Assembly: GCF_036785885.1 (NCBI RefSeq)
Contig: NC_092323.1
Location: 16,686,501-16,750,500 of the forward strand
Length of the DNA stretch: 64,000 nt
Source of the DNA: Coffea arabica
Taxonomy: Eukaryota > Streptophyta > Magnoliopsida > Gentianales > Rubiaceae
Direction of reading: 5' to 3'
Shown: piece after piece, positions 1 to 64,000 of the stretch
Position numbering within the stretch: the first letter of the stretch is position 1
Layout: the number at the start of each line of letters is the position of its first letter
The notes under the pieces: generated by a model
The model's input: the letters and a program-made list of their open reading frames with translations, nothing else
The model's database searches: none
What the model was told of the DNA's origin: nothing
Program-made: the position numbers and the translations under genes

Positions 1-55
1 ACTCATACAAAACATGCTTATATAAACATATATACAGCTATATACATCCCTTATC

Positions 56-1465
56 ATGGCCTGGAACAACCGCCGTGGTGCTAGAGGACGCAATGCGGAC
101 CGCATGAGGCAAGATGAGGAAGATGAGGCCTTACTTCTTATGAGTGCATCGTTAATGTTAATGCATCCGTCACTTGCACACGTGGATAATAATCAACCAC
201 TTCCGCAACATGATGGTTCATTCACAGATAGGCAGTGGGTGGAACGCGTACTCTACGGTCATCATAGACGCTCAATAGACAACATGCGTATCACGACTGA
301 TAATTTCTTGCTACTGTCCAATATCCTTGTCGAGAGACAGTACGTTCCACACAATTACCAACAGCGCGTGCCCATACAGGAGGCGCTTGCTATGACTTTA
401 ATGTTGGTCAGCCACAAGCATACGCACCGTGTGTTGGGGACTATTTTTGATCGATCCATCGAGACGATTAATCGAAATATAAAAAAGGTGCTCCGAGGCC
501 TGTGTCTATTTGCAGCTGAAATAATACGACCGGGTGACCAGACTGCAGTTCATCCACGAATTGCAAACTCAACTAATTTTTATCCGTGGTTCAAGGTAAT
601 GTGGAAAGAATACTGATTTTTGGCGACTCTGTAGTACGACGATTCTATAAAGTTGATTATATATTTTTTACACATATTAGGATGCCGTGGGAGCGATGGA
701 TGGCACCCACATCTCAGCTTGTCCTCCGACAGGCGAGCAAATGGCATATACAAATCGGCACGGGTGGCAATCACAGAATGTTCTGGCAGTTTGTGACCAT
801 GACATGCGCTTCATCTATGTGTATGCTGGATGGGAGGGAAGTGCACACGATGCGCGAGTGTTGGAGTCAGCATTAGCATATCCGTCCGATTTTCCACTGC
901 CGCAACCTGGTAAGTGATGGGTCCAATATTTCAAGTCAAGCATGTGCTATGCTTTATTTCCACAACTCCTATTTTTTATCGCGTTTATTAATTAGAATAA
1001 CTTTGTCAAATAGGCCAGTACTACTTAGTTGATGCGGCATACAGGAATGCTCCTGGTTTCATGCCTCCGTATAAGAACGTGGGGTCCGAATCTCCGTCAA
1101 AGACCTTGTTCAATACTCGACATTCGCAACTGCGCAATGTCATTGAGCGCACATTCGGTGTGCTTAAGAAAAGATTCAAATGGTTAAAGGGTCCGGTAGA
1201 TAATTTCTATATGAGCACTCAAATCAGTATAGTCATTGCTTGTTGTGCGTTGCACAACTTTTTAAGGATGCACCAACCAGAAGATGCTCATTTTCAACGG
1301 TTTGAATCACAAGACGTGCACTTAAATGAAGAGCCAGAAATAGGCGGGCTAGTACCTCAGCCGTTCGCATTAAACGTGTCTCCTGCAGAGCTGGCGGAAT
1401 GGAAAGCTAAACGAGACTACATAGCGACTCAAATGTATGCAGCACGAGGGCGACGCCGCCGTTAA
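56..1465 (+). CDS. PIF/Harbinger (HARBI1-like, DDE_Tnp_4) transposase, three exons, copy in E0
   Basis: DNA transposase that cuts and joins the element ends in the nucleus. Exons are 56-595, 681-909 and 1014-1465, with GT-AG borders (donors GTAATG and GTAAGT, acceptors ATTAG and AATAG). They join in frame to 406 aa, normal for plant members. An arginine-rich N-terminus (residues 5-17) and acidic stretch come first. A helix-turn-helix region follows at about 115-170 (EALAMTLMLV..RSIETINR..). The catalytic domain has Asp187 (AMDGTHI), Asp237 (GSAHDARV) and Glu301 (VIERTFGVLKKRF), plus the conserved VDAAYRN and LHNFLR blocks. An arginine cluster (RGRRRR) ends the protein. ATG 56 is chosen because the family N-terminus starts there and an intron acceptor lies just upstream. 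Its promoter and first non-coding exon lie left of the window. The assignment is firm; activity is inferred. Confidence 0.93.
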
Positions 1466-1633
1466 GTGTTCATCGCATTAAGTAGGATTGTAATTGTCCC
1501 TAAAATATATTTTCCCATGTGTAGAATGTACTTAAAATGTCCTCGATTTCCAACTTCTAAATTAATCTGTACCGTTTGGGTATTAAGTATGCAATTGGTT
1601 TAGCGTAAACGTAGTATAAAATCAAAATTTTCG

Positions 1634-1684
1634 AAGTCAAAGTCAAAATTTTCGAAGTCAAAGTCAAAGTCAAAGTCAAAGTCA
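1634..1684. repeat. GTCAAA hexamer block, E0 3' subterminal (long form)
   Basis: GTCAAA repeats in two groups separated by an AAATTTTCG spacer, the second group having five GTCA cores. On the minus strand they read TTTGAC and include several TTGACT W-box cores. The block is about 150 bases before the junction with E1. Confidence 0.8.
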
Positions 1685-1813
1685 CATGCTTAAATTCAAT
1701 AATAAGCACCTGTCCAAACGCTAATTTACACGATTTACTTGCTATCCAAACGCCTATTTCATATTTACGCGATCTTAAAAAGTAACCTAAAAAATATCCC
1801 AAATAACTTACAA

Positions 1814-1842
1814 TCCAAACAAACCCTGAGGAAGTGTTTGGA
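1814..1842. repeat. E0/E1 junction: 3' TIR - TGA - 5' TIR
   Basis: The 3' end of E0 (TCCAAACAAACCC, 1814-1826) is separated by TGA (1827-1829) from the 5' end of E1 (GGAAGTGTTTGGA, 1830-1842). Read outward-in, the two ends align as GGGTTTGTTTGGA and GGAAGTGTTTGGA, and weaker similarity continues about 30 bases, including a shared GGG. A single 3-base spacer matches the 3-bp target duplication of PIF/Harbinger, although the usual target is TAA or TTA. Confidence 0.75.
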
Positions 1843-2314
1843 AAGCATAATTGGTGGGTAATTTGAAATTTTAAGAAATTAGCGTTTGCACTGTGTAAAT
1901 AAAAGTGGTGGGGTAATTTACTGTAGAGTTCCGACATTGGATTCCTTAGGTGCAGCCTTTTGCACTAAAGTCATGCAAAAATTCATTCCTTCACGTGGCA
2001 ACTGCATTTTGACGGAAACCTGCAAAAAAAATAACCGTTGGTTGAGGAGAGTAAAGGCATTTACTCCTGAACACAGCACAAAGGCTAGAAGTGCTCCTCT
2101 ATTCGGGCCTCTCTTCGCCATTTTCATCTACCAACAGACGGGAAAGACAGCTGCAATCAAACCCAGCTTGCAGAGACGTCCGGCAAACAAGATCCTTGAC
2201 TGAAGTTTTGAATCTATCGGACGCATTTCACCCTGCCGCGGTCGACGCTTCCAACACCCAAACGGAATTTCTTGCTCCGAGCCCATTCCACTTTCTCCCT
2301 ATCTACAGCGGCAG
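1830..2314 (+). promoter_or_regulatory. Myb-gene promoter and non-coding first exon, E1
   Basis: A G-box/ABRE-like site (CACGTGGC, from 1992) and an MSA-like site (TAACCGTTGG, 2032-2041; reverse complement CCAACGGTTA) precede a C/T-rich, GC-richer stretch at about 2090-2314. That stretch ends in a strong-looking donor (GCGGCAG/GTACAA, GT at 2315). This is typical of a plant 5'-UTR first exon followed by a leader intron. The likely acceptor is the CTTAG ending at 4160, just before the coding ATG. No clear TATA box was found, so the transcription start is unknown. Confidence 0.5.
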
Positions 2315-4160
2315 GTACAATTCCCTCGATTTTCTGGATTTAGCTGCAATTTACATTCCATAAACCTGCGTTGATCTGTCTTTCTAGTTGTCCACAGCTT
2401 CATCAGCTGATTATCTCCCTTGGACACCTGATTTTGTGTTGGCTGTGTGCGAAGAGTAGATTTCGTTTATGGTAGATTAAAATGTACTTAGGATTAATTG
2501 AACCCGAATCTGAATGAATGGTGGAATAAAGCTGCTCTGGCCTTTCAAATTGGGAGGTTATGAGCATTAAAACTGGATTAACTGGATATATTGCAAGCAG
2601 GGAGATTTATTGTCTTTGGGCTTTTTTCTTATCATGGAAAGAAAATTTAATGGGGAAAATAAAATCTGTCCTGAATTTATTAGGAGGATAAGTCGATGTT
2701 AGAAGTTAATTTTGCTTTAGAATATGTCAATTTAAGCAGGTGAAATAATTGATGGTGGACAGAAGTAAAATATATTATGACCCTTAAAAAAATAAATTTA
2801 TCACCCTTAAAAAAAATAATTGAAGTAAAATATATTCTACAATTACGTAAATTAAAGATGGACAGAAGTTGTTTAATAAAGTTTTGCCAAAAAATACAAG
2901 GGATTTTCACTGCTTAATTGCATTGGCCTTTGGCAATCAGTTTTCTTTTTTTCCATGGTTTCTTTTGCTTTCTTTCCAATTAAAAAGGTTTGCCTCATAA
3001 CGCACAAGGATTGGACAAGTGTGATAGGAAACATAAAAGCAAAATATACCGGTCTGCTGTAAAATTTATAAAGTATTTAAAGTTAAATGTGGGTGGCGTC
3101 TGGATGCCCAAGGCAGTAATATGCAAAATATTACTGATAATGAGCCAACGAGTCCCTGGATTAATACTTTGAAGTTAGCAGCAAGTTACTTGTCCTTGGC
3201 ATTGATCATGTTTATTATTGAATAATAAACTCATACTTTAACGTAGTATAAGTTGTTTAATGGGATGCTATAAAATAAGTCATAACTGAGATAGTATATG
3301 AAGGAAAAGAAAAAATGGTTTTGAAGAAGAATTAAAATTGGACATATACTTGACAACAAAAGTTTACATGAGCAGCCCAGAGAAAAGAATCTTTACATTT
3401 TGAGTGTGACCCAGAACCAAAGGAAAATAAAAGGACTAGGATTTGTGCCTTTTCAACAAAGAAATTGTATCAGATTATACGGAATACATAATCCTGCACA
3501 GTTATAGATGCTTGAATTCATAACTTTTGGTTCTGTTGTAAGTCTCATTTGATGAGGTTAGATACATGTCAATTAGCTTATAGACTTGTCGATTAGGAGT
3601 CAATTACCTTATTATTGTGGGCTGCTAATTTCCAGAATTAACAGAAGCATGGGATTTTTTGTTGATCAATGGAACTTGAAAGCTAACATGCTGGGAATTT
3701 GTTTGGATGCAAACTCCCATTTGCTGTTTGGATGCATATTTTTTGCAATGAGTTAATAATTTTACTGTCCAGCTGCTGCCATTTCGGTTGTTCTGAGGCA
3801 TTTCTCTCTTCGGTTATGACCGCTGAGAAGAGGAAGAAGCCTTCTTGCGATTGTATGTTCTTTCTACGCTGTATTAGAAAGTAATTTTCGCAGCATATTC
3901 ATTGGTTAATAATACTTTTTGTTCGAATTTTGAAGCCTCACCTGTTAGCTGTACGTCCGATTGCTCTACCCGTTCGTCAACTGCATCCAACAACTACATC
4001 AAGTGCCTTGAGGTCTATTTTGAGGCAAGTGCCTTTGTTGAGTTCCTTCTGCACCTGTTTTTGCTTTCACTATTGATTGTCCAGATCTGTTTCCAAACCA
4101 CTTTAATTCAATTTCTGTTATCTCAGTCCACTGCTAACTCTTTTTCCCCATCAAACTTAG
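2315..4160 (+). other. Putative 5'-UTR intron of the Myb gene, E1 (no supported coding content)
   Basis: AT-rich sequence between the donor at 2315 and the acceptor ending at 4160. It holds small degenerate direct repeats at about 2750-2880 (GAAGTAAAATATATT twice, CCCTTAAAAAAATA twice). A possible tiny extra exon (3816-3852) is discussed under findings. The same stretch occurs at 13095-14940, 23871-25716, 34647-36492, 45439-47284 and 56231-58076. Confidence 0.45.
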
Positions 4161-4163
4161 CAA

Positions 4164-7100
4164 ATGGCTTCTAGGATTCACTGGACTGATGCAATGGATG
4201 AAGCTTTCCTCACAGCCTACGTCAGTTTTCGGGAAAATGACGTTTGGGACAAGAGGAAGTCGCTAGAGACCAACTACGACATGTTGGCAGCCCATTTGGT
4301 GAGCAATCACATATTGACTGTGACTGGCCAGCAATTGCAGACCAGATTCTATCACATCAAGAAGAAATGGGACCTGTTCTGCAATCTGCGTGGGATTTCA
4401 TCAAAAACAGAGACCGGGGTTGGGTGGAGTGAGGACAGCTACTGTTTCACTGCTGATGATGAACATTGGGCCAACTTGGAGCAGGTATGGACTTGTCGCT
4501 TCCCTGACTTCTGTTAATTGAATTTCTTTGTACTTCAGATTTGAAAGGTGACTTCAGATTCCCTATTGAACTAAAATCTGAGCACTCAATCTTGTTTAAA
4601 CTGCACTTGTTATTTAATTCTCACTTGTGTCTAATCCTTGATGCCTTTTCATCCTTGATTTTCCGGTGACTTAATCAATTTTTATATGCTGACTCCACTT
4701 GTTATTCCGTCTTATTTTCAATCCTCGAAGTCTTTTGATGAGTTAATCTTGTAGCTCAGTCATTACAATTACCTTATTAGATTGAATGATGAAAAGAACC
4801 TGTAATTTGGTGCACAACTACATATTCAATTCTGAATAGAACTAGATTTGGGTTATAAAGGGTTATAAGGGGAGGTTCCTGAATAATATAAGTATTTTCC
4901 TTGTTAAAATAACTTGAATATTTAGAGTTTTCAGTAAGCGCATGAAATTTTACATAATAAAAAAAATTACAGCTTCAATGAATTCGGATGACAACTCGGG
5001 TTACATCCCTTTTCATGAAACTCAAAAGTTAAACAATTCATTTGTTCCATCTATAACATCCCTTTTCATAACTGCATGGGCCTATCCTCGCAAGAATTTA
5101 TCCTTAGTCTCAATAATTTAACAGGCCTGCTTTAATTAAAATTTGGTGCCTTTTAGTTGCTTTGATGCCTTTTAGTTGAGACTAAATTTGGTGTCTTCTA
5201 TTTGTTGTAAAGTACAAAGGAGGAAAAAAAAAGAGTTGTTTATAGGAGAAAATTTAGTACTTTAATATTTTGCTAAACATTTTTAGTCAAATTTGTAACT
5301 GTTATATATATATATATATATATATATATCCAATTCTGGATAACCTTTTCTGAAATCAAAGTCCCTGTTCAATTAATATGGTCCGTGCAGATCTTTTCCT
5401 GCAAAGGTTGTTACTTGTTGGGACCATTACCAACTGTAACTTTGAATTTTGAATGCTGAATCTTGATCAGGATTGTCCTGGTTTATTTATTGGCAGAGTA
5501 GATAATTTTAATATCTCACCTCAGCTATGATCTTCCTCAATCCTTCCAAGTTCCAGCATTCGGGCATGGCATTTGTACTTTTGTTGATTTGACAACTCAC
5601 ATAATTGTTTGGACATAAAAAGTGTAAAATAATTTCAAGAATTAAAAATCTTATACAAAGACACGTTTGAAAAAACAAAGAAAACAAGAAAGCAAATTTC
5701 AGAGATGCATGGAATATTTCATTATGAGCTTATCAAAGCTTCTCGCCAAAGTCACACCAGAAGCAGCAGCACTTCTATGAACTTTAGAGAGCAATATGAA
5801 GAAATTTCTGAGCCATTCGAAACTTGAAAATGACCAATTGTATTCTATTTAGTGCCTGCACTGCTGATGTCAATTATAATGATACTAATGAATGGCCTTC
5901 TCATAAAGTGATGAGTTAGTGTCAAGCCTCTATCTGCACATCCCAAATTGATATCCAAACATCTTTGCTATTTTACTCTCGTTTAAATTGTTTTTTTTTT
6001 TGCATAGACAGCTGCAGTGCCAACCTTTTTTTATCTAATCTTTCATGTTCTTTCTTTTCTCCTTTCTTGATGTGCTTTTTTCGATGAATTTGACTTGTCG
6101 ATTAGTGCATTTCCTTCAATTCGTGAAATGGGATGCTGATTATTTGGTTGATTTTGGTTTTTATGGCTCCACTTATTGAAATTCTGATCATTGTCGACGA
6201 AAAAAGTTGTTTCTTTTTTTTATTCATCCTCATTTTAAGTCTTTCTTGCTGAATCTGCTTTTTTTCGAGTGTGTTTTGGAGGCTTGGTTGTGTTTTCTGT
6301 TTCTTCACAAAGTAATCAGCTGTGGCTTTGGATTCTTTTATCCTCTCTGTATGGGTTATATTGGAAGTAAGATGTAATAGTAGCAAATCAAGGCAGCATT
6401 AGTGAGTAAATTTATAAATCTGGGTTCTTGTTTCCATGATATGATTTACTTGAAGTTGGATTATCCTTCGCTTAGTTGACCATTCTTTTCTGGGCAGACG
6501 GATTAACTGGATTAGCTTTGATTGGATTATTTGACTGCAAAATGTGAAAATTGCTCGGCTTAGCTGCTGGTGATTTGTCATTCACAACTCTTTCTTTAAT
6601 ATACAGAAATATTAGCTATCGACAAAGTTTTGGATCCTGGATTTAGCTATCGACATAGTTAATTGAATTAGCATTTTCCTTGTTGAAATAACTCGAATCT
6701 TATAATAATATTTTCCTTGTACACTATCAATTCATGTGTGCTCACTTCATATTTGCATTTCACCAGACCAATGCCTCGTACGTTGACTTCAAAAAAGAGA
6801 ATTCATGCTACTGGTACGATCGGTTGACACCGCTACTGCTTGGAAGACATGCCACAGGCAGCCGTGCCCAGTCTGCAAGCGAGGTAGTTCCATCGGAACC
6901 GCCTCGCCGAGAACGGTCCAACACTGCTGCTAAAAATCGGAAGGGAAAAGGTCAAGCCTCTAGTTCGAGGGTGCCTACTCCGGTGAACGTACCAGAAGTT
7001 GAGGATGACGACGACGTCTACTATGTTCCCCCAGTTCCTGGTGCAGTTGGAGGAAAACGGTCAGCCTCAAGCTTAGGAACCAGTGGTGAACCTGAAGGGA

Positions 7101-7405
7101 GTAGAGGTTCAAAATCGACACGGTCATCTACTGGTCTTGAGGATGCTATAAGCAAGATCGGGAATTACACCGACTTCGTTCTTGAGGACAGACGGAGTAG
7201 GTCGGAGTTCGACTCCCTCTACGGCATAATGCAGTGCCAGGATGTGATCACCTCAATGGATATTCCGGACGAGTGGAGACTTGAAGCATGTGATCACTAT
7301 GCCAAATATGAGAACGAGGGTGCAAGGATTATTTTTCTTAGAGCTTCTGCAGCCGATCGCTACGGCTACATCCTCAAGTTGATGAAGCTAAAAGGCTTGG
7401 CCTAG
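4164..7405 (+). CDS. Myb/SANT-like (Myb_DNA-bind_3) accessory protein of the PIF/Harbinger element, two exons, copy in E1
   Basis: Exon 1 (4164-4484, donor CAG/GTATGG) and exon 2 (6767-7405, acceptor CACCAG) join in phase 0 to a 319-aa protein. Residues about 4-130 form a Myb/SANT-like domain typical of plant transposon ORF1 and L10-interacting MYB-like proteins. It begins IHWTDAMDEAFL, includes KKKWDLFCNL and GVGW, and continues across the splice as HWANLEQ/TNASYVDF, then LTPLLLGRHATGSRAQ. A basic, low-complexity linker (RKGKGQ, then an acidic EDDDDVYY) leads to a helical C-terminal region of about residues 240-319 (AISKIGNY to KLMKLKGLA). In Harbinger3_DR and Ping/Pong the corresponding protein binds element ends and aids transposase nuclear entry; that role is inferred here. 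The start is ATG 4164, in good context, three bases after a pyrimidine-rich CTTAG acceptor. The 2.28-kb intron is unusually long. A further upstream coding exon is possible but unproven. Residue 184 is Glu. Confidence 0.88.
4485..6766 (+). other. Intron 1 of the Myb coding region, E1
   Basis: A 2282-base intron between in-frame, phase-0 splice sites. It contains the TA microsatellite and poly-T tracts, and no credible coding region. A similar block (TTTTCCTTGTTRAAATAACT) occurs near both ends, at about 4905 and 6674, as a direct repeat. The same intron lies at 15265-17542, 26041-28318, 36817-39098, 47609-49890 and 58401-60682. Confidence 0.8.
5303..5329. repeat. (TA)n microsatellite in the Myb intron, E1
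   Basis: A 27-base run of alternating TA. It differs from the neighbouring E2 and E3, which have 23 bases. Confidence 0.9.
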
Positions 7406-8477
7406 GCATGCCAATTATGTGAAATGTTTGTACTATTAAAGTACATTGTGGATGATTGTACTTGTATAACGTGGTTGTTTGTGGATTACTTGTCCATATA
7501 ATATTAGAGATATTTATTAACTTCTTGTGAAGAAAAAATGTTTATTCATGCCAGAGGATTATGTTGCAGGGAAAATACCGTTTGCCTTTTCTTTTCTGGA
7601 ATTTTCCTGGTTGAGTTCACACTCTTATTGAGATTTCTGAATGCTATTCTTACTAGTTCAGTAAATTTGCTGTCATTGTCAATTCTAAATGCTGCATGGT
7701 ACATTTCATGAAAAATTCTGAATGAAGCTGCAGAAATAGAGGACCTGCAGAGATGTGTTTCTTTGCTTCCGGTGGTTTCAATTTTCCCAAGTTTTTCATT
7801 TTGTTGGTGTGCAATTCATTATTATTGTTTGGAGATGCATGGATATTGTTACTGTTTTGGTGCTCTGTAGCTATTTCTTTCACTTATGGTCTTCCACACA
7901 GCAGGGAAGCAGGGAGTCAAGTAAAAGTATTACTACTATTGCGTTATCTTGATGATTTTGAGTCTGACAATTGGTTATTATATTATCTGGTATCATCAGC
8001 CCTTTGTTGGTATGTCGGTCTAGTTTCAAAAGTTGCCAAGGAAATTTTTAATGAGCCCAGGAGGGAATACGTTGCAATCTCAGGGTTGTGGTACTTCTTT
8101 TCTTTTCTTTTCTTTTCTTTTCTGAACATCCATTCACACAAGCATTGGAAAGCAGGATGCTGCATTCTGGAGAATTTTAGCTTCTCACACTTCAAATCTC
8201 CTTGCAGTCCCTCGAAATTTTTAGATTGCTATAGGAACTTGAACGTGGAGAAAAAGGTATTGGAGATGGAACTGTGAGCTATGGAATGGAGATATTTACA
8301 TGCGTTCTTGGACTGGCATATGGTCCTCACAATGAAGACAGAGGACACAAAAAAGAGCATGCACCTTTTTTGTCCATTAACGCAAACTACTGTAACACCA
8401 ATCCTGAAGAACAAATAGCTGACACGCCCTAGTACTGCAATTGCTGACAAGCACATGGGTTCTATAGCATTTGTGAC
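7406..8477 (+). other. Non-coding DNA downstream of the Myb gene, E1
   Basis: This probably contains the Myb 3' UTR and the spacer before the transposase promoter. It includes a TTTTC microsatellite at 8095-8123. One long open frame here looks spurious (see rejected items). The other copies are at 18182-19253, 28958-30029, 39738-40809, 50530-51601 and 61322-62393. Confidence 0.6.
8095..8123. repeat. (TTTTC)n microsatellite downstream of the Myb gene
   Basis: About six TTTTC units with the same length in all six copies (also at 18871-18899, 29647-29675, 40427-40455, 51219-51247 and 62011-62039). Its stability contrasts with the variable TA and hexamer runs. Confidence 0.85.
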
Positions 8478-8486
8478 TAGTTCTTT

Positions 8487-9202
8487 GAGATAATTTCAGA
8501 GAGCTCCCCTAACGTTTTATTTATTTTTTTACTTAGCTCCCCTAAGGTTTGAAAAATTACACTTACCTCCCTTGATTTGATAGTTTTAGTAACAAAATCT
8601 TAAAATAAATTGATTCGGTCAAATTTTTAAATGAATACCCTAAAATGACCTGCAGTAATGAGTTTTAATTTTATGTCTATACCTACTAGTAGTAGTAGTA
8701 AGTATTTGATAAACAACAATAATATTAATAATAATTTATCATTATGATAGGATACTTTTGATGGTATTTATTATAGATTAAATTTATAAGATAGAAAAGA
8801 AGATGTTCAAATAATTCATTTAAAGTTTATGAATTTTTTGAGTAGTGGGATTTTGAAAAATTTAGATGTGATTTTGGACCATTTATTTTTTATTTATTGT
8901 TAATTTTGAGACAAAAAATAAAGATCAACAAAAACATTGGATTACTAGATGTGACATTTGGTTACATTAAAAAATAGAGGTAATAGTGGTGATTGTACAG
9001 TTTTATTGGTAAAAAATTAAGAAAAGGAATAAAAAGAAAAAAATAATTTTAAATGGCATTCTAAATATAACAAGGAAATTTCATAAAAATATTTAAGGGT
9101 AGTATTAAATGATAAGGGAGGTATGTGTAATTTTTAAAAGCTCGAGGGAGCTAAATGAAATTGTTTCTAAAAAACCTCAAGGGAGGTTTCTGAAATTATC
9201 CC
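8487..9202. mobile_element. Nested Mutator-type (MULE) MITE, 716 bp, E1
   Basis: The terminal inverted repeats are about 90 bases long and imperfect: the left arm starts GAGATAATTTCAGAGAGCTC, and the right arm on the other strand starts GGGATAATTTCAGAAACCTC. Both arms continue with matching TTAGCTCCC, AATTACAC and TACCTCCCTT blocks. The direct repeat TAGTTCTTT flanks it (8478-8486 and 9203-9211), a 9-bp target duplication characteristic of Mutator-like elements. No coding region is present, so it is a non-autonomous passenger. It sits in the non-coding gap between the Myb gene and the transposase promoter. Confidence 0.85.
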
Positions 9203-9467
9203 TAGTTCTTTTAGATGGCCAATAAAAAAGTCTCTGTAAAGTTAACTTCTCCGTATGTTTCCACTATTTGCATTTTTTGTTCTGTGTCGTGTCCTCTGAC
9301 GAGGGCCATAAATTGCGGAAATACATGTGCTATAAAGCATTCCAATTGCATGTCAAATATATCTCATGAAACGACAAAGTGAAAATTGTGGTGGAAGTTC
9401 TCTAAAAACTCCAATGTAGATCAGCGCATTTCCCACTGTTTCTTCACATTTAAGCAGTGCAATTCTC

Positions 9468-9630
9468 TATAAAAAGAACTGGCCTCTGCAATTCTCTTTT
9501 GAAAAACGAACGAAGAGGATAGAAGACAGAACGTCAAGACGAAGTGGCGACCTTTTCTTAATTAACGTGGTAGCTGTGTGCACCTCGCCGTGTGGCAACC
9601 GGAAACTACGTGCGTGCCACTGGAAGCGAG
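9468..9630 (+). promoter_or_regulatory. Transposase promoter (TATA box) and non-coding first exon, E1
   Basis: TATAAAAA at 9468-9475 is followed by a GC-richer stretch from about 9500 ending in a donor-like AGCGAG/GTAAAT (GT at 9631). The region between the TATA box and the donor has the composition of a plant leader exon and contrasts sharply with the AT-rich DNA on either side. Start of transcription and splicing are inferred. Confidence 0.55.
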
Positions 9631-10829
9631 GTAAATTGTAGACGAATGTTTTCAGTTATAAAATTGCAATCTAAATTCAATATCTTGCCATTATTTAGAT
9701 CTTTTGTATGGTAGCCGTTTATATACTCTCACTTAATGCATTGTACGAGTTATTGGTGACTAATCGTTCATATTTTACCGCTTCAAAGTGATAATAAATA
9801 TTTTGAGGTGTTACGAATTGAGTAACCTGGTCGGATGAGTTTTTTGATATAGTACGGACTGGACTTCGTTAGGCTTGGATTGTTGTTTTATAACCTCTCA
9901 CTTAATGCATTTATACATTTATATTAATATACATAATATTAATTATACATTTATACATATGATTTACATTTATAGATATGTCTCGACATAGGATTCAGAA
10001 AGCCTATTAAAGGAAGTAAATTTTTACTTTTAAGCATGCAGATACACAGGTTGTAATGTGTTGTTCTAGCTTGAGTGTCTTTGAAAACAATAAATAAATA
10101 AATAACATTTTTTTTAGGTGACGTATATGAAATAAAAAATAATTAAAACTTATATTTATGATATAAGTAAATAAAATTGTGTAAATAATCTATTTACTCA
10201 AAATGCATTGTTTGTCTTTTTAGTTGAATGAATTGAAAAAGTAACAGATATTTATAGGAATACATTCATATAATAACATTTATTTATAATTTATACATTT
10301 ATTTATAGTAATAGATAATATAATACAATTATAATATATTTATAAGAGTTTTATATAAGTAAATAAATATATTTATTCATAAATATTTATAATTGTATTA
10401 TAAATGCATAAATGTATATTTATATAAAAATATATAAATTATAAATCACAAATATATTAATTTATACATTTATATAATATTCATTTATAATTATATGTAT
10501 TTATAATAATATACATTTATACATTTATAAATATATTAGTATTAAAAGTTATATTGCCAAATACGTGCTATAAAGTCATATTGCATAGTATTCTATTTAA
10601 AAGTCATATTGCTAATTTATACTCCATAAAGCTACTTTACGTAATTGGTTTGAGAGGATGATGAAGTCTCTAATGGGACATGTCTGACCAATTACATACT
10701 TAATTTATGTCTAATGGGACATGTCTAGATTCCCGACATTTAATTTATGTCCAATACGCAAGTGGTATTAACACATTTATGGAATTGGTTATACTCATAC
10801 AAAACATGCTTATATAAACATATATACAG
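9631..10829 (+). other. Putative AT-rich 5'-UTR intron of the transposase gene, E1
   Basis: About 1.2 kb, with its central part (about 9900-10560) built of degenerate ATTTATA/ATACATTTAT repeats. Other internal repeats are CTCTCACTTAATGCATT at about 9726 and 9893, and TAATGGGACATGTCT at about 10671 and 10711. The likely acceptor is the CAG ending at 10829; its pyrimidine tract is weak. The other copies are at 20407-21605, 31183-32381, 41963-43161, 52755-53953 and, partial, 63547-64000. Confidence 0.45.
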
Positions 10830-10847
10830 CTATATACATCCCTTATC

Positions 10848-12257
10848 ATGGCCTGGAACAACCGCCGTGGTGCTAGAGGACGCAATGCGGACCGCATGAG
10901 GCAAGATGAGGAAGATGAGGCCTTACTTCTTATGAGTGCATCGTTAATGTTAATGCATCCGTCACTTGCACACGTGGATAATAATCAACCACTTCCGCAA
11001 CATGATGGTTCATTCACAGATAGGCAGTGGGTGGAACGCGTACTCTACGGTCATCATAGACGCTCAATAGACAACATGCGTATCACGACTGATAATTTCT
11101 TGCTACTGTCCAATATCCTTGTCGAGAGACAGTACGTTCCACACAATTACCAACAGCGCGTGCCCATACAGGAGGCGCTTGCTATGACTTTAATGTTGGT
11201 CAGCCACAAGCATACGCACCGTGTGTTGGGGACTATTTTTGATCGATCCATCGAGACGATTAATCGAAATATAAAAAAGGTGCTCCGAGGCCTGTGTCTA
11301 TTTGCAGCTGAAATAATACGACCGGGTGACCAGACTGCAGTTCATCCACGAATTGCAAACTCAACTAATTTTTATCCGTGGTTCAAGGTAATGTGGAAAG
11401 AATACTGATTTTTGGCGACTCTGTAGTACGACGATTCTATAAAGTTGATTATATATTTTTTACACATATTAGGATGCCGTGGGAGCGATGGATGGCACCC
11501 ACATCTCAGCTTGTCCTCCGACAGGCGAGCAAATGGCATATACAAATCGGCACGGGTGGCAATCACAGAATGTTCTGGCAGTTTGTGACCATGACATGCG
11601 CTTCATCTATGTGTATGCTGGATGGGAGGGAAGTGCACACGATGCGCGAGTGTTGGAGTCAGCATTAGCATATCCGTCCGATTTTCCACTGCCGCAACCT
11701 GGTAAGTGATGGGTCCAATATTTCAAGTCAAGCATGTGCTATGCTTTATTTCCACAACTCCTATTTTTTATCGCGTTTATTAATTAGAATAACTTTGTCA
11801 AATAGGCCAGTACTACTTAGTTGATGCGGCATACAGGAATGCTCCTGGTTTCATGCCTCCGTATAAGAACGTGGGGTCCGAATCTCCGTCAAAGACCTTG
11901 TTCAATACTCGACATTCGCAACTGCGCAATGTCATTGAGCGCACATTCGGTGTGCTTAAGAAAAGATTCAAATGGTTAAAGGGTCCGGTAGATAATTTCT
12001 ATATGAGCACTCAAATCAGTATAGTCATTGCTTGTTGTGCGTTGCACAACTTTTTAAGGATGCACCAACCAGAAGATGCTCATTTTCAACGGTTTGAATC
12101 ACAAGACGTGCACTTAAATGAAGAGCCAGAAATAGGCGGGCTAGTACCTCAGCCGTTCGCATTAAACGTGTCTCCTGCAGAGCTGGCGGAATGGAAAGCT
12201 AAACGAGACTACATAGCGACTCAAATGTATGCAGCACGAGGGCGACGCCGCCGTTAA
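10848..12257 (+). CDS. PIF/Harbinger transposase, three exons, copy in E1
   Basis: Exons 10848-11387, 11473-11701 and 11806-12257 encode the same 406-aa DDE transposase as the E0 copy, with the Asp187/Asp237/Glu301 triad intact. This is the first copy in the window with its full upstream region visible: TATA box at 9468, non-coding exon ending at 9630, and an AT-rich 5'-UTR intron whose likely acceptor is the CAG ending at 10829, 18 bases before the start codon. It lies about 3.4 kb downstream of its partner Myb gene on the same strand. The separate TATA box suggests its own transcript rather than read-through from the Myb gene. About 350 bases follow the stop codon before the 3' terminal repeat. 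Confidence 0.93.
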
Positions 12258-12425
12258 GTGTTCATCGCATTAAGTAGGATTGTAATTGTCCCTAAAATAT
12301 ATTTTCCCATGTGTAGAATGTACTTAAAATGTCCTCGATTTCCAACTTCTAAATTAATCTGTACCGTTTGGGTATTAAGTATGCAATTGGTTTAGCGTAA
12401 ACGTAGTATAAAATCAAAATTTTCG

Positions 12426-12464
12426 AAGTCAAAGTCAAAATTTTCGAAGTCAAAGTCAAAGTCA
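12426..12464. repeat. GTCAAA hexamer block, E1 3' subterminal (short form)
   Basis: Two repeat units (12 bases) shorter than in E0, E4 and E5. Confidence 0.8.
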
Positions 12465-12593
12465 CATGCTTAAATTCAATAATAAGCACCTGTCCAAACG
12501 CTAATTTACACGATTTACTTGCTATCCAAACGCCTATTTCATATTTACGCGATCTTAAAAAGTAACCTAAAAAATATCCCAAATAACTTACAA

Positions 12594-12622
12594 TCCAAAC
12601 AAACCCTGAGGAAGTGTTTGGA
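12594..12622. repeat. E1/E2 junction: 3' TIR - TGA - 5' TIR
   Basis: Same arrangement as at the E0/E1 junction, with TGA at 12607-12609. Confidence 0.75.
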
Positions 12623-13094
12623 AAGCATAATTGGTGGGTAATTTGAAATTTTAAGAAATTAGCGTTTGCACTGTGTAAATAAAAGTGGTGGGGTAATTTA
12701 CTGTAGAGTTCCGACATTGGATTCCTTAGGTGCAGCCTTTTGCACTAAAGTCATGCAAAAATTCATTCCTTCACGTGGCAACTGCATTTTGACGGAAACC
12801 TGCAAAAAAAATAACCGTTGGTTGAGGAGAGTAAAGGCATTTACTCCTGAACACAGCACAAAGGCTAGAAGTGCTCCTCTATTCGGGCCTCTCTTCGCCA
12901 TTTTCATCTACCAACAGACGGGAAAGACAGCTGCAATCAAACCCAGCTTGCAGAGACGTCCGGCAAACAAGATCCTTGACTGAAGTTTTGAATCTATCGG
13001 ACGCATTTCACCCTGCCGCGGTCGACGCTTCCAACACCCAAACGGAATTTCTTGCTCCGAGCCCATTCCACTTTCTCCCTATCTACAGCGGCAG
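12610..13094 (+). promoter_or_regulatory. Myb-gene promoter and non-coding first exon, E2
   Basis: Same layout as in E1: G-box at 12772, donor GT at 13095. Confidence 0.5.
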
Positions 13095-14943
13095 GTACAA
13101 TTCCCTCGATTTTCTGGATTTAGCTGCAATTTACATTCCATAAACCTGCGTTGATCTGTCTTTCTAGTTGTCCACAGCTTCATCAGCTGATTATCTCCCT
13201 TGGACACCTGATTTTGTGTTGGCTGTGTGCGAAGAGTAGATTTCGTTTATGGTAGATTAAAATGTACTTAGGATTAATTGAACCCGAATCTGAATGAATG
13301 GTGGAATAAAGCTGCTCTGGCCTTTCAAATTGGGAGGTTATGAGCATTAAAACTGGATTAACTGGATATATTGCAAGCAGGGAGATTTATTGTCTTTGGG
13401 CTTTTTTCTTATCATGGAAAGAAAATTTAATGGGGAAAATAAAATCTGTCCTGAATTTATTAGGAGGATAAGTCGATGTTAGAAGTTAATTTTGCTTTAG
13501 AATATGTCAATTTAAGCAGGTGAAATAATTGATGGTGGACAGAAGTAAAATATATTATGACCCTTAAAAAAATAAATTTATCACCCTTAAAAAAAATAAT
13601 TGAAGTAAAATATATTCTACAATTACGTAAATTAAAGATGGACAGAAGTTGTTTAATAAAGTTTTGCCAAAAAATACAAGGGATTTTCACTGCTTAATTG
13701 CATTGGCCTTTGGCAATCAGTTTTCTTTTTTTCCATGGTTTCTTTTGCTTTCTTTCCAATTAAAAAGGTTTGCCTCATAACGCACAAGGATTGGACAAGT
13801 GTGATAGGAAACATAAAAGCAAAATATACCGGTCTGCTGTAAAATTTATAAAGTATTTAAAGTTAAATGTGGGTGGCGTCTGGATGCCCAAGGCAGTAAT
13901 ATGCAAAATATTACTGATAATGAGCCAACGAGTCCCTGGATTAATACTTTGAAGTTAGCAGCAAGTTACTTGTCCTTGGCATTGATCATGTTTATTATTG
14001 AATAATAAACTCATACTTTAACGTAGTATAAGTTGTTTAATGGGATGCTATAAAATAAGTCATAACTGAGATAGTATATGAAGGAAAAGAAAAAATGGTT
14101 TTGAAGAAGAATTAAAATTGGACATATACTTGACAACAAAAGTTTACATGAGCAGCCCAGAGAAAAGAATCTTTACATTTTGAGTGTGACCCAGAACCAA
14201 AGGAAAATAAAAGGACTAGGATTTGTGCCTTTTCAACAAAGAAATTGTATCAGATTATACGGAATACATAATCCTGCACAGTTATAGATGCTTGAATTCA
14301 TAACTTTTGGTTCTGTTGTAAGTCTCATTTGATGAGGTTAGATACATGTCAATTAGCTTATAGACTTGTCGATTAGGAGTCAATTACCTTATTATTGTGG
14401 GCTGCTAATTTCCAGAATTAACAGAAGCATGGGATTTTTTGTTGATCAATGGAACTTGAAAGCTAACATGCTGGGAATTTGTTTGGATGCAAACTCCCAT
14501 TTGCTGTTTGGATGCATATTTTTTGCAATGAGTTAATAATTTTACTGTCCAGCTGCTGCCATTTCGGTTGTTCTGAGGCATTTCTCTCTTCGGTTATGAC
14601 CGCTGAGAAGAGGAAGAAGCCTTCTTGCGATTGTATGTTCTTTCTACGCTGTATTAGAAAGTAATTTTCGCAGCATATTCATTGGTTAATAATACTTTTT
14701 GTTCGAATTTTGAAGCCTCACCTGTTAGCTGTACGTCCGATTGCTCTACCCGTTCGTCAACTGCATCCAACAACTACATCAAGTGCCTTGAGGTCTATTT
14801 TGAGGCAAGTGCCTTTGTTGAGTTCCTTCTGCACCTGTTTTTGCTTTCACTATTGATTGTCCAGATCTGTTTCCAAACCACTTTAATTCAATTTCTGTTA
14901 TCTCAGTCCACTGCTAACTCTTTTTCCCCATCAAACTTAGCAA

Positions 14944-17900
14944 ATGGCTTCTAGGATTCACTGGACTGATGCAATGGATGAAGCTTTCCTCACAGCCTAC
15001 GTCAGTTTTCGGGAAAATGACGTTTGGGACAAGAGGAAGTCGCTAGAGACCAACTACGACATGTTGGCAGCCCATTTGGTGAGCAATCACATATTGACTG
15101 TGACTGGCCAGCAATTGCAGACCAGATTCTATCACATCAAGAAGAAATGGGACCTGTTCTGCAATCTGCGTGGGATTTCATCAAAAACAGAGACCGGGGT
15201 TGGGTGGAGTGAGGACAGCTACTGTTTCACTGCTGATGATGAACATTGGGCCAACTTGGAGCAGGTATGGACTTGTCGCTTCCCTGACTTCTGTTAATTG
15301 AATTTCTTTGTACTTCAGATTTGAAAGGTGACTTCAGATTCCCTATTGAACTAAAATCTGAGCACTCAATCTTGTTTAAACTGCACTTGTTATTTAATTC
15401 TCACTTGTGTCTAATCCTTGATGCCTTTTCATCCTTGATTTTCCGGTGACTTAATCAATTTTTATATGCTGACTCCACTTGTTATTCCGTCTTATTTTCA
15501 ATCCTCGAAGTCTTTTGATGAGTTAATCTTGTAGCTCAGTCATTACAATTACCTTATTAGATTGAATGATGAAAAGAACCTGTAATTTGGTGCACAACTA
15601 CATATTCAATTCTGAATAGAACTAGATTTGGGTTATAAAGGGTTATAAGGGGAGGTTCCTGAATAATATAAGTATTTTCCTTGTTAAAATAACTTGAATA
15701 TTTAGAGTTTTCAGTAAGCGCATGAAATTTTACATAATAAAAAAAATTACAGCTTCAATGAATTCGGATGACAACTCGGGTTACATCCCTTTTCATGAAA
15801 CTCAAAAGTTAAACAATTCATTTGTTCCATCTATAACATCCCTTTTCATAACTGCATGGGCCTATCCTCGCAAGAATTTATCCTTAGTCTCAATAATTTA
15901 ACAGGCCTGCTTTAATTAAAATTTGGTGCCTTTTAGTTGCTTTGATGCCTTTTAGTTGAGACTAAATTTGGTGTCTTCTATTTGTTGTAAAGTACAAAGG
16001 AGGAAAAAAAAAGAGTTGTTTATAGGAGAAAATTTAGTACTTTAATATTTTGCTAAACATTTTTAGTCAAATTTGTAACTGTTATATATATATATATATA
16101 TATATCCAATTCTGGATAACCTTTTCTGAAATCAAAGTCCCTGTTCAATTAATATGGTCCGTGCAGATCTTTTCCTGCAAAGGTTGTTACTTGTTGGGAC
16201 CATTACCAACTGTAACTTTGAATTTTGAATGCTGAATCTTGATCAGGATTGTCCTGGTTTATTTATTGGCAGAGTAGATAATTTTAATATCTCACCTCAG
16301 CTATGATCTTCCTCAATCCTTCCAAGTTCCAGCATTCGGGCATGGCATTTGTACTTTTGTTGATTTGACAACTCACATAATTGTTTGGACATAAAAAGTG
16401 TAAAATAATTTCAAGAATTAAAAATCTTATACAAAGACACGTTTGAAAAAACAAAGAAAACAAGAAAGCAAATTTCAGAGATGCATGGAATATTTCATTA
16501 TGAGCTTATCAAAGCTTCTCGCCAAAGTCACACCAGAAGCAGCAGCACTTCTATGAACTTTAGAGAGCAATATGAAGAAATTTCTGAGCCATTCGAAACT
16601 TGAAAATGACCAATTGTATTCTATTTAGTGCCTGCACTGCTGATGTCAATTATAATGATACTAATGAATGGCCTTCTCATAAAGTGATGAGTTAGTGTCA
16701 AGCCTCTATCTGCACATCCCAAATTGATATCCAAACATCTTTGCTATTTTACTCTCGTTTAAATTGTTTTTTTTTTTGCATAGACAGCTGCAGTGCCAAC
16801 CTTTTTTTATCTAATCTTTCATGTTCTTTCTTTTCTCCTTTCTTGATGTGCTTTTTTCGATGAATTTGACTTGTCGATTAGTGCATTTCCTTCAATTCGT
16901 GAAATGGGATGCTGATTATTTGGTTGATTTTGGTTTTTATGGCTCCACTTATTGAAATTCTGATCATTGTCGACGAAAAAAGTTGTTTCTTTTTTTTATT
17001 CATCCTCATTTTAAGTCTTTCTTGCTGAATCTGCTTTTTTTCGAGTGTGTTTTGGAGGCTTGGTTGTGTTTTCTGTTTCTTCACAAAGTAATCAGCTGTG
17101 GCTTTGGATTCTTTTATCCTCTCTGTATGGGTTATATTGGAAGTAAGATGTAATAGTAGCAAATCAAGGCAGCATTAGTGAGTAAATTTATAAATCTGGG
17201 TTCTTGTTTCCATGATATGATTTACTTGAAGTTGGATTATCCTTCGCTTAGTTGACCATTCTTTTCTGGGCAGACGGATTAACTGGATTAGCTTTGATTG
17301 GATTATTTGACTGCAAAATGTGAAAATTGCTCGGCTTAGCTGCTGGTGATTTGTCATTCACAACTCTTTCTTTAATATACAGAAATATTAGCTATCGACA
17401 AAGTTTTGGATCCTGGATTTAGCTATCGACATAGTTAATTGAATTAGCATTTTCCTTGTTGAAATAACTCGAATCTTATAATAATATTTTCCTTGTACAC
17501 TATCAATTCATGTGTGCTCACTTCATATTTGCATTTCACCAGACCAATGCCTCGTACGTTGACTTCAAAAAAGAGAATTCATGCTACTGGTACGATCGGT
17601 TGACACCGCTACTGCTTGGAAGACATGCCACAGGCAGCCGTGCCCAGTCTGCAAGCGAGGTAGTTCCATCGGAACCGCCTCGCCGAGAACGGTCCAACAC
17701 TGCTGCTAAAAATCGGAAGGGAAAAGGTCAAGCCTCTAGTTCGAGGGTGCCTACTCCGGTGAACGTACCAGAAGTTGAGGATGACGACGACGTCTACTAT
17801 GTTCCCCCAGTTCCTGGTGCAGTTGGAGGAAAACGGTCAGCCTCAAGCTTAGGAACCAGTGGTGAACCTGAAGGGAGTAGAGGTTCAAAATCGACACGGT

Positions 17901-18181
17901 CATCTACTGGTCTTGAGGATGCTATAAGCAAGATCGGGAATTACACCGACTTCGTTCTTGAGGACAGACGGAGTAGGTCGGAGTTCGACTCCCTCTACGG
18001 CATAATGCAGTGCCAGGATGTGATCACCTCAATGGATATTCCGGACGAGTGGAGACTTGAAGCATGTGATCACTATGCCAAATATGAGAACGAGGGTGCA
18101 AGGATTATTTTTCTTAGAGCTTCTGCAGCCGATCGCTACGGCTACATCCTCAAGTTGATGAAGCTAAAAGGCTTGGCCTAG
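14944..18181 (+). CDS. Myb/SANT-like accessory protein, two exons, copy in E2
   Basis: Exons 14944-15264 and 17543-18181 encode the same 319 aa as the E1 copy, with Glu184. The intron is four bases shorter because of the 23-base TA run. Confidence 0.88.
16083..16105. repeat. (TA)n microsatellite in the Myb intron, E2
   Basis: A 23-base run. Confidence 0.9.
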
Positions 18182-19262
18182 GCATGCCAATTATGTGAAA
18201 TGTTTGTACTATTAAAGTACATTGTGGATGATTGTACTTGTATAACGTGGTTGTTTGTGGATTACTTGTCCATATAATATTAGAGATATTTATTAACTTC
18301 TTGTGAAGAAAAAATGTTTATTCATGCCAGAGGATTATGTTGCAGGGAAAATACCGTTTGCCTTTTCTTTTCTGGAATTTTCCTGGTTGAGTTCACACTC
18401 TTATTGAGATTTCTGAATGCTATTCTTACTAGTTCAGTAAATTTGCTGTCATTGTCAATTCTAAATGCTGCATGGTACATTTCATGAAAAATTCTGAATG
18501 AAGCTGCAGAAATAGAGGACCTGCAGAGATGTGTTTCTTTGCTTCCGGTGGTTTCAATTTTCCCAAGTTTTTCATTTTGTTGGTGTGCAATTCATTATTA
18601 TTGTTTGGAGATGCATGGATATTGTTACTGTTTTGGTGCTCTGTAGCTATTTCTTTCACTTATGGTCTTCCACACAGCAGGGAAGCAGGGAGTCAAGTAA
18701 AAGTATTACTACTATTGCGTTATCTTGATGATTTTGAGTCTGACAATTGGTTATTATATTATCTGGTATCATCAGCCCTTTGTTGGTATGTCGGTCTAGT
18801 TTCAAAAGTTGCCAAGGAAATTTTTAATGAGCCCAGGAGGGAATACGTTGCAATCTCAGGGTTGTGGTACTTCTTTTCTTTTCTTTTCTTTTCTTTTCTG
18901 AACATCCATTCACACAAGCATTGGAAAGCAGGATGCTGCATTCTGGAGAATTTTAGCTTCTCACACTTCAAATCTCCTTGCAGTCCCTCGAAATTTTTAG
19001 ATTGCTATAGGAACTTGAACGTGGAGAAAAAGGTATTGGAGATGGAACTGTGAGCTATGGAATGGAGATATTTACATGCGTTCTTGGACTGGCATATGGT
19101 CCTCACAATGAAGACAGAGGACACAAAAAAGAGCATGCACCTTTTTTGTCCATTAACGCAAACTACTGTAACACCAATCCTGAAGAACAAATAGCTGACA
19201 CGCCCTAGTACTGCAATTGCTGACAAGCACATGGGTTCTATAGCATTTGTGACTAGTTCTTT

Positions 19263-19978
19263 GAGATAATTTCAGAGAGCTCCCCTAACGTTTTATTTAT
19301 TTTTTTACTTAGCTCCCCTAAGGTTTGAAAAATTACACTTACCTCCCTTGATTTGATAGTTTTAGTAACAAAATCTTAAAATAAATTGATTCGGTCAAAT
19401 TTTTAAATGAATACCCTAAAATGACCTGCAGTAATGAGTTTTAATTTTATGTCTATACCTACTAGTAGTAGTAGTAAGTATTTGATAAACAACAATAATA
19501 TTAATAATAATTTATCATTATGATAGGATACTTTTGATGGTATTTATTATAGATTAAATTTATAAGATAGAAAAGAAGATGTTCAAATAATTCATTTAAA
19601 GTTTATGAATTTTTTGAGTAGTGGGATTTTGAAAAATTTAGATGTGATTTTGGACCATTTATTTTTTATTTATTGTTAATTTTGAGACAAAAAATAAAGA
19701 TCAACAAAAACATTGGATTACTAGATGTGACATTTGGTTACATTAAAAAATAGAGGTAATAGTGGTGATTGTACAGTTTTATTGGTAAAAAATTAAGAAA
19801 AGGAATAAAAAGAAAAAAATAATTTTAAATGGCATTCTAAATATAACAAGGAAATTTCATAAAAATATTTAAGGGTAGTATTAAATGATAAGGGAGGTAT
19901 GTGTAATTTTTAAAAGCTCGAGGGAGCTAAATGAAATTGTTTCTAAAAAACCTCAAGGGAGGTTTCTGAAATTATCCC
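19263..19978. mobile_element. Nested Mutator-type MITE, E2
   Basis: Same insertion site and flanking 9-bp repeats as in E1 (19254-19262 and 19979-19987), so it was present before the array was amplified. Confidence 0.85.
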
Positions 19979-20243
19979 TAGTTCTTTTAGATGGCCAATA
20001 AAAAAGTCTCTGTAAAGTTAACTTCTCCGTATGTTTCCACTATTTGCATTTTTTGTTCTGTGTCGTGTCCTCTGACGAGGGCCATAAATTGCGGAAATAC
20101 ATGTGCTATAAAGCATTCCAATTGCATGTCAAATATATCTCATGAAACGACAAAGTGAAAATTGTGGTGGAAGTTCTCTAAAAACTCCAATGTAGATCAG
20201 CGCATTTCCCACTGTTTCTTCACATTTAAGCAGTGCAATTCTC

Positions 20244-20406
20244 TATAAAAAGAACTGGCCTCTGCAATTCTCTTTTGAAAAACGAACGAAGAGGATAGAA
20301 GACAGAACGTCAAGACGAAGTGGCGACCTTTTCTTAATTAACGTGGTAGCTGTGTGCACCTCGCCGTGTGGCAACCGGAAACTACGTGCGTGCCACTGGA
20401 AGCGAG
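20244..20406 (+). promoter_or_regulatory. Transposase promoter and non-coding first exon, E2
   Basis: TATA box at 20244, donor GT at 20407; drives the transposase gene starting at 21624. Confidence 0.55.
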
Positions 20407-21623
20407 GTAAATTGTAGACGAATGTTTTCAGTTATAAAATTGCAATCTAAATTCAATATCTTGCCATTATTTAGATCTTTTGTATGGTAGCCGTTTATAT
20501 ACTCTCACTTAATGCATTGTACGAGTTATTGGTGACTAATCGTTCATATTTTACCGCTTCAAAGTGATAATAAATATTTTGAGGTGTTACGAATTGAGTA
20601 ACCTGGTCGGATGAGTTTTTTGATATAGTACGGACTGGACTTCGTTAGGCTTGGATTGTTGTTTTATAACCTCTCACTTAATGCATTTATACATTTATAT
20701 TAATATACATAATATTAATTATACATTTATACATATGATTTACATTTATAGATATGTCTCGACATAGGATTCAGAAAGCCTATTAAAGGAAGTAAATTTT
20801 TACTTTTAAGCATGCAGATACACAGGTTGTAATGTGTTGTTCTAGCTTGAGTGTCTTTGAAAACAATAAATAAATAAATAACATTTTTTTTAGGTGACGT
20901 ATATGAAATAAAAAATAATTAAAACTTATATTTATGATATAAGTAAATAAAATTGTGTAAATAATCTATTTACTCAAAATGCATTGTTTGTCTTTTTAGT
21001 TGAATGAATTGAAAAAGTAACAGATATTTATAGGAATACATTCATATAATAACATTTATTTATAATTTATACATTTATTTATAGTAATAGATAATATAAT
21101 ACAATTATAATATATTTATAAGAGTTTTATATAAGTAAATAAATATATTTATTCATAAATATTTATAATTGTATTATAAATGCATAAATGTATATTTATA
21201 TAAAAATATATAAATTATAAATCACAAATATATTAATTTATACATTTATATAATATTCATTTATAATTATATGTATTTATAATAATATACATTTATACAT
21301 TTATAAATATATTAGTATTAAAAGTTATATTGCCAAATACGTGCTATAAAGTCATATTGCATAGTATTCTATTTAAAAGTCATATTGCTAATTTATACTC
21401 CATAAAGCTACTTTACGTAATTGGTTTGAGAGGATGATGAAGTCTCTAATGGGACATGTCTGACCAATTACATACTTAATTTATGTCTAATGGGACATGT
21501 CTAGATTCCCGACATTTAATTTATGTCCAATACGCAAGTGGTATTAACACATTTATGGAATTGGTTATACTCATACAAAACATGCTTATATAAACATATA
21601 TACAGCTATATACATCCCTTATC

Positions 21624-23033
21624 ATGGCCTGGAACAACCGCCGTGGTGCTAGAGGACGCAATGCGGACCGCATGAGGCAAGATGAGGAAGATGAGGCCTT
21701 ACTTCTTATGAGTGCATCGTTAATGTTAATGCATCCGTCACTTGCACACGTGGATAATAATCAACCACTTCCGCAACATGATGGTTCATTCACAGATAGG
21801 CAGTGGGTGGAACGCGTACTCTACGGTCATCATAGACGCTCAATAGACAACATGCGTATCACGACTGATAATTTCTTGCTACTGTCCAATATCCTTGTCG
21901 AGAGACAGTACGTTCCACACAATTACCAACAGCGCGTGCCCATACAGGAGGCGCTTGCTATGACTTTAATGTTGGTCAGCCACAAGCATACGCACCGTGT
22001 GTTGGGGACTATTTTTGATCGATCCATCGAGACGATTAATCGAAATATAAAAAAGGTGCTCCGAGGCCTGTGTCTATTTGCAGCTGAAATAATACGACCG
22101 GGTGACCAGACTGCAGTTCATCCACGAATTGCAAACTCAACTAATTTTTATCCGTGGTTCAAGGTAATGTGGAAAGAATACTGATTTTTGGCGACTCTGT
22201 AGTACGACGATTCTATAAAGTTGATTATATATTTTTTACACATATTAGGATGCCGTGGGAGCGATGGATGGCACCCACATCTCAGCTTGTCCTCCGACAG
22301 GCGAGCAAATGGCATATACAAATCGGCACGGGTGGCAATCACAGAATGTTCTGGCAGTTTGTGACCATGACATGCGCTTCATCTATGTGTATGCTGGATG
22401 GGAGGGAAGTGCACACGATGCGCGAGTGTTGGAGTCAGCATTAGCATATCCGTCCGATTTTCCACTGCCGCAACCTGGTAAGTGATGGGTCCAATATTTC
22501 AAGTCAAGCATGTGCTATGCTTTATTTCCACAACTCCTATTTTTTATCGCGTTTATTAATTAGAATAACTTTGTCAAATAGGCCAGTACTACTTAGTTGA
22601 TGCGGCATACAGGAATGCTCCTGGTTTCATGCCTCCGTATAAGAACGTGGGGTCCGAATCTCCGTCAAAGACCTTGTTCAATACTCGACATTCGCAACTG
22701 CGCAATGTCATTGAGCGCACATTCGGTGTGCTTAAGAAAAGATTCAAATGGTTAAAGGGTCCGGTAGATAATTTCTATATGAGCACTCAAATCAGTATAG
22801 TCATTGCTTGTTGTGCGTTGCACAACTTTTTAAGGATGCACCAACCAGAAGATGCTCATTTTCAACGGTTTGAATCACAAGACGTGCACTTAAATGAAGA
22901 GCCAGAAATAGGCGGGCTAGTACCTCAGCCGTTCGCATTAAACGTGTCTCCTGCAGAGCTGGCGGAATGGAAAGCTAAACGAGACTACATAGCGACTCAA
23001 ATGTATGCAGCACGAGGGCGACGCCGCCGTTAA
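21624..23033 (+). CDS. PIF/Harbinger transposase, three exons, copy in E2
   Basis: Exons 21624-22163, 22249-22477 and 22582-23033. The translated exons match those of the other copies, the splice sites are the same and the catalytic triad is present. Promoter TATA box at 20244. Confidence 0.93.
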
Positions 23034-23201
23034 GTGTTCATCGCATTAAGTAGGATTGTAATTGTCCCTAAAATATATTTTCCCATGTGTAGAATGTACT
23101 TAAAATGTCCTCGATTTCCAACTTCTAAATTAATCTGTACCGTTTGGGTATTAAGTATGCAATTGGTTTAGCGTAAACGTAGTATAAAATCAAAATTTTC
23201 G

Positions 23202-23240
23202 AAGTCAAAGTCAAAATTTTCGAAGTCAAAGTCAAAGTCA
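23202..23240. repeat. GTCAAA hexamer block, E2 3' subterminal (short form)
   Basis: Same short form as E1. Confidence 0.8.
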
Positions 23241-23369
23241 CATGCTTAAATTCAATAATAAGCACCTGTCCAAACGCTAATTTACACGATTTACTTGCTA
23301 TCCAAACGCCTATTTCATATTTACGCGATCTTAAAAAGTAACCTAAAAAATATCCCAAATAACTTACAA

Positions 23370-23398
23370 TCCAAACAAACCCTGAGGAAGTGTTTGGA
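23370..23398. repeat. E2/E3 junction: 3' TIR - TGA - 5' TIR
   Basis: TGA at 23383-23385 between the two terminal repeats. Confidence 0.75.
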
Positions 23399-23870
23399 AA
23401 GCATAATTGGTGGGTAATTTGAAATTTTAAGAAATTAGCGTTTGCACTGTGTAAATAAAAGTGGTGGGGTAATTTACTGTAGAGTTCCGACATTGGATTC
23501 CTTAGGTGCAGCCTTTTGCACTAAAGTCATGCAAAAATTCATTCCTTCACGTGGCAACTGCATTTTGACGGAAACCTGCAAAAAAAATAACCGTTGGTTG
23601 AGGAGAGTAAAGGCATTTACTCCTGAACACAGCACAAAGGCTAGAAGTGCTCCTCTATTCGGGCCTCTCTTCGCCATTTTCATCTACCAACAGACGGGAA
23701 AGACAGCTGCAATCAAACCCAGCTTGCAGAGACGTCCGGCAAACAAGATCCTTGACTGAAGTTTTGAATCTATCGGACGCATTTCACCCTGCCGCGGTCG
23801 ACGCTTCCAACACCCAAACGGAATTTCTTGCTCCGAGCCCATTCCACTTTCTCCCTATCTACAGCGGCAG
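23386..23870 (+). promoter_or_regulatory. Myb-gene promoter and non-coding first exon, E3
   Basis: G-box at 23548, donor GT at 23871. Confidence 0.5.
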
Positions 23871-25719
23871 GTACAATTCCCTCGATTTTCTGGATTTAGC
23901 TGCAATTTACATTCCATAAACCTGCGTTGATCTGTCTTTCTAGTTGTCCACAGCTTCATCAGCTGATTATCTCCCTTGGACACCTGATTTTGTGTTGGCT
24001 GTGTGCGAAGAGTAGATTTCGTTTATGGTAGATTAAAATGTACTTAGGATTAATTGAACCCGAATCTGAATGAATGGTGGAATAAAGCTGCTCTGGCCTT
24101 TCAAATTGGGAGGTTATGAGCATTAAAACTGGATTAACTGGATATATTGCAAGCAGGGAGATTTATTGTCTTTGGGCTTTTTTCTTATCATGGAAAGAAA
24201 ATTTAATGGGGAAAATAAAATCTGTCCTGAATTTATTAGGAGGATAAGTCGATGTTAGAAGTTAATTTTGCTTTAGAATATGTCAATTTAAGCAGGTGAA
24301 ATAATTGATGGTGGACAGAAGTAAAATATATTATGACCCTTAAAAAAATAAATTTATCACCCTTAAAAAAAATAATTGAAGTAAAATATATTCTACAATT
24401 ACGTAAATTAAAGATGGACAGAAGTTGTTTAATAAAGTTTTGCCAAAAAATACAAGGGATTTTCACTGCTTAATTGCATTGGCCTTTGGCAATCAGTTTT
24501 CTTTTTTTCCATGGTTTCTTTTGCTTTCTTTCCAATTAAAAAGGTTTGCCTCATAACGCACAAGGATTGGACAAGTGTGATAGGAAACATAAAAGCAAAA
24601 TATACCGGTCTGCTGTAAAATTTATAAAGTATTTAAAGTTAAATGTGGGTGGCGTCTGGATGCCCAAGGCAGTAATATGCAAAATATTACTGATAATGAG
24701 CCAACGAGTCCCTGGATTAATACTTTGAAGTTAGCAGCAAGTTACTTGTCCTTGGCATTGATCATGTTTATTATTGAATAATAAACTCATACTTTAACGT
24801 AGTATAAGTTGTTTAATGGGATGCTATAAAATAAGTCATAACTGAGATAGTATATGAAGGAAAAGAAAAAATGGTTTTGAAGAAGAATTAAAATTGGACA
24901 TATACTTGACAACAAAAGTTTACATGAGCAGCCCAGAGAAAAGAATCTTTACATTTTGAGTGTGACCCAGAACCAAAGGAAAATAAAAGGACTAGGATTT
25001 GTGCCTTTTCAACAAAGAAATTGTATCAGATTATACGGAATACATAATCCTGCACAGTTATAGATGCTTGAATTCATAACTTTTGGTTCTGTTGTAAGTC
25101 TCATTTGATGAGGTTAGATACATGTCAATTAGCTTATAGACTTGTCGATTAGGAGTCAATTACCTTATTATTGTGGGCTGCTAATTTCCAGAATTAACAG
25201 AAGCATGGGATTTTTTGTTGATCAATGGAACTTGAAAGCTAACATGCTGGGAATTTGTTTGGATGCAAACTCCCATTTGCTGTTTGGATGCATATTTTTT
25301 GCAATGAGTTAATAATTTTACTGTCCAGCTGCTGCCATTTCGGTTGTTCTGAGGCATTTCTCTCTTCGGTTATGACCGCTGAGAAGAGGAAGAAGCCTTC
25401 TTGCGATTGTATGTTCTTTCTACGCTGTATTAGAAAGTAATTTTCGCAGCATATTCATTGGTTAATAATACTTTTTGTTCGAATTTTGAAGCCTCACCTG
25501 TTAGCTGTACGTCCGATTGCTCTACCCGTTCGTCAACTGCATCCAACAACTACATCAAGTGCCTTGAGGTCTATTTTGAGGCAAGTGCCTTTGTTGAGTT
25601 CCTTCTGCACCTGTTTTTGCTTTCACTATTGATTGTCCAGATCTGTTTCCAAACCACTTTAATTCAATTTCTGTTATCTCAGTCCACTGCTAACTCTTTT
25701 TCCCCATCAAACTTAGCAA

Positions 25720-28700
25720 ATGGCTTCTAGGATTCACTGGACTGATGCAATGGATGAAGCTTTCCTCACAGCCTACGTCAGTTTTCGGGAAAATGACGTT
25801 TGGGACAAGAGGAAGTCGCTAGAGACCAACTACGACATGTTGGCAGCCCATTTGGTGAGCAATCACATATTGACTGTGACTGGCCAGCAATTGCAGACCA
25901 GATTCTATCACATCAAGAAGAAATGGGACCTGTTCTGCAATCTGCGTGGGATTTCATCAAAAACAGAGACCGGGGTTGGGTGGAGTGAGGACAGCTACTG
26001 TTTCACTGCTGATGATGAACATTGGGCCAACTTGGAGCAGGTATGGACTTGTCGCTTCCCTGACTTCTGTTAATTGAATTTCTTTGTACTTCAGATTTGA
26101 AAGGTGACTTCAGATTCCCTATTGAACTAAAATCTGAGCACTCAATCTTGTTTAAACTGCACTTGTTATTTAATTCTCACTTGTGTCTAATCCTTGATGC
26201 CTTTTCATCCTTGATTTTCCGGTGACTTAATCAATTTTTATATGCTGACTCCACTTGTTATTCCGTCTTATTTTCAATCCTCGAAGTCTTTTGATGAGTT
26301 AATCTTGTAGCTCAGTCATTACAATTACCTTATTAGATTGAATGATGAAAAGAACCTGTAATTTGGTGCACAACTACATATTCAATTCTGAATAGAACTA
26401 GATTTGGGTTATAAAGGGTTATAAGGGGAGGTTCCTGAATAATATAAGTATTTTCCTTGTTAAAATAACTTGAATATTTAGAGTTTTCAGTAAGCGCATG
26501 AAATTTTACATAATAAAAAAAATTACAGCTTCAATGAATTCGGATGACAACTCGGGTTACATCCCTTTTCATGAAACTCAAAAGTTAAACAATTCATTTG
26601 TTCCATCTATAACATCCCTTTTCATAACTGCATGGGCCTATCCTCGCAAGAATTTATCCTTAGTCTCAATAATTTAACAGGCCTGCTTTAATTAAAATTT
26701 GGTGCCTTTTAGTTGCTTTGATGCCTTTTAGTTGAGACTAAATTTGGTGTCTTCTATTTGTTGTAAAGTACAAAGGAGGAAAAAAAAAGAGTTGTTTATA
26801 GGAGAAAATTTAGTACTTTAATATTTTGCTAAACATTTTTAGTCAAATTTGTAACTGTTATATATATATATATATATATATCCAATTCTGGATAACCTTT
26901 TCTGAAATCAAAGTCCCTGTTCAATTAATATGGTCCGTGCAGATCTTTTCCTGCAAAGGTTGTTACTTGTTGGGACCATTACCAACTGTAACTTTGAATT
27001 TTGAATGCTGAATCTTGATCAGGATTGTCCTGGTTTATTTATTGGCAGAGTAGATAATTTTAATATCTCACCTCAGCTATGATCTTCCTCAATCCTTCCA
27101 AGTTCCAGCATTCGGGCATGGCATTTGTACTTTTGTTGATTTGACAACTCACATAATTGTTTGGACATAAAAAGTGTAAAATAATTTCAAGAATTAAAAA
27201 TCTTATACAAAGACACGTTTGAAAAAACAAAGAAAACAAGAAAGCAAATTTCAGAGATGCATGGAATATTTCATTATGAGCTTATCAAAGCTTCTCGCCA
27301 AAGTCACACCAGAAGCAGCAGCACTTCTATGAACTTTAGAGAGCAATATGAAGAAATTTCTGAGCCATTCGAAACTTGAAAATGACCAATTGTATTCTAT
27401 TTAGTGCCTGCACTGCTGATGTCAATTATAATGATACTAATGAATGGCCTTCTCATAAAGTGATGAGTTAGTGTCAAGCCTCTATCTGCACATCCCAAAT
27501 TGATATCCAAACATCTTTGCTATTTTACTCTCGTTTAAATTGTTTTTTTTTTTGCATAGACAGCTGCAGTGCCAACCTTTTTTTATCTAATCTTTCATGT
27601 TCTTTCTTTTCTCCTTTCTTGATGTGCTTTTTTCGATGAATTTGACTTGTCGATTAGTGCATTTCCTTCAATTCGTGAAATGGGATGCTGATTATTTGGT
27701 TGATTTTGGTTTTTATGGCTCCACTTATTGAAATTCTGATCATTGTCGACGAAAAAAGTTGTTTCTTTTTTTTATTCATCCTCATTTTAAGTCTTTCTTG
27801 CTGAATCTGCTTTTTTTCGAGTGTGTTTTGGAGGCTTGGTTGTGTTTTCTGTTTCTTCACAAAGTAATCAGCTGTGGCTTTGGATTCTTTTATCCTCTCT
27901 GTATGGGTTATATTGGAAGTAAGATGTAATAGTAGCAAATCAAGGCAGCATTAGTGAGTAAATTTATAAATCTGGGTTCTTGTTTCCATGATATGATTTA
28001 CTTGAAGTTGGATTATCCTTCGCTTAGTTGACCATTCTTTTCTGGGCAGACGGATTAACTGGATTAGCTTTGATTGGATTATTTGACTGCAAAATGTGAA
28101 AATTGCTCGGCTTAGCTGCTGGTGATTTGTCATTCACAACTCTTTCTTTAATATACAGAAATATTAGCTATCGACAAAGTTTTGGATCCTGGATTTAGCT
28201 ATCGACATAGTTAATTGAATTAGCATTTTCCTTGTTGAAATAACTCGAATCTTATAATAATATTTTCCTTGTACACTATCAATTCATGTGTGCTCACTTC
28301 ATATTTGCATTTCACCAGACCAATGCCTCGTACGTTGACTTCAAAAAAGAGAATTCATGCTACTGGTACGATCGGTTGACACCGCTACTGCTTGGAAGAC
28401 ATGCCACAGGCAGCCGTGCCCAGTCTGCAAGCGAGGTAGTTCCATCGGAACCGCCTCGCCGAGAACGGTCCAACACTGCTGCTAAAAATCGGAAGGGAAA
28501 AGGTCAAGCCTCTAGTTCGAGGGTGCCTACTCCGGTGAACGTACCAGAAGTTGAGGATGACGACGACGTCTACTATGTTCCCCCAGTTCCTGGTGCAGTT
28601 GGAGGAAAACGGTCAGCCTCAAGCTTAGGAACCAGTGGTGAACCTGAAGGGAGTAGAGGTTCAAAATCGACACGGTCATCTACTGGTCTTGAGGATGCTA

Positions 28701-28957
28701 TAAGCAAGATCGGGAATTACACCGACTTCGTTCTTGAGGACAGACGGAGTAGGTCGGAGTTCGACTCCCTCTACGGCATAATGCAGTGCCAGGATGTGAT
28801 CACCTCAATGGATATTCCGGACGAGTGGAGACTTGAAGCATGTGATCACTATGCCAAATATGAGAACGAGGGTGCAAGGATTATTTTTCTTAGAGCTTCT
28901 GCAGCCGATCGCTACGGCTACATCCTCAAGTTGATGAAGCTAAAAGGCTTGGCCTAG
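25720..28957 (+). CDS. Myb/SANT-like accessory protein, two exons, copy in E3
   Basis: Exons 25720-26040 and 28319-28957. Same protein as E1 and E2 (Glu184), with the shorter intron of E2. Confidence 0.88.
26859..26881. repeat. (TA)n microsatellite in the Myb intron, E3
   Basis: A 23-base run, as in E2. Confidence 0.9.
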
Positions 28958-30038
28958 GCATGCCAATTATGTGAAATGTTTGTACTATTAAAGTACATTG
29001 TGGATGATTGTACTTGTATAACGTGGTTGTTTGTGGATTACTTGTCCATATAATATTAGAGATATTTATTAACTTCTTGTGAAGAAAAAATGTTTATTCA
29101 TGCCAGAGGATTATGTTGCAGGGAAAATACCGTTTGCCTTTTCTTTTCTGGAATTTTCCTGGTTGAGTTCACACTCTTATTGAGATTTCTGAATGCTATT
29201 CTTACTAGTTCAGTAAATTTGCTGTCATTGTCAATTCTAAATGCTGCATGGTACATTTCATGAAAAATTCTGAATGAAGCTGCAGAAATAGAGGACCTGC
29301 AGAGATGTGTTTCTTTGCTTCCGGTGGTTTCAATTTTCCCAAGTTTTTCATTTTGTTGGTGTGCAATTCATTATTATTGTTTGGAGATGCATGGATATTG
29401 TTACTGTTTTGGTGCTCTGTAGCTATTTCTTTCACTTATGGTCTTCCACACAGCAGGGAAGCAGGGAGTCAAGTAAAAGTATTACTACTATTGCGTTATC
29501 TTGATGATTTTGAGTCTGACAATTGGTTATTATATTATCTGGTATCATCAGCCCTTTGTTGGTATGTCGGTCTAGTTTCAAAAGTTGCCAAGGAAATTTT
29601 TAATGAGCCCAGGAGGGAATACGTTGCAATCTCAGGGTTGTGGTACTTCTTTTCTTTTCTTTTCTTTTCTTTTCTGAACATCCATTCACACAAGCATTGG
29701 AAAGCAGGATGCTGCATTCTGGAGAATTTTAGCTTCTCACACTTCAAATCTCCTTGCAGTCCCTCGAAATTTTTAGATTGCTATAGGAACTTGAACGTGG
29801 AGAAAAAGGTATTGGAGATGGAACTGTGAGCTATGGAATGGAGATATTTACATGCGTTCTTGGACTGGCATATGGTCCTCACAATGAAGACAGAGGACAC
29901 AAAAAAGAGCATGCACCTTTTTTGTCCATTAACGCAAACTACTGTAACACCAATCCTGAAGAACAAATAGCTGACACGCCCTAGTACTGCAATTGCTGAC
30001 AAGCACATGGGTTCTATAGCATTTGTGACTAGTTCTTT

Positions 30039-30754
30039 GAGATAATTTCAGAGAGCTCCCCTAACGTTTTATTTATTTTTTTACTTAGCTCCCCTAAGGT
30101 TTGAAAAATTACACTTACCTCCCTTGATTTGATAGTTTTAGTAACAAAATCTTAAAATAAATTGATTCGGTCAAATTTTTAAATGAATACCCTAAAATGA
30201 CCTGCAGTAATGAGTTTTAATTTTATGTCTATACCTACTAGTAGTAGTAGTAAGTATTTGATAAACAACAATAATATTAATAATAATTTATCATTATGAT
30301 AGGATACTTTTGATGGTATTTATTATAGATTAAATTTATAAGATAGAAAAGAAGATGTTCAAATAATTCATTTAAAGTTTATGAATTTTTTGAGTAGTGG
30401 GATTTTGAAAAATTTAGATGTGATTTTGGACCATTTATTTTTTATTTATTGTTAATTTTGAGACAAAAAATAAAGATCAACAAAAACATTGGATTACTAG
30501 ATGTGACATTTGGTTACATTAAAAAATAGAGGTAATAGTGGTGATTGTACAGTTTTATTGGTAAAAAATTAAGAAAAGGAATAAAAAGAAAAAAATAATT
30601 TTAAATGGCATTCTAAATATAACAAGGAAATTTCATAAAAATATTTAAGGGTAGTATTAAATGATAAGGGAGGTATGTGTAATTTTTAAAAGCTCGAGGG
30701 AGCTAAATGAAATTGTTTCTAAAAAACCTCAAGGGAGGTTTCTGAAATTATCCC
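30039..30754. mobile_element. Nested Mutator-type MITE, E3
   Basis: Same insertion as in the other units; 9-bp repeats at 30030-30038 and 30755-30763. Confidence 0.85.
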
Positions 30755-31019
30755 TAGTTCTTTTAGATGGCCAATAAAAAAGTCTCTGTAAAGTTAACTT
30801 CTCCGTATGTTTCCACTATTTGCATTTTTTGTTCTGTGTCGTGTCCTCTGACGAGGGCCATAAATTGCGGAAATACATGTGCTATAAAGCATTCCAATTG
30901 CATGTCAAATATATCTCATGAAACGACAAAGTGAAAATTGTGGTGGAAGTTCTCTAAAAACTCCAATGTAGATCAGCGCATTTCCCACTGTTTCTTCACA
31001 TTTAAGCAGTGCAATTCTC

Positions 31020-31182
31020 TATAAAAAGAACTGGCCTCTGCAATTCTCTTTTGAAAAACGAACGAAGAGGATAGAAGACAGAACGTCAAGACGAAGTGGC
31101 GACCTTTTCTTAATTAACGTGGTAGCTGTGTGCACCTCGCCGTGTGGCAACCGGAAACTACGTGCGTGCCACTGGAAGCGAG
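31020..31182 (+). promoter_or_regulatory. Transposase promoter and non-coding first exon, E3
   Basis: TATA box at 31020, donor GT at 31183; upstream of the transposase gene at 32400. Confidence 0.55.
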
Positions 31183-32399
31183 GTAAATTGTAGACGAATG
31201 TTTTCAGTTATAAAATTGCAATCTAAATTCAATATCTTGCCATTATTTAGATCTTTTGTATGGTAGCCGTTTATATACTCTCACTTAATGCATTGTACGA
31301 GTTATTGGTGACTAATCGTTCATATTTTACCGCTTCAAAGTGATAATAAATATTTTGAGGTGTTACGAATTGAGTAACCTGGTCGGATGAGTTTTTTGAT
31401 ATAGTACGGACTGGACTTCGTTAGGCTTGGATTGTTGTTTTATAACCTCTCACTTAATGCATTTATACATTTATATTAATATACATAATATTAATTATAC
31501 ATTTATACATATGATTTACATTTATAGATATGTCTCGACATAGGATTCAGAAAGCCTATTAAAGGAAGTAAATTTTTACTTTTAAGCATGCAGATACACA
31601 GGTTGTAATGTGTTGTTCTAGCTTGAGTGTCTTTGAAAACAATAAATAAATAAATAACATTTTTTTTAGGTGACGTATATGAAATAAAAAATAATTAAAA
31701 CTTATATTTATGATATAAGTAAATAAAATTGTGTAAATAATCTATTTACTCAAAATGCATTGTTTGTCTTTTTAGTTGAATGAATTGAAAAAGTAACAGA
31801 TATTTATAGGAATACATTCATATAATAACATTTATTTATAATTTATACATTTATTTATAGTAATAGATAATATAATACAATTATAATATATTTATAAGAG
31901 TTTTATATAAGTAAATAAATATATTTATTCATAAATATTTATAATTGTATTATAAATGCATAAATGTATATTTATATAAAAATATATAAATTATAAATCA
32001 CAAATATATTAATTTATACATTTATATAATATTCATTTATAATTATATGTATTTATAATAATATACATTTATACATTTATAAATATATTAGTATTAAAAG
32101 TTATATTGCCAAATACGTGCTATAAAGTCATATTGCATAGTATTCTATTTAAAAGTCATATTGCTAATTTATACTCCATAAAGCTACTTTACGTAATTGG
32201 TTTGAGAGGATGATGAAGTCTCTAATGGGACATGTCTGACCAATTACATACTTAATTTATGTCTAATGGGACATGTCTAGATTCCCGACATTTAATTTAT
32301 GTCCAATACGCAAGTGGTATTAACACATTTATGGAATTGGTTATACTCATACAAAACATGCTTATATAAACATATATACAGCTATATACATCCCTTATC

Positions 32400-33809
32400 A
32401 TGGCCTGGAACAACCGCCGTGGTGCTAGAGGACGCAATGCGGACCGCATGAGGCAAGATGAGGAAGATGAGGCCTTACTTCTTATGAGTGCATCGTTAAT
32501 GTTAATGCATCCGTCACTTGCACACGTGGATAATAATCAACCACTTCCGCAACATGATGGTTCATTCACAGATAGGCAGTGGGTGGAACGCGTACTCTAC
32601 GGTCATCATAGACGCTCAATAGACAACATGCGTATCACGACTGATAATTTCTTGCTACTGTCCAATATCCTTGTCGAGAGACAGTACGTTCCACACAATT
32701 ACCAACAGCGCGTGCCCATACAGGAGGCGCTTGCTATGACTTTAATGTTGGTCAGCCACAAGCATACGCACCGTGTGTTGGGGACTATTTTTGATCGATC
32801 CATCGAGACGATTAATCGAAATATAAAAAAGGTGCTCCGAGGCCTGTGTCTATTTGCAGCTGAAATAATACGACCGGGTGACCAGACTGCAGTTCATCCA
32901 CGAATTGCAAACTCAACTAATTTTTATCCGTGGTTCAAGGTAATGTGGAAAGAATACTGATTTTTGGCGACTCTGTAGTACGACGATTCTATAAAGTTGA
33001 TTATATATTTTTTACACATATTAGGATGCCGTGGGAGCGATGGATGGCACCCACATCTCAGCTTGTCCTCCGACAGGCGAGCAAATGGCATATACAAATC
33101 GGCACGGGTGGCAATCACAGAATGTTCTGGCAGTTTGTGACCATGACATGCGCTTCATCTATGTGTATGCTGGATGGGAGGGAAGTGCACACGATGCGCG
33201 AGTGTTGGAGTCAGCATTAGCATATCCGTCCGATTTTCCACTGCCGCAACCTGGTAAGTGATGGGTCCAATATTTCAAGTCAAGCATGTGCTATGCTTTA
33301 TTTCCACAACTCCTATTTTTTATCGCGTTTATTAATTAGAATAACTTTGTCAAATAGGCCAGTACTACTTAGTTGATGCGGCATACAGGAATGCTCCTGG
33401 TTTCATGCCTCCGTATAAGAACGTGGGGTCCGAATCTCCGTCAAAGACCTTGTTCAATACTCGACATTCGCAACTGCGCAATGTCATTGAGCGCACATTC
33501 GGTGTGCTTAAGAAAAGATTCAAATGGTTAAAGGGTCCGGTAGATAATTTCTATATGAGCACTCAAATCAGTATAGTCATTGCTTGTTGTGCGTTGCACA
33601 ACTTTTTAAGGATGCACCAACCAGAAGATGCTCATTTTCAACGGTTTGAATCACAAGACGTGCACTTAAATGAAGAGCCAGAAATAGGCGGGCTAGTACC
33701 TCAGCCGTTCGCATTAAACGTGTCTCCTGCAGAGCTGGCGGAATGGAAAGCTAAACGAGACTACATAGCGACTCAAATGTATGCAGCACGAGGGCGACGC
33801 CGCCGTTAA
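32400..33809 (+). CDS. PIF/Harbinger transposase, three exons, copy in E3
   Basis: Exons 32400-32939, 33025-33253 and 33358-33809. Same 406-aa product with no visible decay. Promoter TATA box at 31020. Confidence 0.93.
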
Positions 33810-33977
33810 GTGTTCATCGCATTAAGTAGGATTGTAATTGTCCCTAAAATATATTTTCCCATGTGTAGAATGTACTTAAAATGTCCTCGATTTCCAACTT
33901 CTAAATTAATCTGTACCGTTTGGGTATTAAGTATGCAATTGGTTTAGCGTAAACGTAGTATAAAATCAAAATTTTCG

Positions 33978-34016
33978 AAGTCAAAGTCAAAATTTTCGAA
34001 GTCAAAGTCAAAGTCA
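33978..34016. repeat. GTCAAA hexamer block, E3 3' subterminal (short form)
   Basis: Same short form as E1. Confidence 0.8.
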
Positions 34017-34145
34017 CATGCTTAAATTCAATAATAAGCACCTGTCCAAACGCTAATTTACACGATTTACTTGCTATCCAAACGCCTATTTCATATTTAC
34101 GCGATCTTAAAAAGTAACCTAAAAAATATCCCAAATAACTTACAA

Positions 34146-34174
34146 TCCAAACAAACCCTGAGGAAGTGTTTGGA
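34146..34174. repeat. E3/E4 junction: 3' TIR - TGA - 5' TIR
   Basis: TGA at 34159-34161 between the two terminal repeats. Confidence 0.75.
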
Positions 34175-34646
34175 AAGCATAATTGGTGGGTAATTTGAAA
34201 TTTTAAGAAATTAGCGTTTGCACTGTGTAAATAAAAGTGGTGGGGTAATTTACTGTAGAGTTCCGACATTGGATTCCTTAGGTGCAGCCTTTTGCACTAA
34301 AGTCATGCAAAAATTCATTCCTTCACGTGGCAACTGCATTTTGACGGAAACCTGCAAAAAAAATAACCGTTGGTTGAGGAGAGTAAAGGCATTTACTCCT
34401 GAACACAGCACAAAGGCTAGAAGTGCTCCTCTATTCGGGCCTCTCTTCGCCATTTTCATCTACCAACAGACGGGAAAGACAGCTGCAATCAAACCCAGCT
34501 TGCAGAGACGTCCGGCAAACAAGATCCTTGACTGAAGTTTTGAATCTATCGGACGCATTTCACCCTGCCGCGGTCGACGCTTCCAACACCCAAACGGAAT
34601 TTCTTGCTCCGAGCCCATTCCACTTTCTCCCTATCTACAGCGGCAG
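34162..34646 (+). promoter_or_regulatory. Myb-gene promoter and non-coding first exon, E4
   Basis: G-box at 34324, donor GT at 34647. This end of E4 carries the E1-E3 sequence states. Confidence 0.5.
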
Positions 34647-36495
34647 GTACAATTCCCTCGATTTTCTGGATTTAGCTGCAATTTACATTCCATAAACCTG
34701 CGTTGATCTGTCTTTCTAGTTGTCCACAGCTTCATCAGCTGATTATCTCCCTTGGACACCTGATTTTGTGTTGGCTGTGTGCGAAGAGTAGATTTCGTTT
34801 ATGGTAGATTAAAATGTACTTAGGATTAATTGAACCCGAATCTGAATGAATGGTGGAATAAAGCTGCTCTGGCCTTTCAAATTGGGAGGTTATGAGCATT
34901 AAAACTGGATTAACTGGATATATTGCAAGCAGGGAGATTTATTGTCTTTGGGCTTTTTTCTTATCATGGAAAGAAAATTTAATGGGGAAAATAAAATCTG
35001 TCCTGAATTTATTAGGAGGATAAGTCGATGTTAGAAGTTAATTTTGCTTTAGAATATGTCAATTTAAGCAGGTGAAATAATTGATGGTGGACAGAAGTAA
35101 AATATATTATGACCCTTAAAAAAATAAATTTATCACCCTTAAAAAAAATAATTGAAGTAAAATATATTCTACAATTACGTAAATTAAAGATGGACAGAAG
35201 TTGTTTAATAAAGTTTTGCCAAAAAATACAAGGGATTTTCACTGCTTAATTGCATTGGCCTTTGGCAATCAGTTTTCTTTTTTTCCATGGTTTCTTTTGC
35301 TTTCTTTCCAATTAAAAAGGTTTGCCTCATAACGCACAAGGATTGGACAAGTGTGATAGGAAACATAAAAGCAAAATATACCGGTCTGCTGTAAAATTTA
35401 TAAAGTATTTAAAGTTAAATGTGGGTGGCGTCTGGATGCCCAAGGCAGTAATATGCAAAATATTACTGATAATGAGCCAACGAGTCCCTGGATTAATACT
35501 TTGAAGTTAGCAGCAAGTTACTTGTCCTTGGCATTGATCATGTTTATTATTGAATAATAAACTCATACTTTAACGTAGTATAAGTTGTTTAATGGGATGC
35601 TATAAAATAAGTCATAACTGAGATAGTATATGAAGGAAAAGAAAAAATGGTTTTGAAGAAGAATTAAAATTGGACATATACTTGACAACAAAAGTTTACA
35701 TGAGCAGCCCAGAGAAAAGAATCTTTACATTTTGAGTGTGACCCAGAACCAAAGGAAAATAAAAGGACTAGGATTTGTGCCTTTTCAACAAAGAAATTGT
35801 ATCAGATTATACGGAATACATAATCCTGCACAGTTATAGATGCTTGAATTCATAACTTTTGGTTCTGTTGTAAGTCTCATTTGATGAGGTTAGATACATG
35901 TCAATTAGCTTATAGACTTGTCGATTAGGAGTCAATTACCTTATTATTGTGGGCTGCTAATTTCCAGAATTAACAGAAGCATGGGATTTTTTGTTGATCA
36001 ATGGAACTTGAAAGCTAACATGCTGGGAATTTGTTTGGATGCAAACTCCCATTTGCTGTTTGGATGCATATTTTTTGCAATGAGTTAATAATTTTACTGT
36101 CCAGCTGCTGCCATTTCGGTTGTTCTGAGGCATTTCTCTCTTCGGTTATGACCGCTGAGAAGAGGAAGAAGCCTTCTTGCGATTGTATGTTCTTTCTACG
36201 CTGTATTAGAAAGTAATTTTCGCAGCATATTCATTGGTTAATAATACTTTTTGTTCGAATTTTGAAGCCTCACCTGTTAGCTGTACGTCCGATTGCTCTA
36301 CCCGTTCGTCAACTGCATCCAACAACTACATCAAGTGCCTTGAGGTCTATTTTGAGGCAAGTGCCTTTGTTGAGTTCCTTCTGCACCTGTTTTTGCTTTC
36401 ACTATTGATTGTCCAGATCTGTTTCCAAACCACTTTAATTCAATTTCTGTTATCTCAGTCCACTGCTAACTCTTTTTCCCCATCAAACTTAGCAA

Positions 36496-39400
36496 ATGGC
36501 TTCTAGGATTCACTGGACTGATGCAATGGATGAAGCTTTCCTCACAGCCTACGTCAGTTTTCGGGAAAATGACGTTTGGGACAAGAGGAAGTCGCTAGAG
36601 ACCAACTACGACATGTTGGCAGCCCATTTGGTGAGCAATCACATATTGACTGTGACTGGCCAGCAATTGCAGACCAGATTCTATCACATCAAGAAGAAAT
36701 GGGACCTGTTCTGCAATCTGCGTGGGATTTCATCAAAAACAGAGACCGGGGTTGGGTGGAGTGAGGACAGCTACTGTTTCACTGCTGATGATGAACATTG
36801 GGCCAACTTGGAGCAGGTATGGACTTGTCGCTTCCCTGACTTCTGTTAATTGAATTTCTTTGTACTTCAGATTTGAAAGGTGACTTCAGATTCCCTATTG
36901 AACTAAAATCTGAGCACTCAATCTTGTTTAAACTGCACTTGTTATTTAATTCTCACTTGTGTCTAATCCTTGATGCCTTTTCATCCTTGATTTTCCGGTG
37001 ACTTAATCAATTTTTATATGCTGACTCCACTTGTTATTCCGTCTTATTTTCAATCCTCGAAGTCTTTTGATGAGTTAATCTTGTAGCTCAGTCATTACAA
37101 TTACCTTATTAGATTGAATGATGAAAAGAACCTGTAATTTGGTGCACAACTACATATTCAATTCTGAATAGAACTAGATTTGGGTTATAAAGGGTTATAA
37201 GGGGAGGTTCCTGAATAATATAAGTATTTTCCTTGTTAAAATAACTTGAATATTTAGAGTTTTCAGTAAGCGCATGAAATTTTACATAATAAAAAAAATT
37301 ACAGCTTCAATGAATTCGGATGACAACTCGGGTTACATCCCTTTTCATGAAACTCAAAAGTTAAACAATTCATTTGTTCCATCTATAACATCCCTTTTCA
37401 TAACTGCATGGGCCTATCCTCGCAAGAATTTATCCTTAGTCTCAATAATTTAACAGGCCTGCTTTAATTAAAATTTGGTGCCTTTTAGTTGCTTTGATGC
37501 CTTTTAGTTGAGACTAAATTTGGTGTCTTCTATTTGTTGTAAAGTACAAAGGAGGAAAAAAAAAGAGTTGTTTATAGGAGAAAATTTAGTACTTTAATAT
37601 TTTGCTAAACATTTTTAGTCAAATTTGTAACTGTTATATATATATATATATATATATATATCCAATTCTGGATAACCTTTTCTGAAATCAAAGTCCCTGT
37701 TCAATTAATATGGTCCGTGCAGATCTTTTCCTGCAAAGGTTGTTACTTGTTGGGACCATTACCAACTGTAACTTTGAATTTTGAATGCTGAATCTTGATC
37801 AGGATTGTCCTGGTTTATTTATTGGCAGAGTAGATAATTTTAATATCTCACCTCAGCTATGATCTTCCTCAATCCTTCCAAGTTCCAGCATTCGGGCATG
37901 GCATTTGTACTTTTGTTGATTTGACAACTCACATAATTGTTTGGACATAAAAAGTGTAAAATAATTTCAAGAATTAAAAATCTTATACAAAGACACGTTT
38001 GAAAAAACAAAGAAAACAAGAAAGCAAATTTCAGAGATGCATGGAATATTTCATTATGAGCTTATCAAAGCTTCTCGCCAAAGTCACACCAGAAGCAGCA
38101 GCACTTCTATGAACTTTAGAGAGCAATATGAAGAAATTTCTGAGCCATTCGAAACTTGAAAATGACCAATTGTATTCTATTTAGTGCCTGCACTGCTGAT
38201 GTCAATTATAATGATACTAATGAATGGCCTTCTCATAAAGTGATGAGTTAGTGTCAAGCCTCTATCTGCACATCCCAAATTGATATCCAAACATCTTTGC
38301 TATTTTACTCTCGTTTAAATTGTTTTTTTTTTTGCATAGACAGCTGCAGTGCCAACCTTTTTTTATCTAATCTTTCATGTTCTTTCTTTTCTCCTTTCTT
38401 GATGTGCTTTTTTCGATGAATTTGACTTGTCGATTAGTGCATTTCCTTCAATTCGTGAAATGGGATGCTGATTATTTGGTTGATTTTGGTTTTTATGGCT
38501 CCACTTATTGAAATTCTGATCATTGTCGACGAAAAAAGTTGTTTCTTTTTTTTATTCATCCTCATTTTAAGTCTTTCTTGCTGAATCTGCTTTTTTTCGA
38601 GTGTGTTTTGGAGGCTTGGTTGTGTTTTCTGTTTCTTCACAAAGTAATCAGCTGTGGCTTTGGATTCTTTTATCCTCTCTGTATGGGTTATATTGGAAGT
38701 AAGATGTAATAGTAGCAAATCAAGGCAGCATTAGTGAGTAAATTTATAAATCTGGGTTCTTGTTTCCATGATATGATTTACTTGAAGTTGGATTATCCTT
38801 CGCTTAGTTGACCATTCTTTTCTGGGCAGACGGATTAACTGGATTAGCTTTGATTGGATTATTTGACTGCAAAATGTGAAAATTGCTCGGCTTAGCTGCT
38901 GGTGATTTGTCATTCACAACTCTTTCTTTAATATACAGAAATATTAGCTATCGACAAAGTTTTGGATCCTGGATTTAGCTATCGACATAGTTAATTGAAT
39001 TAGCATTTTCCTTGTTGAAATAACTCGAATCTTATAATAATATTTTCCTTGTACACTATCAATTCATGTGTGCTCACTTCATATTTGCATTTCACCAGAC
39101 CAATGCCTCGTACGTTGACTTCAAAAAAGAGAATTCATGCTACTGGTACGATCGGTTGACACCGCTACTGCTTGGAAGACATGCCACAGGCAGCCGTGCC
39201 CAGTCTGCAAGCGAGGTAGTTCCATCGGAACCGCCTCGCCGAGAACGGTCCAACACTGCTGCTAAAAATCGGAAGGGAAAAGGTCAAGCCTCTAGTTCGA
39301 GGGTGCCTACTCCGGTGAACGTACCAGCAGTTGAGGATGACGACGACGTCTACTATGTTCCCCCAGTTCCTGGTGCAGTTGGAGGAAAACGGTCAGCCTC

Positions 39401-39737
39401 AAGCTTAGGAACCAGTGGTGAACCTGAAGGGAGTAGAGGTTCAAAATCGACACGGTCATCTACTGGTCTTGAGGATGCTATAAGCAAGATCGGGAATTAC
39501 ACCGACTTCGTTCTTGAGGACAGACGGAGTAGGTCGGAGTTCGACTCCCTCTACGGCATAATGCAGTGCCAGGATGTGATCACCTCAATGGATATTCCGG
39601 ACGAGTGGAGACTTGAAGCATGTGATCACTATGCCAAATATGAGAACGAGGGTGCAAGGATTATTTTTCTTAGAGCTTCTGCAGCCGATCGCTACGGCTA
39701 CATCCTCAAGTTGATGAAGCTAAAAGGCTTGGCCTAG
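36496..39737 (+). CDS. Myb/SANT-like accessory protein, two exons, copy in E4 (Ala184 variant)
   Basis: Exons 36496-36816 and 39099-39737. The only protein change from E1-E3 is Glu184 to Ala (A to C at 39328). It falls in the linker, just before the acidic run and outside the Myb-like domain. E4 is the first unit from the left with this state. Confidence 0.88.
37635..37661. repeat. (TA)n microsatellite in the Myb intron, E4
   Basis: A 27-base run. Confidence 0.9.
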
Positions 39738-40818
39738 GCATGCCAATTATGTGAAATGTTTGTACTATTAAAGTACATTGTGGATGATTGTACTTGTATA
39801 ACGTGGTTGTTTGTGGATTACTTGTCCATATAATATTAGAGATATTTATTAACTTCTTGTGAAGAAAAAATGTTTATTCATGCCAGAGGATTATGTTGCA
39901 GGGAAAATACCGTTTGCCTTTTCTTTTCTGGAATTTTCCTGGTTGAGTTCACACTCTTATTGAGATTTCTGAATGCTATTCTTACTAGTTCAGTAAATTT
40001 GCTGTCATTGTCAATTCTAAATGCTGCATGGTACATTTCATGAAAAATTCTGAATGAAGCTGCAGAAATAGAGGACCTGCAGAGATGTGTTTCTTTGCTT
40101 CCGGTGGTTTCAATTTTCCCAAGTTTTTCATTTTGTTGGTGTGCAATTCATTATTATTGTTTGGAGATGCATGGATATTGTTACTGTTTTGGTGCTCTGT
40201 AGCTATTTCTTTCACTTATGGTCTTCCACACAGCAGGGAAGCAGGGAGTCAAGTAAAAGTATTACTACTATTGCGTTATCTTGATGATTTTGAGTCTGAC
40301 AATTGGTTATTATATTATCTGGTATCATCAGCCCTTTGTTGGTATGTCGGTCTAGTTTCAAAAGTTGCCAAGGAAATTTTTAATGAGCCCAGGAGGGAAT
40401 ACGTTGCAATCTCAGGGTTGTGGTACTTCTTTTCTTTTCTTTTCTTTTCTTTTCTGAACATCCATTCACACAAGCATTGGAAAGCAGGATGCTGCATTCT
40501 GGAGAATTTTAGCTTCTCACACTTCAAATCTCCTTGCAGTCCCTCGAAATTTTTAGATTGCTATAGGAACTTGAACGTGGAGAAAAAGGTATTGGAGATG
40601 GAACTGTGAGCTATGGAATGGAGATATTTACATGCGTTCTTGGACTGGCATATGGTCCTCACAATGAAGACAGAGGACACAAAAAAGAGCATGCACCTTT
40701 TTTGTCCATTAACGCAAACTACTGTAACACCAATCCTGAAGAACAAATAGCTGACACGCCCTAGTACTGCAATTGCTGACAAGCACATGGGTTCTATAGC
40801 ATTTGTGACTAGTTCTTT

Positions 40819-41534
40819 GAGATAATTTCAGAGAGCTCCCCTAACGTTTTATTTATTTTTTTACTTAGCTCCCCTAAGGTTTGAAAAATTACACTTACCT
40901 CCCTTGATTTGATAGTTTTAGTAACAAAATCTTAAAATAAATTGATTCGGTCAAATTTTTAAATGAATACCCTAAAATGACCTGCAGTAATGAGTTTTAA
41001 TTTTATGTCTATACCTACTAGTAGTAGTAGTAAGTATTTGATAAACAACAATAATATTAATAATAATTTATCATTATGATAGGATACTTTTGATGGTATT
41101 TATTATAGATTAAATTTATAAGATAGAAAAGAAGATGTTCAAATAATTCATTTAAAGTTTATGAATTTTTTGAGTAGTGGGATTTTGAAAAATTTAGATG
41201 TGATTTTGGACCATTTATTTTTTATTTATTGTTAATTTTGAGACAAAAAATAAAGATCAACAAAAACATTGGATTACTAGATGTGACATTTGGTTACATT
41301 AAAAAATAGAGGTAATAGTGGTGATTGTACAGTTTTATTGGTAAAAAATTAAGAAAAGGAATAAAAAGAAAAAAATAATTTTAAATGGCATTCTAAATAT
41401 AACAAGGAAATTTCATAAAAATATTTAAGGGTAGTATTAAATGATAAGGGAGGTATGTGTAATTTTTAAAAGCTCGAGGGAGCTAAATGAAATTGTTTCT
41501 AAAAAACCTCAAGGGAGGTTTCTGAAATTATCCC
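40819..41534. mobile_element. Nested Mutator-type MITE, E4
   Basis: Same insertion as in the other units; 9-bp repeats at 40810-40818 and 41535-41543. Confidence 0.85.
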
Positions 41535-41799
41535 TAGTTCTTTTAGATGGCCAATAAAAAAGTCTCTGTAAAGTTAACTTCTCCGTATGTTTCCACTATT
41601 TGCATTTTTTGTTCTGTGTCGTGTCCTCTGACGAGGGCCATAAATTGCGGAAATACATGTGCTATAAAGCATTCCAATTGCATGTCAAATATATCTCATG
41701 AAACGACAAAGTGAAAATTGTGGTGGAAGTTCTCTAAAAACTCCAATGTAGATCAGCGCATTTCCCACTGTTTCTTCACATTTAAGCAGTGCAATTCTC

Positions 41800-41962
41800 T
41801 ATAAAAAGAACTGGCCTCTGCAATTCTCTTTTGAAAAACGAACGAAGAGGATAGAAGACAGAACGTCAAGACGAAGTGGCGACCTTTTCTTAATTAACGT
41901 GGTAGCTGTGTGCACCTCGCCGTGTGGCAACCGGAAACTACGTGCGTGCCACTGGAAGCGAG
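41800..41962 (+). promoter_or_regulatory. Transposase promoter and non-coding first exon, E4
   Basis: TATA box at 41800, donor GT at 41963; upstream of the transposase gene at 43180. Confidence 0.55.
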
Positions 41963-43179
41963 GTAAATTGTAGACGAATGTTTTCAGTTATAAAATTGCA
42001 ATCTAAATTCAATATCTTGCCATTATTTAGATCTTTTGTATGGTAGCCGTTTATATACTCTCACTTAATGCATTGTACGAGTTATTGGTGACTAATCGTT
42101 CATATTTTACCGCTTCAAAGTGATAATAAATATTTTGAGGTGTTACGAATTGAGTAACCTGGTCGGATGAGTTTTTTGATATAGTACGGACTGGACTTCG
42201 TTAGGCTTGGATTGTTGTTTTATAACCTCTCACTTAATGCATTTATACATTTATATTAATATACATAATATTAATTATACATTTATACATATGATTTACA
42301 TTTATAGATATGTCTCGACATAGGATTCAGAAAGCCTATTAAAGGAAGTAAATTTTTACTTTTAAGCATGCAGATACACAGGTTGTAATGTGTTGTTCTA
42401 GCTTGAGTGTCTTTGAAAACAATAAATAAATAAATAACATTTTTTTTAGGTGACGTATATGAAATAAAAAATAATTAAAACTTATATTTATGATATAAGT
42501 AAATAAAATTGTGTAAATAATCTATTTACTCAAAATGTATTGTTTGTCTTTTTAGTTGAATGAATTGAAAAAGTAACAGATATTTATAGGAATACATTCA
42601 TATAATAACATTTATTTATAATTTATACATTTATTTATAGTAATAGATAATATAATACAATTATAATATATTTATAAGAGTTTTATATAAGTAAATAAAT
42701 ATATTTATTCATAAATATTTATAATTGTATTATAAATGCATAAATGTATATTTATATAAAAATATATAAATTATAAATCACAAATATATTAATTTATACA
42801 TTTATATAATATTCATTTATAATTATATGTATTTATAATAATATACATTTATACATTTATAAATATATTAGTATTAAAAGTTATATTGCCAAATACGTGC
42901 TATAAAGTCATATTGCATAGTATTCTATTTAAAAGTCATATTGCTAATTTATACTCCATAAAGCTACTTTACGTAATTGGTTTGAGAGGATGATGAAGTC
43001 TCTAATGGGACATGTCTGACCAATTACATACTTAATTTATGTCTAATGGGACATGTCTAGATTCCCGACATTTAATTTATGTCCAATACGCAAGTGGTAT
43101 TAACACATTTATGGAATTGGTTATACTCATACAAAACATGCTTATATAAACATATATACAGCTATATACATCCCTTATC

Positions 43180-44589
43180 ATGGCCTGGAACAACCGCCGT
43201 GGTGCTAGAGGACGCAATGCGGACCGCATGAGGCAAGATGAGGAAGATGAGGCCTTACTTCTTATGAGTGCATCGTTAATGTTAATGCATCCGTCACTTG
43301 CACACGTGGATAATAATCAACCACTTCCGCAACATGATGGTTCATTCACAGATAGGCAGTGGGTGGAACGCGTACTCTACGGTCATCATAGACGCTCAAT
43401 AGACAACATGCGTATCACGACTGATAATTTCTTGCTACTGTCCAATATCCTTGTCGAGAGACAGTACGTTCCACACAATTACCAACAGCGCGTGCCCATA
43501 CAGGAGGCGCTTGCTATGACTTTAATGTTGGTCAGCCACAAGCATACGCACCGTGTGTTGGGGACTATTTTTGATCGATCCATCGAGACGATTAATCGAA
43601 ATATAAAAAAGGTGCTCCGAGGCCTGTGTCTATTTGCAGCTGAAATAATACGACCGGGTGACCAGACTGCAGTTCATCCACGAATTGCAAACTCAACTAA
43701 TTTTTATCCGTGGTTCAAGGTAATGTGGAAAGAATACTGATTTTTGGCGACTCTGTAGTACGACGATTCTATAAAGTTGATTATATATTTTTTACACATA
43801 TTAGGATGCCGTGGGAGCGATGGATGGCACCCACATCTCAGCTTGTCCTCCGACAGGCGAGCAAATGGCATATACAAATCGGCACGGGTGGCAATCACAG
43901 AATGTTCTGGCAGTTTGTGACCATGACATGCGCTTCATCTATGTGTATGCTGGATGGGAGGGAAGTGCACACGATGCGCGAGTGTTGGAGTCAGCATTAG
44001 CATATCCGTCCGATTTTCCACTGCCGCAACCTGGTAAGTGATGGGTCCAATATTTCAAGTCAAGCATGTGCTATGCTTTATTTCCACAACTCCTATTTTT
44101 TATCGCGTTTATTAATTAGAATAACTTTGTCAAATAGGCCAGTACTACTTAGTTGATGCGGCATACAGGAATGCTCCTGGTTTCATGCCTCCGTATAAGA
44201 ACGTGGGGTCCGAATCTCCGTCAAAGACCTTGTTCAATACTCGACATTCGCAACTGCGCAATGTCATTGAGCGCACATTCGGTGTGCTTAAGAAAAGATT
44301 CAAATGGTTAAAGGGTCCGGTAGATAATTTCTATATGAGCACTCAAATCAGTATAGTCATTGCTTGTTGTGCGTTGCACAACTTTTTAAGGATGCACCAA
44401 CCAGAAGATGCTCATTTTCAACGGTTTGAATCACAAGACGTGCACTTAAATGAAGAGCCAGAAATAGGCGGGCTAGTACCTCAGCCGTTCGCATTAAACG
44501 TGTCTCCTGCAGAGCTGGCGGAATGGAAAGCTAAACGAGACTACATAGCGACTCAAATGTATGCAGCACGAGGGCGACGCCGCCGTTAA
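43180..44589 (+). CDS. PIF/Harbinger transposase, three exons, copy in E4
   Basis: Exons 43180-43719, 43805-44033 and 44138-44589. Same 406-aa product. It sits in the recombinant unit and its 3' flank carries the long hexamer block. Its 5'-UTR intron carries T at 42538, where E1-E3 have C. Confidence 0.93.
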
Positions 44590-44757
44590 GTGTTCATCGC
44601 ATTAAGTAGGATTGTAATTGTCCCTAAAATATATTTTCCCATGTGTAGAATGTACTTAAAATGTCCTCGATTTCCAACTTCTAAATTAATCTGTACCGTT
44701 TGGGTATTAAGTATGCAATTGGTTTAGCGTAAACGTAGTATAAAATCAAAATTTTCG

Positions 44758-44808
44758 AAGTCAAAGTCAAAATTTTCGAAGTCAAAGTCAAAGTCAAAGT
44801 CAAAGTCA
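44758..44808. repeat. GTCAAA hexamer block, E4 3' subterminal (long form)
   Basis: Long form, as in E0 and E5. Confidence 0.8.
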
Positions 44809-44937
44809 CATGCTTAAATTCAATAATAAGCACCTGTCCAAACGCTAATTTACACGATTTACTTGCTATCCAAACGCCTATTTCATATTTACGCGATCTT
44901 AAAAAGTAACCTAAAAAATATCCCAAATAACTTACAA

Positions 44938-44966
44938 TCCAAACAAACCCTGAGGAAGTGTTTGGA
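44938..44966. repeat. E4/E5 junction: 3' TIR - TGA - 5' TIR
   Basis: TGA at 44951-44953 between the two terminal repeats. Confidence 0.75.
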
Positions 44967-45438
44967 AAGCATAATTGGTGGGTAATTTGAAATTTTAAGA
45001 AATTAGCGTTTGTACTGTGTAAATAAAAGTGGTGGGGTAATTTACTGTAGAGTTCCGACATTGGATTCCTTAGGTGCAGCCTTTTGCACTAAAGTCATGC
45101 AAAAATTCATTCCTTCACGTGGCAACTGCATTTTGACGGAAACCTGCAAAAAAAATAACCGTTGGTTGAGGAGAGTAAAGGCATTTACTCCTGAACACAG
45201 CACAAAGGCTAGAAGTGCTCCTCTATTCGGGCCTCTCTTCGCCATTTTCATCTACCAACAGACGGGAAAGACAGCTGCAATCAAACCCAGCTTGCAGAGA
45301 CGTCCGGCAAACAAGATCCTTGACTGAAGTTTTGAATCTATCGGACGCATTTCACCCTGCCGCGGTCGACGCTTCCAACACCCAAACGGAATTTCTTGCT
45401 CCGAGCCCATTCCACTTTCTCCCTATCTACAGCGGCAG
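44954..45438 (+). promoter_or_regulatory. Myb-gene promoter and non-coding first exon, E5
   Basis: G-box at 45116, donor GT at 45439. T at 45013 replaces the C found in E1-E4. Confidence 0.5.
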
Positions 45439-47287
45439 GTACAATTCCCTCGATTTTCTGGATTTAGCTGCAATTTACATTCCATAAACCTGCGTTGATC
45501 TGTCTTTCTAGTTGTCCACGGCTTCATCAGCTGATTATCTCCCTTGGACACCTGATTTTGTGTTGGCTGTGTGCGAAGAGTAGATTTCGTTTATGGTAGA
45601 TTAAAATGTACTTAGGATTAATTGAACCCGAATCTGAATGAATGGTGGAATAAAGCTGCTCTGGCCTTTCAAATTGGGAGGTTATGAGCATTAAAACTGG
45701 ATTAACTGGATATATTGCAAGCAGGGAGATTTATTGTCTTTGGGCTTTTTTCTTATCATGGAAAGAAAATTTAATGGGGAAAATAAAATCTGTCCTGAAT
45801 TTATTAGGAGGATAAGTCGATGTTAGAAGTTAATTTTGCTTTAGAATATGTCAATTTAAGCAGGTGAAATAATTGATGGTGGACAGAAGTAAAATATATT
45901 ATGACCCTTAAAAAAATAAATTCATCACCCTTAAAAAAAATAATTGAAGTAAAATATATTCTACAATTACGTAAATTAAAGATGGACAGAAGTTGTTTAA
46001 TAAAGTTTTGCCAAAAAATACAAGGGATTTTCACTGCTTAATTGCATTGGCCTTTGGCAATCAGTTTTCTTTTTTTCCATGGTTTCTTTTGCTTTCTTTC
46101 CAATTAAAAAGGTTTGCCTCATAACGCACAAGGATTGGACAAGTGTGATAGGAAACATAAAAGCAAAATATACCGGTCTGCTGTAAAATTTATAAAGTAT
46201 TTAAAGTTAAATGTGGGTGGCGTCTGGATGCCCAAGGCAGTAATATGCAAAATATTACTGATAATGAGCCAACGAGTCCCTGGATTAATACTTTGAAGTT
46301 AGCAGCAAGTTACTTGTCCTTGGCATTGATCATGTTTATTATTGAATAATAAACTCATACTTTAACGTAGTATAAGTTGTTTAATGGGATGCTATAAAAT
46401 AAGTCATAACTGAGACAGTATATGAAGGAAAAGAAAAAATGGTTTTGAAGAAGAATTAAAATTGGACATATACTTGACAACAAAAGTTTACATGAGCAGC
46501 CCAGAGAAAAGAATCTTTACATTTTGAGTGTGACCCAGAACCAAAGGAAAATAAAAGGACTAGGATTTGTGCCTTTTCAACAAAGAAATTGTATCAGATT
46601 ATACGGAATACATAATCCTGCACAGTTATAGATGCTTGAATTCATAACTTTTGGTTCTGTTGTAAGTCTCATTTGATGAGGTTAGATACATGTCAATTAG
46701 CTTATAGACTTGTCGATTAGGAGTCAATTACCTTATTATTGTGGGCTGCTAATTTCCAGAATTAACAGAAGCATGGGATTTTTTGTTGATCAATGGAACT
46801 TGAAAGCTAACATGCTGGGAATTTGTTTGGATGCAAACTCCCATTTGCTGTTTGGATGCATATTTTTTGCAATGAGTTAATAATTTTACTGTCCAGCTGC
46901 TGCCATTTCGGTTGTTCTGTGGCAGTTCTCTCTTCGGTTATGACCGCTGAGAAGAGGAAGAAGCCTTCTTGCGATTGTATGTTCTTTCTACGCTGTATTA
47001 GAAAGTAATTTTCGCAGCATATTCATTGGTTAATAATACTTTTTGTTCGAATTTTGAAGCCTCACCTGTTAGCTGTACGTCCGATTGCTCTACCCGTTCG
47101 TCAACTGCATCCAACAACTACATCAAGTGCCTTGAGGTCTATTTTGAGGCAAGTGCCTTTGTTGAGTTCCTTCTGCACCTGTTTTTGCTTTCACTATTGA
47201 TTGTCCAGATCTGTTTCCAAACCACTTTAATTCAATTTCTGTTATCTCAGTCCACTGCTAACTCTTTTTCCCCATCAAACTTAGCAA

Positions 47288-50200
47288 ATGGCTTCTAGGA
47301 TTCACTGGACTGATGCAATGGATGAAGCTTTCCTCACAGCCTACGTCAGTTTTCGGGAAAATGACGTTTGGGACAAGAGGAAGTCGCTAGAGACCAACTA
47401 CGACATGTTGGCAGCCCATTTGGTGAGCAATCACATATTGACTGTGACTGGCCAGCAATTGCAGACCAGATTCTATCACATCAAGAAGAAATGGGACCTG
47501 TTCTGCAATCTGCGTGGGATTTCATCAAAAACAGAGACCGGGGTTGGGTGGAGTGAGGACAGCTACTGTTTCACTGCTGATGATGAACATTGGGCCAACT
47601 TGGAGCAGGTATGGACTTGTCGCTTCCCTGACTTCTGTTAATTGAATTTCTTTGTACTTCAGATTTGAAAGGTGACTTCAGATTCCCTATTGAACTAAAA
47701 TCTGAGCACTCAATCTTGTTTAAACTGCACTTGTTATTTAATTCTCACTTGTGTCTAATCCTTGATGCCTTTTCATCCTTGATTTTCCGGTGACTTAATC
47801 AATTTTTATATGCTGACTCCACTTGTTATTCCGTCTTATTTTCAATCCTCGAAGTCTTTTGATGAGTTAATCTTGTAGCTCAGTCATTACAATTACCTTA
47901 TTAGATTGAATGATGAAAAGAACCTGTAATTTGGTGCACAACTACATATTCAATTCTGAATAGAACTAGATTTGGGTTATAAAGGGTTATAAGGGGAGGT
48001 TCCTGAATAATATAAGTATTTTCCTTGTTAAAATAACTTGAATATTTAGAGTTTTCAGTAAGCGCATGAAATTTTACATAATAAAAAAAATTACAGCTTC
48101 AATGAATTCGGATGACAACTCGGGTTACATCCCTTTTCATGAAACTCAAAAGTTAAACAATTCATTTGTTCCATCTATAACATCCCTTTTCATAACTGCA
48201 TGGGCCTATCCTCGCAAGAATTTATCCTTAGTCTCAATAATTTAACAGGCCTGCTTTAATTAAAATTTGGTGCCTTTTAGTTGCTTTGATGCCTTTTAGT
48301 TGAGACTAAATTTGGTGTCTTCTATTTGTTGTAAAGTACAAAGGAGGAAAAAAAAAGAGTTGTTTATAGGAGAAAATTTAGTACTTTAATATTTTGCTAA
48401 ACATTTTTAGTCAAATTTGTAACTGTTATATATATATATATATATATATATATCCAATTCTGGATAACCTTTTCTGAAATCAAAGTCCCTGTTCAATTAA
48501 TATGGTCCGTGCAGATCTTTTCCTGCAAAGGTTGTTACTTGTTGGGACCATTACCAACTGTAACTTTGAATTTTGAATGCTGAATCTTGATCAGGATTGT
48601 CCTGGTTTATTTATTGGCAGAGTAGATAATTTTAATATCTCACCTCAGCTATGATCTTCCTCAATCCTTCCAAGTTCCAGCATTCGGGCATGGCATTTGT
48701 ACTTTTGTTGATTTGACAACTCACATAATTGTTTGGACATAAAAAGTGTAAAATAATTTCAAGAATTAAAAATCTTATACAAAGACACGTTTGAAAAAAC
48801 AAAGAAAACAAGAAAGCAAATTTCAGAGATGCATGGAATATTTCATTATGAGCTTATCAAAGCTTCTCGCCAAAGTCACACCAGAAGCAGCAGCACTTCT
48901 ATGAACTTTAGAGAGCAATATGAAGAAATTTCTGAGCCATTCGAAACTTGAAAATGACCAATTGTATTCTATTTAGTGCCTGCACTGCTGATGTCAATTA
49001 TAATGATACTAATGAATGGCCTTCTCATAAAGTGATGAGTTAGTGTCAAGCCTCTATCTGCACATCCCAAATTGATATCCAAACATCTTTGCTATTTTAC
49101 TCTCGTTTAAATTGTTTTTTTTTTTGCATAGACAGCTGCAGTGCCAACCTTTTTTTATCTAATCTTTCATGTTCTTTCTTTTCTCCTTTCTTGATGTGCT
49201 TTTTTCGATGAATTTGACTTGTCGATTAGTGCATTTCCTTCAATTCGTGAAATGGGATGCTGATTATTTGGTTGATTTTGGTTTTTATGGCTCCACTTAT
49301 TGAAATTCTGATCATTGTCGACGAAAAAAGTTGTTTCTTTTTTTTATTCATCCTCATTTTAAGTCTTTCTTGCTGAATCTGCTTTTTTTCGAGTGTGTTT
49401 TGGAGGCTTGGTTGTGTTTTCTGTTTCTTCACAAAGTAATCAGCTGTGGCTTTGGATTCTTTTATCCTCTCTGTATGGGTTATATTGGAAGTAAGATGTA
49501 ATAGTAGCAAATCAAGGCAGCATTAGTGAGTAAATTTATAAATCTGGGTTCTTGTTTCCATGATATGATTTACTTGAAGTTGGATTATCCTTCGCTTAGT
49601 TGACCATTCTTTTCTGGGCAGACGGATTAACTGGATTAGCTTTGATTGGATTATTTGACTGCAAAATGTGAAAATTGCTCGGCTTAGCTGCTGGTGATTT
49701 GTCATTCACAACTCTTTCTTTAATATACAGAAATATTAGCTATCGACAAAGTTTTGGATCCTGGATTTAGCTATCGACATAGTTAATTGAATTAGCATTT
49801 TCCTTGTTGAAATAACTCGAATCTTATAATAATATTTTCCTTGTACACTATCAATTCATGTGTGCTCACTTCATATTTGCATTTCACCAGACCAATGCCT
49901 CGTACGTTGACTTCAAAAAAGAGAATTCATGCTACTGGTACGATCGGTTGACACCGCTACTGCTTGGAAGACATGCCACAGGCAGCCGTGCCCAGTCTGC
50001 AAGCGAGGTAGTTCCATCGGAACCGCCTCGCCGAGAACGGTCCAACACTGCTGCTAAAAATCGGAAGGGAAAAGGTCAAGCCTCTAGTTCGAGGGTGCCT
50101 ACTCCGGTGAACGTACCAGCAGTTGAGGATGACGACGACGTCTACTATGTTCCCCCAGTTCCTGGTGCAGTTGGAGGAAAACGGTCAGCCTCAAGCTTAG

Positions 50201-50529
50201 GAACCAGTGGTGAACCTGAAGGGAGTAGAGGTTCAAAATCGACACGGTCATCTACTGGTCTTGAGGATGCTATAAGCAAGATCGGGAATTACACCGACTT
50301 CGTTCTTGAGGACAGACGGAGTAGGTCGGAGTTCGACTCCCTCTACGGCATAATGCAGTGCCAGGATGTGATCACCTCAATGGATATTCCGGACGAGTGG
50401 AGACTTGAAGCATGTGATCACTATGCCAAATATGAGAACGAGGGTGCAAGGATTATTTTTCTTAGAGCTTCTGCAGCCGATCGCTACGGCTACATCCTCA
50501 AGTTGATGAAGCTAAAAGGCTTGGCCTAG
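47288..50529 (+). CDS. Myb/SANT-like accessory protein, two exons, copy in E5 (Ala184 variant)
   Basis: Exons 47288-47608 and 49891-50529; C at 50120 gives Ala184. The changes private to this unit lie upstream in the 5'-UTR intron and do not alter this protein. Confidence 0.88.
48427..48453. repeat. (TA)n microsatellite in the Myb intron, E5
   Basis: A 27-base run. Confidence 0.9.
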
Positions 50530-51610
50530 GCATGCCAATTATGTGAAATGTTTGTACTATTAAAGTACATTGTGGATGATTGTACTTGTATAACGTGGTT
50601 GTTTGTGGATTACTTGTCCATATAATATTAGAGATATTTATTAACTTCTTGTGAAGAAAAAATGTTTATTCATGCCAGAGGATTATGTTGCAGGGAAAAT
50701 ACCGTTTGCCTTTTCTTTTCTGGAATTTTCCTGGTTGAGTTCACACTCTTATTGAGATTTCTGAATGCTATTCTTACTAGTTCAGTAAATTTGCTGTCAT
50801 TGTCAATTCTAAATGCTGCATGGTACATTTCATGAAAAATTCTGAATGAAGCTGCAGAAATAGAGGACCTGCAGAGATGTGTTTCTTTGCTTCCGGTGGT
50901 TTCAATTTTCCCAAGTTTTTCATTTTGTTGGTGTGCAATTCATTATTATTGTTTGGAGATGCATGGATATTGTTACTGTTTTGGTGCTCTGTAGCTATTT
51001 CTTTCACTTATGGTCTTCCACACAGCAGGGAAGCAGGGAGTCAAGTAAAAGTATTACTACTATTGCGTTATCTTGATGATTTTGAGTCTGACAATTGGTT
51101 ATTATATTATCTGGTATCATCAGCCCTTTGTTGGTATGTCGGTCTAGTTTCAAAAGTTGCCAAGGAAATTTTTAATGAGCCCAGGAGGGAATACGTTGCA
51201 ATCTCAGGGTTGTGGTACTTCTTTTCTTTTCTTTTCTTTTCTTTTCTGAACATCCATTCACACAAGCATTGGAAAGCAGGATGCTGCATTCTGGAGAATT
51301 TTAGCTTCTCACACTTCAAATCTCCTTGCAGTCCCTCGAAATTTTTAGATTGCTATAGGAACTTGAACGTGGAGAAAAAGGTATTGGAGATGGAACTGTG
51401 AGCTATGGAATGGAGATATTTACATGCGTTCTTGGACTGGCATATGGTCCTCACAATGAAGACAGAGGACACAAAAAAGAGCATGCACCTTTTTTGTCCA
51501 TTAACGCAAACTACTGTAACACCAATCCTGAAGAACAAATAGCTGACACGCCCTAGTACTGCAATTGCTGACAAGCACATGGGTTCTATAGCATTTGTGA
51601 CTAGTTCTTT

Positions 51611-52326
51611 GAGATAATTTCAGAGAGCTCCCCTAACGTTTTATTTATTTTTTTACTTAGCTCCCCTAAGGTTTGAAAAATTACACTTACCTCCCTTGAT
51701 TTGATAGTTTTAGTAACAAAATCTTAAAATAAATTGATTCGGTCAAATTTTTAAATGAATACCCTAAAATGACCTGCAGTAATGAGTTTTAATTTTATGT
51801 CTATACCTACTAGTAGTAGTAGTAAGTATTTGATAAACAACAATAATATTAATAATAATTTATCATTATGATAGGATACTTTTGATGGTATTTATTATAG
51901 ATTAAATTTATAAGATAGAAAAGAAGATGTTCAAATAATTCATTTAAAGTTTATGAATTTTTTGAGTAGTGGGATTTTGAAAAATTTAGATGTGATTTTG
52001 GACCATTTATTTTTTATTTATTGTTAATTTTGAGACAAAAAATAAAGATCAACAAAAACATTGGATTACTAGATGTGACATTTGGTTACATTAAAAAATA
52101 GAGGTAATAGTGGTGATTGTACAGTTTTATTGGTAAAAAATTAAGAAAAGGAATAAAAAGAAAAAAATAATTTTAAATGGCATTCTAAATATAACAAGGA
52201 AATTTCATAAAAATATTTAAGGGTAGTATTAAATGATAAGGGAGGTATGTGTAATTTTTAAAAGCTCGAGGGAGCTAAATGAAATTGTTTCTAAAAAACC
52301 TCAAGGGAGGTTTCTGAAATTATCCC
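51611..52326. mobile_element. Nested Mutator-type MITE, E5
   Basis: Same insertion as in the other units; 9-bp repeats at 51602-51610 and 52327-52335. Confidence 0.85.
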
Positions 52327-52591
52327 TAGTTCTTTTAGATGGCCAATAAAAAAGTCTCTGTAAAGTTAACTTCTCCGTATGTTTCCACTATTTGCATTTT
52401 TTGTTCTGTGTCGTGTCCTCTGACGAGGGCCATAAATTGCGGAAATACATGTGCTATAAAGCATTCCAATTGCATGTCAAATATATCTCATGAAACGACA
52501 AAGTGAAAATTGTGGTGGAAGTTCTCTAAAAACTCCAATGTAGATCAGCGCATTTCCCACTGTTTCTTCACATTTAAGCAGTGCAATTCTC

Positions 52592-52754
52592 TATAAAAAG
52601 AACTGGCCTCTGCAATTCTCTTTTGAAAAACGAACGAAGAGGATAGAAGACAGAACGTCAAGACGAAGTGGCGACCTTTTCTTAATTAACGTGGTAGCTG
52701 TGTGCACCTCGCCGTGTGGCAACCGGAAACTACGTGCGTGCCACTGGAAGCGAG
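52592..52754 (+). promoter_or_regulatory. Transposase promoter and non-coding first exon, E5
   Basis: TATA box at 52592, donor GT at 52755; upstream of the transposase gene at 53972. Confidence 0.55.
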
Positions 52755-53971
52755 GTAAATTGTAGACGAATGTTTTCAGTTATAAAATTGCAATCTAAAT
52801 TCAATATCTTGCCATTATTTAGATCTTTTGTATGGTAGCCGTTTATATACTCTCACTTAATGCATTGTACGAGTTATTGGTGACTAATCGTTCATATTTT
52901 ACCGCTTCAAAGTGATAATAAATATTTTGAGGTGTTACGAATTGAGTAACCTGGTCGGATGAGTTTTTTGATATAGTACGGACTGGACTTCGTTAGGCTT
53001 GGATTGTTGTTTTATAACCTCTCACTTAATGCATTTATACATTTATATTAATATACATAATATTAATTATACATTTATACATATGATTTACATTTATAGA
53101 TATGTCTCGACATAGGATTCAGAAAGCCTATTAAAGGAAGTAAATTTTTACTTTTAAGCATGCAGATACACAGGTTGTAATGTGTTGTTCTAGCTTGAGT
53201 GTCTTTGAAAACAATAAATAAATAAATAACATTTTTTTTAGGTGACGTATATGAAATAAAAAATAATTAAAACTTATATTTATGATATAAGTAAATAAAA
53301 TTGTGTAAATAATCTATTTACTCAAAATGTATTGTTTGTCTTTTTAGTTGAATGAATTGAAAAAGTAACAGATATTTATAGGAATACATTCATATAATAA
53401 CATTTATTTATAATTTATACATTTATTTATAGTAATAGATAATATAATACAATTATAATATATTTATAAGAGTTTTATATAAGTAAATAAATATATTTAT
53501 TCATAAATATTTATAATTGTATTATAAATGCATAAATGTATATTTATATAAAAATATATAAATTATAAATCACAAATATATTAATTTATACATTTATATA
53601 ATATTCATTTATAATTATATGTATTTATAATAATATACATTTATACATTTATAAATATATTAGTATTAAAAGTTATATTGCCAAATACGTGCTATAAAGT
53701 CATATTGCATAGTATTCTATTTAAAAGTCATATTGCTAATTTATACTCCATAAAGCTACTTTACGTAATTGGTTTGAGAGGATGATGAAGTCTCTAATGG
53801 GACATGTCTGACCAATTACATACTTAATTTATGTCTAATGGGACATGTCTAGATTCCCGACATTTAATTTATGTCCAATACGCAAGTGGTATTAACACAT
53901 TTATGGAATTGGTTATACTCATACAAAACATGCTTATATAAACATATATACAGCTATATACATCCCTTATC

Positions 53972-55381
53972 ATGGCCTGGAACAACCGCCGTGGTGCTAG
54001 AGGACGCAATGCGGACCGCATGAGGCAAGATGAGGAAGATGAGGCCTTACTTCTTATGAGTGCATCGTTAATGTTAATGCATCCGTCACTTGCACACGTG
54101 GATAATAATCAACCACTTCCGCAACATGATGGTTCATTCACAGATAGGCAGTGGGTGGAACGCGTACTCTACGGTCATCATAGACGCTCAATAGACAACA
54201 TGCGTATCACGACTGATAATTTCTTGCTACTGTCCAATATCCTTGTCGAGAGACAGTACGTTCCACACAATTACCAACAGCGCGTGCCCATACAGGAGGC
54301 GCTTGCTATGACTTTAATGTTGGTCAGCCACAAGCATACGCACCGTGTGTTGGGGACTATTTTTGATCGATCCATCGAGACGATTAATCGAAATATAAAA
54401 AAGGTGCTCCGAGGCCTGTGTCTATTTGCAGCTGAAATAATACGACCGGGTGACCAGACTGCAGTTCATCCACGAATTGCAAACTCAACTAATTTTTATC
54501 CGTGGTTCAAGGTAATGTGGAAAGAATACTGATTTTTGGCGACTCTGTAGTACGACGATTCTATAAAGTTGATTATATATTTTTTACACATATTAGGATG
54601 CCGTGGGAGCGATGGATGGCACCCACATCTCAGCTTGTCCTCCGACAGGCGAGCAAATGGCATATACAAATCGGCACGGGTGGCAATCACAGAATGTTCT
54701 GGCAGTTTGTGACCATGACATGCGCTTCATCTATGTGTATGCTGGATGGGAGGGAAGTGCACACGATGCGCGAGTGTTGGAGTCAGCATTAGCATATCCG
54801 TCCGATTTTCCACTGCCGCAACCTGGTAAGTGATGGGTCCAATATTTCAAGTCAAGCATGTGCTATGCTTTATTTCCACAACTCCTATTTTTTATCGCGT
54901 TTATTAATTAGAATAACTTTGTCAAATAGGCCAGTACTACTTAGTTGATGCGGCATACAGGAATGCTCCTGGTTTCATGCCTCCGTATAAGAACGTGGGG
55001 TCCGAATCTCCGTCAAAGACCTTGTTCAATACTCGACATTCGCAACTGCGCAATGTCATTGAGCGCACATTCGGTGTGCTTAAGAAAAGATTCAAATGGT
55101 TAAAGGGTCCGGTAGATAATTTCTATATGAGCACTCAAATCAGTATAGTCATTGCTTGTTGTGCGTTGCACAACTTTTTAAGGATGCACCAACCAGAAGA
55201 TGCTCATTTTCAACGGTTTGAATCACAAGACGTGCACTTAAATGAAGAGCCAGAAATAGGCGGGCTAGTACCTCAGCCGTTCGCATTAAACGTGTCTCCT
55301 GCAGAGCTGGCGGAATGGAAAGCTAAACGAGACTACATAGCGACTCAAATGTATGCAGCACGAGGGCGACGCCGCCGTTAA
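53972..55381 (+). CDS. PIF/Harbinger transposase, three exons, copy in E5
   Basis: Exons 53972-54511, 54597-54825 and 54930-55381. Same 406-aa product with intact triad; long hexamer block downstream. This is the last complete transposase gene in the window; that of E6 lies beyond the right edge. Confidence 0.93.
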
Positions 55382-55549
55382 GTGTTCATCGCATTAAGTA
55401 GGATTGTAATTGTCCCTAAAATATATTTTCCCATGTGTAGAATGTACTTAAAATGTCCTCGATTTCCAACTTCTAAATTAATCTGTACCGTTTGGGTATT
55501 AAGTATGCAATTGGTTTAGCGTAAACGTAGTATAAAATCAAAATTTTCG

Positions 55550-55600
55550 AAGTCAAAGTCAAAATTTTCGAAGTCAAAGTCAAAGTCAAAGTCAAAGTCA
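55550..55600. repeat. GTCAAA hexamer block, E5 3' subterminal (long form)
   Basis: Long form, as in E0 and E4. Confidence 0.8.
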
Positions 55601-55729
55601 CATGCTTAAATTCAATAATAAGCACCTGTCCAAACGCTAATTTACACGATTTACTTGCTATCCAAACGCCTATTTCATATTTACGCGATCTTAAAAAGTA
55701 ACCTAAAAAATATCCCAAATAACTTACAA

Positions 55730-55758
55730 TCCAAACAAACCCTGAGGAAGTGTTTGGA
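55730..55758. repeat. E5/E6 junction: 3' TIR - TGA - 5' TIR
   Basis: TGA at 55743-55745 between the two terminal repeats. Confidence 0.75.
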
Positions 55759-56230
55759 AAGCATAATTGGTGGGTAATTTGAAATTTTAAGAAATTAGCG
55801 TTTGTACTGTGTAAATAAAAGTGGTGGGGTAATTTACTGTAGAGTTCCGACATTGGATTCCTTAGGTGCAGCCTTTTGCACTAAAGTCATGCAAAAATTC
55901 ATTCCTTCACGTGGCAACTGCATTTTGACGGAAACCTGCAAAAAAAATAACCGTTGGTTGAGGAGAGTAAAGGCATTTACTCCTGAACACAGCACAAAGG
56001 CTAGAAGTGCTCCTCTATTCGGGCCTCTCTTCGCCATTTTCATCTACCAACAGACGGGAAAGACAGCTGCAATCAAACCCAGCTTGCAGAGACGTCCGGC
56101 AAACAAGATCCTTGACTGAAGTTTTGAATCTATCGGACGCATTTCACCCTGCCGCGGTCGACGCTTCCAACACCCAAACGGAATTTCTTGCTCCGAGCCC
56201 ATTCCACTTTCTCCCTATCTACAGCGGCAG
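55746..56230 (+). promoter_or_regulatory. Myb-gene promoter and non-coding first exon, E6
   Basis: G-box at 55908, donor GT at 56231. T at 55805, as in E5. Confidence 0.5.
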
Positions 56231-58079
56231 GTACAATTCCCTCGATTTTCTGGATTTAGCTGCAATTTACATTCCATAAACCTGCGTTGATCTGTCTTTC
56301 TAGTTGTCCACGGCTTCATCAGCTGATTATCTCCCTTGGACACCTGATTTTGTGTTGGCTGTGTGCGAAGAGTAGATTTCGTTTATGGTAGATTAAAATG
56401 TACTTAGGATTAATTGAACCCGAATCTGAATGAATGGTGGAATAAAGCTGCTCTGGCCTTTCAAATTGGGAGGTTATGAGCATTAAAACTGGATTAACTG
56501 GATATATTGCAAGCAGGGAGATTTATTGTCTTTGGGCTTTTTTCTTATCATGGAAAGAAAATTTAATGGGGAAAATAAAATCTGTCCTGAATTTATTAGG
56601 AGGATAAGTCGATGTTAGAAGTTAATTTTGCTTTAGAATATGTCAATTTAAGCAGGTGAAATAATTGATGGTGGACAGAAGTAAAATATATTATGACCCT
56701 TAAAAAAATAAATTTATCACCCTTAAAAAAAATAATTGAAGTAAAATATATTCTACAATTACGTAAATTAAAGATGGACAGAAGTTGTTTAATAAAGTTT
56801 TGCCAAAAAATACAAGGGATTTTCACTGCTTAATTGCATTGGCCTTTGGCAATCAGTTTTCTTTTTTTCCATGGTTTCTTTTGCTTTCTTTCCAATTAAA
56901 AAGGTTTGCCTCATAACGCACAAGGATTGGACAAGTGTGATAGGAAACATAAAAGCAAAATATACCGGTCTGCTGTAAAATTTATAAAGTATTTAAAGTT
57001 AAATGTGGGTGGCGTCTGGATGCCCAAGGCAGTAATATGCAAAATATTACTGATAATGAGCCAACGAGTCCCTGGATTAATACTTTGAAGTTAGCAGCAA
57101 GTTACTTGTCCTTGGCATTGATCATGTTTATTATTGAATAATAAACTCATACTTTAACGTAGTATAAGTTGTTTAATGGGATGCTATAAAATAAGTCATA
57201 ACTGAGATAGTATATGAAGGAAAAGAAAAAATGGTTTTGAAGAAGAATTAAAATTGGACATATACTTGACAACAAAAGTTTACATGAGCAGCCCAGAGAA
57301 AAGAATCTTTACATTTTGAGTGTGACCCAGAACCAAAGGAAAATAAAAGGACTAGGATTTGTGCCTTTTCAACAAAGAAATTGTATCAGATTATACGGAA
57401 TACATAATCCTGCACAGTTATAGATGCTTGAATTCATAACTTTTGGTTCTGTTGTAAGTCTCATTTGATGAGGTTAGATACATGTCAATTAGCTTATAGA
57501 CTTGTCGATTAGGAGTCAATTACCTTATTATTGTGGGCTGCTAATTTCCAGAATTAACAGAAGCATGGGATTTTTTGTTGATCAATGGAACTTGAAAGCT
57601 AACATGCTGGGAATTTGTTTGGATGCAAACTCCCATTTGCTGTTTGGATGCATATTTTTTGCAATGAGTTAATAATTTTACTGTCCAGCTGCTGCCATTT
57701 CGGTTGTTCTGAGGCATTTCTCTCTTCGGTTATGACCGCTGAGAAGAGGAAGAAGCCTTCTTGCGATTGTATGTTCTTTCTACGCTGTATTAGAAAGTAA
57801 TTTTCGCAGCATATTCATTGGTTAATAATACTTTTTGTTCGAATTTTGAAGCCTCACCTGTTAGCTGTACGTCCGATTGCTCTACCCGTTCGTCAACTGC
57901 ATCCAACAACTACATCAAGTGCCTTGAGGTCTATTTTGAGGCAAGTGCCTTTGTTGAGTTCCTTCTGCACCTGTTTTTGCTTTCACTATTGATTGTCCAG
58001 ATCTGTTTCCAAACCACTTTAATTCAATTTCTGTTATCTCAGTCCACTGCTAACTCTTTTTCCCCATCAAACTTAGCAA

Positions 58080-61000
58080 ATGGCTTCTAGGATTCACTGG
58101 ACTGATGCAATGGATGAAGCTTTCCTCACAGCCTACGTCAGTTTTCGGGAAAATGACGTTTGGGACAAGAGGAAGTCGCTAGAGACCAACTACGACATGT
58201 TGGCAGCCCATTTGGTGAGCAATCACATATTGACTGTGACTGGCCAGCAATTGCAGACCAGATTCTATCACATCAAGAAGAAATGGGACCTGTTCTGCAA
58301 TCTGCGTGGGATTTCATCAAAAACAGAGACCGGGGTTGGGTGGAGTGAGGACAGCTACTGTTTCACTGCTGATGATGAACATTGGGCCAACTTGGAGCAG
58401 GTATGGACTTGTCGCTTCCCTGACTTCTGTTAATTGAATTTCTTTGTACTTCAGATTTGAAAGGTGACTTCAGATTCCCTATTGAACTAAAATCTGAGCA
58501 CTCAATCTTGTTTAAACTGCACTTGTTATTTAATTCTCACTTGTGTCTAATCCTTGATGCCTTTTCATCCTTGATTTTCCGGTGACTTAATCAATTTTTA
58601 TATGCTGACTCCACTTGTTATTCCGTCTTATTTTCAATCCTCGAAGTCTTTTGATGAGTTAATCTTGTAGCTCAGTCATTACAATTACCTTATTAGATTG
58701 AATGATGAAAAGAACCTGTAATTTGGTGCACAACTACATATTCAATTCTGAATAGAACTAGATTTGGGTTATAAAGGGTTATAAGGGGAGGTTCCTGAAT
58801 AATATAAGTATTTTCCTTGTTAAAATAACTTGAATATTTAGAGTTTTCAGTAAGCGCATGAAATTTTACATAATAAAAAAAATTACAGCTTCAATGAATT
58901 CGGATGACAACTCGGGTTACATCCCTTTTCATGAAACTCAAAAGTTAAACAATTCATTTGTTCCATCTATAACATCCCTTTTCATAACTGCATGGGCCTA
59001 TCCTCGCAAGAATTTATCCTTAGTCTCAATAATTTAACAGGCCTGCTTTAATTAAAATTTGGTGCCTTTTAGTTGCTTTGATGCCTTTTAGTTGAGACTA
59101 AATTTGGTGTCTTCTATTTGTTGTAAAGTACAAAGGAGGAAAAAAAAAGAGTTGTTTATAGGAGAAAATTTAGTACTTTAATATTTTGCTAAACATTTTT
59201 AGTCAAATTTGTAACTGTTATATATATATATATATATATATATATCCAATTCTGGATAACCTTTTCTGAAATCAAAGTCCCTGTTCAATTAATATGGTCC
59301 GTGCAGATCTTTTCCTGCAAAGGTTGTTACTTGTTGGGACCATTACCAACTGTAACTTTGAATTTTGAATGCTGAATCTTGATCAGGATTGTCCTGGTTT
59401 ATTTATTGGCAGAGTAGATAATTTTAATATCTCACCTCAGCTATGATCTTCCTCAATCCTTCCAAGTTCCAGCATTCGGGCATGGCATTTGTACTTTTGT
59501 TGATTTGACAACTCACATAATTGTTTGGACATAAAAAGTGTAAAATAATTTCAAGAATTAAAAATCTTATACAAAGACACGTTTGAAAAAACAAAGAAAA
59601 CAAGAAAGCAAATTTCAGAGATGCATGGAATATTTCATTATGAGCTTATCAAAGCTTCTCGCCAAAGTCACACCAGAAGCAGCAGCACTTCTATGAACTT
59701 TAGAGAGCAATATGAAGAAATTTCTGAGCCATTCGAAACTTGAAAATGACCAATTGTATTCTATTTAGTGCCTGCACTGCTGATGTCAATTATAATGATA
59801 CTAATGAATGGCCTTCTCATAAAGTGATGAGTTAGTGTCAAGCCTCTATCTGCACATCCCAAATTGATATCCAAACATCTTTGCTATTTTACTCTCGTTT
59901 AAATTGTTTTTTTTTTTGCATAGACAGCTGCAGTGCCAACCTTTTTTTATCTAATCTTTCATGTTCTTTCTTTTCTCCTTTCTTGATGTGCTTTTTTCGA
60001 TGAATTTGACTTGTCGATTAGTGCATTTCCTTCAATTCGTGAAATGGGATGCTGATTATTTGGTTGATTTTGGTTTTTATGGCTCCACTTATTGAAATTC
60101 TGATCATTGTCGACGAAAAAAGTTGTTTCTTTTTTTTATTCATCCTCATTTTAAGTCTTTCTTGCTGAATCTGCTTTTTTTCGAGTGTGTTTTGGAGGCT
60201 TGGTTGTGTTTTCTGTTTCTTCACAAAGTAATCAGCTGTGGCTTTGGATTCTTTTATCCTCTCTGTATGGGTTATATTGGAAGTAAGATGTAATAGTAGC
60301 AAATCAAGGCAGCATTAGTGAGTAAATTTATAAATCTGGGTTCTTGTTTCCATGATATGATTTACTTGAAGTTGGATTATCCTTCGCTTAGTTGACCATT
60401 CTTTTCTGGGCAGACGGATTAACTGGATTAGCTTTGATTGGATTATTTGACTGCAAAATGTGAAAATTGCTCGGCTTAGCTGCTGGTGATTTGTCATTCA
60501 CAACTCTTTCTTTAATATACAGAAATATTAGCTATCGACAAAGTTTTGGATCCTGGATTTAGCTATCGACATAGTTAATTGAATTAGCATTTTCCTTGTT
60601 GAAATAACTCGAATCTTATAATAATATTTTCCTTGTACACTATCAATTCATGTGTGCTCACTTCATATTTGCATTTCACCAGACCAATGCCTCGTACGTT
60701 GACTTCAAAAAAGAGAATTCATGCTACTGGTACGATCGGTTGACACCGCTACTGCTTGGAAGACATGCCACAGGCAGCCGTGCCCAGTCTGCAAGCGAGG
60801 TAGTTCCATCGGAACCGCCTCGCCGAGAACGGTCCAACACTGCTGCTAAAAATCGGAAGGGAAAAGGTCAAGCCTCTAGTTCGAGGGTGCCTACTCCGGT
60901 GAACGTACCAGCAGTTGAGGATGACGACGACGTCTACTATGTTCCCCCAGTTCCTGGTGCAGTTGGAGGAAAACGGTCAGCCTCAAGCTTAGGAACCAGT

Positions 61001-61321
61001 GGTGAACCTGAAGGGAGTAGAGGTTCAAAATCGACACGGTCATCTACTGGTCTTGAGGATGCTATAAGCAAGATCGGGAATTACACCGACTTCGTTCTTG
61101 AGGACAGACGGAGTAGGTCGGAGTTCGACTCCCTCTACGGCATAATGCAGTGCCAGGATGTGATCACCTCAATGGATATTCCGGACGAGTGGAGACTTGA
61201 AGCATGTGATCACTATGCCAAATATGAGAACGAGGGTGCAAGGATTATTTTTCTTAGAGCTTCTGCAGCCGATCGCTACGGCTACATCCTCAAGTTGATG
61301 AAGCTAAAAGGCTTGGCCTAG
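58080..61321 (+). CDS. Myb/SANT-like accessory protein, two exons, copy in E6 (Ala184 variant)
   Basis: Exons 58080-58400 and 60683-61321; C at 60912 gives Ala184. Same protein as in E4 and E5. Its partner transposase lies outside the window. Confidence 0.88.
59219..59245. repeat. (TA)n microsatellite in the Myb intron, E6
   Basis: A 27-base run. Confidence 0.9.
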
Positions 61322-62402
61322 GCATGCCAATTATGTGAAATGTTTGTACTATTAAAGTACATTGTGGATGATTGTACTTGTATAACGTGGTTGTTTGTGG
61401 ATTACTTGTCCATATAATATTAGAGATATTTATTAACTTCTTGTGAAGAAAAAATGTTTATTCATGCCAGAGGATTATGTTGCAGGGAAAATACCGTTTG
61501 CCTTTTCTTTTCTGGAATTTTCCTGGTTGAGTTCACACTCTTATTGAGATTTCTGAATGCTATTCTTACTAGTTCAGTAAATTTGCTGTCATTGTCAATT
61601 CTAAATGCTGCATGGTACATTTCATGAAAAATTCTGAATGAAGCTGCAGAAATAGAGGACCTGCAGAGATGTGTTTCTTTGCTTCCGGTGGTTTCAATTT
61701 TCCCAAGTTTTTCATTTTGTTGGTGTGCAATTCATTATTATTGTTTGGAGATGCATGGATATTGTTACTGTTTTGGTGCTCTGTAGCTATTTCTTTCACT
61801 TATGGTCTTCCACACAGCAGGGAAGCAGGGAGTCAAGTAAAAGTATTACTACTATTGCGTTATCTTGATGATTTTGAGTCTGACAATTGGTTATTATATT
61901 ATCTGGTATCATCAGCCCTTTGTTGGTATGTCGGTCTAGTTTCAAAAGTTGCCAAGGAAATTTTTAATGAGCCCAGGAGGGAATACGTTGCAATCTCAGG
62001 GTTGTGGTACTTCTTTTCTTTTCTTTTCTTTTCTTTTCTGAACATCCATTCACACAAGCATTGGAAAGCAGGATGCTGCATTCTGGAGAATTTTAGCTTC
62101 TCACACTTCAAATCTCCTTGCAGTCCCTCGAAATTTTTAGATTGCTATAGGAACTTGAACGTGGAGAAAAAGGTATTGGAGATGGAACTGTGAGCTATGG
62201 AATGGAGATATTTACATGCGTTCTTGGACTGGCATATGGTCCTCACAATGAAGACAGAGGACACAAAAAAGAGCATGCACCTTTTTTGTCCATTAACGCA
62301 AACTACTGTAACACCAATCCTGAAGAACAAATAGCTGACACGCCCTAGTACTGCAATTGCTGACAAGCACATGGGTTCTATAGCATTTGTGACTAGTTCT
62401 TT

Positions 62403-63118
62403 GAGATAATTTCAGAGAGCTCCCCTAACGTTTTATTTATTTTTTTACTTAGCTCCCCTAAGGTTTGAAAAATTACACTTACCTCCCTTGATTTGATAGT
62501 TTTAGTAACAAAATCTTAAAATAAATTGATTCGGTCAAATTTTTAAATGAATACCCTAAAATGACCTGCAGTAATGAGTTTTAATTTTATGTCTATACCT
62601 ACTAGTAGTAGTAGTAAGTATTTGATAAACAACAATAATATTAATAATAATTTATCATTATGATAGGATACTTTTGATGGTATTTATTATAGATTAAATT
62701 TATAAGATAGAAAAGAAGATGTTCAAATAATTCATTTAAAGTTTATGAATTTTTTGAGTAGTGGGATTTTGAAAAATTTAGATGTGATTTTGGACCATTT
62801 ATTTTTTATTTATTGTTAATTTTGAGACAAAAAATAAAGATCAACAAAAACATTGGATTACTAGATGTGACATTTGGTTACATTAAAAAATAGAGGTAAT
62901 AGTGGTGATTGTACAGTTTTATTGGTAAAAAATTAAGAAAAGGAATAAAAAGAAAAAAATAATTTTAAATGGCATTCTAAATATAACAAGGAAATTTCAT
63001 AAAAATATTTAAGGGTAGTATTAAATGATAAGGGAGGTATGTGTAATTTTTAAAAGCTCGAGGGAGCTAAATGAAATTGTTTCTAAAAAACCTCAAGGGA
63101 GGTTTCTGAAATTATCCC
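62403..63118. mobile_element. Nested Mutator-type MITE, E6
   Basis: Same insertion as in the other units; 9-bp repeats at 62394-62402 and 63119-63127. Confidence 0.85.
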
Positions 63119-63383
63119 TAGTTCTTTTAGATGGCCAATAAAAAAGTCTCTGTAAAGTTAACTTCTCCGTATGTTTCCACTATTTGCATTTTTTGTTCTG
63201 TGTCGTGTCCTCTGACGAGGGCCATAAATTGCGGAAATACATGTGCTATAAAGCATTCCAATTGCATGTCAAATATATCTCATGAAACGACAAAGTGAAA
63301 ATTGTGGTGGAAGTTCTCTAAAAACTCCAATGTAGATCAGCGCATTTCCCACTGTTTCTTCACATTTAAGCAGTGCAATTCTC

Positions 63384-63546
63384 TATAAAAAGAACTGGCC
63401 TCTGCAATTCTCTTTTGAAAAACGAACGAAGAGGATAGAAGACAGAACGTCAAGACGAAGTGGCGACCTTTTCTTAATTAACGTGGTAGCTGTGTGCACC
63501 TCGCCGTGTGGCAACCGGAAACTACGTGCGTGCCACTGGAAGCGAG
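63384..63546 (+). promoter_or_regulatory. Transposase promoter and non-coding first exon, E6
   Basis: TATA box at 63384, donor GT at 63547. The coding region it would serve lies beyond the window edge. Confidence 0.5.
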
Positions 63547-64000
63547 GTAAATTGTAGACGAATGTTTTCAGTTATAAAATTGCAATCTAAATTCAATATC
63601 TTGCCATTATTTAGATCTTTTGTATGGTAGCCGTTTATATACTCTCACTTAATGCATTGTACGAGTTATTGGTGACTAATCGTTCATATTTTACCGCTTC
63701 AAAGTGATAATAAATATTTTGAGGTGTTACGAATTGAGTAACCTGGTCGGATGAGTTTTTTGATATAGTACGGACTGGACTTCGTTAGGCTTGGATTGTT
63801 GTTTTATAACCTCTCACTTAATGCATTTATACATTTATATTAATATACATAATATTAATTATACATTTATACATATGATTTACATTTATAGATATGTCTC
63901 GACATAGGATTCAGAAAGCCTATTAAAGGAAGTAAATTTTTACTTTTAAGCATGCAGATACACAGGTTGTAATGTGTTGTTCTAGCTTGAGTGTCTTTGA

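Follow-up and report, generated by a model that had tools for sequence, protein, structure and literature searches.

A young tandem array whose repeat unit is probably one whole, gene-intact PIF-type transposon

PIF/Harbinger elements are normally scattered through the genome, and a head-to-tail array of whole elements is therefore rare. Their target duplication is a 3-bp TTA/TAA, and their TIRs measure 14-25 bp. Arrays of whole transposons have been proposed as an early step by which satellite DNA arises, one that is rarely caught. One DNA transposon found in tandem copies, hobo, is a member of the hAT superfamily.

The closest described system is Bari1 of Drosophila, which forms a head-to-tail cluster of ~80 copies (PMC8834629, PMC4877112). 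In the heterochromatic clusters of D. melanogaster (h39 and a smaller one), whole elements meet right TIR to left TIR, the same junction scar is found across copies, and recombination between Bari1 copies has been inferred (PMC8834629, PMC4877112). A 2022 review of Bari states that its authors knew of no comparable organization described for a transposable element (PMC8834629). The tandem arrays of hobo in D. melanogaster, with 13-19 copies in one strain as summarized in PMC7214746, come close to that organization, and a double insertion at one target is proposed there as their seed. Tandem DNA is also derived from transposons in Tetris (TIR-220) and in the central repeats of Helentrons, but what is amplified in these satellites is no more than a part of the element or an internal repeat, as described in PMC9659126 and PMC7214746, whereas a whole two-gene element appears to be amplified at the locus described here.

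The window is the whole stretch of DNA that was analyzed, 64,000 bp in length (Table 1). The initial annotation placed every base in head-to-tail, near-identical copies of a ~10.78-kb unit in one orientation, and this description is upheld. Of the 31-mers in the window, 99.85% recur, with spacings almost exclusively of 10,776, 10,780, and 10,792 bp. None recurs on the opposite strand within the 64-kb window and there are no inverted copies, so chance or inverted repetition is rejected. When bases 1-10792 are compared with the window by BLAST, units start at 1, 10793, 21569, 32345, 43125, and 53917, all in the same orientation, and the other five are 99.85-99.97% identical to unit 1. Unit 6 runs for 10,084 bases before the window ends, and no base within the window lies outside the array. 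These are direct, near-identical tandem repeats of several kilobases with 5.93 copies in view, i.e., a macrosatellite. Judged from its sequence, the window is probably the interior of a young macrosatellite in which a complete PIF-type element of ~10.78 kb, both of its genes intact, is repeated TIR to TIR whatever its seed.

Table 1. Coordinates of the array, the elements with their probable ends, and the features within them (positions in the window).
Feature	Position	Strand	Remarks
Tandem array	1..64000	+	5.93 units of 10,776-10,792 bp; both array ends beyond the window
Complete element 1	1830..12606	+	10,777 bp, candidate left TIR to right TIR
Complete element 2	12610..23382	+	10,773 bp
Complete element 3	23386..34158	+	10,773 bp
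Complete element 4	34162..44950	+	10,789 bp
Complete element 5	44954..55742	+	10,789 bp
Element-element junction	1815..1841	.	right TIR, TGA (1827-1829), candidate left TIR
Subterminal inverted pair AAATTAGCGTTTG	1715..1888	- at 1715, + at 1876	one per junction side
12-bp indel	1655..1666	.	missing from units 2-4
Myb/SANT gene (ORF1) exon 1	4164..4484	+	in every unit; PF12776
(TA)2 indel	5303..5306	.	ORF1 intron; missing from units 2 and 3
Myb/SANT gene (ORF1) exon 2	6767..7405	+	319 aa total
Nested MITE	8487..9202	.	716 bp; inverted ends; perfect 9-bp duplication TAGTTCTTT; in 6/6 units
Very AT-rich stretch	9901..10600	.	8-29% GC per 100 bp; inside each element
Transposase exon 1, complete element 1	10848..11387	+
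Transposase exon 2, complete element 1	11473..11701	+
Transposase exon 3, complete element 1	11806..12257	+	PF13359
Four changes unique to unit 5	45923..46925	.	unit positions 2799, 3292, 3796, 3801

Both PIF/Harbinger genes reported by the initial annotation are present in all six units and are free of internal stops once GT-AG introns are removed. The transposase has 406 aa and the same sequence in every unit. It matches PF13359 over profile positions 1-158 of 158 (E = 1.1e-30) and PF04827 (E = 6.7e-11), and thus belongs with the DDE_Tnp_4 and IS5-related DDE transposases that characterize PIF/Harbinger. Residues D187, D237, and E301, assigned by inspection, are candidates for the catalytic triad. 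The second gene typical of the superfamily is the Myb/SANT gene, whose product contains a Myb/SANT-like domain (PF12776, E = 7.9e-07, above its cut-off) and carries an E184A variant in units 4-6. The term "autonomous," used earlier for the element, may be retained in the sense of gene-intact in six of six units and no further; the TIRs are imperfect.

PIF likeness was compared by gene order and exon counts. As in PePIF1, a Myb gene of two exons comes first and a transposase gene of three exons second, within a TIR frame; the PePIF1 proteins are 272 and 427 aa (PMC6327408). The plant PIF-like two-ORF elements compared from PMC6327408 are 4.2-5.1 kb, whereas the unit here is 10.8 kb and in tandem. 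Medicago elements (MtMaster and other MtPH families) are described as reaching up to 25 kb (PMC2213677).

A search for close relatives of the transposase with this single protein as the query gave four pattern matches in viral contigs and seven in prokaryote genome contigs, none of which was confirmed, as expected for a plant element. No PDB chain is similar in sequence to the transposase at E up to 1. Two further ORFs of 174 and 126 aa have no Pfam match and are treated as non-coding. Positions 1-12700 contain no Rfam match at the gathering score and no tRNA.

In each of the six units, the transposase-side terminal repeat, the triplet TGA, and the Myb-side terminal repeat directly abut in this order. 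The 27 bp of the junction are unchanged throughout (also at 12595, 23371, 34147, 44939, and 55731). Because back-to-back terminal repeats with TGA are found in all six units, each unit can be read as a single complete element arranged in PIF order. The repeated unit is thus most likely exactly one element, with units meeting TIR to TIR and 3 bp between them. The probable element ends are new, as the initial annotation gave none.

This arrangement is of the Bari1 type, i.e., a right TIR joined to a (candidate) left TIR, identical in six of six units. The locus differs from Bari1 in superfamily and host, as Bari1 is a Tc1-mariner element. The junction described for Bari1 lacks two terminal bases, whereas 3 bp lie between the ends here, and h39 is reported to hold ~80 copies, far more than are in view. 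Like hobo, the locus consists of tandem DNA-transposon copies, but of another superfamily.

The ends were judged by the TIR rule given for Medicago elements, G(N)5GTT with at most 4 mismatches in 14 (PMC2213677). Both TIRs fit this form and are identical at 10 of 14 positions, exactly at the limit of the rule. The only back-to-back TIR pair with a spacer of 3 in the unit is at 1827, and 300 order-1 resampled units gave one such match in total. Inward-facing GTTTG motifs reach a count of five at 13 of 10,792 positions, all within 1824-1836. A 13-bp inverted match spans the junction, a length reached by 3 of 2000 flank shuffles. The TIR is also close to that of MtPH-A6-2 (GGCTMTGTTTGGATT compared with GGGTTTGTTTGGATT here, 13/15 by inspection; PMC2213677). 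The left TIR is very likely at 1830, though an end at 3695 competes with it.

Other comparisons are less selective. Twelve places per unit on the + strand match the right TIR at 10/14 or better, where 7.9 are expected, in a scan that passed over windows overlapping the query; position 1830 is therefore notable only through its exact 3-bp spacing. In a general local alignment, the junction's score is equaled or beaten at 118 of 2156 positions, and the 60 best all lie in the AT-rich stretch. In a second scan, the junction's score of 14 is exceeded by 38 of the 40 windows listed, which overlap, and 3693 also scores 14. With a 12-bp TIR comparison, 9/12 is reached at 23 positions, 17 of them outside the AT-rich stretch. 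GG ends on both arms together with a match of at least 10/16 occur at two positions, 1827 (TGA) and 6892 (ATC); the arms of the junction match at 11/16. The 16-bp resampling control is unfair in that its threshold was 12/16 against the junction's 11/16, while the spacer-3 control is fair. The "shuffles" behind the TIR, GTTTG, and inverted-match controls are order-1 resamplings rather than exact dinucleotide shuffles. Where the AT-rich stretch was excluded, the limits were 9690-10650 for the 12- and 16-bp TIR counts and 9600-10760 in the motif and inverted-match analysis, where 482 of 540 sampled positions were kept and reported. The candidate junction was first spotted by eye, and its probabilities are post hoc.

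If the true left end were near 3695, the repeat would be a tandem segmental duplication of an 8.9-kb element with ~1.87 kb of neighboring DNA. The sequence GAATTTGTTTGGAT at this position matches the right TIR at 12/14, the best match in the unit where 0.09 is expected, and a second GTTTGGA lies 25 bp further in. The triplets flanking such an element, TGG and TGA, are unlike, however, and chance would have to account for the facing TIR at exactly 3 bp, for the motif peak, and for the 13-bp inverted match at 1830. A segmental duplication of this kind is decidedly unlikely.

The junction triplet is TGA, not TTA/TAA, and occupies the 3 bp between the TIRs; the array's outer flanks lie beyond the window. 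The sameness of the triplets on both sides of an element is forced by the repetition. For the two-ORF PIF-like elements compared from PMC6327408, the target duplications are TTA, ATA, or "3 bp."

A tandem cluster of domesticated host genes, one transposase-derived and one Myb-derived, would be an alternative to a mobile element. Both genes are intact in six of six units, and PIF/Harbinger proteins are reported to have been domesticated together in insects (PMC9710019). Yet TIR-like ends face each other across 3 bp, the transposase has a complete catalytic domain, and the units are so young that intactness has no value as a sign of selection. Domestication is scarcely credible here.

For an array of whole elements, two copies would once have come to lie head to tail, their facing TIRs separated by one target-like triplet of 3 bp. 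The likeliest cause would be insertion of a second copy into the target triplet adjoining the first. Unequal crossing-over and gene conversion between the 10.8-kb direct repeats would then have multiplied this one dimer and held its copies uniform. The same junction and the same nested MITE with its duplication are found in all six units; joining and MITE insertion thus preceded amplification, and a single founding join followed by amplification is indicated. Six independent insertions are rejected, as the junctions are identical. The array, its intact genes, and the junction and MITE common to all units are direct observations; we infer the TIR-to-TIR nature of the junction, one founding join, and expansion by unequal exchange.

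The main alternative seed would be a circularized copy. The same whole-element array could have started from an element closed into a circle, TIR to TIR with a 3-bp spacer, from which a rolling-circle or multimeric product was integrated once. The identical junctions and the non-standard triplet fit a circle junction, and for Bari1 a rolling-circle origin has been proposed (PMC8834629, PMC9659126). In Arabidopsis mutants, the plant DNA transposon VANDAL21 is reported to form circles (PMC10462705). A single event would leave independent later mutations, yet 6 of 10 variants are common to neighboring units, so there has been later exchange, regardless of the seed. A narrow search of the open-licence literature found no report of a Harbinger circle or rolling circle, which is weak evidence. 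A circular seed is possible, if doubtful. A stronger proposal is unlikely: here the transposase itself would have built the array by closing an element into a TIR-TIR circle, its ends 3 bp apart, and the circle would have been replicated and then integrated as a concatemer. If it is true, the locus would be a second independent, probably plant, Bari1-like case, and each unit may still function as a two-gene transposon and serve as a donor. Array edges and solitary copies should reveal whether a double insertion or a circle was the seed.

The unit alignment contains 10 variant events: eight single-base changes, the 12-bp indel, and the 4-bp (TA)2 indel. There are five distinct versions among the six units, units 2 and 3 being identical, and the variants shared by neighbors are nested. 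Shared variants fall in adjacent units, and an arrangement needing as few changes as this one is given by 16 of 720 unit orders. The left side of unit 4 resembles units 2-3 and its right side units 5-6, which makes it a mosaic. Two four-gamete conflicts are observed, each involving the repeat-like 12-bp indel, and recurrent slippage could therefore explain them. The cluster of four variants in unit 5 was noticed by eye, and probabilities for it are post hoc. Variants common to neighboring units suggest unequal exchange. The initial annotation offered repeated unequal crossing-over, replication-based amplification, or integration of multimeric circles; this list is not reducible to one route, but the shared junction and the sharing between neighbors favor a single join followed by unequal exchange.

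An assembler that multiplied a single copy or a short tandem would also produce extreme identity, as seen in the identical units 2 and 3. Five versions in six units with nested sharing between neighbors argue against such an artefact, which is highly unlikely. Of the 13 homopolymer runs counted, none starts within 12 bases of either indel, and sequencing noise is rejected on this basis.

The whole-element array was earlier called unusual. This is right, although Bari1 and hobo are precedents; the open-licence literature searched yielded no tandem array of whole PIF/Harbinger elements and no comparable plant case. A very young, gene-intact PIF array would add a further system from another superfamily and probably another kingdom. 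It also raises the question of whether a cluster of many transposase genes, all intact, promotes transposition or triggers silencing.

The mean pairwise difference among units is 3.0 per 10,084 columns. At a plant substitution rate of 7e-9 per site per year, the array, or its last homogenization, would date to roughly 21,000 years ago. The AT-rich stretch inside each element holds degenerate short repeats and inverted repeats.

The window is a single unbroken direct tandem array that takes up all 64,000 bases and is made up of five full units plus 10,084 bases of a sixth. In total, 99.85% of 31-mers recur, nearly always at a spacing of 10,776, 10,780, or 10,792 bp. No 31-mer has a further copy in inverted orientation. 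The six aligned units differ by 10 variant events, of which eight are substitutions and two are indels (12 bp and (TA)2), and represent five distinct versions, as units 2 and 3 are identical. The initial annotation proposed an autonomous PIF/Harbinger element amplified to a macrosatellite-like array. From the 31-mer recurrence and the unit count, the array is real, and the probable element ends support and sharpen its interpretation as a macrosatellite composed of whole elements. An assembler could also generate such an array, but the occurrence of five versions among six units, with nested sharing between neighbours, argues against this, as does the fact that no indel lies close to any of the 13 homopolymer runs that were counted.

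Coordinates of features; all but the last lie in unit 1
Feature	Position	Description
Probable TIR-to-TIR junction	1815-1841	right TIR, TGA (1827-1829), left TIR from 1830
Possible Myb-gene 5' leader	2040-4163	donor-like CAG/GTACAA at 2312; acceptor-like CTTAG directly before the start codon (by inspection)
Second terminus-like sequence	3695-3735	GAATTTGTTTGGAT, with GTTTGGA 25 bp further
(TA)n run	5303-5329	in the intron of ORF1 (Myb gene)
Nested MITE	8487-9202, same place in every unit	716 bp; ends GAGATAATTTCAGA / GGGATAATTTCAGA
AT-rich stretch	9901-10600	lies 5' of the transposase gene; GC as low as 8% per 100 bp; degenerate short repeats and inverted repeats
Unit-5-only changes	45923-46925	four changes within 1,003 bp

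Each unit carries a transposase gene (406 aa, three exons) and a Myb gene (319 aa, two exons), both open from start to stop in all six units once GT-AG introns are removed. The transposase sequence is the same throughout. Between units, the proteins differ at a single residue: units 4-6 carry E184A in the Myb protein. The transposase matches the full DDE_Tnp_4 profile (E 1.1e-30), matches Plant_tran and DDE_Tnp_1 less strongly, and has no sequence match among solved structures in the PDB at E up to 1. The Myb protein matches Myb_DNA-bind_3 (E 7.9e-07). Two further ORFs of the unit have no Pfam match at E up to 0.1. The donor-like and acceptor-like sites of the possible Myb leader would delimit a candidate leader intron of ~1.8 kb. 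A (TA)n run, here found in the Myb gene, is reported in a transposase intron of one Medicago PIF/Harbinger subfamily (PMC2213677).

The initial annotation did not specify element ends. In all six units, the transposase stop is followed after 337-349 bp by CCAAACAAACCC-TGA-GGAAGTGTTTGG; the range is caused by the 12-bp indel. Read outward from TGA, both arms follow the published PIF/Harbinger TIR rule (G(N)5GTT, up to 4 mismatches allowed in 14 positions; PMC2213677), and their TIR identity is just at its limit. The right arm resembles the MtPH-A6-2 consensus from the same source (13/15 by inspection). In the circular unit, spacers of 0-20 yield two back-to-back TIR pairs, at 1827 (spacer 3, 4 mismatches) and 3237 (spacer 9, 3 mismatches); a single spacer-3 pair arose in total across 300 resampled units, against one in the real unit. 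Five inward-facing GTTTG motifs, counted up to 130 bp on both sides, are reached only at 1824-1836 (13 of 10,792 positions). Within 120 bp of the junction, exact inverted matches reach 13 bp at most, or 15/16 with extension. Among 482 positions sampled outside the AT-rich stretch, only three, each of them around the junction, show a 13-bp match, and 3 of 2000 flank shuffles attain one. With the ends placed here, the element runs from the left TIR through the Myb gene and then the transposase gene to the right TIR; PePIF1, a PIF-like element of Phalaenopsis, has the same order and exon counts (PMC6327408). The units very probably meet back to back, TIR to TIR, and on this reading the window holds five complete elements of 10,773-10,789 bp.

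If up to 4 mismatches are allowed, 12 sites in the unit resemble the right TIR, including 1830, versus 7.9 expected; what counts is therefore the 3-bp spacing, which is exact, together with the motifs around it. Plain local alignment did not single out the junction. The triplet between the TIRs is TGA rather than TTA or TAA; among the entries covered from a published element table, TGA is absent and ATA is found in one PIF element (PMC6327408). Equal triplets flanking each element prove nothing because repetition forces them. A rival placement puts the true left end at 3695, which would give an 8.9-kb element and a repeat that includes ~1.87 kb of neighbouring DNA. This site agrees with the right TIR in 12 of 14 bases (0.09 expected per unit), but its flank is TGG, unequal to TGA. 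The sequence there may mark a competing left end or be the remnant of a related nested element.

The nearest known case is Bari1 of Drosophila melanogaster, which belongs to a different superfamily. Its h39 cluster has ~80 copies arranged head to tail, and a second, smaller cluster has six; right TIR is joined to left TIR, the junctions lack two bases, and a rolling-circle origin has been proposed (PMC8834629, PMC4877112). The authors of a 2022 review knew of no comparable organisation described in TEs (PMC8834629). The hobo element is reported as 13-19 tandem copies in one strain, and its dimers are proposed to come from double insertion, circles, or recombination between long terminal repeats (PMC7214746). 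Among the matches listed from an open-licence library, titles and abstract beginnings yielded no tandem array of whole PIF/Harbinger elements. The comparison supports reading the present array, from its sequence, as a Bari1-type whole-transposon array in another superfamily, PIF/Harbinger. The relatives of its genes and TIRs make a plant the most likely host.

The nested MITE is identical in all six units and is flanked by a perfect 9-bp duplication, TAGTTCTTT, which we take to suggest a Mutator-type origin. The junction is likewise the same in all six. One shared junction and one shared MITE with its duplication thus point to a single join that was later amplified. One element, with the MITE already inside, would have joined once to itself or to a sister, and that join would then have been amplified into the array. 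Six separate insertions were rejected, as they would not be expected to yield one junction. Seeding may have occurred through two insertions into one target or through a circle, and the same junction is expected from both. We lean towards double insertion because only ordinary transposition is needed; a circle is the less likely seed.

Six of the 10 variants have both states in at least two units, and their sharing tracks unit position, with as few changes in 16 of 720 unit orders. Over unit positions 1655-2396, unit 4 resembles units 2-3; at 6996 it agrees with units 5-6, and at 10206, a position that the truncated unit 6 does not reach, with unit 5. This sharing and the mosaic unit 4 suggest a trace of unequal crossing-over between neighbours. 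Two site pairs fail the four-gamete test, both involving the 12-bp indel, which lies within a short repeat and may reflect two slippage events. Clustering like that of the unit-5-only changes was seen in 200,000 random draws at a rate of ~1.5 in 100,000, in a test made after the fact. The cluster looks like a tract converted from a more diverged copy that lies beyond the window.
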